In this document: in pieces, positions 1-46,445 of the stretch
How the letters are laid out: every line of letters begins with the position of its first letter
Position numbering within the stretch: the first letter of the stretch is position 1
Assembly: GCA_019894885.1 (NCBI GenBank)
Contig: JAGXNP010000004.1
Span: 1-46,445, forward strand
Source of the DNA: Promethearchaeota archaeon
GTDB taxonomy: Archaea > Asgardarchaeota > Lokiarchaeia > Sigyniarchaeales > SOKP01
DNA: 46,445 bases
Reading direction: 5' to 3'
The notes under the pieces: generated by a model
Database searches by the model: none
What the model saw: only the letters and a program-made list of their open reading frames with translations
Told to the model about the DNA's origin: nothing
Program-made: the position numbers and the translations under genes

Positions 1-1
1 T

Positions 2-643
2 GAAGGGATGCCCGTTTGTTACGGTGGAATATGTCACGCGTTTGATATGAGGACCACGCAAATTATCTTTGGAGGTCCTGAGCAAGCGATATTTTCTATC
101 GCAATGAGTCAGATCGGTAAATATTATGGACTTCCTGTCTATATCAATGCCGGATTAACGGATTCTAAAAAACCAGATGCGCAAGCTGGACTTGAGAGTG
201 GTATTACGCTATCTTTAGGAATCGCTTCCGGAGCAGATATATTTGGGCACATGGGAATCTGTGGAATGGATCAAGGAACTTCATTAGACATTCTGATTAT
301 GCAATCAGAAATTATCTCGTACTTAGAAAGTACTAATAGACTAATAAACTTCGACGATGACTTTTTTGCTACCGATCTCATTGGTGAGGTTGGACCCAAG
401 GGGACTTTTCTAAATAAACATCATACAGCAAAAAATATTAGGAAGGAGCTGTGGTTTCCCAGCCTTTTAGATAGGGAAAATTATGATAATTGGCTAAAAA
501 CTGATTCTATTGACATGGAAGAACGATGTCGTAATCGTAAAGAAGAGCTCCTTGCAAACCATGAGCCAACACCCTTAGATGACGATGTTAAAAAGGATCT
601 TGAGAAAATAATTGAAGATGTGAAAAGAAATCTTTCAAAATAA
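2..643 (+). CDS. MttB-superfamily corrinoid methyltransferase, C-terminal part
   Basis: The reading frame is already open at base 2, so the gene begins outside the window and the Met at base 8 is internal. The visible 213 residues resemble the C-terminal half of the trimethylamine methyltransferase (MttB) superfamily TIM barrel: the GGP-EQA segment, AGLTDSKKPDAQAG, the glycine-rich GIASGADIFGHMG and a charged C-terminal helix. These enzymes move a methyl group from a quaternary or tertiary amine to a cobalamin-binding corrinoid protein. The region that carries pyrrolysine (UAG) in true MttB is not visible, so trimethylamine and glycine-betaine-type (non-Pyl) members cannot be told apart. No corrinoid protein gene follows. 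The next gene on the strand, 35 bp away, is a PIG-L deacetylase. The family call is firm; the substrate is unknown. Confidence 0.85.
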   Translation, partial: EGMPVCYGGICHAFDMRTTQIIFGGPEQAIFSIAMSQIGKYYGLPVYINAGLTDSKKPDAQAGLESGITLSLGIASGADIFGHMGICGMDQGTSLDILIMQSEIISYLESTNRLINFDDDFFATDLIGEVGPKGTFLNKHHTAKNIRKELWFPSLLDRENYDNWLKTDSIDMEERCRNRKEELLANHEPTPLDDDVKKDLEKIIEDVKRNLSK

Positions 644-678
644 CCTTAAAAGAGGATTTTAAATTATTATTAAAATAG

Positions 679-1521
679 GTGATTAATATAGATTCTAAAA
701 ATTTGAATATTGTTGCGATATTTGCCCACCCTGACGATCTTTCAATATTTTGTGCCGGAACACTAGCAAGATGGGCAGAAGAAGGTCACAATATATATGC
801 ATTATGTTGTACTAGCGGTGAAGTGGGAACCTTAAGGCGAGATTTAACAAAAGAACAGGTTGCCGCTACTCGAGAAAAAGAATTAAAAGCTGCGAACGAA
901 ATAATCGGTGTAAAAGAAACAATAATTCTTGATTACCCCGATGCGGGATTTATTAAAGGTGCTGAGTTACGAGAAAAGCTCGTTTATTTTGTTAGGAAGT
1001 TAAAAGCAGATCGCGTGGTAACCTTTGATCCTTGGGTTGCCTATGAAGTACACCCCGATCATTTAATAGTAGGGCGGATGGCAGCCGAAGCAGCCGCCTT
1101 TGCAGCATTTCCATTACTCTATACTGATCAAATTAAAAAGGGCGTAGAACCCTATGAGTGTTCAGAAGTGTGGTTTATGGGGCTCCTAGGCCATAAGCCT
1201 AATTACTTTGTCGATATCAGCTCAACTTTAGAAAAAAAAATAGAAGCCGCTTTAAAATTTGAAGCCACTCTTGAACTACTAGCAAATCTATTCGCCCCAA
1301 AAATTGATCCCGCAAATGTAAGTCAGGATGAACTTAAAAAACTAACCAAATACGCAAATAAACTTTATCGTTCAATGGCAACAGTAATTGGAAATAAAGT
1401 TAATATCAAAGCAGCTGAGGCTTTCTTTGTTCAAAAAACTCTTCCTGGGCATTTTGATAATTTCCAACAATTAACTTCTGAAATGCTGGGAAATCCTTCA
1501 GAACAGCCAAAAATTTTTTAA
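679..1521 (+). CDS. PIG-L/LmbE-family zinc deacetylase
   Basis: The protein is about 280 residues, within the usual range for the LmbE-like family, which hydrolyses N-acetyl groups from sugars (GlcNAc-PI, mycothiol or bacillithiol precursors, diacetylchitobiose). The N-terminal AHPDD motif and the downstream HPDH motif are the zinc and catalytic residues of the fold. The start is uncertain. The GTG at 679 lies inside a strong Shine-Dalgarno-like AGGTGAT (677-683), and an ATA codon sits four bases after that motif at 688, the spacing seen at other starts here, so an AUA start giving 277 residues is possible. It follows the methyltransferase by 35 bp and may be cotranscribed. The substrate cannot be read from sequence; a role in a cell-surface glycan or a small thiol is possible but unsupported by neighbours. 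Confidence 0.85.
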   Translation: MINIDSKNLNIVAIFAHPDDLSIFCAGTLARWAEEGHNIYALCCTSGEVGTLRRDLTKEQVAATREKELKAANEIIGVKETIILDYPDAGFIKGAELREKLVYFVRKLKADRVVTFDPWVAYEVHPDHLIVGRMAAEAAAFAAFPLLYTDQIKKGVEPYECSEVWFMGLLGHKPNYFVDISSTLEKKIEAALKFEATLELLANLFAPKIDPANVSQDELKKLTKYANKLYRSMATVIGNKVNIKAAEAFFVQKTLPGHFDNFQQLTSEMLGNPSEQPKIF

Positions 1522-1564
1522 TTTTATTTAAATGTCTAATCTCTTTTTTATTTTAAACCTTTTA

Positions 1565-1603
1565 TGACATTTATGTCAATTAGGCTAAAAATCTTTATAT
1601 AAA
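1565..1603 (+). promoter_or_regulatory. Promoter of the GPH transporter with palindromic operator
   Basis: A perfect inverted repeat TGACAT-TT-ATGTCA (1565-1578) lies 15 bp upstream of a clear archaeal TATA box TTTATATAAA (1594-1603). The start codon is at 1695, leaving a leader of about 65 nt. The palindrome would sit just upstream of TFB/TBP, a place for an activator or a repressor. It differs from the TGAAT-N4-ATTCA repeat of the neighbouring island. The binding protein is unknown. Confidence 0.5.
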
Positions 1604-1694
1604 AGCTCGGTAAAGTATATTTAAATCTGAAATATAATTTGAAAAATGTATAATTTATTTCAGAATTTAAAGAATAAAAAATAGTGATTCATGA

Positions 1695-3092
1695 ATGAAT
1701 GAAGTTGATATAGAGAAGACTGAGAAAATTCCATCTATTATAAATATGATTTCATACGGTACTTCTGGTTTCTGGGGTATGTTTACTTGGACTGTTTTCG
1801 GTTCGTATGTTTTTTTCTTTTATGAGAGAACTGTTGGTTTGCAAGTAGAATATATATTTTTTGCAATGCTAATTTTTACACTTTGGGACGCTATTAATGA
1901 TCCCTTAATTGGATTCTTAACAGACCGAATATTGGGAAACTTCACACGAAAATTTGGAAAAAGATTTCCTTGGATAATTATTGGTATCATACCAGCTAAT
2001 TTTGTTTTTATACTTCTATTTATGCCACCCACCGTTAATGTAGCAACAAATCCACTTCCTACCTTTTTCTGGATTATATTCTCAACCTGTCTTTTTGATA
2101 CAGTTACAACACTTTGTTTCGTAAATGTTAATGCTCTTTTTCCTGATAAATTTCGTACCGACAAAGCTCGTAGAAGAGCTGGCGGTATTCTGACATTTTT
2201 TTCAATCAACGCATTACCAATTGCTACTATGATACCTCCATTAATGATAGATTTTGGTAATCAAGCTACATTTATCCCTATGGCGTTTGTAAGCTTAGCA
2301 ATTATCGCAACCATTTCAATAGCATTTTTACCAGGAATGTATGAAAATAAAGAACTTATTGATAGGTATTATGTGAGTAAGGAAAAACCCGAAAGCTTCA
2401 TTAAAGCTTTGAAATCTACTTTAAAGCAAAAAAGTTTTATATATTACATTGTTTTATTCTTCGGATTTCAAGTAGTTACAGGCTCCTTAACTGCGTCTAT
2501 TCCCTACGCTGTGGATGTCGTTTTAGGAGGAACACCAAGTGATACTATACTTCTTTTTGCATCGTTTCTTATCGGAGCACTTATATCGATACCTTTTTGG
2601 ATAAAAATCGCCAAGAAAATTAAAAATAATAAAAAAACTGCTGTAATAGGCGGATTTTCTTTAGTAATAGGAACCTTTTTAAGTTTTTTTTACACCAGTG
2701 TACTCGATTCTATGATATACGAATTTATTCTAGGATTTTCTATGGGAAATTTCTGGGCTTTAATGACAATTTACTTTGCAGATGTTCTTGATGAAAGAAT
2801 AACTTTAACTCGTACAGATGTAAGAGGTACCTCCGTAGGTGTATCAAGTTTTTTCTCGCGCTTGTCTCGAGGCTTTCAAATTGCAGTTTTTTCAATTGTC
2901 CATATACTTACTGGATTTATAGAAGGTCAATCTGCGCAATCAGAATTAGCTAAGTTTGGTGTACGTCTTCATATGAGTGTAATTCCAGCTATTGTTCTCT
3001 TGATCTGTACTATCGTATATTGGCAGTTATACCCTATTACCCCAAAAATATATATGGAAAATAAGATAAAACTCAAAGAACTTGGATTTTAA
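1695..3092 (+). CDS. GPH-family (MelB-like) sugar:cation symporter
   Basis: A 465-residue polytopic membrane protein with about 12 hydrophobic segments. After the second helix it has NDPLIGFLTDR followed by a GKRFPW loop, the counterpart of the conserved NDP-x-G-x-L-x-DR and G-R/K-R-x-PW motif of glycoside-pentoside-hexuronide:cation symporters (MFS clan). Such carriers import sugars or glycosides with Na+ or H+. The ATG at 1695 is preceded by AGTGAT at a good distance; an ATG at 1691 is out of frame. The gene has its own promoter with a palindromic operator upstream and a T-rich tract after the stop. The substrate cannot be assigned. Confidence 0.85.
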   Translation: MNEVDIEKTEKIPSIINMISYGTSGFWGMFTWTVFGSYVFFFYERTVGLQVEYIFFAMLIFTLWDAINDPLIGFLTDRILGNFTRKFGKRFPWIIIGIIPANFVFILLFMPPTVNVATNPLPTFFWIIFSTCLFDTVTTLCFVNVNALFPDKFRTDKARRRAGGILTFFSINALPIATMIPPLMIDFGNQATFIPMAFVSLAIIATISIAFLPGMYENKELIDRYYVSKEKPESFIKALKSTLKQKSFIYYIVLFFGFQVVTGSLTASIPYAVDVVLGGTPSDTILLFASFLIGALISIPFWIKIAKKIKNNKKTAVIGGFSLVIGTFLSFFYTSVLDSMIYEFILGFSMGNFWALMTIYFADVLDERITLTRTDVRGTSVGVSSFFSRLSRGFQIAVFSIVHILTGFIEGQSAQSELAKFGVRLHMSVIPAIVLLICTIVYWQLYPITPKIYMENKIKLKELGF

Positions 3093-3111
3093 ATTTAAAT
3101 TTACCTTTAAC

Positions 3112-3123
3112 TTATTTTTTTTT
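3112..3123 (+). terminator. Poly-T terminator of the GPH transporter
   Basis: A run of nine T residues (3115-3123) lies about 20 bp after the transporter stop codon, as expected for archaeal intrinsic termination. The same bases encode the lysine-rich end of the decayed gene on the other strand, so the run may also be coding in origin. Confidence 0.35.
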
Positions 3124-3473
3124 ATCTTTATTTAGATTACTCTTAATAAGATCTTCAGGACTAACCACTTTTAAATTCCCTTTAAGACTAAATTAAGATT
3201 TATCCTTACGAGTTATTTGTTCATCAAATCCATGATTGACTTTAATATCCGAAAAATAAATTAAAGCAAATGTATTTTCTCCCAGCTTTACTGTAATATA
3301 CTTTTCTGTCCCATATTTTTTAAGGATTTTAGTAGCATACTTATCTGCAGATCTTAATTAAATAATTTAAAAAAGTAATAAAAAAACAGAGTTCTTATGA
3401 ATTAGATCATCTCTAAATTCAAGGCTTTCGGGCTTCTCGTAGCCTTTTACCGATTACATATAATACATTTCAT
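3112..3473 (-). pseudogene. Decayed small zinc-finger protein gene
   Basis: Read on the minus strand, three blocks of protein-like sequence line up in one direction but are interrupted. Block 1 starts with an ATG at 3473 and reads MKCIICNR, a zinc-ribbon-like CxxC opening, then meets a stop. One frame over, block 2 reads KGYEKPESLEFRDDLIHKNS. A further frame change leads to block 3, which contains ADKYATKILKKYG and then LGENTFALIYFSDIK. An in-frame TAA (3193-3195) interrupts block 3, after which it resumes with LKVVSPEDLIKSN and ends in a Lys-rich tail at 3112. The parent would have been about 115 residues with an N-terminal CxxC. It begins 43 bp after the MinD ATPase stop on the same strand and was probably the last gene of that operon. 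At least three lesions argue for real decay rather than a single sequencing error. Confidence 0.6.
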
Positions 3474-3516
3474 ATATTTTATTATAAAAATTAATGTTAG
3501 GTTTAGTGTAATTTTA

Positions 3517-4440
3517 TTATATTTTTGAGAGAATGTGCTTTAATTTTGTGTATATTTTGTTAATTGCCTGACTGGATACTGATTCTGGGGCATAATCTAC
3601 AACAGATTCTGCGTAAGACATTGCTTCCGGTATAGACAGATCGAAGTTAATTCTGCCTAAAATTTCATGATTCGATTTTTTAATGTATCTGTTTAATTGC
3701 TTTTGAGATGCGCTTTTTAAATCTGCTTTATTGATCACAATCCCGAAAGGTATGTTAAACTGGTTAACCATTTCAAGTGCTCGTTTTAAATCGTGCAAAC
3801 CTGAAGGTGTTGGCTCTGTTATTGCAACTATATAGTCTAAACCTGAAACTGTAGCAATTACAGGACAGCCTATTCCTGGAGGTCCATCAATTAGAATTAG
3901 ATTTGTATCATTATATTTTTTGAGATTTTTGGCGAGTTCCTTAACCCCTGAAACCAATAAACCAGAAGTACTACTTCCCAATTTAGTTTTTCCATAAATT
4001 AAAGGTAATTCGCTGCTGGTTTCATAAGATATTATTTCTCCGCTTTTAACTGGATTAATTTCAAAAGCACTTTCAGGACATAAAACTTTACACGCTCCAC
4101 AACCTTCACACGCTAAATAGTCGATAATAGGAAAATTATTATTCTCGTCCCAATTTAATGCGTTAAATTCACAAAAATGCTCGTCATAACATTGCTTACA
4201 TTGTATGCATATTTCTTCTAAGAATTTGACTTTTTTTGTAGTATACATGTCTTGGGTTATTACATCTTCCTCAGACTTAGGTGGTAATATGAGGGCTAAA
4301 TTAGGGGCATCGACATCGCAGTCTAATACTATTAGATTAATATCATGATCTTTATGAGCTATACTAGCTAGCGAAGCTACGAGCGAGGTTTTTCCTACTC
4401 CTCCTTTTCCAGAGATAACAGCAATCCGCTTTCTCTTCAT
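3517..4440 (-). CDS. MinD-type ATPase with inserted 2[4Fe-4S] ferredoxin domain (first of pair)
   Basis: A 307-residue soluble protein of the MinD/ParA/Mrp P-loop class. The deviant Walker A is SGKGGVGKTS (residues 10-19), with signature lysines. A ferredoxin-like insertion has cysteines 78, 81, 84, 90 and 111, 114, 117, 121. The third spacing of the first set is one residue longer than in the sister protein, so that cluster site may differ. IDGPPGIG is the Walker B-side motif. Pairs of such ATPases accompany the orange protein (ORP) in Desulfovibrio and similar NifX-like proteins in other anaerobes, where they are thought to act in assembly of metal-sulfur clusters. Its start overlaps the stop of the upstream MinD gene by ATGA (4437-4440), so translation is probably coupled and the two may form a heterodimer. 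Confidence 0.9.
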   Translation of the reverse strand: MKRKRIAVISGKGGVGKTSLVASLASIAHKDHDINLIVLDCDVDAPNLALILPPKSEEDVITQDMYTTKKVKFLEEICIQCKQCYDEHFCEFNALNWDENNNFPIIDYLACEGCGACKVLCPESAFEINPVKSGEIISYETSSELPLIYGKTKLGSSTSGLLVSGVKELAKNLKKYNDTNLILIDGPPGIGCPVIATVSGLDYIVAITEPTPSGLHDLKRALEMVNQFNIPFGIVINKADLKSASQKQLNRYIKKSNHEILGRINFDLSIPEAMSYAESVVDYAPESVSSQAINKIYTKLKHILSKI

Positions 4441-5354
4441 TTTACAAATTCACCCCACTCAATTAGATTCTTAAAAATTTCGTTAAAAGATTGATATCCC
4501 ATCCCACTCTTATCAGAATTTCTTTTAATTTCCATCAGTGGAATACCCTGGCAATAGGAACTCACAATATCTTCGTCTAAGGGAATATCACCTAATAGTT
4601 CTATACCTTTTTCCTCCAATTCCAGTAGAAATTTCTCTTTAAACCCTAATAACGACGATCTATTTACAATTACCTTATATTCTTTCTCTAATAACTCGAT
4701 CAGTTCAATAATTCTTAATAGGTCTAACTTTCCGAACCTGGTTGGTTCTGTTACAGGTACTATGAAATCCGCGTGGTTAATTAGTTCTTCTACATCGCAA
4801 TGAGCCCCGGGAGCTGTATCTAAGATGACTACGTCGTATTTATTTTGATCTATTTCTATAACTTTTTTTAATTTCTCCATCAGTGTTTTAACAATTGCAG
4901 CTGAGCTTGCTTCTGATGGCTTTAATTCGCCTAAAAATAAGTCTATATTGAACGCAGAAGAAGTATAAATCCATCCAATAATTTTTAAATCAGCATCTAT
5001 AGCATTTGTAGGACAAATTTTATAGCATAATTTGCATCCAGAACAAACTGTTGAAATAGGAATAGGAAAAGAATTTTTAATGTAGAGCAATGCATGGGTA
5101 GCACAATTTTCTGCACACAATCCGCACTTATTACATTTTTCTTCTATTATTTTAGGCAGAAAATAAAGAACTTCCGTTTTATTTTTAAGCTTTCCATTGA
5201 GTAATAGATATGTATTGGGATTCTCAACATCACCATCTATTAAAAGAACTTTATAACCCCGATTTTTAAACATAGTTGCCAAATTAACAGCAACCATGGT
5301 TTTTCCTGTACCACCTTTACCTCCAGTAACGCAAATGATTTTAGGTTTTACCAT
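4437..5354 (-). CDS. MinD-type ATPase with inserted 2[4Fe-4S] ferredoxin domain (second of pair)
   Basis: A 305-residue paralogue of the next gene. Walker A is GGKGGTGKTM (residues 11-20). Two classical CxxCxxCxxxC motifs lie at residues 74-84 and 104-114, predicting two [4Fe-4S] clusters, and LDTAPGAH is the second nucleotide-binding motif. The adjacent downstream gene overlaps by four bases, and a NifX-like gene lies 54 bp upstream on the same strand, so the order is NifX-like, MinD, MinD. This matches the gene content of anaerobe orp loci (DVU2103/DVU2104 with DVU2108). By analogy it couples ATP use and electron transfer to metal-cluster loading on the NifX-like partner. This is family knowledge, not shown by the sequence. 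Confidence 0.9.
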   Translation of the reverse strand: MVKPKIICVTGGKGGTGKTMVAVNLATMFKNRGYKVLLIDGDVENPNTYLLLNGKLKNKTEVLYFLPKIIEEKCNKCGLCAENCATHALLYIKNSFPIPISTVCSGCKLCYKICPTNAIDADLKIIGWIYTSSAFNIDLFLGELKPSEASSAAIVKTLMEKLKKVIEIDQNKYDVVILDTAPGAHCDVEELINHADFIVPVTEPTRFGKLDLLRIIELIELLEKEYKVIVNRSSLLGFKEKFLLELEEKGIELLGDIPLDEDIVSSYCQGIPLMEIKRNSDKSGMGYQSFNEIFKNLIEWGEFVK

Positions 5355-5408
5355 TTCGTCTCTCGTTCATCACACATTAGTTAATAGCAATACTTTACAT
5401 CGCCTGAT

Positions 5409-5816
5409 TTATCTTCGATATCCGCTACCACGTCCCATTCCCTGATGGGCTCCTACATTTGCGGAAGTAATTAATTGTAATTTTTTGTTTAAACGCAAAT
5501 CAATCAATTCTTTTACAGTTAATTCTCCTCCAGGTGATTGATAAATCTTTATATTTAATGCGTTTAAAGAATTTGCTGCGTTAGGACCTAAAAAGCCTAC
5601 AATAACCTCATCGGAGCTATTATTACCAACAATTTGAGTTGCTTGGATTCCTACTCCACCAGTTCCACCTTTCGCATGATTTTCTATAGAATTTACTTCT
5701 GTAATTTGGTTATTCTCAATTGTCACAAATGTAAATGAATCACACCTACCAAATCGTTTATTCATAACTTCATTCAAACCCCCATTTCCACAGGTTGGAA
5801 TGGCAATTTTATACAT
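5409..5816 (-). CDS. NifX/NifB-like (ORP-family) metal-cluster binding protein
   Basis: A 135-residue single-domain protein of the dinitrogenase iron-molybdenum cofactor biosynthesis family (NifX, NafY, the C-terminus of NifB, and ORP). It shows the opening strand IAIPT, the glycine-rich NEVMNKRFGRCDSFTFV, the GGTGG loop and the typical ending GGELTVKELIDL. The tail is Gly/Arg/His-rich. It is probably the first gene of an operon with the two MinD ATPases. An AGGTGAATTA ribosome-binding site precedes the ATG. In the family these proteins hold Fe-Mo or Mo-Cu sulfide clusters; no nitrogenase genes are in the window, so an ORP-type role is more likely. Confidence 0.88.
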   Translation of the reverse strand: MYKIAIPTCGNGGLNEVMNKRFGRCDSFTFVTIENNQITEVNSIENHAKGGTGGVGIQATQIVGNNSSDEVIVGFLGPNAANSLNALNIKIYQSPGGELTVKELIDLRLNKKLQLITSANVGAHQGMGRGSGYRR

Positions 5817-5873
5817 TTAGTAATTCACCTTTTAATTATGATTAATTTAAATTTTGTTAGAATTTATAATTTA

Positions 5874-5887
5874 TGAATAATCATCCA
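5874..5887. promoter_or_regulatory. Putative island operator (one mismatch), upstream of the NifX-like/MinD operon
   Basis: TGAAT-AATC-ATCCA matches the palindrome TGAAT-N4-ATTCA with one change in the right arm. On the minus strand it lies just upstream of a TATA-like TTATAAATT (centre about 5866), close to the BRE position, 58 bp before the start codon at 5816. Confidence 0.45.
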
Positions 5888-6056
5888 AAATAAATTTGCA
5901 AAAAAAAAATTGGCATTGAAGAAATTATTAAAGAATCTGAAGATGGTTTTATAATAGTCTTTAAATTATTAGTCAATGATTCAAATCTATTACTACATAT
6001 CTAGTAAAATATAAATCAAATTAATCTTAAGATTAGTATAGAGAGGTTTTACTAAA

Positions 6057-6443
6057 ATGGAAATAATAGCAATACCGAGTTTTAGGGAGGGAGGGTTAAA
6101 TGAAATATTCCATCCCCTATTTGGAAAATGCGACAGTTTTACTTTCATTACATTAGATAATAATGAAATTACGCAAGTGAAAGTAATTGAAAATTCTGCG
6201 GCTGATGAAACCCGAAGTTCAGGGACTCTGGCAGCTAAAATTATTAAAAATAATGGCGCCGAAAAGCTGATTATTAGCAAATTGGGATTAAATGCTTCCA
6301 TGGCACTAAATTCATTAAAAATTAAAACAATCCGAGCGCCTGAGGGAAAAATGCTCGTAAAAGATTTATTGGCGCTTTACTTAAACAGAAAAATAAAAAT
6401 GACTCCTTCAGAGGATCTTATAATTGAGAAAGATCTGGAGTAA
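6057..6443 (+). CDS. NifX/NifB-like (ORP-family) protein, divergent copy
   Basis: A 128-residue paralogue of the 5409-5816 product, transcribed away from it. The same blocks are visible: EIIAIPSFREGGLNEIF, the HPLFGKCDSFTFITLD segment, and GKMLVKDLLALYLNRK near the end. It lacks the Gly/Arg/His tail and ends in a charged helix. A GAGAGGTT ribosome-binding site precedes the ATG at 6057. The divergent arrangement around a shared 240-bp regulatory region resembles the two divergent orp operons of Desulfovibrio. Different paralogues may serve as carrier and acceptor of a metal cluster, but this is inference. Confidence 0.87.
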   Translation: MEIIAIPSFREGGLNEIFHPLFGKCDSFTFITLDNNEITQVKVIENSAADETRSSGTLAAKIIKNNGAEKLIISKLGLNASMALNSLKIKTIRAPEGKMLVKDLLALYLNRKIKMTPSEDLIIEKDLE

Positions 6444-6578
6444 AATCTATTCCTTTGTGGAACTTTTATAAATTGCTTATTTTTTTGAAATCTGTTCTTT
6501 TCTATTAGAAAACATTATTGGAGGATTTTTTGCAATATTTATAAATAAAATATTTATGTTATTGAATGTTTATATTAT

Positions 6579-6592
6579 CGAATATTTATTCA
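6579..6592. promoter_or_regulatory. Putative island operator (one mismatch), upstream of the Mrp ATPase
   Basis: CGAAT-ATTT-ATTCA differs from the island palindrome by one base. It follows a TATA-like TTTATATTA (6569-6577), so a transcript would start near 6600 and have a leader of about 170 nt before the Mrp ATG. In the 324-bp gap 6444-6767 I see no convincing gene. There is a good ribosome-binding-like AAGGAGAT near 6690 that is followed only by a short frame with no standard start. Confidence 0.4.
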
Positions 6593-6767
6593 TAAAGTGA
6601 TTTTAATTTTATAATTATACTTGGATAAATTTAACTTAAATATAATTGAAAATATGTAAGCCTTTTCAAAATATTAGCGATAAATTAAAGGAGATAATTA
6701 TATCTTTAAAATTATTAGCAAAAAAAAAAAATTAATAGCAAATGACAATTGAAAAAGTGAATAAATT

Positions 6768-7640
6768 ATGGGAGAAGATGAAATACCCGATATAGATTTA
6801 AAGGAAACAGTGAACCAAGGTAAGCAAGAGGTATTGGACCAGCAAATGGTGAATATTCGTAGTAATATGTCTAAAATAAAACATAAGATTGTGGTCATAT
6901 CAGGGAAGGGAGGCGTTGGTAAAACAACTGTAGCAATAAACCTCGCAATGAGTTTAGCAAGTGTAGGTTTACGCGTAGGGATATTAGATGTAGACATAAC
7001 GGGACCGAATGTAAATAAGATGTTAGGTATTGACTCTAATGTTAGACCTCGAGTTGACTCAGACGCAAAGAAGTTCTACCCCGTTGATGGCCCCTTACAC
7101 ATGAAAGTCGTCAGTATGGCTTTTTTGATGCAAGATAGCGATACTCCAGTAATTTGGCGAGGTCCAATGAAAATGTCAGCTGTACGACAATTTTTGGGAG
7201 AAGCAATATGGGGTGATCTTGATTACTTAATCTGCGATTTACCTCCTGGCACTTCTGATGAAACTCTTGATATTTTACAGCTTATCCCCGACGAGAATGT
7301 AGTTGTTGTATCCACACCGCAAGAAGTTGCGCTTATGGACGCCCGTAAGACAATTGTAATGGCAAAAACAATGAAAAGATATGTCATGGGGATAATTGAA
7401 AACATGTCCGGTTTTAAATGCCCTCATTGTAGCGAATATATCGATCTTTACCCTCCTGGTGGAGCAGAAAAGGCTTCCAAAGATTTTAACATACAATTTT
7501 TAGGAAAAATTCCCTTTGAGATCGAAGTTAGTCAACAAGGAGATCGGGGTTTACCATTTATATTAAAATACCCTGAAAGCGCAAGTACTAAGGCATTTAA
7601 AGCAGTTGTATCTAAAATAAGAGAAGAATTAGAAAAATAA
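6768..7640 (+). CDS. Mrp/NBP35-family Fe-S cluster carrier ATPase
   Basis: A 290-residue P-loop ATPase of the Mrp/ApbC/Nbp35 type, distinct from the two ferredoxin-MinD proteins. After about 45 N-terminal residues comes SGKGGVGKTT (Walker A), then DVDITGPN, the DLPPGTSDETL motif, and the C-terminal GFKCPHC, whose CxxC holds the bridging [4Fe-4S] cluster of the dimer. Family members carry and deliver Fe-S clusters in the cytosol. The ATG at 6768 is preceded by AGTGA at a good distance. An overlapping ATG about 25 bases upstream is in another frame and stops early. Its neighbours are NifX-like genes on both sides, so it is likely the third nucleotide-dependent factor of the island. Confidence 0.93.
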   Translation: MGEDEIPDIDLKETVNQGKQEVLDQQMVNIRSNMSKIKHKIVVISGKGGVGKTTVAINLAMSLASVGLRVGILDVDITGPNVNKMLGIDSNVRPRVDSDAKKFYPVDGPLHMKVVSMAFLMQDSDTPVIWRGPMKMSAVRQFLGEAIWGDLDYLICDLPPGTSDETLDILQLIPDENVVVVSTPQEVALMDARKTIVMAKTMKRYVMGIIENMSGFKCPHCSEYIDLYPPGGAEKASKDFNIQFLGKIPFEIEVSQQGDRGLPFILKYPESASTKAFKAVVSKIREELEK

Positions 7641-7668
7641 TTTTTTTTATAATTTTTTATTTTAATTT
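7641..7668. terminator. T-rich convergent terminator region
   Basis: The 28 bp between the convergent Mrp and NifX-like genes contain T runs of eight and six on the plus strand, immediately after the Mrp stop codon. This suits archaeal oligo-T termination of the Mrp transcript. The other strand is A-rich, and the minus-strand gene must terminate elsewhere. Confidence 0.4.
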
Positions 7669-8052
7669 TTAATGGCAGCTATGATCTGGGCTTCCACTAC
7701 CTGCACATATGGGCTCGTTTAATGATTGTAATTTTCCTTGTAAAAATTTTTGGATATTCTCAGATAGCGTTCCTTTTATCCCTTTATATAATCCAATTCC
7801 ATAGTGAGTGAATCCTGCATATGGTCGTCCACCTATTCCTCCTACAATCATATCAGTTACGCTTCTTTGTTTCATGTTATTAACTGGTTCCATACAACCT
7901 GTATGCCCATTATTTTGTAAAGAAAATAGCTTTTTCACGTTTTTTCCTTCGTCAATTTCGATTCCTACGAAATAACGACAATGACCAAAATGATCTGATA
8001 TTGAATCGGATAAATCCGGTCCATCGGAAGGAATTCCTATAACTTTATTCAT
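7669..8052 (-). CDS. NifX/NifB-like (ORP-family) protein with Cys/His tail
   Basis: 127 residues, again the NifX/ORP domain. It begins VIGIPSDG and has DSISDHFGHCRYFVGIEID, then MIVGGIGGRPYAGFTHYGI, then GTLSENIQKFLQGKL. It differs from the island paralogues by a Cys in the HFGHC loop, another in GHTGCMEP, and a tail with ICAGSGSPDHSCH, giving several possible soft-metal ligands. It is the only member of its transcription unit, convergent with Mrp. The promoter has a perfect island palindrome at 8086-8099, 34 bp before the ATG. It probably binds a metal-sulfur cluster; the metal is unknown. Confidence 0.87.
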   Translation of the reverse strand: MNKVIGIPSDGPDLSDSISDHFGHCRYFVGIEIDEGKNVKKLFSLQNNGHTGCMEPVNNMKQRSVTDMIVGGIGGRPYAGFTHYGIGLYKGIKGTLSENIQKFLQGKLQSLNEPICAGSGSPDHSCH

Positions 8053-8085
8053 TTATATCAGCTTTAATTATATTAATTTTTTAAT

Positions 8086-8129
8086 TGAATGAGTATTCAT
8101 AACAAAATAAAGTTATCGATTATAAATAA
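8086..8129 (-). promoter_or_regulatory. Promoter with perfect island operator TGAAT-GAGT-ATTCA
   Basis: The 14-bp palindrome occupies 8086-8099. Upstream on the minus strand is TTATTTATAA (8120-8129), a TATA candidate, and a weaker TTTATTTT closer in, so the palindrome falls around the expected transcription start. A protein bound here would block transcription of the 7669-8052 gene. The identical 14-mer recurs at the OsmC promoter (21527-21540). Confidence 0.6.
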
Positions 8130-8339
8130 TCAAGTCTTTTTCTGTAAAGAAAAATTAGAATGTACTATAACCGACAAAAAGTTAAAAGTCCTTAAAGTCC
8201 TAAGAATTCTGGGAGTATATATCACCATAATATAATGTCTGATAAATTATAAAAGAATTTAAACAAATAATTCTATAATTTTATTACTCAACCAGAGAAG
8301 TTGAAGATATTTATAATAACAGATTAAAGGTAATCTAAA

Positions 8340-8834
8340 ATTAACTTAGCTCAAAAATCACATGTTTCAAAACTTTTTAAAGGGATTGTTATTTGTAAGG
8401 AAACCGGTATATATTTATTAGATCTCATTTTGGATTCTGAAATTAATCCTATGTTGCTCTCGTCGTTTGTAGGTGCGTTGTCACTATTTGGATCGGAAAA
8501 CCTGGGAAAGATTGAAGAAATTACAATTAAAGGTTTATCCATTCAGATGATAATTGTGAATAAATTTGACCTGGTTTTAATTGCGATAATGGATAAGGAT
8601 TTTGTCAAAAAGGATATGAGGGAAGAAGCAGAAAAAGCACTCGACATGTTTTATCATCTATACAAAAACGAAATCAGCGATTGTGCCGATGTTTCTCAGT
8701 TTGAATCTTTTAAAAAAATATTATTCGACCAAATTGTTGAGTACTTTAACCGAGTTAATGGTGAAAATACTAAAAGAGAAATAAAAGATTTCGGATTTTT
8801 CACTGAAGCAATAGCAAAATCGAGAAACGAATAG
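8340..8834 (+). CDS. Longin/Roadblock-like small protein of Asgard type
   Basis: The frame is open from a stop at 8331 to 8834. The first standard start is a TTG at 8430, but the 30 codons before it are clearly protein-like: KLFKGIVICKETGIYLLDL supplies the first beta strand that this fold needs. An ATT at 8340 lies five bases after AGGTAAT (8328-8334), so I propose an AUU start giving 164 residues; otherwise a lesion has removed the start. The body matches small Asgard proteins with a longin/Roadblock-like alpha-beta fold (SSFVGALSLFGSENLG, then a beta strand, then KDMREEAEKALDMFYHLY). Such proteins are often linked to small GTPases. No GTPase gene is nearby. Confidence 0.6.
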   Translation: MNLAQKSHVSKLFKGIVICKETGIYLLDLILDSEINPMLLSSFVGALSLFGSENLGKIEEITIKGLSIQMIIVNKFDLVLIAIMDKDFVKKDMREEAEKALDMFYHLYKNEISDCADVSQFESFKKILFDQIVEYFNRVNGENTKREIKDFGFFTEAIAKSRNE

Positions 8835-8880
8835 TACTAATCTAAATCCTGATTTGCACCCTTTTTCTCTTCATACAATT

Positions 8881-9765
8881 TTAAAAATTCTCAGTTTTTC
8901 TCTTAAAAATTATGTTTCCTTCTTTAACGGAAAATAGTCTTTCCATTAATGAACACTTAGCTTTTAGTAAATAATAAACTTCTTTATCTGGTATTTCCAT
9001 ACCGTATAAGCTTTCGAAATTACCTTGACCTTTTGATAAAATTACGCCATCCTTTAGAAAAAATTGCTTCTTGAACTCATCTGTGGTTGTTGGAAGGTCA
9101 ATACCCGGTGTGGCACTTGCTTCTATGACTTGAACTAGATCAGTTAAACCAACGAATTTTGCATCTTCCAAGGTTGCGTCATTGATAATTGGGGCTGATC
9201 TAACCGAACATATGATTTCTAGTTCTGGAAAAGTTTTAAGCATAGTTTCTACCAATAACTTATCAAATACAATCTCCCCGGCATTATCTAATAAAATAAG
9301 TAAGTGAACAGTATCCAGAAGCGATTGTTTAAATGTTTCGTAATCGTTTATTGCTAAATTGTCTGGTGTAAAGTTTTTAATATCGCTTATGAAATCAATT
9401 TTATGATTGGTGCCTAAATCTATTGTATTTCCAAGAGCAGCAACGATAATTGCCTTAAATAAAGGATCTTTAGCGCTATTAACTATTTTTCTAGCCTCAT
9501 CGTAGAATTGTAAAGCTAATTGATTGTATTGTTTCTTTATTGAAGCGTAGGGATCGTTTACACCTAATGCTTCAGCAACAAGGTTGTATGCTACTTTACC
9601 GATTATCGGAGAGGCTTTTTTTTCTAAATCAAAACTCAGGAGATATTCCATTAACTTCTTCTGAGCATCTAATATGATTTCACGGGATATATCAGGTTTC
9701 AACATTTGAAAGGCTCTTAACACTTGATTAAAAAGACAAGGTACACATTCTGGCTCTAATTTCAT
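8881..9765 (-). CDS. DUF89-family metal-dependent damage-control phosphatase
   Basis: A 294-residue protein of DUF89/ARMT1-like subfamily I. It has the N-terminal ECVPCLFNQ with CxxC typical of archaeal members, the LLDNAGEIVFD motif with the metal-binding Asp and Asn, and the C-terminal SKGQGNFESL. Family enzymes are divalent-metal phosphatases that hydrolyse damaged or surplus phospho-metabolites; the archaeal structural model is AF1104. It lies between the longin-like gene and an MFS carrier on the minus strand, inside the island but without the island palindrome. The substrate is unknown. The family assignment is strong. Confidence 0.9.
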   Translation of the reverse strand: MKLEPECVPCLFNQVLRAFQMLKPDISREIILDAQKKLMEYLLSFDLEKKASPIIGKVAYNLVAEALGVNDPYASIKKQYNQLALQFYDEARKIVNSAKDPLFKAIIVAALGNTIDLGTNHKIDFISDIKNFTPDNLAINDYETFKQSLLDTVHLLILLDNAGEIVFDKLLVETMLKTFPELEIICSVRSAPIINDATLEDAKFVGLTDLVQVIEASATPGIDLPTTTDEFKKQFFLKDGVILSKGQGNFESLYGMEIPDKEVYYLLKAKCSLMERLFSVKEGNIIFKRKTENF

Positions 9766-9847
9766 TTAAATCTATTTATTATTTTAGGATAGTAAATAAA
9801 AAAAAAAAGATAAAATTTTGTAAAACCAATTTTTATGTAGACCAATT

Positions 9848-11185
9848 TTATAATTCTTCAATCGCTTTTTTCCGTGCTATTTTCTCTTCATCTGTCAACT
9901 CTACTTCGCCTCTTTTGACAAAGTATATGAATATAAATGCTACTACAAAAAACAGAAGCCCATCAAGAAGCAAAGACCCTGGACCGAAGAGATCTCTTAA
10001 ACCCCCAACAATTCCAGGACCGATTATAGCCGCTAACACACTAAAGAAGTAATAAAGTCCAGTATAAGTTCCAATTTTCTTTATGTTAGGTGCCAGTTCC
10101 CAGACGATTACAATAGAGTTAACATTTACAAAAGCCCATCCGATACCGAACAAAACTAAAATAATCATAGTTACTGTTAGGGTTTGAATCAAAAATCCAA
10201 TTAGCATGGATAAAATCATAATTATCAATCCGATTTGAATGCACTTTTTCCTCCCGATTCGAGACGCTAATAAAGATAATGGGAATGCTGCAATAATAAA
10301 TGGAATCGCAACAAAGTTAAACATAAATGATGCAAATGCATCGGTTTGATTCAATACACCATTTGGACCAGAAGCTGCATAAATTGAGAAGAATGCTTCT
10401 AAACCTTGATATCCGATAAACCAAGCAAAAATAGCTAATAGTATGAAGAGTGTACTTTTATCTTCTTCATTTAAAATATCTTTGAAACTATTCACCAAAC
10501 CTACTTTTTCTTTCTTCTCTTTCACTTTTCCTTCTTTAGCTTCAGTTTCTAGTAGAAGTTTATAACTGTAGGCATCATTTTCATTTACTGTTAAGACGAG
10601 AACCAACAAAGCAACAACCATAATTATCGAGGCGATAATAAAGATCAATTGTAATCCAAGAACACCTGAAACTAAACCCATGGTATAAGCAACTATTGCT
10701 CCAATACCCCCCATAATGTTAATAATAGCATTTGCTTTACTTCTATGTTGAGGTTTAACAAAATCAGGCATTAGTGCGACTGCTTGTGATCTATAGAAAC
10801 CCATACTTAGACTGAAAAATAACATCCAAATTAATAGTATTGGTAGATTTCCTGTCGGTAGAAATCCTGTAGGGATTAAAGCAAAGAATATTGCAGAACA
10901 GATAACTCCAACAATAATATAAGGTATTCTTCGACCATATTTAGATCTTGTATTATCAGAGACGGTCCCCATAATTGGTTGTATAATTACTCCTAGCATA
11001 TTATCTAAAGCCATTAAAATACCTACGGCTAATCCGGCTAACACAAAACCTGCGAAATAATTGTCTAACTGTTGATTAACTCGAGTGTTATACAAACTCC
11101 ACGAAATTCCTGTCGTAAAAAACGCTAAACCGATGAAAAAAGTATGTTTAATGTCAAATTTTTCCTCAGATTTATTTTCTGTCAT
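9848..11185 (-). CDS. MFS transporter (12 TM, GPH/SLC45-like)
   Basis: A 445-residue membrane protein with about 12 hydrophobic segments and a hydrophilic central loop rich in Lys/Glu between helices 6 and 7. The first half has QPIMGTVSDNTRSKYGRRIPYI, the D-x-x-R-S-K-x-G-R-R-x-P motif shared by SLC45-type and GPH-type sugar carriers. A second weaker copy of the motif (ASRIGRKKC) is in the second half. The N- and C-termini are charged and cytosolic. It follows the DUF89 gene's start by about 80 bp on the same strand. Import or export of a sugar-like compound is likely; the substrate is not assignable. Confidence 0.82.
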   Translation of the reverse strand: MTENKSEEKFDIKHTFFIGLAFFTTGISWSLYNTRVNQQLDNYFAGFVLAGLAVGILMALDNMLGVIIQPIMGTVSDNTRSKYGRRIPYIIVGVICSAIFFALIPTGFLPTGNLPILLIWMLFFSLSMGFYRSQAVALMPDFVKPQHRSKANAIINIMGGIGAIVAYTMGLVSGVLGLQLIFIIASIIMVVALLVLVLTVNENDAYSYKLLLETEAKEGKVKEKKEKVGLVNSFKDILNEEDKSTLFILLAIFAWFIGYQGLEAFFSIYAASGPNGVLNQTDAFASFMFNFVAIPFIIAAFPLSLLASRIGRKKCIQIGLIIMILSMLIGFLIQTLTVTMIILVLFGIGWAFVNVNSIVIVWELAPNIKKIGTYTGLYYFFSVLAAIIGPGIVGGLRDLFGPGSLLLDGLLFFVVAFIFIYFVKRGEVELTDEEKIARKKAIEEL

Positions 11186-11324
11186 TAAAATCTCACTTTT
11201 ATTTTTTTTTGATGAAAATTAAGAATTTTGAGAATATTATGTTTTCTTGTTTAAATAGGTTTATGAAAATATAGCCCAGTATTTTTATTAAAATACCGAT
11301 TTCTTAATTAAAAAAAATAAAAAA

Positions 11325-11477
11325 TTACGGTTTTATTTCGACATTAATCGATTTTATGTCTTCAGGGATGCCTTTTGCTGCTTTTAAATATGCCAACATC
11401 AAATTCTTCAACATTTCTTCCATAAAATCGTTTAAAGGAACTTTTTCATCGTTTACTTTTAAAATAACATCTGCCAT
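11325..11477 (-). CDS. Small conserved-looking protein, 50 residues
   Basis: An ATG at 11477 opens a 50-residue frame: MADVILKVND, a PLNDFMEEMLKNLMLAYLKAAKG helix, and IPEDIKSINVEIKP. The strand-helix-strand pattern and even codon use suggest a real small alpha-beta protein. I recall similar mini-proteins in methanogens but cannot name a family. It fills the otherwise 337-bp gap between the MFS carrier and the DtxR-like gene on the same strand. The ribosome-binding site is weak. No function can be given. Confidence 0.6.
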   Translation of the reverse strand: MADVILKVNDEKVPLNDFMEEMLKNLMLAYLKAAKGIPEDIKSINVEIKP

Positions 11478-11522
11478 GATTTCTAAATGAATATTAAAAA
11501 ATTTAAATTTTGAGTTTATTTT

Positions 11523-11930
11523 TTAAATATTTTCTTGAATTACTTTAAGAGAAAGGTTTTCTATAGCATCTGATATTTCTGGCGTTATAGTATGCTCTAT
11601 TTTGCAACAAAGTTCGTCGAGTTCAAATGTATTGTCCACACCTAAAACATCTTCAAAGAAAAGTTTCAATTGGTTAAACTTATTAATTGTTGTTAACGCG
11701 ATCCTTTTGCCTTTCGTAGTTAGTCTTACTGATTTCCTTGGATACCAATGTATGTAATTATTCTCTTTTAGTCTATATAACATATTTGACACTGATGCCG
11801 GTTTAACTTTAAGAATGTTAGAAATTTCTGAATTTGAGACCCACCCGCCCCTGTTTTTCTTAGATATCATATAAATTGCTTTAAGATAATCTTCGTGGGT
11901 ATCTTTAATTTGCGGCATCGTACTCAACAT
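11523..11930 (-). CDS. Short DtxR/MntR-family metal-responsive repressor
   Basis: 135 residues: an N-terminal winged helix (HEDYLKAIYMI, then VSNSEISNILKVKPASVSNMLYRL as recognition region, then VRLTTKG as wing) followed by the dimerisation helices and no SH3-like domain, so MntR-sized. Aligned by eye with DtxR and MntR, the primary metal site keeps Asp (HEDY), Cys and Glu-His (CCKIEH), but the ancillary site is lost: the usual His of KH is Phe and the following Glu is Lys. The second Met (start at 11918) is an alternative start. It lies between the small 50-residue gene and the DUF5320-like gene. It is the only DNA-binding protein of the island, hence my candidate for reading the TGAAT-N4-ATTCA palindromes. 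Confidence 0.87.
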   Translation of the reverse strand: MLSTMPQIKDTHEDYLKAIYMISKKNRGGWVSNSEISNILKVKPASVSNMLYRLKENNYIHWYPRKSVRLTTKGKRIALTTINKFNQLKLFFEDVLGVDNTFELDELCCKIEHTITPEISDAIENLSLKVIQENI

Positions 11931-11979
11931 TAAATATTCTGGACTTCTTATTTGTTAATTTTTAAAAAATGAAAAAAAA

Positions 11980-12357
11980 TTATTCTTTTTTTTCTAATTC
12001 TTCAATACTTTTGGCTATGTCTTCAAGAGCATTACCGATCCCTTTTAACTCAGATTCTAAGTAAGTTTTTTCCTGTTTTAGCATTGTTAATTTATCTACT
12101 GGCTCTAAAGGGATTCTTGAAGCATAAATCGGGGCAGTAGGCATAATTGGAGGATAAATGGTCTCTCCATAAGCCCATCCTCGCCCATATCCTCTCCCTC
12201 GCCCAGGACTCAACGCCATCCCTCGACCCCCACCTCGTCCATAACCAATTCTTGGACCGTAAACATATCCTGGAGCATCATATCCCGCACAATATCCTAA
12301 AGCTCTTCCAGTTCTCGCTCCAAGGCCTCTAGGGCCTGTTCTATCTCCACCAGGCAT
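11980..12357 (-). CDS. DUF5320-like Gly/Arg-rich protein with C-terminal coiled coil
   Basis: 125 residues. The N-terminus MPGGDRTGPRG, GLGARTGRALGYCAGY and a PGY motif, then a GRGGGRGMALSPGRGRGYGRG repeat region, are typical of DUF5320-like proteins, which in many anaerobic archaea and bacteria sit beside NifX/ORP and Mrp genes. The last 45 residues form a coiled coil (LKQEKTYLESELKGIGNAL) ending in Lys/Glu. There is one cysteine. A GAGGAGATGAT ribosome-binding site precedes the ATG. Upstream are three copies of the island palindrome. The role is unknown; an assembly or scaffold partner for the NifX-like proteins is inferred only from co-occurrence. Confidence 0.75.
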   Translation of the reverse strand: MPGGDRTGPRGLGARTGRALGYCAGYDAPGYVYGPRIGYGRGGGRGMALSPGRGRGYGRGWAYGETIYPPIMPTAPIYASRIPLEPVDKLTMLKQEKTYLESELKGIGNALEDIAKSIEELEKKE

Positions 12358-12411
12358 TATTTAATTATCATCTCCTCATATTTTATCTGTTTATTTATGA
12401 AAATTAGATTT

Positions 12412-12442
12412 TGAATAATTATTATTATTCAATAATCATTCA
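12412..12442. promoter_or_regulatory. Two overlapping island operators
   Basis: An extended near-palindrome of 20 bp with TGAATAATTA at its left and TTATTCA at its right covers 12412-12431. It overlaps a second site TCAAT-AATC-ATTCA at 12429-12442, which has one mismatch to the island consensus. Both lie 55-85 bp upstream of the DUF5320-like start, probably within its transcription start region, with a TATA candidate TTAAATATT (minus strand, about 12476). Confidence 0.5.
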
Positions 12443-12486
12443 TTAAATCCTATGTATCAAATATCAAACACAATATTTAAGCATTA

Positions 12487-12500
12487 TGAATAATCATTCA
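12487..12500. promoter_or_regulatory. Perfect island operator TGAAT-AATC-ATTCA
   Basis: A perfect copy of the palindrome, and the exact reverse complement of the site at 14556-14569. It sits just upstream of the minus-strand TATA candidate of the DUF5320-like gene and about 230 bp before the ABC ATPase start. In the rest of the 12358-12727 gap I see promoter elements but no gene. Confidence 0.6.
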
Positions 12501-12652
12501 CAAAAGAAAATTAATAATTTTCAAATTTAACTTAGGTGATAAATTTTTACTAAGACATTTTCCAAAATTGATTAATATATGAAGATTCCTAGTGATAAAT
12601 TAACAACATTGTTCTACAGATTTTGAATAAATTAAAGTTTGGACTCCTATTC

Positions 12653-12701
12653 TTATATATTCTTTTTTAACGTCAAGAAAGTATTCATACTCAAAATGAA
12701 T
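12653..12701 (+). promoter_or_regulatory. Promoter of the ABC exporter with variant palindrome
   Basis: The TATA box TTATATAT (12653-12660) is followed at the expected start site by AGTAT-TC-ATACT (12680-12691). A second inverted pair, ATTCAT (12683-12688) and ATGAAT (12696-12701), overlaps it. The half-site GTATTCAT is shared with the perfect operators, but the arms are arranged differently, so binding by the same regulator is less sure. Confidence 0.4.
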
Positions 12702-12727
12702 AACGAAAATCTAATGTGATAAAAAAA

Positions 12728-13699
12728 ATGAGTGTAAGTAAAGATTCTATCGCAATTGAAATTAAAGATCTTAAGAAACATTTTAAAGAAGTGAAAGCAG
12801 TTGATGGAGTGTCCTTAAAGATAAGAAAGGGAGAATTGTTTAGCATCCTTGGTCCTAATGGTGCGGGAAAAACCACATTGGTACGTATGTTAACCACTGT
12901 ATTAACTCCAACTGCAGGTGATGCGAATGTCTATGGATTTAGTATCTTAACGGGGAAAAAAGAGATCGTTAAGAACATAGGAGTGTGTCCACAGGTAATC
13001 ACAATTTATGAAGTACTAAAGGCTGAAGAAAATGTTGAGTTTATTGCAATTATGCATGGAATGACTCGTAAAGAAGCGAAAGAGAAAACTAGAACTATTT
13101 TGGAGGCTTTTGGCATAGCAGGAAGAAAAGACTGGTCTAAACGCTTTTCTGGTGGTATGCAACGACGGTTAAACCTTGCAATGTCTTTGGTATTTGAACC
13201 AAAAATCTTGTTTCTTGATGAGCCTACCGCAGGTCTTGATCCTCAAGCAAGACGTCTTGTGTGGGATTATATTCGAGATTTGAAAAATAGAGATATTACA
13301 ATAATTCTTATGACACATGATATGGTTGAAGCTGATTCCCTAAGTGATCGGATTGCATTTATTGACCAAGGAAAGATAATTGCTAAAGGAACTCCCACAG
13401 AGTTAAAGGAGAAATATGGAAGTGATAACGCTTTAGAAGTCTCCTTCATTAATCAAGAAGACCTTGAAATAGTAAAAAACAATTTAAAAAACATTCCGTT
13501 TGTTGTAAATTGGAGTGAAATTAGCAGGAAAGAGCGAAAAACTTTATTAATTTCTTTTCAAGGTGGTTTAAAAAACCTTATGAGACTATTGCAACAAGGG
13601 CTTATAGACAATATTGATGAGGTTGAAAATATGAAGTTCAGGCAAAACTCCCTTGAGGACGTATTTCTTAATTTAACAGGCAAGAGGTTGAGAGATTAG
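12728..13699 (+). CDS. ABC transporter ATP-binding protein (DrrA/CcmA-like)
   Basis: 323 residues from the ATG at 12728, which has TGTGAT ten bases upstream; the GTG at 12716 is part of that ribosome-binding site. Motifs: GPNGAGKTT (Walker A), a Q-loop in GVCPQ, FSGGMQRRLNLAMSL (signature), FLDEPTAGLDPQ (Walker B plus D-loop) and the H-loop MTHDM. A C-terminal extension of about 90 residues is typical of drug or heme-type exporters. The permease starts two bases after its stop, so the two form one exporter. Operator-like repeats at the promoter suggest it belongs to the island regulon, perhaps for export of a metal, cofactor or toxic compound. Confidence 0.92.
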   Translation: MSVSKDSIAIEIKDLKKHFKEVKAVDGVSLKIRKGELFSILGPNGAGKTTLVRMLTTVLTPTAGDANVYGFSILTGKKEIVKNIGVCPQVITIYEVLKAEENVEFIAIMHGMTRKEAKEKTRTILEAFGIAGRKDWSKRFSGGMQRRLNLAMSLVFEPKILFLDEPTAGLDPQARRLVWDYIRDLKNRDITIILMTHDMVEADSLSDRIAFIDQGKIIAKGTPTELKEKYGSDNALEVSFINQEDLEIVKNNLKNIPFVVNWSEISRKERKTLLISFQGGLKNLMRLLQQGLIDNIDEVENMKFRQNSLEDVFLNLTGKRLRD

Positions 13700-13700
13700 A

Positions 13701-14486
13701 ATGAACCTGTTAGAGAATAAGGCTATCCAAATAGCAAACAAAAATATTAAAGATAAGATACGGCATTGGCAATATTTAGTTTTTTCTCTAGGCTTTGCGG
13801 TTATGTTTACTTTGCTGTTTTACTTCTTTCTTGGTCGTGAGGTATTCCAATATGCCTTTCCAGGAATGATAATATATACAACAGCAGCAGGTACAACAAG
13901 TGCAGCAATATCATTTGCGGTAGATAAAACATCAGGTATGCTTGAACGGTTGGATACAATGCCCACAGGAAGAAAAAATCTATTCTTAGGAGCGCTTTTG
14001 TCAGAAACTCTTATGATTTCTCTACAGATTCTCATCATGTTCATACTTGGATATGCCGTGCTACAAGTCCCATTTAAAGGCATTTTTGAAATATTTATCG
14101 GATTTTTCATTGCAGTTTTATTTGGTATATCAGCTGTTGGAATCGGTATTATCATTTCAGGAATAGCAAAAACTCCAGAAATTGCCAACGCAATCGCATT
14201 ATTTTATTACATGCCAATATTATTTCTTTCAGGTAGCTTATGGCCATTTGAAAGTGCTATTGTATTTTTCACTCCTCCCTACTGGGCTAAGCAGGTATTT
14301 CTTCAAATAACTGTATTAGGAGATGGGTTGTTTGATCCCTTATATAGTAGTTCATTATTTGGACCGACTGGAACTGCTCAACAACTTCCAATTACATTAT
14401 TTGGTGGACTTTTAGTTGTAATTGCATTTACCCTCGCTTTTATAATTCTCGGTATCATTATATTCCAGAAAAAAACCAAATTTTAA
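13701..14486 (+). CDS. ABC-2-type permease
   Basis: 261 residues with about six transmembrane helices, the ABC-2 family layout. It has the interfacial segment DKTSGMLERLDTMPTGR, which in this family contacts the ATPase, and the later PILFLSGSLWPFE motif typical of ABC-2 exporters. It pairs with the ATP-binding protein encoded immediately upstream. Because the partner is DrrA-like, it most likely exports a hydrophobic or metal-related compound. A T-rich tract (14487-14510) follows the stop and probably ends the transcript. Confidence 0.88.
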   Translation: MNLLENKAIQIANKNIKDKIRHWQYLVFSLGFAVMFTLLFYFFLGREVFQYAFPGMIIYTTAAGTTSAAISFAVDKTSGMLERLDTMPTGRKNLFLGALLSETLMISLQILIMFILGYAVLQVPFKGIFEIFIGFFIAVLFGISAVGIGIIISGIAKTPEIANAIALFYYMPILFLSGSLWPFESAIVFFTPPYWAKQVFLQITVLGDGLFDPLYSSSLFGPTGTAQQLPITLFGGLLVVIAFTLAFIILGIIIFQKKTKF

Positions 14487-14510
14487 TGATTTTTTTCCTT
14501 TTTTTTGTGA
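14487..14510 (+). terminator. T-rich terminator after the ABC exporter
   Basis: Immediately after the permease stop come two T runs of seven and eight, separated by CC. This is an archaeal-style termination tract; no stem-loop is needed or seen. Confidence 0.4.
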
Positions 14511-14543
14511 TTTTAGTGTCATCTAGTCTAATTTCCTAGGAAC

Positions 14544-14569
14544 TTTTATATGATATGAATGATTATTCA
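14544..14569 (+). promoter_or_regulatory. TATA box plus perfect island operator
   Basis: The TATA box TTTTATAT (14544-14551) is followed four bases later by the perfect palindrome TGAAT-GATT-ATTCA (14556-14569), which covers the space between TATA and the expected transcription start (about 14572). This is a textbook repressor position, for the NifX-like gene at 14612. Confidence 0.65.
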
Positions 14570-14611
14570 TTATTATTCTTAAAAGTAATTAAAAAAAAAG
14601 TGATATAAAAG

Positions 14612-15025
14612 TTGAAAATAGCGATATGTACAGAAATGGGAAATGTTTCGCAACACTTTGGTCGCGCTCCAGATTTTACTTTTGTTTCAATTGAAAATAA
14701 CAACGTAATTGAAAAAAAAGTGCTTCCTAATCCCGGACACGAAGTTGGGAGCATACCAAGTTTTATTAACAAAGAAGGTGCAAAATGTATGATCGTCGGG
14801 GGAATAGGCCATAGGGCAATAGATTTTTTTAGACAATATGGTATTGAAGTTATTAAGGGTATTACTGGCCAAATTGACGATGTTATTGCTAAGGTTTTAG
14901 ACGGGACATTAGAAGGTGGAGAAAACATTTGTTCTCCTGGTGGCGGTAAAGGTTATGGTGTAGAAAAAATCCACACTGACGCAGATGATAATAACGATCA
15001 CAATCATCATCACCATCAGCAATAA
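14612..15025 (+). CDS. NifX/NifB-like (ORP-family) protein with histidine-rich tail
   Basis: 137 residues. The NifX domain begins IAICTEMGNVSQHFGRAPDFTFV, followed by a conserved MIVGGIGHRAIDFF and GTLEGGENIC. The last 15 residues form an Asp/Asn/His tail with six histidines in DHNHHHHQQ, a likely metal-binding or metal-storage tail. The start is TTG at 14612 with GTGAT seven bases upstream. A perfect island operator controls it. It probably shares a transcript with the NifU-like gene 75 bp downstream. The His tail is not found in the three other island copies, which suggests a nickel-, zinc- or copper-handling variant, but this is inference. Confidence 0.87.
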   Translation: MKIAICTEMGNVSQHFGRAPDFTFVSIENNNVIEKKVLPNPGHEVGSIPSFINKEGAKCMIVGGIGHRAIDFFRQYGIEVIKGITGQIDDVIAKVLDGTLEGGENICSPGGGKGYGVEKIHTDADDNNDHNHHHHQQ

Positions 15026-15100
15026 TCGCAATGATTAAACATTAGAACATTTAATTATTATAACAACTGGAATATAATCAAAAAAAGTATTTAATTATAA

Positions 15101-15547
15101 ATGCCTAAAGATAAGTTTGATAAGTATATAGAAAATATTCAAAATATTATTATCGAAGGAGAGATTAAAGAGTTTAATGAACACATAGTAAAGCTGTATC
15201 ACGATCCAAAAAATTGGGGTAAACCCCTTGATGATGATATTACTGTTTCTAAAACTTACGAGGGTCCATGTGGGGATACGATGTCTTTCTTTTTAAAAAT
15301 AAAGGATAATATTATTGAGAAAGCCAATTTTCTTACTGACGGTTGCGGAGCTTCAGTGGCAACAGGATGCCAAACAACTCTTCTCATAGAGAATAAATCG
15401 TTAGATGATGCTGAAAAACTAAGAGCAGAAGATATTGATGCTGCCCTAAAAGGGCTACCCGATAATCACAAGCATTGTGCCGAATTAGCAATAAGGACAT
15501 TAAAAAGAGCGATAGAGGATTATAAAGTATTAGTAAGTTTAAAATAA
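15101..15547 (+). CDS. NifU/IscU-like Fe-S cluster scaffold
   Basis: 148 residues of the IscU/NifU N-terminal domain family. The three cluster-binding cysteines are in GPCGDTM, DGCGASVATGC and HKHCAELA, at the same positions as in IscU. The Asp next to the first Cys, important for cluster release in IscU, is present. The N-terminus has a longer helix (about 45 residues) than classic IscU, like archaeal and clostridial variants. No cysteine desulfurase is in the window, so sulfide may be used directly or the desulfurase lies elsewhere. It follows the His-tailed NifX-like gene and is probably part of the island as the cluster source. Confidence 0.88.
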   Translation: MPKDKFDKYIENIQNIIIEGEIKEFNEHIVKLYHDPKNWGKPLDDDITVSKTYEGPCGDTMSFFLKIKDNIIEKANFLTDGCGASVATGCQTTLLIENKSLDDAEKLRAEDIDAALKGLPDNHKHCAELAIRTLKRAIEDYKVLVSLK

Positions 15548-15719
15548 TTAGAGAGATATAATCAGGTAATACTGGATTCTGCTTATAAAATTGAGTTTTT
15601 TCATATAAAGAGAAAATGAAATAAGTATGTGAAGACTTCTTATAACGAAATCGAAATTGCGGTTTTATACTTATAGGTAAAAAAGTTTCTATTTTTATGC
15701 GGTTGAAGTTGCTGTAAAT

Positions 15720-18119
15720 CTAAAACTTGTTTTCTAATCTATCTATTATGTCGTTTTGAATTGGAATTCCTAGATCTACAAAAGTAGCGTTATAACCTCC
15801 AACTTTTACAATTAAATCTGTATAATTCTCAGGATGGATCTGTGCGTCTTTTAAAGTTTCAGTTGAAACAACATTCGGTTGAATCTGCATGCCGCCTTTA
15901 TCAAAATAGGTTTTTAACAAGTAATAAAATTTTTCGATGTTTTCTTGACTTTCTAAGTTTTGGGGATGTAATCTTACATTAACAGCTACTCCATTCGTAG
16001 CGTAGTCGTAATTTAATTTTGCGATTGAATTCATTATTGCGGTGATTCCGTTCTTTTCGACTCTATTCACGGGAGATAAACTATTTGATATGGGTCTTCC
16101 TGCTTTTCTACCATCAGCTGTTGGTTGAGTTAAAATACCTTCCATAACATGGATGCCCATTGAATAAGCTCCAGCGCTATATCTACCTCCTCTTAAAGGT
16201 TTGTGTTTGGCTACCTCTTGAGTGAATAAATCCCACAATTCAACAGCAAAAGAATCAATCTCAGCACCATCGTTTCCCCACTTTTCATAATTATTAATTA
16301 ATTTTTGGCGATAAATTTCATTATCTTTAAAGTTTGAATTGAGAATATCTATAAGATCTGGTAAAGGCATTAAATTTTCATCATAGACGACTTTTTTAAT
16401 GTTATACATAGAATCAACTAAAGTAGCAAATCCATAAGCAGTTATGGAAGAATAATTATATTTTGCTCCTCCACACACATAATCTTTTCCAGTTTTCAAG
16501 CACCCATCAAGCGTAGCAGAAACAAAGGGGTGTTGAAAATAGCTCATGGCTTCAATATCTCCTATTTCGGCAATTTTTACAGATTTTTCAATGTTAAAAT
16601 TAAGCTGACGCTTAAAGGCATCGTAAAATTGATCGTAAGTGGTAAACTCTCCAGGATTTCCTGTCTTTAAACCATTAGTTTTTTCTGAGAAATTGCTATA
16701 TCCATTATTTAAAGTTAATTCCAATACTCCAGGTAGATTTATGAACATCCTACCTGTCGCTGAAAAACTGTTTCCTTGACCTGTAGGTTCTACACATCCG
16801 ATTATAACATAATTCCGAGCATCTTCGGTAGAATAGCCAGCATTTTGAAGTGCTGGAACGATAACCTCATCATTATAAAATGCAATACCTGAAGTGTGTT
16901 TAAAAACTTTAATAGTGTTTTCAAAGAATTTTCTTGGAGTTTTCTTATGAATTCTTACAGAAAGATCAGTTGTGAAAACTTTCACATTCTTATAAGCTTC
17001 AAGAAATAGGAAAGATAACTCATTTGTTGCGTCTTTGCCATTTGAATCCATGCCTGCAATAGTAATTGTTTGGGTGTTTTGACCAAGAGCGTTAGCTACC
17101 AAAGTAAAGTCTGTAGGTAATAGTGAAACATTCCAGGTTAATTTTAAATTGAGTTCTTCTATTAATTCCAAAGCTTGCTCCTTATTAATCTCCCCATTTT
17201 TAAGATCTTGAACATAGTAAGGCCATAAAATCTGATCTAATCGACCAAGAGCTACAACACTTCGTTGATATATGATATTTATTATATTTTGGGTAAACCA
17301 TATAAATTGGACTGCCTCGTAAAAAGTTTCTGGAACGGCTTTAGAAAATTTATTCATCATGGCTCCGATAATATTTAGCTCTTTTTTTCGTTTCTCGTTG
17401 TTTTGAGTTTTTGCTATTTCAAGAGAAAGAGTTGAAAACCTGAGTGAAAATTCTATAGCCGCTCTGTAATAAATTTTAACAGCCTCGAAGAAATGATTTT
17501 TATCTTGAAAATCCTTATCGTTTTTATCTAGACGGGATTGATATACTTCAGTTTCCTCGATTATACCCTTATATCCTAAATTCAAGAGTTTTTCGTAGCC
17601 AGCACATAAATGACCTTCTGTTGTTCCAATTTGAATGGAGATATTTGGAGCTAAGGAGGCAATTTGCCCCTCTCCTGTGATAAGTTTTTCTTCTCGTAAT
17701 TTTTTATTAATCCGACCATCTACTAGCGATTTCCCTTTCCAATAAGGAATTATTTCGAGTAACTCTTCAATATTAGGTTCGTCGATAAAAAAGGGTTGAA
17801 GTTTTCTTCTTTTTAGCTTCTTATATGTTGTTCTCTTCTCTAAGCTGTTATCGTAGCGTTGAAGATCGAGATTGATTTTTTCGCCTAAATTTTTACTGGT
17901 TTCGTTTCCAACCAATAATTCATCGTCTCTAATAAAAATGGTCATATTTTTTAGAGTGTGTGCGATAGCCTTCGCTCTCTTAATAATCTCGGGATCATCT
18001 GGATATTGTTTATAGATATCAGTGAAAAATCTCATGCGTTCGATACACAGTTCATACTTGCTTGATAGCATGTTTTTTTTAAGATTAGTTATCCGTTTGG
18101 AAGGAGTTTTAACAGTCAT
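15720..18119 (-). CDS. Glycyl radical enzyme, dehydratase/lyase type
   Basis: A 799-residue member of the pyruvate formate-lyase/glycerol dehydratase superfamily of normal length. The active-site Cys442 lies in GCVEP, with Glu444 as the general base found in dehydratase and C-N lyase members rather than in PFL. The C-terminal radical motif is KVGGYNATFVDL with Gly775, 24 residues from the end; the usual Arg before the motif is Lys. It also has PTADGRKAGRPISNSLSP, conserved in the superfamily. It acts anaerobically in the cytosol after activation by a radical SAM enzyme. None is adjacent: the nearest, at 23856, looks NrdG2-like. The substrate cannot be fixed from motifs. Confidence 0.88.
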   Translation of the reverse strand: MTVKTPSKRITNLKKNMLSSKYELCIERMRFFTDIYKQYPDDPEIIKRAKAIAHTLKNMTIFIRDDELLVGNETSKNLGEKINLDLQRYDNSLEKRTTYKKLKRRKLQPFFIDEPNIEELLEIIPYWKGKSLVDGRINKKLREEKLITGEGQIASLAPNISIQIGTTEGHLCAGYEKLLNLGYKGIIEETEVYQSRLDKNDKDFQDKNHFFEAVKIYYRAAIEFSLRFSTLSLEIAKTQNNEKRKKELNIIGAMMNKFSKAVPETFYEAVQFIWFTQNIINIIYQRSVVALGRLDQILWPYYVQDLKNGEINKEQALELIEELNLKLTWNVSLLPTDFTLVANALGQNTQTITIAGMDSNGKDATNELSFLFLEAYKNVKVFTTDLSVRIHKKTPRKFFENTIKVFKHTSGIAFYNDEVIVPALQNAGYSTEDARNYVIIGCVEPTGQGNSFSATGRMFINLPGVLELTLNNGYSNFSEKTNGLKTGNPGEFTTYDQFYDAFKRQLNFNIEKSVKIAEIGDIEAMSYFQHPFVSATLDGCLKTGKDYVCGGAKYNYSSITAYGFATLVDSMYNIKKVVYDENLMPLPDLIDILNSNFKDNEIYRQKLINNYEKWGNDGAEIDSFAVELWDLFTQEVAKHKPLRGGRYSAGAYSMGIHVMEGILTQPTADGRKAGRPISNSLSPVNRVEKNGITAIMNSIAKLNYDYATNGVAVNVRLHPQNLESQENIEKFYYLLKTYFDKGGMQIQPNVVSTETLKDAQIHPENYTDLIVKVGGYNATFVDLGIPIQNDIIDRLENKF

Positions 18120-18243
18120 ATTCTTCTCTGTAATTTAAAATTGTAAATATTGTAAATTATTAATCATCAATCTAATAAGTATTTTTAAATTTTAAAACAT
18201 AAGTGGAATAGCTTAATTAGAATTTATTACCTAATCGTTCGAA

Positions 18244-19041
18244 ATGAAAATTTCACTAAACCCAAATACCATCTACCAGAAAATACTCCAGAATAAAATC
18301 AACAAGATAGAAGGTATTGAGTTTCTAATTTCGATCATAGAAAAATCTGATAATACTAATGCAAGGTTGGAAAGTTTAAAGATTTTATACAGACTGAAAA
18401 CTCAAGATCACATTGTTTTTAAAACTTTAGAAAATTGTATAATTTCTGACGAGTATGAAGAGATTAGGATAATTTCTGCCAAGAATATTTTAGGAAATTA
18501 CTTACAAGCCGGAGAAAAATGCTTGGAATGGGCTCTATTAAACGATAAGTCATCTAGATTCCTAAAAGTTCTAGGAAAGATGTTAAATGATCCAAAAGTC
18601 GACCAATACGAGATTTTATATGCAATTTATCTTCAAAGATTAGAGAAAATTGCCGAAAAGTTTGATCTAGTCTCCGAGGAAGTTCCTTTCTTGTTGGATA
18701 TAGAATTTAATATTGACAATTACACTAGTTTTAATTGGAGTTCAAACAGTAAGCTGATCTATGATGATGATGTAATGTTTAAAATTCAGGACCAACACAT
18801 ATCAGAATTAAGTATCTCCCTAAGAAATCAAATTCCTTCCTCCATTAAATTATTGAAGAATTTAAAAAATCTGAATCTTAGCTGTAATAATTTAACTAAT
18901 TTGCCAAATACCTTAAGTGACCTTACAAATCTTGAAAGTCTTGATTTGAGTTGGAACGACTTTAAAGTTGTCCCGGATGTCTTGAATGAGTTAAAATTGA
19001 TTGAGAAAATTAATTTTCAGAATAATCTTATCCAGAAATAA
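18244..19041 (+). CDS. HEAT-like plus leucine-rich-repeat protein
   Basis: 265 residues. The first 120 or so form helical pairs that resemble HEAT/Armadillo repeats (ARLESLKILYRLKTQDHIV, IRIISAKNIL). The C-terminal 70 hold three leucine-rich repeats of the typical LxxLxLxxNxLxxLP type (LKNLNLSCNNLTNLP, LESLDLSWNDFKVVP). There is no signal peptide or membrane helix, so it is cytosolic and probably a binding protein. LRR proteins of this kind are abundant in Asgard archaea. It is divergent from the glycyl radical enzyme across a 124-bp AT-rich region. No partner is evident. Confidence 0.75.
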   Translation: MKISLNPNTIYQKILQNKINKIEGIEFLISIIEKSDNTNARLESLKILYRLKTQDHIVFKTLENCIISDEYEEIRIISAKNILGNYLQAGEKCLEWALLNDKSSRFLKVLGKMLNDPKVDQYEILYAIYLQRLEKIAEKFDLVSEEVPFLLDIEFNIDNYTSFNWSSNSKLIYDDDVMFKIQDQHISELSISLRNQIPSSIKLLKNLKNLNLSCNNLTNLPNTLSDLTNLESLDLSWNDFKVVPDVLNELKLIEKINFQNNLIQK

Positions 19042-19146
19042 CCTAACGGAAATATGTAAGAGATAGAATTTTTAAAATTTTTATCGTTAGTCTTAAATTA
19101 TATATTCAAAAGAGTTTTTATTAAATTATTAAAAAAAGTGATAAAA

Positions 19147-20001
19147 GTGAATTTTGAGACTATTAAATTTGAATTAAAGGAAAATGGAATTGGAATACTA
19201 ACACTCAATCGTCCTGATAAATTAAATGCTATGTCGTTTCAGATGATTAAAGATTTGCACGCATTATTTGACTCTTTAATGGTTAATTTAGATTGTCGTG
19301 TTGTTGTATTAAAAGCAGAAGGGAGAGCGTTCTGTGCTGGCTTGGATTTAAAAGAATCGATGATTTTACAGTCTAAAAAGAAGCCAGCAGAATTAAAAGA
19401 AAAGTTCCATTTTCTAAATGCTCCCGATAAAGATATTATAAAGGCAAAATTATACGCTCAATGGCACACCAGTCAAATTATCGTGAAAATGCGTAAGATT
19501 AGTCAACCAATTATCGCTTTAATTCAAGGTGCAGCATCTGGAGCTGGTTTTGCTTTTGTCTTAGCCGCAGATTTTAGGATTGCTAGCAAAAAAGCAAGAT
19601 TTAATAATGCATTTATAAATGTAGGATTTTCTGGCTCAGATTTAGGATCTAGTTATCACCTTCCTCGACTTATAGGGATGTCAAGAGCTGCAGAGATTTT
19701 ATATACGGGAAGATTTGTCGATGCTTTTGAAGCTGAGAAGATTGGACTAGTTTTAAGTGTGGTAGAAGAAGAAAAATTAATAGATACTGCTATTGGATTG
19801 GCTGAAACTATGCTGCATAAAAGCCCTTTGGGATTAAGGATGACCAAACAAGCAATTAATTTATCCCTGGATTCCCCAAGTCTTGAAACCATTCTTCAGT
19901 TAGAAAATCGTGCACAAATGCTTTGTTCTACTTCAGATGACATTACGGAAGGTGTTCAATCCTTTTTCGAAAAAAGAGATCCAAAATATCCCTTGAGCTA
20001 A
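19147..20001 (+). CDS. Enoyl-CoA hydratase/isomerase-family protein, copy 1
   Basis: 284 residues of the crotonase superfamily. Visible blocks are LNRPDKLNAM, AFCAGLDLKE (oxyanion-hole loop), GAASGAGFAFVLAADFRIAS and the C-terminal KSPLGLRMTKQAIN. The start is GTG at 19147, preceded by AAGTGAT with four-base spacing; the GTG at 19138 belongs to that ribosome-binding site. By eye both catalytic Glu positions of classical hydratase are replaced (Ala and Phe). An Asp in GFSGSDLGSSYHLPRLIG is the most likely acid-base residue, as in other crotonase subgroups. It is followed by a tandem paralogue. An acyl-CoA pathway role is clear; the exact reaction is not. Confidence 0.88.
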   Translation: MNFETIKFELKENGIGILTLNRPDKLNAMSFQMIKDLHALFDSLMVNLDCRVVVLKAEGRAFCAGLDLKESMILQSKKKPAELKEKFHFLNAPDKDIIKAKLYAQWHTSQIIVKMRKISQPIIALIQGAASGAGFAFVLAADFRIASKKARFNNAFINVGFSGSDLGSSYHLPRLIGMSRAAEILYTGRFVDAFEAEKIGLVLSVVEEEKLIDTAIGLAETMLHKSPLGLRMTKQAINLSLDSPSLETILQLENRAQMLCSTSDDITEGVQSFFEKRDPKYPLS

Positions 20002-20092
20002 CATTATTATTCTTAAATTTCTTAAACCAATTATAATAAATTTCATTTTTAATCATAATATTTCTAATCAAATAAAAAATAAAGTGAAAAAA

Positions 20093-20938
20093 TTGAATTT
20101 TGAGACAATAAATTTTGAACTACAACCAAATGGTATTGGTATTATAACACTCAATCGTCCAGAGAAATTGAACGCTATTAACTTCCAAATGGAGAAAGAA
20201 TTACACGAAGTATTTGATCATTTAATGGTTAATTTGGATTGTCGTGTTTTAATCTTCAAAGCTGAAGGAAGAGCCTTTTGTTCTGGAACAGATTTACAAG
20301 AAGCCTTGATCTTAAACACTAAAAAGCATCCTGAAGGGTACGAGAAATATTATTTTCTAAACGTTCCAGAACCGATAAAAAGAAAAATGTACCATCAATG
20401 GCGAATTAGTTCGATTTTTGTAAAAATGCGCAAGATAAGTCAACCAGTAATTGCTTTAATTCACGGTGCGGCTGCTGGAGGAGGGTTTGGGTTTGCAATG
20501 GCGGCAGATATTAGGATTGTAGCTCCTGATGTTAAATTCATAAACGCCTCAATCAATATTGGTTTAACTGGAGCAGATGTAGGTGGAAGCTACTTTCTTC
20601 CTCGCTTAATAGGTTTATCGAGAGCTTCTGAGATAATGTACACCGGAAGACCAGTTGGGGCTGAAGAATCGGTTGAAATTGGATTAGCTTTAAAATCTGT
20701 TGAGTCAAAAGATCTGTTAGAATCTGCGATGGAGCTAGCAAATGAGATGCTAAAGAAGAGTCCATTAGGTTTACGAATGACTAAACAAGCAATTAATTTA
20801 TCCCTTGATTCTCCAAGTTTAGAAACAATTCTCCAATTAGAAAATTCTAGTATCGTTCTCACATTTAGTTCGAAAGATGTAAACGAAGCCTCGGCAGCTT
20901 TTTTTGGAAAAAGAGATCCTAAATACCCTTTACGCTAA
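20093..20938 (+). CDS. Enoyl-CoA hydratase/isomerase-family protein, copy 2
   Basis: 281 residues, a tandem paralogue of the gene 91 bp upstream. The segment MTKQAINLSLDSPSLETILQ is identical in both, which points to a fairly recent duplication or gene conversion. The start is TTG at 20093, five bases after AGTGA, matching the homologous start of copy 1. It has AFCSGTDLQE for the oxyanion hole and GAAAGGGFGFAMAADIRI, and again lacks the two classical Glu residues (Gly and Ser in their places) while keeping GLTGADVGGSYFLPRLIG. The pair may act on two related acyl-CoA substrates or as a heteromer. Confidence 0.88.
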   Translation: MNFETINFELQPNGIGIITLNRPEKLNAINFQMEKELHEVFDHLMVNLDCRVLIFKAEGRAFCSGTDLQEALILNTKKHPEGYEKYYFLNVPEPIKRKMYHQWRISSIFVKMRKISQPVIALIHGAAAGGGFGFAMAADIRIVAPDVKFINASINIGLTGADVGGSYFLPRLIGLSRASEIMYTGRPVGAEESVEIGLALKSVESKDLLESAMELANEMLKKSPLGLRMTKQAINLSLDSPSLETILQLENSSIVLTFSSKDVNEASAAFFGKRDPKYPLR

Positions 20939-20997
20939 AAAAATCCAGCCTTAGAAAGAAAAAACCATGTATTAAAAAATAAAGAATAGTGTATATC

Positions 20998-21507
20998 TTA
21001 TTCTTTTATTTGGAGTTTTGGAGTAATGGGTGAAGCTACACCCATATTAGTTATAATTGGACAATGAGAAAATACTTTTTCCATCAATTCCTCTATTTTT
21101 TCTTTTGGGGCGTCTGCTTTAATCCTAACAACAGGTTCGAGTTTATCGTATCCTGCTAGTTTACTGTCGTCAAGTCCAAAAATTGCTCCAAGATTAATAT
21201 GACCACGAGAAAATACTTTCAATTCATTGATTTTAATATTCATAATCTTGGCCCAAAATTTTGTAACTGCCACTATACAAGCGCCTACTGAGGCTAAAAT
21301 AACAAGTAGTGGAGATGGACCTTGATTTGTTCCGTCTAAACCCGGAGGCGCGTCAATTAATAGTTCAAAAGGTTTTGCTCCCATTGTACATTTAACTTGC
21401 ATACCTTCCGATAACATCTCGCACTCAACATTGAAATTCTTTTCCCCATTATTCCAATCATTTTTTATTGCTTCATATGTTTCTATAAAGCTTGGCATTT
21501 TTATCAC
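20998..21507 (-). CDS. OsmC/Ohr-family peroxidase-like protein
   Basis: 169 residues with the OsmC fold: GPSPLLVILASVGACIVAV carries the first redox Cys and FSHCPIITNMG the second, the pair that reduces organic peroxides or acts on sulfur species in this family. It is cytosolic. The island palindrome TGAAT-GAGT-ATTCA lies 20 bp upstream of the ATG, the same 14-mer as at 8086. It therefore seems to be a distant member of the island regulon and may protect exposed metal-sulfur clusters, or it may take part in sulfur transfer. The family call is firm; the link to the island rests on the operator. Confidence 0.88.
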   Translation of the reverse strand: MIKMPSFIETYEAIKNDWNNGEKNFNVECEMLSEGMQVKCTMGAKPFELLIDAPPGLDGTNQGPSPLLVILASVGACIVAVTKFWAKIMNIKINELKVFSRGHINLGAIFGLDDSKLAGYDKLEPVVRIKADAPKEKIEELMEKVFSHCPIITNMGVASPITPKLQIKE

Positions 21508-21526
21508 TTTCTGATGAATTTTTTTT

Positions 21527-21558
21527 TGAATGAGTATTCATAATTTGATTATATAAAT
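21527..21558 (-). promoter_or_regulatory. OsmC promoter with perfect island operator
   Basis: On the minus strand, the TATA box ATTTATATAA (21549-21558) is followed by TGAAT-ACTC-ATTCA (21527-21540), which covers the expected transcription start. The arrangement is the same as for the NifX-like gene at 14612. The palindrome is 6 kb from the island core, so this is not a local duplication. Confidence 0.65.
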
Positions 21559-21711
21559 AATAGAATATAAAATTTTATAAAATTTCTCTAATTAGAAGAA
21601 ATGCTATTAGCATGTCTTTTTGCATATATTTTAAATTAAAAGAATAACTTTTATCATAGCTTTTGTCATATCTATTCATAAAGTAAATTAATTAGAGAGA
21701 GGTTATAAAAA

Positions 21712-22233
21712 TTGGAAGCTAAAACAGTTTCGCAATCACAGGTTGAGATTGCGCAAGTAATGATGCCAGAGCACGCAAATCCCACAGGGAACGTACACGG
21801 GGGCAATCTTTTGAAACTTGTTGACCAAGCGGGAGCTATCGTGGCAGCGAGACATACGCACTCTAATGTAGTTACAGCGTCTGTAGATCGTTTCGATTTT
21901 ATTTCACCAGCTTACATTGGCAACCTTGTTTTTATTAAAGCATCAATGAATTATGTTTCAAAAACTTCGATGGAAATTGGAGTAAGAGTAGAGGCAGAGT
22001 GCCTTAAAACTGGCACTCATACCCATATTGGTTCCGCTTACCTTACATTTGTAGCTCTGGATAAAGATGATAAACCAACTGAAGTACCAGGACTGATTCC
22101 AGAGACTGAAAGTGAAAAAAGACGCTTTGAGGAGGCTAAAAAAAGGAGAGAAATTAGGATACAACGGACTAAACCTCATCGTCATAGTCATCGTCAGCAA
22201 GCATGTATAATTAGACCGGAAAAAATCAACTAA
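21712..22233 (+). CDS. Acyl-CoA thioesterase, hotdog fold (YciA/BACH type)
   Basis: 173 residues. The hotdog core shows NPTGNVHGGNLLKLVDQAGAIVAARH, with the NxHGG and catalytic Asp of YciA/BACH thioesterases, then VDRFDFISPAYIGNLV. The C-terminus is a long Lys/Arg/His-rich tail of about 45 residues (LIPETESEKRRFEEAKKRR, then HRHSH) that most hotdog enzymes lack or have shorter. The start is TTG at 21712 after GAGAGGTTAT. It releases CoA from acyl-CoA in the cytosol and fits with the nearby crotonase and acyl-CoA dehydrogenase genes. Confidence 0.9.
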   Translation: MEAKTVSQSQVEIAQVMMPEHANPTGNVHGGNLLKLVDQAGAIVAARHTHSNVVTASVDRFDFISPAYIGNLVFIKASMNYVSKTSMEIGVRVEAECLKTGTHTHIGSAYLTFVALDKDDKPTEVPGLIPETESEKRRFEEAKKRREIRIQRTKPHRHSHRQQACIIRPEKIN

Positions 22234-22331
22234 TGCCTTTTGTTTTTTGGTTTAACGAGCAAATAAAAATTCTAATATAACTTTTTATTAGGCGAAGTAT
22301 AGAATTATTTATATTTAGATAGGTGAATTCA

Positions 22332-23657
22332 TTGGAAGAAGTTAAGGAAAGACCTAAACTAAAGAGAAGGATATCTTTATTCGGGGTTACTGTGTATGGA
22401 GTTGGAAATGTCCTAGGAGCAGGCATTTATGCCTTAATTGGAGAAGTAGTAGGAATTACCGGAAACATATCATGGTTAGCTTTTATTTTAGCTTCGGTTA
22501 CTGGAGCTTTAACTGGTTTGTCGTATGCTGAACTTTCCGCTATGTTCCCTAAAAGCGCCGCTGAATTTGTGTATACCGAAGAAGCCTTTAAAATCCGGCT
22601 TTTATCGTTTCTTCTTGGATGGATAATAATTTTTTCAGGAATACTATCAGCAGCTACAGTTGCGTTAGGCTTTGCGGGTTATTTAGCCGATTTAATCGGG
22701 ATTCCCTCGGTTATTCTTGTCGTAATTTTCGCTATTTTACTCATACTAATTCTAAGCGTTGTTAACTTCATTGGTATAAGGGCGTCTACGTGGACAAATA
22801 TTCTATTTACATTAATTGAGGCTTCTGGACTTATTTTAATTATTATAATTGGGATTCCATTTTTGGGTACGATCAACTATTTTGTGCTACCAATAGGAGG
22901 CTCGTTTGGTGCAATATTTTCAGCGGTCGCTTTGATATTTTTTGCTTATATCGGGTTCGAGGATATCGCAAATATCGCTGAGGAGGTTAAAGAACCTGCT
23001 AGAAATCTTCCTAGAGCTATAATCTATTCGATTATTATCACCACTATCTTATATTGCTTAACTGCTATATCAGTAGTTAGTATTCTACCTTATAGCGTGA
23101 TATCATCCTCTCAAGCTCCCTTAAGCAGCGTTGCTACAGCAGTATTAGGTCCTGTTGGAGGAATAATTATGTCGTTTATAGCCCTCTTTGCTACAGCTAA
23201 CACTGTTCTGATAATGATGATTGTCACTTCAAGAATGATGTACGGTATGGCAAGAGATAAAGCCTTACCCGAAGGCTTAAGTAAAGTGTCGCCTAAATTT
23301 AGAACGCCCGCTCTAGCTGTTTTAGTAACAATGATTTTAACCATAATTCCACTGTTTCTTGGTGATATATCTATTATCGCAAACGCTACCGTTTTTGGTG
23401 TGTTAATTAATTTTTTCCTCGTGAATCTAAGCTTAATAGTTTTGCGTAAGAAAAAACCTGAGGTTGAACGACCCTTTAAACTTAAACCAAATATTAGTTG
23501 GTTACCAATAGTTGCACTATTAGGATGTATTGTCTGTTTCGGACTACTTTTTACATTCGATTTATTGACTATAATCATTCAAGTAATTATTGTTTTATGT
23601 GGAATAGTAGTTTTTTATGCAATGAAATCAAAAATCGAGACAAAAATTAGGAAGTAA
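22332..23657 (+). CDS. APC-family amino acid permease
   Basis: 441 residues from the TTG at 22332, which has AGGTGA (22321-22326) five bases before it; the GTG at 22323 is inside that site. About 12 transmembrane helices. The first helix has GNVLGAGIYALIG, the unwound substrate-binding motif of APC transporters, and FAYIGFEDIANIAEE is the helix 6 region. It resembles the basic or broad amino acid/polyamine branch. Substrate unknown. Confidence 0.88.
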   Translation: MEEVKERPKLKRRISLFGVTVYGVGNVLGAGIYALIGEVVGITGNISWLAFILASVTGALTGLSYAELSAMFPKSAAEFVYTEEAFKIRLLSFLLGWIIIFSGILSAATVALGFAGYLADLIGIPSVILVVIFAILLILILSVVNFIGIRASTWTNILFTLIEASGLILIIIIGIPFLGTINYFVLPIGGSFGAIFSAVALIFFAYIGFEDIANIAEEVKEPARNLPRAIIYSIIITTILYCLTAISVVSILPYSVISSSQAPLSSVATAVLGPVGGIIMSFIALFATANTVLIMMIVTSRMMYGMARDKALPEGLSKVSPKFRTPALAVLVTMILTIIPLFLGDISIIANATVFGVLINFFLVNLSLIVLRKKKPEVERPFKLKPNISWLPIVALLGCIVCFGLLFTFDLLTIIIQVIIVLCGIVVFYAMKSKIETKIRK

Positions 23658-23675
23658 ATCAAAGGTATTTAAAAA

Positions 23676-23843
23676 TTAACCATATTTTTCTTTCCATTTT
23701 TTTTGCTTGTCTTCACTGTTTCCTTTCATTTTACAAGCTTTGTGAATTTGGTCCTGCATTTCCAATTGGTTTTCTAATTCGTCTTCAAGATCGTCTTTCA
23801 TCTTATCATTTTCTTTATTGTATTCTTTATTATCCTTACTCAT
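23676..23843 (-). CDS. Small hydrophilic protein downstream of the radical SAM gene
   Basis: An ATG at 23843 with an excellent GGTGA ribosome-binding site opens a 55-residue frame: MSKDNKEYNKENDKMKDD, an acidic helix ending in LENQLEMQDQIHKACKMKG, and a Lys/Trp-rich end. One Cys. Very charged and probably helical, no membrane segment. It starts 12 bp after the stop of the radical SAM gene and is likely translated from the same mRNA, so it may be a partner of that enzyme. I do not recognise a family. Confidence 0.65.
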   Translation of the reverse strand: MSKDNKEYNKENDKMKDDLEDELENQLEMQDQIHKACKMKGNSEDKQKKWKEKYG

Positions 23844-23855
23844 TTTTTTCACCCT

Positions 23856-24614
23856 TTAAGCATCAAGATATTCGTATAATTTATTTATCAAACTGTATCC
23901 GACAATATCGTCTCTTAAATAGATTTGAAACGGTAATTTCATATTTCTATAAGGTTTTAGTATATTGAGTAGCGTAATGTGCTCTGGTTTTTGAAATTTC
24001 TGTTTATGTTCCTCCCCAACGCCTTCGGAATATTGATACTGTTGAAGGACAAAACTACCTCGGAACTTATTATTTCTTAGGAATAAAATAATCTTATCAA
24101 TGTCGTTTGGTTTCGTCAAATTTTCCACATAAGTCGTTCTTATTTCAAAATCAATGTCCTCGTGATTGTTAACAGTTTCAAATGTTTCAACAATGAGGTT
24201 GATATTTACCTGATTTCCGGTAATTTTGGTTAGTCTTTTATTATTGAGTGGACCTTTCATATCTAAAGCAACTCTGTTGATATATGGTAGTAATTCCGTA
24301 ATAGATTTCGGATTTGTTCCATTTGTGTCAATACTGATATATTTTCCAACATTCTTTATTTCTTTACATAATTCAAGTAAATCCCTTTGAAGCGTAGGTT
24401 CTCCTCCAGAAATGCTCACACCACTGACTAACATGTTACTTTTAATTTGTTCCATTAATTCGGGAACATCGATATTTCTCCCTACGCCCTCATGTAGAAG
24501 ATATTTATTGTGGCAAAATTCGCAGCTTAAATTGCACCCAACTGTGAATAAAACCATTGTTGACTTATTAGGGATGTCCTTTGTTGATATATCTACAATT
24601 CCACCGACTCTCAT
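23856..24614 (-). CDS. Radical SAM glycyl-radical activating enzyme, NrdG2 type
   Basis: 252 residues. GCNLSCEFCHN supplies the CxxxCxxC [4Fe-4S] motif, and SISGGEPTLQ is the GGE SAM-binding motif. The size and the N-terminus GGIVDISTKD match the archaeal anaerobic ribonucleotide reductase activator type (TIGR02495-like), which has no extra ferredoxin domain. Family members cleave SAM to make the glycyl radical of class III ribonucleotide reductase. NrdD is not in the window; the glycyl radical enzyme at 15720 is 6 kb away, so it could also be the partner, though dehydratase-type activases usually carry two additional clusters. It is divergent from the acyl-CoA dehydrogenase. Confidence 0.85.
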   Translation of the reverse strand: MRVGGIVDISTKDIPNKSTMVLFTVGCNLSCEFCHNKYLLHEGVGRNIDVPELMEQIKSNMLVSGVSISGGEPTLQRDLLELCKEIKNVGKYISIDTNGTNPKSITELLPYINRVALDMKGPLNNKRLTKITGNQVNINLIVETFETVNNHEDIDFEIRTTYVENLTKPNDIDKIILFLRNNKFRGSFVLQQYQYSEGVGEEHKQKFQKPEHITLLNILKPYRNMKLPFQIYLRDDIVGYSLINKLYEYLDA

Positions 24615-24750
24615 TGATAAGGATTAATTTTATGTTCTTATAAATTTCATTAATATTATATGTTTTCTAAAAAGTTTATCAAATTTAAAAAATAATCTTT
24701 TATTTTAGATTATAGTTATATTAAACTAATTAAAATTTGATGTGAAATAT

Positions 24751-25971
24751 TTGGAAGGACATGTTCAATTTAGCGATTTGGATTTTGAGTTTGGATATTC
24801 TTGTATGCCTGATAGGTTGCACTTCTATACAAAAGAGGAAAATGATTTCCGAATGGAAGTGCGCGAATGGTGTAAAAACAATGTCGAACCTGTTGCTGAG
24901 AAGATAGATCGGGAGAGAAATTATAGTTTAGCAGTAGAGGTTTTACGTAAGATGAAACCCTATTTGAATATTATAATCCCAAAAGAAGCTGGAGGACTTG
25001 GGAAAGGAGTTTTATACCGAACGATATTTGGTGAGGAACTTACGGCCTTTAACTATGCTCTCGCGGGAATTTTCGGGGCTTCCTCTTGTTTATTTGCTGG
25101 TCCAATAATAGAATTTGGAACCCAAGACCAAAAATTAAAGTACCTCTCAGGAATAGCTGATGGGTCAAAAATAGGTGCAATAGGTATCACTGAGCCTACA
25201 GGAGGCTCAGACGCAATAGGAGGTATGAGATTAAAGGCAGTGAGAGAAGACGATCACTATGTCCTCAACGGAGAAAAATGCTTTATAACAAACGGTAGCG
25301 TAGCGGATTACATTTGTTTATATGCTAAAACAAACGATCAAGTAAAAGCGCATCAAGGAATTTCTGCATTTATTTTCGAAACTGACACTCCTGGCTTTGA
25401 AGTGGTTAAAGAATACAAGCACATGGGACGTAGAGGGATGCCCAATTCTCATCTTCGCTTTAATAACTGTAAAGTCCCGGTTGAAAATATGCTTCATAGA
25501 GAAAATGAAGGCGTAGATGTGTTGTTGTTTGGCCTTGATGGCGAAAGAACTTTTACTGCTTCTCAATACCTTGGTCTTGCTCGAAGTGCCTTAGAAGTTG
25601 CATATAAATACGCTCATAAACGCGTGCAATTCAAAAAACCTCTCTACTCTTTTGAGGGAATATCGTTCAAACTTAGCGAAATGTTTATGGATGTAGAGCT
25701 TAATAGAATGGCAATAGCTCAAATTGCTAGAATGCTTGATGATGGTCATTATTGTAGAGCCTCCGTTGCTGCTGTTAAAACTCGGATAGCAGACGCAACA
25801 GTGAGAATTACGCAAGATGCAGTTCAAATTGCGGGAGGTCTTGGATACTCAGAAGAATATCCTTTAGAACGCTATTATCGAGATGCAAAGATCGGACAAA
25901 TCTCAGCAGGCACATCTGAAATTATGAGATATATCATTACAAGAGAAATGATAAGAATGTGGGGCAAATAG
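24751..25971 (+). CDS. Acyl-CoA dehydrogenase
   Basis: About 406 residues from the TTG at 24751, five bases after TGTGA; the GTG at 24742 is the other candidate. FAD and substrate motifs: IGAIGITEPTGGSDAIGG, CFITNGSVADYI, and the C-terminal YRDAKIGQISAGTSEI. The position of the usual catalytic Glu (EGT) is Ala, while GLDGERTF has a Glu at the place used by isovaleryl-CoA and long-chain enzymes, so those are the closest mechanistic types. The enzyme forms enoyl-CoA and passes electrons to an electron-transfer flavoprotein, which is not in the window. It probably feeds the crotonase-like proteins. Confidence 0.92.
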   Translation: MEGHVQFSDLDFEFGYSCMPDRLHFYTKEENDFRMEVREWCKNNVEPVAEKIDRERNYSLAVEVLRKMKPYLNIIIPKEAGGLGKGVLYRTIFGEELTAFNYALAGIFGASSCLFAGPIIEFGTQDQKLKYLSGIADGSKIGAIGITEPTGGSDAIGGMRLKAVREDDHYVLNGEKCFITNGSVADYICLYAKTNDQVKAHQGISAFIFETDTPGFEVVKEYKHMGRRGMPNSHLRFNNCKVPVENMLHRENEGVDVLLFGLDGERTFTASQYLGLARSALEVAYKYAHKRVQFKKPLYSFEGISFKLSEMFMDVELNRMAIAQIARMLDDGHYCRASVAAVKTRIADATVRITQDAVQIAGGLGYSEEYPLERYYRDAKIGQISAGTSEIMRYIITREMIRMWGK

Positions 25972-25973
25972 GT

Positions 25974-26873
25974 TTAAATGTATTCTTCCCTTATTAATTT
26001 TTCAACTGCACTTAAAGGTAATGAAAAAGGTTCGATTGATTCCATTTTAAGCGATGTTAACGCTGCAGAAAATCGTAAGGAATCTTCTGGACTTTTGGTT
26101 ATTCGTGATCCTAAATAACTTATAAAGGCAGTATCCCCTCTACCTGTCCTTCCTATGCTAGTTTTATTTTTCCAAGGAAAGAAGTACAATCCATTTTTTA
26201 AACTTAAGTTTATTCCGTTTTTGTGGGTGATAAGAACTTCTTTCGGTCCTAATTTGGTTAGTTGTTTACCTGCTTTTGATATGGAAGATAGAGTTGTAAG
26301 AATTTTCGCTTCAGTTTCGTCAACTTTTAAGTAATCTACTTTAGATATTATTTCAACCTTCTCTTTTTCAGTTAAGTTGAAATATTGCATTTTACTCTCT
26401 TTTAAACCTCTAATAAAACCTTGGATGTCAAGCCCCAATCTGCCGTTATATATCTCATTCAAATATTTTAACAGTTCTAAATCGATTTCACCCGCAATTA
26501 TCGAACCTATAACAAAAAATTTTGTGTTAATATCTGGGATTTCTTCCTTATTAAACGCACCCGCAAAACCTAAAGGCTCGTAACTCCTATATTCCATATT
26601 TTGTGAGGAGTATATGTTTTTAATTCCTGAAGTTTCTTTAGCTGGATACGCAAAGTATTTGATATTGTTTTTCTCGAACGATTCCAAAATTGGGAAATCT
26701 TCGATCTTTAACCTCGTAATGATTGCTAATTTCAATCCCATTCGACTGCCTGTTAACCCTCCGTAATATACTGCACCTCCTAATACCGATTTACTCACTC
26801 CATCGATTTCTATGATATCTTTTGCTACATGCCCAATTATTACAATATCTGACTCAAATTCTTCTTTAACCAT
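25974..26873 (-). CDS. PfkB-family carbohydrate/nucleoside kinase
   Basis: 299 residues of the ribokinase fold. VLGGAVYYGG is the first substrate-binding motif, VDYLKVDETEAKIL an N-x-x-E-like motif, and GRTGRGDTAFISYL the second PfkB signature with the catalytic Asp. The GRTGRGD form is common in archaeal members of uncertain substrate. Lys, Leu and Ile are frequent, like the neighbours. It ends two bases after the stop of the convergent acyl-CoA dehydrogenase. ATP-dependent phosphorylation of a sugar or nucleoside is likely. Confidence 0.85.
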   Translation of the reverse strand: MVKEEFESDIVIIGHVAKDIIEIDGVSKSVLGGAVYYGGLTGSRMGLKLAIITRLKIEDFPILESFEKNNIKYFAYPAKETSGIKNIYSSQNMEYRSYEPLGFAGAFNKEEIPDINTKFFVIGSIIAGEIDLELLKYLNEIYNGRLGLDIQGFIRGLKESKMQYFNLTEKEKVEIISKVDYLKVDETEAKILTTLSSISKAGKQLTKLGPKEVLITHKNGINLSLKNGLYFFPWKNKTSIGRTGRGDTAFISYLGSRITKSPEDSLRFSAALTSLKMESIEPFSLPLSAVEKLIREEYI

Positions 26874-26982
26874 AATGAATGGTTTTAAAATGAAATATTT
26901 GTTTAAGAAATTATCTTTTTTAATTTATAAAGTTAGGAATTTCTCGAAATAAGATTAAAAAAAATAAAGTGGAAATTCAAAT

Positions 26983-27528
26983 CTATTTTATCTTATGCTT
27001 TTTAAATTTGTATTTCTGTGATACTAAAAATGTTGTTAAGATAATTCCAATCATTAAAGGTATTAATCCTTGTGAAACATAGTGAGTTGAATAGCTTGTT
27101 TGAATTGTTCCATATATTTCTAAGTAAGTTTCAGCAGTTATGAAAATATGTATATAACCAATATAAGGTTGATTTAGATAAAGGGTTTTATAGATTCCAC
27201 TAATGTTCTGCTCCTCGTAATATGGGAGATATCCTCCTTGTTCATTAATCCAAGCCCCGTAGTCGTTATCATTAAGTACTAATATTGTAAAAGAACTGTT
27301 ATCTGCCCCTAGACTAATAATCAGTTCTTGATTATTTGAAAACATAGGATACTGGTAGTGTAACGGATATGTTACACCTTCTATTATACCAAATTGTCCA
27401 AAATTCTCAATCACGTATGTATTTGGGAAAGGGATATATATAATTGAAATTCCAATAAATGAGAAAATTATCCCTGTTATCATTATAATTGTAGATTTCT
27501 GCTTTTGTTTAAATTCCTTCTCAATCAT
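26983..27528 (-). CDS. Membrane protein with two TM helices and an extracytoplasmic domain
   Basis: 181 residues, not assigned to a family. A Lys-rich cytosolic start precedes a first helix (IIMITGIIFSFIGISIIYI). Next come about 100 residues rich in Tyr/Asn/Gly that look like an extracytoplasmic beta domain, and a second helix (GLIPLMIGIILTTFLV) with a Lys-rich end. Both termini are therefore inside. Small proteins with this layout are common in Asgard archaea. It stands alone on the minus strand. Confidence 0.6.
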   Translation of the reverse strand: MIEKEFKQKQKSTIIMITGIIFSFIGISIIYIPFPNTYVIENFGQFGIIEGVTYPLHYQYPMFSNNQELIISLGADNSSFTILVLNDNDYGAWINEQGGYLPYYEEQNISGIYKTLYLNQPYIGYIHIFITAETYLEIYGTIQTSYSTHYVSQGLIPLMIGIILTTFLVSQKYKFKKHKIK

Positions 27529-27771
27529 AAGAAGTAATTACCTCTCTTTTATTGTAATCTAAATAGAAGGAAGAAATAAGCTTATTTAAATAATGCTAGT
27601 AAGTAAAATTTAAACAATTTAAATTAATTATGTATAACATTTAAACAGATTTCAGAGTAAATCAGCCTAAACTGACGAAAATAAGAACTTTTATAGGAGA
27701 AAGATATTCAAGTTAATTTAACAATTAAACTAATAATTTTTAAAGAGGGATGTTCATTTACAATTTTAATA

Positions 27772-27978
27772 ATGCATGAACGGAAGAAAGATTTTTTAAA
27801 ATATACCTTGCTCTTTATTTTATTTTTAATCGCTGTTATCTATGCGATTACATTTCATGTAATAGCAGAGTATAACAATTGGATAGAGTATCAGATTTCT
27901 ATTATTGTTATGATATCATTAATCTTCTTTATGAGTTTTTTCTTCTTCTCAGCATTCCATTACATTATCCGAAAATGA
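27772..27978 (+). CDS. Small two-TM membrane protein
   Basis: 68 residues with a charged start (HERKKDFLK) and two hydrophobic segments (TLLFILFLIAVIYAITF and ISIIVMISLIFFMSFFFF), ending in IIRK. No domain can be recognised. The hydrophobicity makes it a likely real protein, but such frames can occur by chance in AT-rich DNA, so support is moderate. In the preceding gap (27529-27771) I see only AT-rich sequence. Confidence 0.5.
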   Translation: MHERKKDFLKYTLLFILFLIAVIYAITFHVIAEYNNWIEYQISIIVMISLIFFMSFFFFSAFHYIIRK

Positions 27979-28013
27979 TTAGCATTTAAACTAAATAATA
28001 CTAGTATTTAATT

Positions 28014-28733
28014 CTATGAATTCAAATTGACTAATGCGTTGGTTATTGCTTTTACAAGAGTTTCTGTAAGTTGAAAGTCTAATCGAATACATTTTGCGAC
28101 CTCGATTTGAATTGCGTTTATTTTGTTTTTTTTAAAAAACTGCTGAGTTATATATCCTCCAGAATAAGATAAATTATGTTCTGTTAAAGTCAGGCCATCA
28201 TCTACTTTGAAATACTTAGAAATTTCGGATTGCAGTTGAGAACAGCCCCAATATTTATTACAATCTTGTTCTTTTGGATCTTCAAGGAGATCAAGGGTTT
28301 TACCGAATATGTGCCCAAAAATAACATCAGGATATTCTCTATAAGGTTTTGTAAATCCATGGAAATCTATAATTAATACTCTTCCGTGGTTAGATACGCA
28401 CTCTTGAGCGAAATCGTTCAAAAGTTCATGATAAGAATGAAAAATTGTCTGGGCTTCAATAGATTTATGATTGAAGGAACTTTCTGATTGCGAGGGTCGG
28501 TTTAAATCTACTTTACTTCTATGGATTTTGCTAAGAATGTGGGAAATACTAATATTTTTAACTTTTAACGAACTTATAATCAACTTTGCGATGAAGTATG
28601 TATTCTTATCTGCAATTTGAGGACCGACTGTCTTATCTGGTATTCTATTTGGCTTTTTATAACCTCCATGAGGACAAGATAGGATAACTGGTGCATTACC
28701 TTTTGCGAATTCAAAATATCTACTAAAGTCCAT
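28014..28733 (-). CDS. N-formylglutamate amidohydrolase-like protein
   Basis: 239 residues with the family's zinc-site motifs: VILSCPHGG near the start, KIHRSKVDLNR in the middle and VLIIDFHGF. The C-terminus has SYSGGYITQQFF and IQIEVAKCIR, also typical. In bacteria the family removes the formyl group in histidine breakdown, but many archaeal members lie outside histidine pathways and may hydrolyse other amides or peptides. It stands alone here, so the substrate is open. Confidence 0.8.
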   Translation of the reverse strand: MDFSRYFEFAKGNAPVILSCPHGGYKKPNRIPDKTVGPQIADKNTYFIAKLIISSLKVKNISISHILSKIHRSKVDLNRPSQSESSFNHKSIEAQTIFHSYHELLNDFAQECVSNHGRVLIIDFHGFTKPYREYPDVIFGHIFGKTLDLLEDPKEQDCNKYWGCSQLQSEISKYFKVDDGLTLTEHNLSYSGGYITQQFFKKNKINAIQIEVAKCIRLDFQLTETLVKAITNALVNLNS

Positions 28734-28917
28734 TCAAGTTTAAAAATTATTTCCAAGTAATAAATTTTGATAAATTAAAATGAGAATTGTGATCTAATTC
28801 ATTCCAGTTTGTTTTGAGGTGAGATTAGCTTTAAGGATTATTTTTTCGTTGCGGAATTTAAACTCATGCTATTAATTATTTGTTTATTTCTTTATTACCT
28901 TAATAATTATTTTCAAA

Positions 28918-29286
28918 ATGTTTTTTAATTTAGAAAATTTTTGCTTATTACATTTAAGTAAATTAATAAGTTACTATTTAATTGAGGTAAGGGATAGATT
29001 GGCTATTGATGATTTGATAAGCTTTTTAAAAAAGAAAGGTTTTAGAGATACATTAGAAGTCCTTATGAACTCTAAAGGGCATAGAATCGATAAACACTCC
29101 TTTTATAACGAATTAAACAAGTTTAGCTACTATAATTCGTATTTCCGAGTTAAAGAGGATTTAATTGAGCGGGGTTTGATTACGATTGAGCAAAACAACA
29201 AAAAGAAGTTCGTAAAATTAACATCTAAAGGTTTAGATGTGTATAATAGATTAGAAGAAATCAATAATCTAATAAACAATAAATAG
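28918..29286 (+). CDS. Winged-helix DNA-binding-like protein
   Basis: 122 residues. The C-terminal half, RVKEDLIERGLITIEQNNKKKFVKLTSKGLDVYNRL, has the helix, strand, wing and LTxxG of winged-helix regulators. The N-terminal half would give the first helices. The first ATG lies in a hydrophobic stretch and a later start is possible. There is no sign of a metal or ligand site. Divergent from the amidohydrolase-like gene. Its target is unknown. Confidence 0.6.
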   Translation: MFFNLENFCLLHLSKLISYYLIEVRDRLAIDDLISFLKKKGFRDTLEVLMNSKGHRIDKHSFYNELNKFSYYNSYFRVKEDLIERGLITIEQNNKKKFVKLTSKGLDVYNRLEEINNLINNK

Positions 29287-29391
29287 ACTTCACTATATAC
29301 TAAAATCTCATATTCTCAGCAGTTATTTTTAATCTTTCTTTCTTTTTTTATTAAAAGGATATATTCACCTGATTAGAAGGAGTTAAAAAAA

Positions 29392-30024
29392 ATGATTTTG
29401 GAAAAGCTTATCGTAGGACCATTAGGTACAAATTGCTATATTTTTGGATCAGACAAGACCAAAGAAGTTGTTGTAATAGATCCTGGAGGAAACGCCGAAG
29501 CAATAATTACTAGTATTGATGAATTGAAAGGAAAACCAATTGCAGTTTTATTAACACACGGTCATTTTGATCACACAACAAAAGTAGGTAAAATTCTCCG
29601 CCATTTTGAAATACCACTGATGTACAATAAGAAAGAGTACGATTCTGGAACTTTTAATCAAAAACAAGCTAATCGGTGGTTAGTTGAGGGAGATATTATT
29701 AAAATCGGAGAGATTAGACTCCTTACTTTAGAAACACCCGGTCATAGTCCGGGATCCTTATGCTTTTACACCTCTGATGTTGATAAGTTTAAAGGAAAAG
29801 ATATTAACGGTATATTGTTCACAGGCGATTTAATTTTTAGAGGAAGCATTGGAAGATCGGATTTTCAAGGTGGGAATCAAAATTTATTATTTGAAAGTAT
29901 ACGTAAGAAGATTATGAATAATAAAGGAATAAATGATAACTTTATCATATGTCCTGGGCATATGGGTTTATCAACTGTAGGAGAAGAAAGAGCAAATAAC
30001 ATGTTTAGGAAATTTTTTCTTTAA
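29392..30024 (+). CDS. Metallo-beta-lactamase-fold hydrolase (glyoxalase II-like)
   Basis: 210 residues. The metal motif is LTHGHFDHTTK (HxHxDH), followed by ETPGHSPGSLC, the FTGDLIFRGSIGRSDF block and the ICPGHMGLS histidine, all typical of the small YcbL/glyoxalase II-like group. It has a good GGAGT ribosome-binding site. The probable role is thioester or lactone hydrolysis. No partner genes show which. Confidence 0.9.
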   Translation: MILEKLIVGPLGTNCYIFGSDKTKEVVVIDPGGNAEAIITSIDELKGKPIAVLLTHGHFDHTTKVGKILRHFEIPLMYNKKEYDSGTFNQKQANRWLVEGDIIKIGEIRLLTLETPGHSPGSLCFYTSDVDKFKGKDINGILFTGDLIFRGSIGRSDFQGGNQNLLFESIRKKIMNNKGINDNFIICPGHMGLSTVGEERANNMFRKFFL

Positions 30025-30089
30025 TTTTTGAAAAAATCCATATAAAAGCAAGTAGTTGATGAGATAGGATCAAGAAAATAAAAGGTTGA

Positions 30090-30374
30090 TTATTTAAGGA
30101 TAATTAGAATAAGTTGTTCCTCTAAAGCAATCATAGTTTCTCCTTTCGAAGTTTCTAAGCGTATAAATTTAAGTCCACCTTCTTTCAATGCATTCACAAC
30201 CTGTTTTCCCTTACCAATTAAGGATGTAACATAAGCTGATATCTCTTCACTGATTTCGATTTCCATGTTAGAATCTATCGGTAAACCACTCGAATCACAA
30301 ATGATCACACCCCTTATTCCCTCGCGTTCTTCGAAGCGACGTATGATAGCCTTGACTTCTTGTCGATTAATCAT
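30090..30374 (-). CDS. Roadblock/LC7-domain protein (94 residues)
   Basis: A single Roadblock/LC7 domain: the helix AIIRRFEEREGIRGVIICDSSG, a strand with GLPIDSN, a long helix, then LKFIRLETSKGETMIAL and the last strand LILII. Eukaryotic relatives are dynein light chain LC7 and the Rag-binding Ragulator subunits; in bacteria and archaea MglB-like forms act as GTPase regulators. Asgard archaea have many copies. It is divergent from a second Roadblock gene at 30649. No small GTPase gene lies nearby. Confidence 0.85.
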   Translation of the reverse strand: MINRQEVKAIIRRFEEREGIRGVIICDSSGLPIDSNMEIEISEEISAYVTSLIGKGKQVVNALKEGGLKFIRLETSKGETMIALEEQLILIILK

Positions 30375-30648
30375 TATTAAATCAAATTTTTAAGTTAATT
30401 TAATACCAAATTAATATATAATTATAATATATTCCCTATTTAAAAAATTATCATCTTCTTTTTATTCTTTTGATAAGTTGCAAATAATTAAGCGGTATGT
30501 TAGAAAAAAAAGCTTTGAGATACTCGAAGGGAAATAAATTTAAATTAGGATAATATATATATATATTTAAGTATTAAACTACAAGATTTAGATAAGCTAA
30601 TTCAGAATTCAAAAACTAATTACTAAAAAAATAAAGAGTCGTGTAACT
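30375..30648. promoter_or_regulatory. Divergent promoter region between two Roadblock genes
   Basis: The 274-bp gap is very AT-rich, with TATA-like runs on both sides: a plus-strand ATATATATATATTTAA at about 30553-30570 and a minus-strand candidate around 30413-30432. The gap could drive both Roadblock genes. I see no gene in it. Confidence 0.4.
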
Positions 30649-31002
30649 ATGGTAGACAAGGAAGTTATTGAAAAGAAATTAGCAGAATTGTTTGATGTCG
30701 TACCTGAAACTGAGGGTTTAATAGCTTCTGATATGGAAGGAAAAGTAATTGTAGGACAAACTATTACGGAAATGGATCACAATGGAATCGCGAAAGCATG
30801 TGCAACACTTATAAAAAATATTAATGTTTTGGGGGAAAACATAGGAAAGGGGGGCGTAAAATCAGCAACTATAGAATTAGAAGACGGATATGGAGTAATA
30901 GTTAGTTCTGATAAGGGAATCTTAATCGCTTTAGCTGGATTAGATGGTAAAGCGTCTTTATCTCTTCTTAAAAGAAACTTAATTTCAATTTCAAACTTAT
31001 AA
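30649..31002 (+). CDS. Roadblock/LC7-domain protein (117 residues)
   Basis: A longer Roadblock/LC7-like protein: an N-terminal helix VIEKKLAELFDVVPETEG, LIASDMEGKVIVG, a Gly-rich GENIGKGGVKSATIELED, and the final YGVIVSSDKGILIALAG strands. It resembles small archaeal Roadblock proteins associated with GTPases or with gas-vesicle and cytoskeletal systems. It may heterodimerise with the divergent 94-residue protein; Roadblock domains usually pair. T-rich sequence after the stop likely ends the transcript. Confidence 0.8.
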   Translation: MVDKEVIEKKLAELFDVVPETEGLIASDMEGKVIVGQTITEMDHNGIAKACATLIKNINVLGENIGKGGVKSATIELEDGYGVIVSSDKGILIALAGLDGKASLSLLKRNLISISNL

Positions 31003-31058
31003 ATTTATTTCCTCTTTTTTTAAAAAAAAGAAATATAGGAAGTTAATATTTTTGAAAA

Positions 31059-34000
31059 TTAATCCTTAAGACCTTTTTCTTCTAATAACGAATCTAAATC
31101 TGTAGCAAGAGATTTATCCTTTTTCTCGGCTTCTGGTTTTTTCTTCTTCAATCGCTTCTTGGTTTTTTTTTCGGTATCCTCTGTTGGTTGTGCTTCTGGA
31201 ATTTCTTCCTTAGGTAATTCGCTTACTGATACATATCTTCCTTTTCGTTGTTTTCTTTTTTCAGGTTCTTCAAAAGGAGTTTCGATTCTCTTTATAGTCC
31301 TTTTCACATAAAATAACATGATTCCCCAGACTAAAACAAAAATAAAAACCATGATAAGGGTGAATAAGTTTAGTAAATAATCAACAAGTAGCACATCATA
31401 TATATCAAACAACTTTGAAATTTGAAAAGTAAGCTCCTCATCAGTTATATCATTTTTTAAGCCTATTGAAACAGATACATTTATTTGATCGATTGCTGGA
31501 ATGTCAATTTTAATCAAAATAACTGTAATATCTCCGGGTTTAAATTTTTCTAACGCTAAATAATCAATCTCAACAATGCTATATGTTAATGAGGGTAAGA
31601 TCCCTATAGAAATATTTGGAACGATTACTCTGAGTTCCGAGTCTCCTATATTGCTTAATGTTAATTGGATGGTGATTTGAGCGTTTCTATAAATCTGCTC
31701 TACATTCGATCGAAGCCTTAAGGATATGGCATTGAATGCGCGATACATTAAAACAGTAACATTACGAGAGTTTTCTAAAGTATATTGATCTCCTTGCCAA
31801 GTTAAGCGAAATTTAAACTGGTCATCGCTTGGTAGACTTGATGTATCAATTTCAAAATCTGTAATACCATTCATATCCGAAATTTGAGTCGAAAGGGTTT
31901 CCCATATTCCACTATCATAAAATTGACAAGAAACATTCTTATTTGGAATTATATCTCCGAACTCCGTTATTAATATAGAACTTATATTAAATAATTGACC
32001 GTAATTCGGTGTTTGAGGTAGTGTTTGAATCTCTGAAAAATCGCTATTAATTTTCAGAGAAAAGGATTCAATAAATTGGTTGTAGCTACTTACATAATTG
32101 CGGTCGTATATATTTATTATAAAAGTAGTTTGATTTGGAAGATATTGACATTCATCTCTTTCAAAAGGCTTCACAATTGAAGCTCCTGTAATATCATTGT
32201 TCGATTTTAAAGCGATAATATAACCCTCAAACACATCTTCTGTACTATTGATAATTAAGGAATATTCATTGCTTTCAAAAGTATCAATCTCAAAGCTTTC
32301 GCCACCGTATTCTATAAAAACTGTGAATATTGTTTTTGCTCCACCTTTTCTTATTGGAGCATTCACTCCATGCCAGTTTCCATCTCCGAGAAGAGTTGGC
32401 ATTGTGATATCAACAGAAAACTCTTGGGTATCTTCGCCATTTGGATCAATACTAGGTTTTAAAGTTTTGAGATCTGTCGTTTGTTCAGCGATAACCCATT
32501 CTTGATTAGCTAAAGATACAAGCTGTACGTTTAACCTTAGCTTAATCTCGACAAAATCGTGTTTATTTTGAATTCTTGCGCTAATTCGTATATTTTCATT
32601 AGGATTTAAAATTGTCTCGTTTTGCAGAAAACTTTCAATTACAATCGGGATTTCTTCTTCGCCAATAGTATATATAAACTCTTGATTAATATCTGTTTTA
32701 TTTACAGCATAAAACGAAGGGTAATATTTGTCATCCGTGACATTAACAGTACTAATTAATATCGAATATTCTTCATACACCTTGTCAACGATTCCATCAA
32801 GAATATTCTGGTTTAATGTTGGTTCGAAGATTAAATCATTCATCTCAACATCGTACTTATCAATATAAAGCTTAAGTTTTTGACATCCTATAGCAGAGCC
32901 ATTTTCCCAGAAGAATCCTAAATAATAATTACCAAGAACAGGTATATCGTTTGTCACATCGTAAATGGATTGATTATTAAAATCGTAAACAAGAGAATTC
33001 CCAGTTATTACTCCTGATCCTGAATTTAATTCGACTCCTGGTACTTTTGTAGAATTGTTTGGATAAAAAAGAACCACATTAGCGTTGCCACTAATAGGAG
33101 CATTAGAATTAGGATCTCTTATATCGAGTTTTATTGATATATTATCCCCATACATAAAACCGTTAGTTTCCCAAAGAATGTCTTTGTAATTAATGTAACT
33201 ATTCATATCGTATATGAGGTTGCTACTAGTAAGGTTAAGTGAGTAAACACCGCTTATACCCCCAATAAGATCGTTTGGTACTGAAATATATTCGTATGAA
33301 GGTTGATTGGGCAGTACTTGTTCTCCACCCGTCTTGTTTACAATGTCCTCGTAAATCTCGACGAAATTTGGATTTGTTAAATTTTTTGCAGTATAATCGC
33401 TCGGGAATAAATACCAAAATTCAAGCAAATTCCAATTATCGAAGTTTTTATAACCTGTGTTCATAGTATAGTTTAGCTCCCATATCGGAGTAGTATCATA
33501 AGATACTTGATAAACACTGTTAGCTTGTTCTATCCAATATGCTTTTACCATATAGGTAACGTTAAAATTAAATCCTTGAATTATGCTATTATTCCATGTT
33601 AAGTCTATTTGGAAATTATTCAAAGAATTATTTGTAATTGAAGTAGTAAAATTATAATCCCATTGACCTAAACCCCATTTTAAGGATGAACTTGTATCGT
33701 AAGGAGGATCATTGTTGATTTGGTTAATGATAGGAATATCTTGAATCTTTAATGTATCTTGACTGTCGTAAGGATTCGTAAAATCTGAGGGCATATATGC
33801 TCTAGTAACATTCAATTTAAAAGCCGCTGCGTCAAGTATTTCAGAGTTGTAGGGTGATGTTGTGGTAAGCACTTGTTTAATCGCTAAATTCCATGTAAAT
33901 CCACTGTTACTGCTTGTTCTTAATTGATGATCTACTATCGTTTCAGGATCCCCATAAGTTTGCTGAGGCATTGTAACTAAACTAAAAACCTGTTCTGAAC

Positions 34001-35261
34001 GATTTGATTTAATTACAATAAAATAATTGCTAAGGCTCAAATTCTGTGTGTTTGCAAGATTAAATTCAAAATATGATAAAGAATCGCCATGATAATCGTT
34101 ATAATCTATTATTTGGGTATCGATTAATTTGGTAGTATCCGGTTCTAAATTTACTTCTGTTAGGTATGCTGGTGATCTGGCTATAGTTGCATTTGCTTCA
34201 TATAGCGTTATGTTTAACTCTGCATTTAATGCTTGGGTGAGGTTCAAAGTTCTTATCCAAGCATAGAATCCGTTAACACTTGAACTTTCCCCCTTTAAGT
34301 CAAACTCCAAAGCAACTTGATTACTACTGGTTATTGGTAAATCAAAACCGTAAGTAGAAGCTAATTCAAATTCTTCTAATGTAAGGATAAAGTCAGTAGA
34401 ATCGTATCTTTGGAGGTAAAATTGTATTTGACTAACATCAGAGGTATTAATATAATTTAGATTTTCGTTAACGAATCGGTCTTCAAAGAGTTGAGTACCT
34501 AAACTGTAATTTATAAACATCCTATCAGTTACATTTATCCAAGTGGAGTCAGAGATATCAAGCATTTTTAAGGTTAAAAAGGCGCTATTATTAAGGCTAC
34601 TTGAAAATTTTGAAATTAAACCTAATATCAGGGATCTATTGAAATCAACATCGAATAAAGTTCCATCATAGATAGTACTAGTAAAATTTGAGGAAATTGT
34701 AAAATTCAGTATACCACCTGAAGATTCTAATCGTATATAAGTAGAGGGTAGGCCATCGATTAAATTATCAAAAATTATTGGATCAAGGATACTTCCATTA
34801 TTAATACTCATAGATGAAGTATCTTCATTATAGACAAATTTTATAAAATCATCTGCTTCTAAAGCGTTTGTATCTTCAATAAAATAATCGGTTGTGAAAT
34901 TATTCTGAAATGTGAAATTAAAATTTCCATAAGTCAAATAAGTTGATTCTGTAGTTGACATAGATGGAATATTAAAAGAATTTTGATTGTTATCATTTGA
35001 AAAGGAATTATTTAAAGCATAAATTCTTACTTCTTGATTATCTCCTGTACCTGATATATAATAATCTGTCAAATACGGGTCGGTATCAGAAGTTAGAATA
35101 TTTATTTCATCATTTGACCAATTATCTTGTTGGTTATTGTCTATATCTATATTAAAGTCACTAAAAATCCAAATATTTACTAATAACATTGAAAAAATGA
35201 ATGTACTTGCCAATAAAATTCTTTTAACCTTCTTTGTTCGTCGTGAAATCAAATTAACCAA
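31059..35261 (-). CDS. Giant membrane-anchored extracellular protein with charged cytosolic tail
   Basis: 1400 residues. A Lys/Arg start and a hydrophobic segment (ILLASTFIFSMLLVNIWIF) form a signal or signal-anchor. About 1260 residues follow, rich in Asn, Ser, Thr, Tyr and Ile with many NxS/T sites, mostly beta; the last part resembles CARDB/Ig-like modules. Near residues 1290-1315 is a transmembrane helix (LFTLIMVFIFVLVWGIML), then a tail of about 85 residues rich in Lys/Glu/Pro ending in SLATDLDSLLEEKGLKD. The layout is a cell-surface adhesin or receptor with a cytosolic contact site. It begins with ATG at 35261 and lies convergent to the 117-residue Roadblock gene. No specific family can be named. 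Confidence 0.75.
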   Translation of the reverse strand: MVNLISRRTKKVKRILLASTFIFSMLLVNIWIFSDFNIDIDNNQQDNWSNDEINILTSDTDPYLTDYYISGTGDNQEVRIYALNNSFSNDNNQNSFNIPSMSTTESTYLTYGNFNFTFQNNFTTDYFIEDTNALEADDFIKFVYNEDTSSMSINNGSILDPIIFDNLIDGLPSTYIRLESSGGILNFTISSNFTSTIYDGTLFDVDFNRSLILGLISKFSSSLNNSAFLTLKMLDISDSTWINVTDRMFINYSLGTQLFEDRFVNENLNYINTSDVSQIQFYLQRYDSTDFILTLEEFELASTYGFDLPITSSNQVALEFDLKGESSSVNGFYAWIRTLNLTQALNAELNITLYEANATIARSPAYLTEVNLEPDTTKLIDTQIIDYNDYHGDSLSYFEFNLANTQNLSLSNYFIVIKSNRSEQVFSLVTMPQQTYGDPETIVDHQLRTSSNSGFTWNLAIKQVLTTTSPYNSEILDAAAFKLNVTRAYMPSDFTNPYDSQDTLKIQDIPIINQINNDPPYDTSSSLKWGLGQWDYNFTTSITNNSLNNFQIDLTWNNSIIQGFNFNVTYMVKAYWIEQANSVYQVSYDTTPIWELNYTMNTGYKNFDNWNLLEFWYLFPSDYTAKNLTNPNFVEIYEDIVNKTGGEQVLPNQPSYEYISVPNDLIGGISGVYSLNLTSSNLIYDMNSYINYKDILWETNGFMYGDNISIKLDIRDPNSNAPISGNANVVLFYPNNSTKVPGVELNSGSGVITGNSLVYDFNNQSIYDVTNDIPVLGNYYLGFFWENGSAIGCQKLKLYIDKYDVEMNDLIFEPTLNQNILDGIVDKVYEEYSILISTVNVTDDKYYPSFYAVNKTDINQEFIYTIGEEEIPIVIESFLQNETILNPNENIRISARIQNKHDFVEIKLRLNVQLVSLANQEWVIAEQTTDLKTLKPSIDPNGEDTQEFSVDITMPTLLGDGNWHGVNAPIRKGGAKTIFTVFIEYGGESFEIDTFESNEYSLIINSTEDVFEGYIIALKSNNDITGASIVKPFERDECQYLPNQTTFIINIYDRNYVSSYNQFIESFSLKINSDFSEIQTLPQTPNYGQLFNISSILITEFGDIIPNKNVSCQFYDSGIWETLSTQISDMNGITDFEIDTSSLPSDDQFKFRLTWQGDQYTLENSRNVTVLMYRAFNAISLRLRSNVEQIYRNAQITIQLTLSNIGDSELRVIVPNISIGILPSLTYSIVEIDYLALEKFKPGDITVILIKIDIPAIDQINVSVSIGLKNDITDEELTFQISKLFDIYDVLLVDYLLNLFTLIMVFIFVLVWGIMLFYVKRTIKRIETPFEEPEKRKQRKGRYVSVSELPKEEIPEAQPTEDTEKKTKKRLKKKKPEAEKKDKSLATDLDSLLEEKGLKD

Positions 35262-35415
35262 CCGCAGTTGTCAATATTTTAGTTCATTAAATAATCTAAG
35301 AATATTAAAATTTGCTAATTTATTTTAAATTTATTCGATAGATTACTTTATGTTAAAATATTAAGATAATAAGTATGATCAAAGAAAAAAAATACTTATA
35401 AGGTTGAAAGCTTAA

Positions 35416-36774
35416 ATGAGTGTAGAATCAATTATCGCCAAAATTGAGCAAAATAAAGAAATCTACATTGAATTTTTAAGGAAACTTATTCAAAGCGATT
35501 CTGTTAATCCACCTGGGAATGAGAAAAACGTAGCACTGGCTATTAAAGATTTCTTAAAAGATGTACACATTAAAACTGATATTTTTCCCTTTGGAGATAA
35601 TCGCGCAAATCTAATAGCGTATTTAAACGAAAATTTTAAAGGAAAGAATCTGTTATATAACGGGCATATGGATGTCGTTCCTCCTGGATCCGAAACAGAT
35701 TGGAAATATCCCCCCTTCTCGGCGCTAGTTAAGCGTAATAAATTTATGTATGGTAGAGGAACCTCTGATATGAAGAGCGGGTTAGCAGCTATGGTTATTG
35801 CGTTAAAAGTGTTAAAAGAGTTAAATTTCGATCTTACCGGAAATTTAATCTTGAATGCTGTCGCAGATGAAGAAACAGGTGGAAAGTTTGGAACAGGTTG
35901 GTGCATTGATAATCCATTAAAGCCTATAAAATTTAATTTTGCGGTGATAGGAGAATCAACAGGTTTAAGTCCGCTTCCTAAAGCAATTCTCGTAGGGGAA
36001 AAGGGGCATCTCATCATAAAAATAAGAACAAATGGGATTTCAGGTCATTCTTCAATGCCAGCAATGAGTAAAAACGCAATTTATATGATGAGCGAGATCA
36101 TTGAAAACCTTGATAAAGTCGATGAATATATCCCTAAAAGCAAACCACCGATTAAATTGGATAAACTCAAAAAATTATTAGCAGTTACCTTTCCAAGTAA
36201 AGATGTTTTTGACAATATTTTAAATGAGCAATCCGAACTAGAAAGCTTGCTCCAATCTCTTATTAGTTATTCAAAAGCACTCACCATGATAAAGGGGGGA
36301 ATTAAAGAGAATGTAATTCCCGACTCTTGTGAGGCTGTTCTTGATGTAAGGCTTTTACCGGGACAACAAGTCGAACCTATTATAGAAGCTTTAAAGAAAC
36401 TTATTAGGGATGATTTAGGATATTTAGTAAAGGATGATTCAACTAGTCCTTCGCAAAAAGTTTTTGTTGAGATTGAAATAGTAACGGCTTCTGAAGGCTC
36501 TTATTGGGAAAATTGGGAAGAATCTGAAGAATTAAATGAGTTTTATGAGCTTGTTGAAAAGCTCTATGAGAAAAAACCATTTTATTTTCTTCTACCCGCT
36601 TCTGCTGATGCGCATTATATGCGTAATGACGGATACTGTCCACAAACTATTTTATTCGGACCTGGTAAAGGAAGAACCGCTCATGCAATTGATGAAAACA
36701 TTGAAATTTTAGATTTTATTAGAGCAATAAAGGTTTACGCGATTTTTGCTTACAAATTTCTAAGTAAGAAATGA
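35416..36774 (+). CDS. M20-family metallopeptidase (ArgE/DapE-like)
   Basis: 452 residues. Metal and catalytic motifs: NGHMDVVPPG, GRGTSDMKSGLAAM, ADEETGG and, in the C-terminal part, SADAHYMRN with a late histidine in GRTAHAID. Between them is the lid/dimerisation domain with GHSSMPAMSKNAI. This is the acetylornithine deacetylase/succinyl-diaminopimelate desuccinylase type; peptidases and carboxypeptidases of the family look alike. Length is slightly above usual (380-430). It is monocistronic. The substrate is open. Confidence 0.9.
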   Translation: MSVESIIAKIEQNKEIYIEFLRKLIQSDSVNPPGNEKNVALAIKDFLKDVHIKTDIFPFGDNRANLIAYLNENFKGKNLLYNGHMDVVPPGSETDWKYPPFSALVKRNKFMYGRGTSDMKSGLAAMVIALKVLKELNFDLTGNLILNAVADEETGGKFGTGWCIDNPLKPIKFNFAVIGESTGLSPLPKAILVGEKGHLIIKIRTNGISGHSSMPAMSKNAIYMMSEIIENLDKVDEYIPKSKPPIKLDKLKKLLAVTFPSKDVFDNILNEQSELESLLQSLISYSKALTMIKGGIKENVIPDSCEAVLDVRLLPGQQVEPIIEALKKLIRDDLGYLVKDDSTSPSQKVFVEIEIVTASEGSYWENWEESEELNEFYELVEKLYEKKPFYFLLPASADAHYMRNDGYCPQTILFGPGKGRTAHAIDENIEILDFIRAIKVYAIFAYKFLSKK

Positions 36775-36853
36775 TTCGATTTGAATTAAAAATGTTAACA
36801 ATTTCACACATGAATAGTAATCTATTTAAGACCTTTTTTTTTTAATAGTTTTA

Positions 36854-38029
36854 ATGCAAGATTTAGTAAAAATAGAAGATAGCGTAGTTCTCATAGATTC
36901 TTCGAGATCTATGGTTAGGAAGGATTTTAAACCTAGCCGTCTATTAGTTGCATTGGAAACAGCAAAAAACTTTATTCATGAGAAATTTATAGTAGATCCT
37001 AAGGATAGAATAGCAATTCTATCTTTTGGTGCTACGATCAAGAAACTCTGTTCATTTAGTTTTGATGAAGAACAATTGGTTAAATCATTAGAAAAAATCC
37101 AAGTTTCTGGTAATGGTTTGCTTGATGAAGGATTAGCATTCGCAATTCAATTTCTAGTTGGCGAAATGCGAAAATTGGGAGGTAAAACCAGTAGAATTTT
37201 TATTATATCAGACAATAAATTAGAATACAAAGAAAAAATCCAAAAGACAATTGGTGTTGCTAAAGGTTTGGGAATTTACATTGACGCTTGTCAATTGGGG
37301 AAAACCCAAGATTATTCTCAAAGTATCCTAAAGAAAATGGTAAGACTTACTGGAGGTCAATTTGGATTCTTTAACAATTCAAAAGCATTATTAAATGCTG
37401 GAATGTCGTTTGCATCAAAAAAAGAACTTAAGACCTCAACAGACTATTTTTCACCAGATAAAAAAAGCGACTTGGCGCCACTAATAAGTGAAATAGCGCT
37501 ACAACTGAGAAGACCTAGCGTTTTGGATATAAGGTTGATGATGAGTAGCAGAGATAGAGGTCAAGAAAAATGTCAAATCTGTCACTCCGTAAAAGCACCA
37601 ATAACGAGTTCTGATTTTTTTAGCGAAGGAAGATATTGTCCTTCATGTGAACGACCAATGCACCTTTCGTGCGCGGCTATGTGGGCAAAGAAAACTGAAT
37701 ATAAAGAAAATATTTTCAGATGTCCGTTTTGTTTTTTTTTGTTAGAACTTCCATCAGCAGCATCAAAGTTAATAGAAGAGAAAACTGAGGAAGAACCAAA
37801 AATCAAATTAATCGATGAAAGTGGTATTAACACTACTAAAATGGCTTCAATTCCAGAATATGATATCGAAGATATCAATTCATCTTGTACTTATTGCCAC
37901 AGTATTTTTTTAGGTGATTATAAGGTATTTCAATGCCAAAAATGTGGAGCATATTATCACGAACCATGTTTAAAGAAGATGCATTCTGAAATTAAAGCTT
38001 GTAGAGCTTGTGGAGCGCAAATCATGTAG
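36854..38029 (+). CDS. vWA domain plus two RING-like zinc fingers (TFIIH p44/Ssl1-like layout)
   Basis: 391 residues. The vWA domain (about 8-190) starts VVLIDSSRSM with the metal-ion site DxSxS (D15, S17, S19). A first zinc module has C240/C243, C262/C265, H270/C273 and C290/C293. A second has C345/C348, C361/C364, H369/C372 and C383/C386; its CxxC-x12-CxxC-x4-HxxC-x10-CxxC spacing is like the C-terminal domain of TFIIH subunit p44/Ssl1, which has the same vWA, zinc, RING order. RING-type E3 activity is the other reading. It stands alone, possibly leaderless. The architecture is seen in the sequence; homology to p44 is a hypothesis. Confidence 0.75.
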   Translation: MQDLVKIEDSVVLIDSSRSMVRKDFKPSRLLVALETAKNFIHEKFIVDPKDRIAILSFGATIKKLCSFSFDEEQLVKSLEKIQVSGNGLLDEGLAFAIQFLVGEMRKLGGKTSRIFIISDNKLEYKEKIQKTIGVAKGLGIYIDACQLGKTQDYSQSILKKMVRLTGGQFGFFNNSKALLNAGMSFASKKELKTSTDYFSPDKKSDLAPLISEIALQLRRPSVLDIRLMMSSRDRGQEKCQICHSVKAPITSSDFFSEGRYCPSCERPMHLSCAAMWAKKTEYKENIFRCPFCFFLLELPSAASKLIEEKTEEEPKIKLIDESGINTTKMASIPEYDIEDINSSCTYCHSIFLGDYKVFQCQKCGAYYHEPCLKKMHSEIKACRACGAQIM

Positions 38030-38258
38030 GGATTAGTAGTATTCCAGGAGAACCGTAAAAAAGAAATACATGTGATTAGGGGAAATTATTCAAAGACCAG
38101 ATAACTAAAATATTCCATTATTTGAAAATAATATAAAAATCATCTTTCTCTCATAAAGTTGAAATAAGAAAGTAAATTACTTTAACAATTATTATAAGTA
38201 GTAACAATGTAATTGCTAGTCAAGAATATTCTGGTAAAATACCATTTTGAGTTCTATC

Positions 38259-40307
38259 ATGTCCAATACTAAAAAAAATAAATGGGTAATTACTTCAGCA
38301 TGGCCTAACGCAAATTATATCCCTCATCTGGGAAATATGATTGGAAGTACATTATCATCTGATGTATTTGCAAGGTATTGTAGGTTAAAGGGAGATGAAG
38401 TCGTCTTTGTTTCAGGATCTGACTCACATGGCACTCCTGTTGCCGTTGCAGCTAAGAAGCTGAATATTTCAGCTGAAGAATTAGCCAAAAAAAATCATAC
38501 TTTAATAAAGGATTTGTACGAGAAATGGAAAATATCGTACGATAATTATACTGTTACGTACAATCCAACCCATATTGATTTTACAAGGAAATTCTATTTG
38601 GAAGTTCAAAAAAATGGATATGTTTTTGAAAGAGAAATCGAGTCTCTCTACTGCGAAAGTGATAACTTTTTTCTTCCTGATAGGTTTGTTGAAGGGACAT
38701 GTCCTCACTGTGGCGACGAGAATGCGAGAGGAGATCAATGCGATAAATGTCAAAAATTGCTTACTCCGTTAGAGTTAAAAATTCCCCGTTGTGCTATCTG
38801 CAATAAAACTCCTGTAGTCCGCAAAACTAAACATTGGTACTTAGATTTACCTAAATTACAGAGTAGATTAGGAAATCTGATAAAAAATAATACTATTATA
38901 CCTCAGAATGCCAGGCAGATGTGTTTAAATAGTATTGCAGAGGGAATTCCAGAGCGAGCTATAACTCGAGATTTAGAGTGGGGAATTCCTGCACCATTTA
39001 AAGGTGCTGATGTAAAGACAATCTATGTTTGGTTTGAAGCAGTTTTAGGGTATGTTTCAGCTGTTAAAGAGTGGGCTGAGATAATTATTAAGGATTCAAA
39101 AAAATTTGAGTATTTTTGGAACGATCCCGATACTAAAACGGTTTTTTTTATTGGAAAAGATAATATAATTTTTCACCTTATTGTTTTTCCAGGGCTTCTA
39201 CTAGCGTATAACGAAGATAAGAGTAACACTGAGAGGTTCGTATTACCATATAATGTTTCTTCTACAGAATTTTTAATGTACGAAAATGATAAATTCTCTA
39301 AGTCTCGAGGAAATGGAATATGGATTGATGAAGCTTTAAAATTGGCTCCTCTGGATTATTGGCGCTTTTCTCTCGTATATAATCGCCCAGAAACGAGTGA
39401 TACCTCATTTTTGTGGTCAGAATTTGAAAATAATATCAAAACTTTAAATGATAACATTGGTAACTTTATCCATAGAACTTTAACTTTCATTGACAAACAA
39501 TTTGAGGGAAAAATTCCAAAAAAATTAGAAAATGATGAAGTTGATATACAATTCATAGATCGCATAAATTCAATCACTGAGGAAATAGGTGAGAGTATAC
39601 AGAATTTTAAATTAAGAAAAGCATTAAGAGATATTGTTAATTTTGGAAAGGAAGGAAATGTTTACCTTAATAACAAAGCCCCTTGGCATTTGATTAAAAA
39701 AGATAAGGATGCAGCTGGACACGTATTTAATATATGTGCTCAAGCTGTTTATGCATTTGGCGTTTTATTAAATCCATTTATTCCTGAAACATCTGAAAAG
39801 ATACTTTCTTATCTGAATATGTTAAATTCTAGAGACTTAGCTTGGTATAGTGTAGATGAAAATGCCATTAGAGAAGGCTTGAAAATTAAAAAACCAGAAC
39901 CATTATTTCAAAAACTTGAAATTGATGATTTAAAAAAAGCTCTTCAAGATATAAGAAAAAAGAGTGAAAGAAAAGGTGAGAGAAAATTGGTATCGTACGA
40001 AGATTTTAAGAAACTGGATATAAGAATTGCTGTAATTGATAAGGTTGAAAAGGTCCCTAAAGCAGACAAATTATATAAATTATCTATTTCCTTAGGGGAA
40101 GAAAAGAGAACATTAGTTGCGGGTTTAGCTGAACAATATAAAATTGAAGATTTAAAAGGTAAAAGTATTGCTATTTTAGCAAATTTAGAACCTAGGAAAT
40201 TGAGAGGAATTTTAAGCGAAGGAATGCTTCTTGCTGCTGTAGATGGGAAGAATGTGTCTATCTTAACACCAGATAGAGATATTCCAGCCGGAGCTAAAGT
40301 TGAATAA
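38259..40307 (+). CDS. metG: Methionyl-tRNA synthetase with C-terminal tRNA-binding domain
   Basis: 682 residues from the ATG at 38259; a TTG at 38247 would add four. Class I signatures: the HIGH-like PHLGNMIGS near the start and KFSKSRGN for KMSKS. The connective domain holds zinc knuckles CPHCGDENARGDQCDKC and CAICNKT, as in archaeal and Escherichia coli enzymes. An anticodon-binding domain follows, then a Trbp111/EMAPII-like domain (DFKKLDIRIAVIDKVEKVP, then LANLEPRKLRGILSEGM) that binds tRNA. It charges initiator and elongator tRNA-Met. It is fused in one chain, unlike archaea that have the last domain separately. Confidence 0.95.
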   Translation: MSNTKKNKWVITSAWPNANYIPHLGNMIGSTLSSDVFARYCRLKGDEVVFVSGSDSHGTPVAVAAKKLNISAEELAKKNHTLIKDLYEKWKISYDNYTVTYNPTHIDFTRKFYLEVQKNGYVFEREIESLYCESDNFFLPDRFVEGTCPHCGDENARGDQCDKCQKLLTPLELKIPRCAICNKTPVVRKTKHWYLDLPKLQSRLGNLIKNNTIIPQNARQMCLNSIAEGIPERAITRDLEWGIPAPFKGADVKTIYVWFEAVLGYVSAVKEWAEIIIKDSKKFEYFWNDPDTKTVFFIGKDNIIFHLIVFPGLLLAYNEDKSNTERFVLPYNVSSTEFLMYENDKFSKSRGNGIWIDEALKLAPLDYWRFSLVYNRPETSDTSFLWSEFENNIKTLNDNIGNFIHRTLTFIDKQFEGKIPKKLENDEVDIQFIDRINSITEEIGESIQNFKLRKALRDIVNFGKEGNVYLNNKAPWHLIKKDKDAAGHVFNICAQAVYAFGVLLNPFIPETSEKILSYLNMLNSRDLAWYSVDENAIREGLKIKKPEPLFQKLEIDDLKKALQDIRKKSERKGERKLVSYEDFKKLDIRIAVIDKVEKVPKADKLYKLSISLGEEKRTLVAGLAEQYKIEDLKGKSIAILANLEPRKLRGILSEGMLLAAVDGKNVSILTPDRDIPAGAKVE

Positions 40308-40308
40308 A

Positions 40309-41553
40309 TTATAATTTTAAAGAAAATATAGGATTTAATCGGGCTATAACTTCACCGAGTTCTAACTGAATCGATTTGAGGATAACATCTCGTCCTCTGT
40401 ATTCGAATTGTAACTCCTTTACATTTCTCACAATTTTTAATTTTTTTCTATCTTTTATTAGTTCGCATGCAAAATATCTTTGATACTTGTGTTCTAAAAC
40501 TTTCTGAACTCTCCTTACATCAGGTAGCATATAACCTCCACCGTGGGGCAGTATATCAGCATTGCTCAGTAAGTTTAGAAGCTCTAAATCTTCTGCTCTT
40601 GTGAAGAAATTATTGTTTATTAATGCTGTTCTTGAAAAACTTTTTTTACCTCTAAAAAGATAACACGCTAAATCGGCTCGCAATGCAGTAGGGAAAATAT
40701 TAGTTTGAAGGATATTACTTTTTATATCAGTACAATTACTACCTAAATACATGTTATTAAAATCTTTTAAGAATTGGTGTGGAGTATTACATATTACTTT
40801 ATAATCAGGATTAAAAATATTGCGAGCTATCATTTCCCTCTTCTTATTAGAAAAATGAAGTGCTTTTTTATTAAATTCAAGATAATCTTTCGCATCAGAG
40901 TCTAATAAGATATATTGTTTCCCAAAAATTGTTTGTTCTTCAATAGCAATTTCTTTTAATGTCTTCGAAATGTCAATGTACAAACCAATTCCATGCTTAT
41001 CGTCGCGAAATTCAGGAGCCGATCCATGAATCATGAACATATAAGGAGGAAAGTTGGTATCAGACAAATTTTTAGTCTTAAAACAATTAATAAAATGATT
41101 AGAAACGCCATAATCCCAATTGAGTTGAATATTATCATAATATAATTCGGTATTCTTTACATTGTCTATTTTTTTTATGATATCGTACGGATCAGGTAAC
41201 TCTTCTAATCCTCCGACTAATAATCCGCAACAATTAGGCTTAATATTTAAAAATATTAATTTTTCATCCCCATCTCCCCAATTTAATCTTCCACCGTATC
41301 CTAATCCTGAATTCCAACGGAAATTGTTTCTTGAAATCGTCTCATCAGGGGATGAAATAAAGGTTGCTTTAGGTTCAAAACCATAATTTTCTTGAATAAG
41401 ATGGAATTGAGCTAAACCATATTTCATGTTTGCTTTACACAGTTTCGAAGCGCCGTCATTCAATCCCGAAGAAAAAATGTATTCTTTTGCTCTCTGGAGT
41501 AAATCTTCCTTAGACAGTTCACATATTTTATTGGATAGTCTAATTGAACCCAT
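40309..41553 (-). CDS. Unrecognised 414-residue protein
   Basis: A soluble protein with no membrane segment that I cannot place in a family. Visible blocks are GLGYGGRLNWGDGDEKLIFLN, PNCCGLLVGGLEELPDPYDII, MFMIHGSAPEFRDDKHGIGLYIDI and, near the end, ILPHGGGYMLPDVRRVQKVL, the last with the feel of an active-site loop. Several His/Asp/Glu residues in these blocks could bind metal. It ends directly after the metG stop (convergent). The gene is certain by length and codon use; function unknown. An enzyme of nucleotide, RNA or cofactor metabolism is only a guess. Confidence 0.75.
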   Translation of the reverse strand: MGSIRLSNKICELSKEDLLQRAKEYIFSSGLNDGASKLCKANMKYGLAQFHLIQENYGFEPKATFISSPDETISRNNFRWNSGLGYGGRLNWGDGDEKLIFLNIKPNCCGLLVGGLEELPDPYDIIKKIDNVKNTELYYDNIQLNWDYGVSNHFINCFKTKNLSDTNFPPYMFMIHGSAPEFRDDKHGIGLYIDISKTLKEIAIEEQTIFGKQYILLDSDAKDYLEFNKKALHFSNKKREMIARNIFNPDYKVICNTPHQFLKDFNNMYLGSNCTDIKSNILQTNIFPTALRADLACYLFRGKKSFSRTALINNNFFTRAEDLELLNLLSNADILPHGGGYMLPDVRRVQKVLEHKYQRYFACELIKDRKKLKIVRNVKELQFEYRGRDVILKSIQLELGEVIARLNPIFSLKL

Positions 41554-41640
41554 TCTACTTAATAATTATATATTATTATACTTATATATACAATCCTATC
41601 TTTCGTATTAAGGGAAAGCTAATTTGAATCAAAGCTAACT

Positions 41641-42279
41641 ATGAGTAATACCGAAAACATTATCATTTACGATTCCGTAAAAGGCATAAATTTAAAAGGA
41701 GATTTCGAAGGATCCATAATTACTCGATGCAAGGATGAGAACAATTCCATTATCTTCTCAGACAACTTAAAAATATCTGATTCCGAGGGTATTTTCATTA
41801 GTAATGGCCTTAGAGTAGGATTCGAATTAATTTACGATAAAAAAATAGCATTTTCTCGAAAGATAGAGGCGCAATGGTACGAGGATTTTGAGTTGATTGA
41901 TTATTCAATTCTAATTTCAGAAGATATCATGCAAGTTTACGATGAAGGTCAGTTCTCTGACGCTTTTCCCTACACATTAAATAAGTTAAACACTGCCGCT
42001 CTGTATTTAGACGACTATGAATATGGAATCAATCATCTCGAATTTTTTAGAGAAGAAATGCTCAGGAACCCGGTATCTTTAGTAGGAAATGGAGTAATCG
42101 TAGCTGATAGAGTAGTAATTGATGAGCGAATTGATCCGGTATTCTACGATTGTTTGATCGTAGGACGTGATGAGGAAGGAGATCTTCTCGTTTCTTTTGA
42201 GCCATATATGAATGTTAAAAAATCGTTATCTGATCTTAAATATATTATAATACTTGGCATTGAAGCTATAAGTTTCTAA
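41641..42279 (+). CDS. Unknown beta-rich partner of the AAA ATPase
   Basis: 212 residues, rich in Asp, Glu and Ile, no membrane helix or cysteine-rich motif. The first half is beta-rich (IIIYDSVKGINLKGDFEGS, then ISNGLRVGFELIYD); the middle has a tyrosine/acidic stretch and the end another beta block (VFYDCLIVGRDEEGDLLVSF). It starts with a short leader and ends six bases before the ATPase gene, so the two are cotranscribed and probably form one complex. No family recognised. Confidence 0.7.
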   Translation: MSNTENIIIYDSVKGINLKGDFEGSIITRCKDENNSIIFSDNLKISDSEGIFISNGLRVGFELIYDKKIAFSRKIEAQWYEDFELIDYSILISEDIMQVYDEGQFSDAFPYTLNKLNTAALYLDDYEYGINHLEFFREEMLRNPVSLVGNGVIVADRVVIDERIDPVFYDCLIVGRDEEGDLLVSFEPYMNVKKSLSDLKYIIILGIEAISF

Positions 42280-42285
42280 TTACAC

Positions 42286-43518
42286 ATGATATTATTCGAA
42301 AATAGAAAAGAATTATTGCTCAACATAATTAAATGGGGGAATAATCCTTTTAAAAAATTTGTTAGTACAGGTGAGATTAAGGAGGGTTTAGATTTAGTTA
42401 ATTCGAGAATAGACTTAATTCAAAAAATTAAAGAACTAGTAGAAAGTGAGACTAACTTTATTCTTCCTATTATAGGGGACGTAGGTTCCGGAAAAACTCA
42501 TCTCTTTTGGGCTTTAAGAAATAATCTTTATTATTATAATACAATTTATATTTCACTTGAATATGTCTATAAAAAGCTTTTTTCTAATATTTATTCTGAA
42601 TTTATAGAAAATCTCGAAATGGAACCCTTGAAATTTATCGTAAATCAATTATGTGACAAATGGGGCGCATTAGAAAGAAAATTTGGATTCTTTCATGTTG
42701 CAGACATCGAAAAAGTGCGAAAATACGCTTTCGAACAGCTTTCAGATAAATATAACGAAGTAGGACCTGAAACGCTAATGGATGTGATAAATGGAATTAC
42801 AATCCATCAATTAGACCCATATAAGAAAATCGAAGCAGAGAGATGGTTACTCGGTGAACTGATGGATGAAAAGGAATTATCAACATTAAATCTCGCTCAC
42901 GATCTTCGTAAAGGGAAAAACGCTTATCTAATGCTAAGACTTCTCATTGAAAACTCTAAATCGGGAACAATTCTATTTATAGACGATTTTGGAAAGATAA
43001 TTTCAATTATGAGTCCCCAATCTAAACAAGTTGAAGAGATTTTCGATCCTAGTTGGTTATATGGAACCGAAGAGACTTCAAACGATATCGCTGCTGACAA
43101 AATATTTAACAAAATCGTTCAACTTCAATATGTTAAAGGTTTGCGTATAATTATTACCTTGAAATCAAAGGAATCTCTAGTAGATATCCGGAAGAAATAT
43201 AAAGAGAAAAATCCTGAACTATTATCTTCTATAAGGGAACCATTTTATCTTTTAGAATTCAAAGAAGAAGATATTTACGAGTTATACAGTAATACAATGA
43301 GTAAATTTTATGAAAGCATTGATAAGTCCGATTTTACTAAGGAGTTCCAAAATCCTTTTTACCCCTTAAATAAGCGCATTTTAAAATATGTATTTGAAAA
43401 AGCTGAAGGTAATCCAAGAGCGATTATAAAATTATTAATAAAAATTTTCAACGAGATAATATATTCAAACGAATCTATTGATGTAATTCTTAAAGATTAT
43501 GAAAATACTAGTAGTTAA
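42286..43518 (+). CDS. AAA/STAND-type P-loop ATPase
   Basis: 410 residues. Walker A is GDVGSGKTHL (about residue 65), Walker B is TILFIDDFGKI, then a sensor-like RIIITLKSKES and a C-terminal winged-helix-like region with EGNPRAIIKLLIKIF, as in Orc/Cdc6-like and STAND ATPases. An inserted helical region lies between Walker A and B. No DNA-binding or effector domain is obvious. With the preceding 212-residue gene it makes a two-gene unit. Roles could be DNA handling, defence or complex remodelling; the sequence does not choose. Confidence 0.8.
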   Translation: MILFENRKELLLNIIKWGNNPFKKFVSTGEIKEGLDLVNSRIDLIQKIKELVESETNFILPIIGDVGSGKTHLFWALRNNLYYYNTIYISLEYVYKKLFSNIYSEFIENLEMEPLKFIVNQLCDKWGALERKFGFFHVADIEKVRKYAFEQLSDKYNEVGPETLMDVINGITIHQLDPYKKIEAERWLLGELMDEKELSTLNLAHDLRKGKNAYLMLRLLIENSKSGTILFIDDFGKIISIMSPQSKQVEEIFDPSWLYGTEETSNDIAADKIFNKIVQLQYVKGLRIIITLKSKESLVDIRKKYKEKNPELLSSIREPFYLLEFKEEDIYELYSNTMSKFYESIDKSDFTKEFQNPFYPLNKRILKYVFEKAEGNPRAIIKLLIKIFNEIIYSNESIDVILKDYENTSS

Positions 43519-43524
43519 ATAAAA

Positions 43525-44898
43525 CTAAATATCAGTCTTATTGTTAGTTAGATTGTCAAGTGCATTGTTTTCAGATACCCTTTTTTCTTCAATATTTAAC
43601 TTTTTTTTTCTGAGAAAGTTTTGGAATTCCCTTTCGTTTATTTTTCCTGAGTCTAAAGCACCACTATTAATTAAATATTGTTTAAAATCTCTAACAACTA
43701 CGATAACTTCCTCTGGTTTAAAGGCTTTCCTAAGGATTAGACCTTTTCTTTCTAATGTGTATTCAGAATACCACCAGTAAAAGCATATAGACACTACTAA
43801 AATCAAAAAGTTGTTTAGCAGACTTATCTGATTTCTATCAGTATAAGATCCTGTTAATGCACCAGCTCCAGTTATCATGACAATTTGGCCTTCAATATAT
43901 AAAATGGTAAAAGCAAAAAGTAAAAAAGCTAAATTGTTCTCATTTAAAATTCTAAACCTAGTAACTTTTGTTCCTAATCCCTTTAAAACCATTATCGCAG
44001 TAAAGATCATTAAAAGAACATCCATTAATATTCTAAAAATATCAATTCCCCCAACTTGAGCAACGCTTCTAAACGAGTTTATAAAACTAAAGGATCTATA
44101 CCAAATTATAATCCAAATTAAAATATAAAATATTGAGGAAAATACATTTGGAGTTTCATTTCTTTTACTTTTAATAAATATAGTAATTAAACGCCAAGAT
44201 GTAATAACAATAACTGCAAACATAGCAATATTCCAACCATTAAACCATAAAAATGGATCAAAAGGATCACCAACATTAGCCTCAAAATAATCAATGAATC
44301 CAAAATATGTGCCTATTTGGATTAAAACAGGGACTGCTAAGGCTAAAATTAGAAATATTGAACTTAGGAATTGATTCCTTTTAAAGTCGTCTTTATCTTT
44401 TAATATCCAATTGTCAGCTTTTATAGAATATTGTTCAAATCCTGCTTTAATAAAAAAGATTTGAATAATATTCCAACCAAAATATATACCAACAAAAAAA
44501 TATGGAAGAATGTAATCCCATCTCAAGAATTGAATCGGGAATTCTGGAAGAGAAGTAAAAATAAAATATAATGCAATAATGACCACGCTAATTCCAAATG
44601 CGATTATTAAACTTAAAATCTTCTTTCTACCAAATTTTTTATCAGGTGAAAATAAAAATAATTTCATTTTTGGAACTACTCCAGAAATCATTAAAAATAT
44701 AAATGCTAATGAGAAAGTTGATGCAATAAATAGTAACACATTTCCAATAATTGGATTTGCAATAAAACTAAGTAAAGAAATCACTACAACTACAATAAAA
44801 AATGTAATTGTATAAAAAATATGACTTGGTTCAAATATTTTATGAAATAATTTGCTTAATCTCTCTATTATCTTTGAATACTTGCTAGTTTCATTCAT
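43525..44898 (-). CDS. Polytopic membrane protein, about 10 TM helices
   Basis: 457 residues with about ten hydrophobic segments, all in the first 390 residues, and a cytosolic Lys/Glu/Asn-rich tail of about 65 residues. Between helices there are aromatic-rich loops (SWRLITIFI, WYRSFSFINSF). No transporter or enzyme signature is visible. It stands alone and is convergent with the ATPase gene, six bases apart. I do not recognise a family; a sensor or channel-like role would be speculation. Confidence 0.7.
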   Translation of the reverse strand: MNETSKYSKIIERLSKLFHKIFEPSHIFYTITFFIVVVVISLLSFIANPIIGNVLLFIASTFSLAFIFLMISGVVPKMKLFLFSPDKKFGRKKILSLIIAFGISVVIIALYFIFTSLPEFPIQFLRWDYILPYFFVGIYFGWNIIQIFFIKAGFEQYSIKADNWILKDKDDFKRNQFLSSIFLILALAVPVLIQIGTYFGFIDYFEANVGDPFDPFLWFNGWNIAMFAVIVITSWRLITIFIKSKRNETPNVFSSIFYILIWIIIWYRSFSFINSFRSVAQVGGIDIFRILMDVLLMIFTAIMVLKGLGTKVTRFRILNENNLAFLLFAFTILYIEGQIVMITGAGALTGSYTDRNQISLLNNFLILVVSICFYWWYSEYTLERKGLILRKAFKPEEVIVVVRDFKQYLINSGALDSGKINEREFQNFLRKKKLNIEEKRVSENNALDNLTNNKTDI

Positions 44899-45013
44899 AA
44901 ATTTATACCCTCCAATACATAATTTAATGAAATCATCATTCTATTTATATCATGTTAAATATTAATAATCCAATTCTATTTCGATGACTTTCTTAGGAGA
45001 CGGATGTTACTAA

Positions 45014-45208
45014 AAAACTTTATCAAATTGTATCAAAATCACAGTCGAGATACCTCCTAGTCCTCCTGAGCCAGAAACAGAGCCAGAACCAAGGCCTTCG
45101 CCGGGAGGGATACCCGGTTATGAATTAATATCTCTAATTTCAACAATGCTAATTACTACAGGCTTATTAACTTTAGTTCTAAGTAAACGAAATAAGCTTA
45201 GAAAGTAA
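45014..45208 (+). pseudogene. C-terminal remnant of a surface-anchored protein
   Basis: A 64-codon open stretch lacks any start and follows a stop codon. It reads KTLSNCIKITVEIPP, a Pro/Glu-rich linker (PPEPETEPEPRPSPGG), then IPGYELISLISTMLITTGLLTLVLS and a Lys/Arg end: a classic stalk, transmembrane anchor and stop-transfer. The first residues match the domain end TLSNCIEVVVG of the next gene, so it is the end of a paralogue whose body has been lost. A short T run follows at 45226-45236. Confidence 0.6.
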
Positions 45209-45437
45209 AATAACCTTAACTTAATCCTTTTTTTTTAAAGTTTTAAATTTTAAAAGATAGCATTTGATGGAATTCTATCTTGCTACAACTTCAGTTTCTT
45301 CCCTTTTCCTAACAATCTCTAATCATTTTATAAGAACATTATCGCACACTCAACTTTTTATACTACAATTAATTAAGATAACTCAACGATAATCTAAAAA
45401 AAATCTATTTTAATCATAAAAGAGTGCGAAATAAAAA

Positions 45438-46445
45438 ATGAGTTATTTAAAAACAAAAACAACTAAAAAAATTATTTTAATTTCATTGATCATTGTCTTT
45501 ATGTGGACTTCAATTGAATATGGGGCCAATAATTTCACTGCTTATGCTCCTCCTATCCCTGACGAATTCAATATAGAAAATAATCTCGCAACGGCGTCAA
45601 TTAACTCTCTTCACAATTACACAATGACGACAGGCTATACATATAATTGGATCGATGTTTCAGGGGGAACAGAACTTTTATTAGGTGATGATGGTTATTC
45701 GACCCAATCTTTACCCTTTGATTTTCCTTTTTATAATCAAACTTTTTCGACGATATATTTATGCTCAAACGGATATCTTAGTTTCAATGATTCTTCTCCG
45801 GATTATTGGATCAACGATCCACTTCCATCGGGAGACCCGGATAATTATTATTTAATCGCTCCTTTTTGGGATGATCTAATACCAGCTTCTGGTGGAGGAA
45901 GTGGAAATATTTATGTGCAATCTTTTGGCACTTATTGGGTTGCAGAATGGCTAGATATAATAGTTTGGCCATCAGGTCCCTTGGTTGGAACGTTTGAAGT
46001 GATATTACATGAATCGGGAGAAATAATCTTTAACTACGATTATCTTAGCTATACTGGTGGTGGATATACATGTGGGTTAAATTTAGGCGCGGACGTACAA
46101 TATTACAATTCATATCAAGGCTTAAACGATTCAACTGATAATTTTGCGATATTTTTTACTTATACACCTGGTGATTTTATATTATCATCTAACGCGGGAG
46201 CTCCGGATGATGATGGCAATTTTGATTTATCTTGGACGAGTGCAGTGGGAGCTGTATCTTACTCTATATATGAATATTCTAGTTATATCACTGAAATCAA
46301 TGGAAGTTTAACCCTTTTAGGAGCAGGAATAACAGATCTTTCTCTGGTTTTAAGTGATTATACTAATGGAATATACTATTTCATAGTTGTTGCTCATAAT
46401 AATTATGGAGAGACACTTTCAAATTGCATTGAGGTTGTTGTAGGT
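45438..46445 (+). CDS. Large secreted surface protein, N-terminal part (runs off the window)
   Basis: The ATG at 45438 opens a frame with no stop up to the window end (336 codons). A Lys/Thr start and a hydrophobic segment (IILISLIIVFMWTSIEYGA) form a signal peptide. A beta domain follows (STIYLCSNGYLSF, then LIAPFWDDLIPASGGG, then GTFEVILHESGEIIFNY) that resembles NIDO-like or choice-of-anchor extracellular domains. From about residue 250 comes an Ig/FN3-like module (FDLSWTSAVGAVSYSIYEYSS, GIYYFIVVAHNNYGETLSN). The preceding 45014-45208 remnant looks like the C-terminus of a relative, so the full gene probably ends in a membrane anchor. Confidence 0.8.
   Translation, partial: MSYLKTKTTKKIILISLIIVFMWTSIEYGANNFTAYAPPIPDEFNIENNLATASINSLHNYTMTTGYTYNWIDVSGGTELLLGDDGYSTQSLPFDFPFYNQTFSTIYLCSNGYLSFNDSSPDYWINDPLPSGDPDNYYLIAPFWDDLIPASGGGSGNIYVQSFGTYWVAEWLDIIVWPSGPLVGTFEVILHESGEIIFNYDYLSYTGGGYTCGLNLGADVQYYNSYQGLNDSTDNFAIFFTYTPGDFILSSNAGAPDDDGNFDLSWTSAVGAVSYSIYEYSSYITEINGSLTLLGAGITDLSLVLSDYTNGIYYFIVVAHNNYGETLSNCIEVVVG

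Follow-up and report, generated by a model that had tools for sequence, protein, structure and literature searches.

The window analysed here, a stretch of 46,445 nucleotides of DNA from an Asgard archaeon, carries four NifX-domain genes, two ferredoxin-MinD ATPase genes and further metal-related genes between positions 3112 and 15547. This arrangement raises the question of whether the genes form one system and, if so, what the system handles and what controls it. Storage and delivery of Fe-S clusters in strict anaerobes are little understood, and different studies have tied clusters of MinD-ferredoxin and NifX genes to the binding of Mo-Cu, to the positioning of the septum and to Fe-S maturation.

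Gene content and conservation of the island

Every gene that the sequence-only reading had named in this range was found at the position given there, and all pass Pfam. PF02579 matches at 5409, 6057, 7669 and 14612 score 44.9-74.5 bits (cut-off 26.3), Fer4 matches occur in both MinD-type ATPases (3517 and 4437), ABC and ABC-2 domains at 12716 and 13701, DUF5320 at 11980 and a DtxR-type Fe_dep_repress domain at 11523. Positions 3112-3516 contain no ORF of 70 amino acids or more. The genes are as follows.

3517..4440, minus strand: MinD1, ATPase of MinD/ParA type carrying a ferredoxin insert, 2x[4Fe-4S] (Pfam)
4437..5354, minus strand: MinD2, second ferredoxin-MinD ATPase, overlapping MinD1 (Pfam)
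5409..5816, minus strand: NifX-A, IssA-like NifX-domain protein (Pfam, best solved homologue, tails, tree)
6057..6443, plus strand: NifX-B, tail absent (Pfam, tree)
6768..7640, plus strand: Mrp/NBP35-type Fe-S carrier ATPase (Mrp/NUBPL, 307 bits)
7669..8052, minus strand: NifX-C, with an HFGHC motif, a Cys/His C-terminus and a separate lineage in the tree
8430..8834, plus strand: protein without Pfam match, syntenic in 11/11 genus genomes, candidate member only
8881..9765, minus strand: ARMT1-like damage-control phosphatase, syntenic in 11/11 genus genomes, candidate member only
9848..11185, minus strand: MFS transporter (Pfam), slot kept in 10/11 genus genomes
11523..11930, minus strand: DtxR-family regulator (Pfam), probable sensor of the regulon
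11980..12357, minus strand: DUF5320 protein (Pfam), probably in an operon with the DtxR gene
12716..14486, plus strand: ABC ATPase and ABC-2 permease, an insertion, in 0/11 genus genomes
14612..15025, plus strand: NifX-D, poly-His C-terminus (Pfam, tree)
15101..15547, plus strand: NifU/IscU-like scaffold (NifU_N, 92.1 bits, cut-off 22)
20998..21507, minus strand: OsmC-like protein, operator 19 bp upstream, likely regulon member

The range also takes in the genes at 8430, 8881 (ARMT1) and 9848 (MFS), which are at most candidate members. Beyond it lie a further operator copy and the OsmC-like gene (20998-21507), a likely member.

A PF02579 search of the window's own genome (3.2 Mb in 279 contigs, 88.8% complete) found four genes, all inside the island (E up to 0.001), and the cluster recurs in relatives, which puts the clustering beyond chance. 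The core of the island is kept in the genus and, partly, in the family. Mrp and NifX-C are conserved in 11/11 genus genomes, NifX-A and NifX-D in 10/11, MinD1, MinD2 and DtxR in 9/11, and NifU and DUF5320 in 8/11; the MinD pair adjoins NifX-A in relatives. The ABC/ABC-2 pair, taken earlier for a member, occurs in none of the 11 islands of genus genomes and is an insertion outside the conserved system. The MFS transporter is probably a passenger: orientation and identity at its slot vary across the genus (54-57% identity in most, 90% in G009). Scattering of the genes in close relatives, which the sequence-only reading had set against its own proposal, was seen in part: the four NifX matches are spread over four contigs in G020 (99% complete), and only two of four lie close together in G042 (one contig), whereas at least seven of 23 congeners, among the matches listed, have all four within roughly 12 kb of a single contig.

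The NifX-like proteins have the three tail types described earlier. In the 16 relatives listed, NifX-A tails comprise 22-38 residues rich in Gly/Arg/Met (calculated pI 12), with 0-2 aromatic residues per tail; the tail in the window has about 13 residues (pI 11.7), and NifX-A of L053 has none. NifX-B is a genus-level duplicate of NifX-A; here it is inverted, compared with its orientation in each of the nine congeners read in which both genes occur. The NifX tree was built without P. furiosus IssA. All eight ferredoxin cysteines of MinD1 are invariant across 10 aligned homologues. Mrp (290 amino acids) has a deviant Walker motif, GKGGVGKT, at 46 and its CXXC, as CPHC, at 218. The NifU-like scaffold, with cysteines at positions 57, 82, 90 and 126, does not reach the NCBIfam equivalog cut-offs.

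A shared operator palindrome

A 14-bp palindrome, TGAATNATNATTCA, or a one-base variant of it, stands at near-constant distances upstream of NifX-A, NifX-D, Mrp and the probable operon of DUF5320 and DtxR; it precedes NifX-C less often. The sites in the window are as follows.

5874..5887: operator, 1 mismatch, 58 bp before NifX-A-MinD2-MinD1 and 169 bp before NifX-B
6579..6592: degenerate operator-like site, 2 mismatches, about 175 bp before Mrp
8086..8099: operator, 1 mismatch, 34 bp before NifX-C
12429..12442: operator, 1 mismatch, 72 bp before DUF5320
12487..12500: operator, exact, 130 bp before DUF5320
14556..14569: operator, exact, 42 bp before NifX-D
21527..21540: operator, 1 mismatch, 19 bp before the OsmC-like gene

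The first site also precedes NifX-B because that gene is inverted here. The operator lies 58-62 bp upstream of NifX-A in 10/11 cases (the window and the ten genus genomes with the gene), and Mrp is preceded in 11 genus genomes by a site with at most one mismatch at 165-183 bp. In 21 stretches the exact operator occurs 23 times, compared with a mean of 0.14 and a maximum of 2 for a control set of 59 permuted palindromes; with at most one mismatch there are 81 sites (exact ones included), the permuted mean being 5.4 and the maximum 21. The own genome has two exact sites, both in the island (reversed control, 0), and over 58 genomes the matches sum to 73 versus 9 for the reversed control, with a match in 32/58 genomes. 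The count within the window alone is not significant. The shared operators proposed earlier are real, as judged by the exact count in the own genome, the distances and the permuted controls. Across 33 loci from bacteria and other archaea, the operator shows no enrichment (3 sites; control mean 1.8, maximum 5), and it is therefore a trait of this lineage and not of the module.

Outside the island, on a different contig of the own genome, the operator precedes an operon for a [NiFe] hydrogenase of VhuG/VhuA type with Hdr, and 16/24 orthologues of the hydrogenase (at least 60% identity) have it (controls: mean 0.36, maximum 7). The remark that no hydrogenase is present holds for the island itself, but the same operator heads this operon elsewhere. 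Computation thereby shows three things: the gene content, its conservation, and a palindrome at near-constant places before most modules and before the hydrogenase-Hdr operon. Sites also occur in 17/28 OsmC upstream regions (controls: mean 0.36, maximum 8) and in 8/31 regions of the CODH/ACS gene cdhA (mean 0.24, maximum 3). FeoAB is preceded by the operator in a few relatives; the own-genome FeoAB has no site with at most one mismatch, and in the FeoB family 4/31 upstream regions have one (two being one G024 gene), not above the best control (5). Among 40 stretches fetched round exact sites, 24 have the site near a gene of the regulon set (islands, also DUF134, thioredoxin-type, FMN-reductase and Feo genes); in the remaining 16 it lies inside coding sequence or before other genes.

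These results bear on the idea of a loose neighbourhood of metal genes with no common purpose. Dispersal of NifX genes in some relatives, such as the two named above, and the unrelated genes interspersed would suit it. The operator, however, stands at near-constant distance before separate transcription units genus-wide and partly beyond, and an OsmC homologue, outside the island in the window, sits within it in G027 and G035; we regard the idea as scarcely credible. The evidence supports one co-regulated system, which would include the NifU-like scaffold and, probably, its own regulator.

Regulator, cargo and probable function

The repressor suggested earlier corresponds to the DtxR-type gene in the island, the probable regulator. 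Its HTH domain scores 59.4 bits (cut-off 26) and its metal/dimer domain 32.5 bits (cut-off 27), and an SH3 domain is excluded because the protein is too short (135 amino acids). We take His106 of IdeR to be a further primary-site ligand position. Cys-x-x-Glu-His is kept in every alignment row. Described primary-site ligands of IdeR include Met10, Cys102 and Glu105; here the primary site is mixed, with Cys at the Cys102 position and Asp/Asn at the Met10 position as in MntR. The ancillary His79 position holds Phe/Tyr or another residue in island-type proteins and His in a second DtxR paralogue (C91, 44% identity).

That the palindrome and regulon are real and the signal is not iron, but nickel, redox or sulfide, or is read by a DUF134-type or second DtxR regulator, is in our judgement unlikely. 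These mixed ligands fit such a signal. So do the proteins whose genes bear the site: [NiFe] hydrogenase and CODH/ACS, which are nickel enzymes, and the redox proteins OsmC, thioredoxin, thioredoxin reductase and FMN reductase. DUF134 lies near related clusters in 14/33 loci of bacteria and other archaea, is preceded by an exact site in G025, and has a 2-mismatch site upstream in the own genome. Against this, DUF134 was undetected in G009 (100% complete, island-bearing), where the operators are kept, and the Cys102-type ligand is conserved. Of three regulator families tested, only DtxR was found in all 12 island-bearing genus genomes; Fur was undetected in 9/12.

The orp parallel drawn earlier would point to a Mo-Cu sulfide cluster as cargo, and a true orange-protein system would have NifX proteins bearing such a cluster (or a Mo/W one) loaded by MinD. 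Three observations favour it. In G002 the gene for formylmethanofuran dehydrogenase subunit B, a Mo/W-type enzyme, adjoins MinD1. The paired MinD ATPases have amphipathic C-terminal helices, as described for Orp3/Orp4; these are each protein's highest 16-residue hydrophobic moment (0.61 and 0.57), a weak sign with Mrp also at 0.57. Among the solved matches of NifX-A, D. gigas ORP (2wfb) ranks second. Against it, MTH1175, which Vaccaro et al. (PMC5524996) place in the IssA clade, scores higher. The nearest solved structures of NifX-D are 1t3v/1o13 and PH0822, ORP not being among its matches. Mrp has no fused NifX domain; its match to the MrpORP model (326.5 bits, below the cut-off of 450) covers only 1-252 of 365. 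The co-regulated genes, moreover, encode Fe-S and Ni-Fe-S enzymes. A true orange-protein system is accordingly improbable, and the Mo-Cu cargo is not upheld. Even less probable is a septum-positioning complex, as proposed for the D. vulgaris orp genes: the MinD fold and amphipathic C-termini agree with it, but both ATPases retain ferredoxin domains and the co-regulated genes are metal and redox enzymes.

Overall, with a probability of roughly two in three, the island forms the centre of a DtxR-controlled regulon that responds to metal and serves to store and deliver Fe-S, perhaps Ni-Fe-S, clusters, an archaeal variant of the orp/IssA-like module of anaerobes. The family matches, the conservation, the operator counts, the spread of DtxR and Fur and the FeoAB genes of two related bacterial loci speak for this reading. 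Counting against it are the 16 exact sites in coding sequence or before other genes, the own FeoAB and the FeoB family, the mixed metal site, the second DtxR paralogue, the short NifX-A tail and 2-mismatch Mrp site of the window, and the missing enrichment in the 33 loci. We infer the metal, the cargo and the sign of regulation. Binding of the palindrome by the DtxR-family protein beside DUF5320 would depend on the status of ferrous iron (or a related metal), and this protein would autoregulate the DUF5320-DtxR operon. Once the site is released, the NifU-like scaffold would collect Fe-S. Clusters would be held or carried by three NifX proteins: the IssA-like NifX-A, whose Gly/Arg tail is cationic in most relatives, NifX-D with its His tail, and NifX-C with its Cys/His end. 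The paired ferredoxin-MinD ATPases may load, reduce or release these clusters using ATP, and Mrp would pass them to client enzymes. Co-regulated candidates for such clients are the VhuG/VhuA-HdrBC hydrogenase and, in some relatives, CODH/ACS.

Tentatively, and at somewhat less than even odds, the archaeal metalloregulator and its operator may form a pair not described before, with a single DtxR-type sensor governing a multi-NifX machine for storing and delivering Fe-S as well as the Vhu/Hdr hydrogenase, which handles H2, and, in certain species, CODH/ACS. If so, metal supply would set both cluster delivery and the hydrogen metabolism underlying Asgard syntrophy models. The conserved operator joins the island genes to a candidate regulator, the hydrogenase-Hdr operon and CODH/ACS, so that this first sketch of an Asgard archaeal metal regulon is testable by DNA-binding and expression experiments.

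Comparison with known systems

The parallel with the Desulfovibrio orp cluster stands as to general kind: both have NifX-domain protein(s) beside two ferredoxin-MinD ATPases and an Mrp-type carrier, and the ATPases share amphipathic C-termini with Orp3/Orp4 (of ferredoxin-MinD type), weakly here given the Mrp moment of 0.57. It gives no support to a Mo-Cu cargo here. Orp8 is the orange protein and Orp9 is MrpORP, whereas here Mrp and NifX are separate genes, and the island has four NifX genes plus NifU, DUF5320 and a DtxR regulator. The orp operons are divergent and sigma54/IHF-dependent; the island has palindromic operators, and neither a sigma54 enhancer-binding protein nor nif structural genes or nifB were found among the island proteins scanned.

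P. furiosus IssA, which stores thioferrate, shares PF02579 and a basic Gly/Arg-rich tail with most NifX-A relatives read. The IssA tail has 70 residues, 14 of them aromatic, compared with 13 residues here and 22-38 in relatives, few aromatic; unlike IssA, NifX-A is linked here with a scaffold and MinD ATPases. In anaerobic bacteria and other archaea, NifX-MinD2-MinD1 clusters (for example L260 Clostridia, L268 Smithella, L288 Oleimmundimicrobium) contain this core pair together with NifX proteins of types A and D; DUF134, DUF5320, Mrp or NifU often accompany them. FeoAB occurs in two of the bacterial loci (L288 and L260), one of them with a DtxR-like gene. None of the 33 bacterial and other-archaeal loci read has a four-NifX stretch.

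IdeR/DtxR and dFUR regulons likewise combine a metal sensor with short palindromes before metal genes, including FeoAB in some relatives. The operator TGAATNATNATTCA differs from the CCTAA-repeat IdeR site and from the delta-proteobacterial WTGAAAATNATTTTCAW box, and the island DtxR differs from IdeR/DtxR in its Asp/Asn-Cys-Glu-His primary site and lack of SH3. The gene set of the island is of a known, widespread anaerobic kind, and the operator is the new result.

Gene content of the island and its conservation among relatives

Analysis of the island (3112-15547) by ORF calls, Pfam and NCBIfam bore out the ORF positions and gene families proposed in the sequence-only reading. The genes and their strands are as follows.

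Genes of the island (position in the window, strand, product)
3517-5354, minus, MinD1 and MinD2
5409, minus, NifX-A
6057, plus, NifX-B
6768, plus, Mrp
7669, minus, NifX-C
8430, plus, ORF with no Pfam match
8881, minus, ARMT1-like phosphatase
9848, minus, MFS
11523, minus, DtxR
11980, minus, DUF5320
12716-14486, plus, ABC plus ABC-2
14612, plus, NifX-D
15101, plus, NifU-like

No ORF of at least 70 aa was found in 3112-3516. Searching the source genome (3.2 Mb, 279 contigs, 88.8% complete) for the NifX domain (PF02579) revealed exactly four genes, every one in the island; among the matches listed, PF02579 genes are present in 52 of 58 genomes, the source genome included. A 430-bit Actin match to a protein of the congener G020 suggests that the organism is an Asgard archaeon.

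Proteins of the window were compared with those of 19 relatives, represented by 20 stretches. In the 11 genus genomes (some absences being accounted for by contig ends), Mrp, NifX-C, the 8430 ORF and ARMT1 were found in 11/11, NifX-A, NifX-D and the MFS slot in 10/11, MinD1, MinD2, NifX-B and DtxR in 9/11, and NifU and DUF5320 in 8/11. In six other members of the family, MinD1, MinD2 and NifX-A occur in all six, Mrp, NifX-D and NifU in five, NifX-C in four, DUF5320 in three and DtxR in two; NifX-B, ARMT1, the 8430 ORF and MFS occur in none of the six. ABC and ABC-2 are absent from the islands of all 11 genus genomes, and the ABC-2 exporter, which had been counted as a component of the system, was rejected as a member. 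The sole ABC match in the six family members (L053, 35%) lies off the synteny. The expectation of a conserved gene order in relatives held for the core, which is kept across the genus, but not throughout for the linkage of the NifX genes: among the matches listed, four NifX genes lie within about 12 kb on one contig in 7 of 23 congeners, and the linkage is not universal: in G020 (99% complete) each of the four matches falls on a different contig, and in the single-contig G042 only two of the four lie near each other.

Other genes were observed beside the island. The gene of a large glycyl-radical enzyme (PFL-like, 575 bits; window 15720-18119) adjoins it in 7 of 11 genus genomes and has only a two-mismatch operator-like site (18153, about 33 bp upstream). 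Many congeners (e.g. L036:13408-14853) have genes for a radical-SAM protein (310 aa) and a TrmO-like protein (163 aa) after NifU, both of which are missing from the window; genes of these kinds were also seen close to some NifX-MinD clusters of bacteria. In one congener (G002, L036 744-2933), the neighbours of MinD1 are a ferredoxin-like gene and a gene for formylmethanofuran dehydrogenase subunit B (TIGR03129, 334.8 bits, cut-off 327.8); ORF patterns in L043 and L046 resemble this arrangement, the model scan covering the G002 copy only.

The tree of NifX proteins (93 rows, 136 columns, many forks unresolved) grouped NifX-A and NifX-B with NifX-A types from bacteria and other archaea (100/98) and NifX-D with bacterial NifX-D types (100/99), while NifX-C of this family formed a separate set (97/83), a few long-branch rows being unsure. 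NifX-B is a single clade (100/100) restricted to the genus and is therefore a younger duplicate of NifX-A. By sequence, the four NifX proteins are thus assigned to three old lineages and one duplicate. In the window, the orientation of NifX-B is inverted relative to all nine congeners having both NifX-A and NifX-B, and it therefore has a control region in common with NifX-A. The best solved homologues of NifX-D were 1t3v/1o13 (TM1816) and PH0822. For NifX-A, the best was MTH1175, followed by the D. gigas ORP; the paper on IssA assigns MTH1175 to the IssA clade (PMC5524996). NifX-A carries a C-terminal tail of 22-38 residues, rich in Gly/Arg/Met and with a pI of 12, in 16 relatives; the tail in the window has just 13 residues, and L053 NifX-A has none. 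The tail pattern overlooked the tail present in L055.

In two relatives a cation diffusion facilitator ends in a NifX domain (Cation_efflux + ZT_dimer + PF02579): L055:3840-5042 in G054, where the PF02579 match (25.9 bits) is slightly below the cut-off, and L392:2199-3491 in G028, where the gene adjoins an OsmC-like gene. Among the matches listed, open frames of 405-465 aa with a NifX domain occur in eleven more relatives.

The operator and the genes that carry it

The source genome has two exact copies of the 14-bp palindrome TGAATNATNATTCA, both within the island; the reversed control has none. Within the window alone, 17 sites with at most two mismatches were found against 11.2 expected, a number reached by 6 of 100 shuffles and not significant; the case for the operator is one of position and conservation, not of the window count. 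In the island together with the 20 stretches (310 kb), 23 sites match exactly and 81 match when up to one mismatch is allowed; the same 310 kb gives means of 0.14 and 5.4 (maxima 2 and 21) for 59 permuted palindromes of identical composition. The stricter TGAATRATYATTCA gave 73 matches in 32 of 58 genomes, against 9 for its reversed control, and none in the other 26.

Operator-to-start distances were taken in the window and the genus genomes having the gene, with at most one mismatch allowed. The operator stands 58-62 bp before NifX-A (10/11), 21-58 bp before NifX-D (10/11), 25-39 bp before NifX-C (8/12) and 165-183 bp before Mrp (11/12), the sole exception for Mrp being the window, with a two-mismatch site about 175 bp upstream. 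All nine DUF5320 genes are preceded by the operator, eight of them by paired sites 58-66 bp apart. DUF5320 and NifX-D are divergent neighbours with a common control region in six of the eight genus stretches having both; in the window the ABC pair sits in this region. A site was also found 38 bp before a NifX-A-like gene in G055, a genome of another class. The operator strengthens the earlier claim that the island is one system.

Sites were also found elsewhere. In 40 stretches around exact sites, a gene of the regulon set lies beside the site in 24 and not in 16; part of the exact sites are therefore due to chance or unexplained. In the window, the operator-like sites at 41894 (intragenic) and 21947 (within the coding sequence of the 21712 gene) were taken as chance. 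An exact operator-type site in G020 (L113, G020:C54, position 4622) lies 161 bp upstream of an actin gene (Actin match 430 bits) and is probably chance as well.

Beyond the island, the OsmC-like gene of the window (20998-21507) has an operator site 19 bp upstream, and 17 of 28 homologues have one within 400 bp (controls mean 0.36, maximum 8); in G027 and G035 the homologue lies inside the island without its own site. For the OsmC, cdhA and FeoB counts, only homologues with at least 200 bp of sequence upstream were used. In the source genome, a four-gene operon that matches the VhuG, VhuA, HdrC and HdrB models, with scores short of their equivalog cut-offs, is preceded by three sites spaced 60-63 bp apart and, under a looser pattern, by a fourth closer to the gene. 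Among orthologues of the hydrogenase small subunit (at least 60% identity by BLASTP), 16 of 24 have a site within 600 bp (controls mean 0.36, maximum 7), as does one of six more distant homologues; this lone positive (L201), at 60% in another comparison, fell slightly short of the BLASTP threshold. Of 31 genes for CODH/ACS alpha (cdhA), 8 carry a site (controls mean 0.24, maximum 3), which in four of the 8 stands 20-24 bp ahead of the start; the CdhA of G034 scored 1057.7 bits (cut-off 781.3), and the source genome's cdhA is not among the eight. Thioredoxin, thioredoxin reductase and FMN-reductase genes carry a site in single relatives. A figure of 14 in 100 other genes with a site was rejected as operator background, because the loci were fetched around regulon genes and the control is unfair.

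FeoAB carries or shares a site in G016, G023, G024, G042 and G050. In G026 (L128/L158, G026:C66) FeoAB is flanked by two DUF5320 genes, each behind an exact operator pair about 60 bp apart, and lies between both pairs. The FeoB family as a whole has a site in 4 of 31 rows, not above controls (maximum 5), two of the rows (L356 and L162) being the same G024 gene, and FeoAB of the source genome has no site. FeoAB was rejected as a general member of the regulon; its few genomes are suggestive only.

Candidate regulator and proposed pathway

The DtxR gene follows DUF5320 downstream of operators, and autoregulation would therefore follow. Cys-x-x-Glu-His is kept in all rows of the DtxR alignment and is the arrangement of IdeR Cys102-Glu105-His106. 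In island-type DtxR proteins the Met10 position is occupied by Asp or Asn, and the ancillary His79 position by Phe, Tyr or another residue; the second paralogue has His at the latter. A review of IdeR ties a preference for iron to Met10 and Cys102, and sensors of manganese to Asp/Asn plus Glu (PMC10317159). The metal site of the island DtxR is mixed, since the iron-type Cys102 stands beside the manganese-type Asp/Asn at Met10.

DtxR is present in all 12 island-bearing genus genomes. For Fur, G002 and G016 have a full-length match and G009 a weak one; in the other nine of the 12 (G000, G003, G004, G008, G010, G013, G014, G021 and G022) it was undetected, on which ground it was rejected as the operator's regulator; DUF134 is missing in G009. 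This distribution favours DtxR as the candidate regulator and is not proof of binding. Judged by eye, the position of the operator relative to A/T-rich, promoter-like stretches differs between genes, being either upstream or immediately downstream of them; a repressive role would fit the sites some 20 bp ahead of OsmC and cdhA.

It is established for these families that clusters are built on NifU/IscU scaffolds and that the CXXC of Mrp holds the [4Fe-4S] it carries. In the window, CPHC and the Walker motif are present in Mrp; each of MinD1 and MinD2 contains eight ferredoxin-type Cys and has an amphipathic C-terminus. In the pathway we propose, the NifU-like scaffold would act first, followed by the NifX proteins as cluster store or carriers; the MinD1/MinD2 pair may be the loader giving energy and electrons, Mrp the deliverer, and hydrogenase-Hdr and CODH/ACS the putative clients. 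Its cargo, order and metal are likewise putative.

Comparison with known systems

No description of the regulon was found in the open-access literature searched; the comparison also drew on PMC8351635, PMC3897727 and PMC545781. By a strict test the island is not a Desulfovibrio orange-protein (orp) locus, as it is without the MrpORP fusion and its regulation is different, and an orange-protein cargo found no support. The features of IssA, the thioferrate storage protein of Pyrococcus furiosus, were found in the island only in part.

Comparison with named bacteria and archaea having MinD1-like matches covered the best 33 of at least 80 loci (L257-L289), leaving out 47 loci (L290-L336) with E-values from 1e-7 up; among the matches listed, no record bore an Asgard title. 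Among these best 33, the island's operator is not a common feature of NifX-MinD loci: three sites were found, against a control mean of 1.8 (maximum 5), and a wider operator reach was rejected. In the same 33 of at least 80, DUF134 occurs in 14 loci, and FeoAB with NifX and MinD in two, one of them also with a DtxR-like gene. NifX and MinD lie in the same stretch in 20 of these best 33; the module is therefore widespread in bacteria and other archaea and of a known kind.
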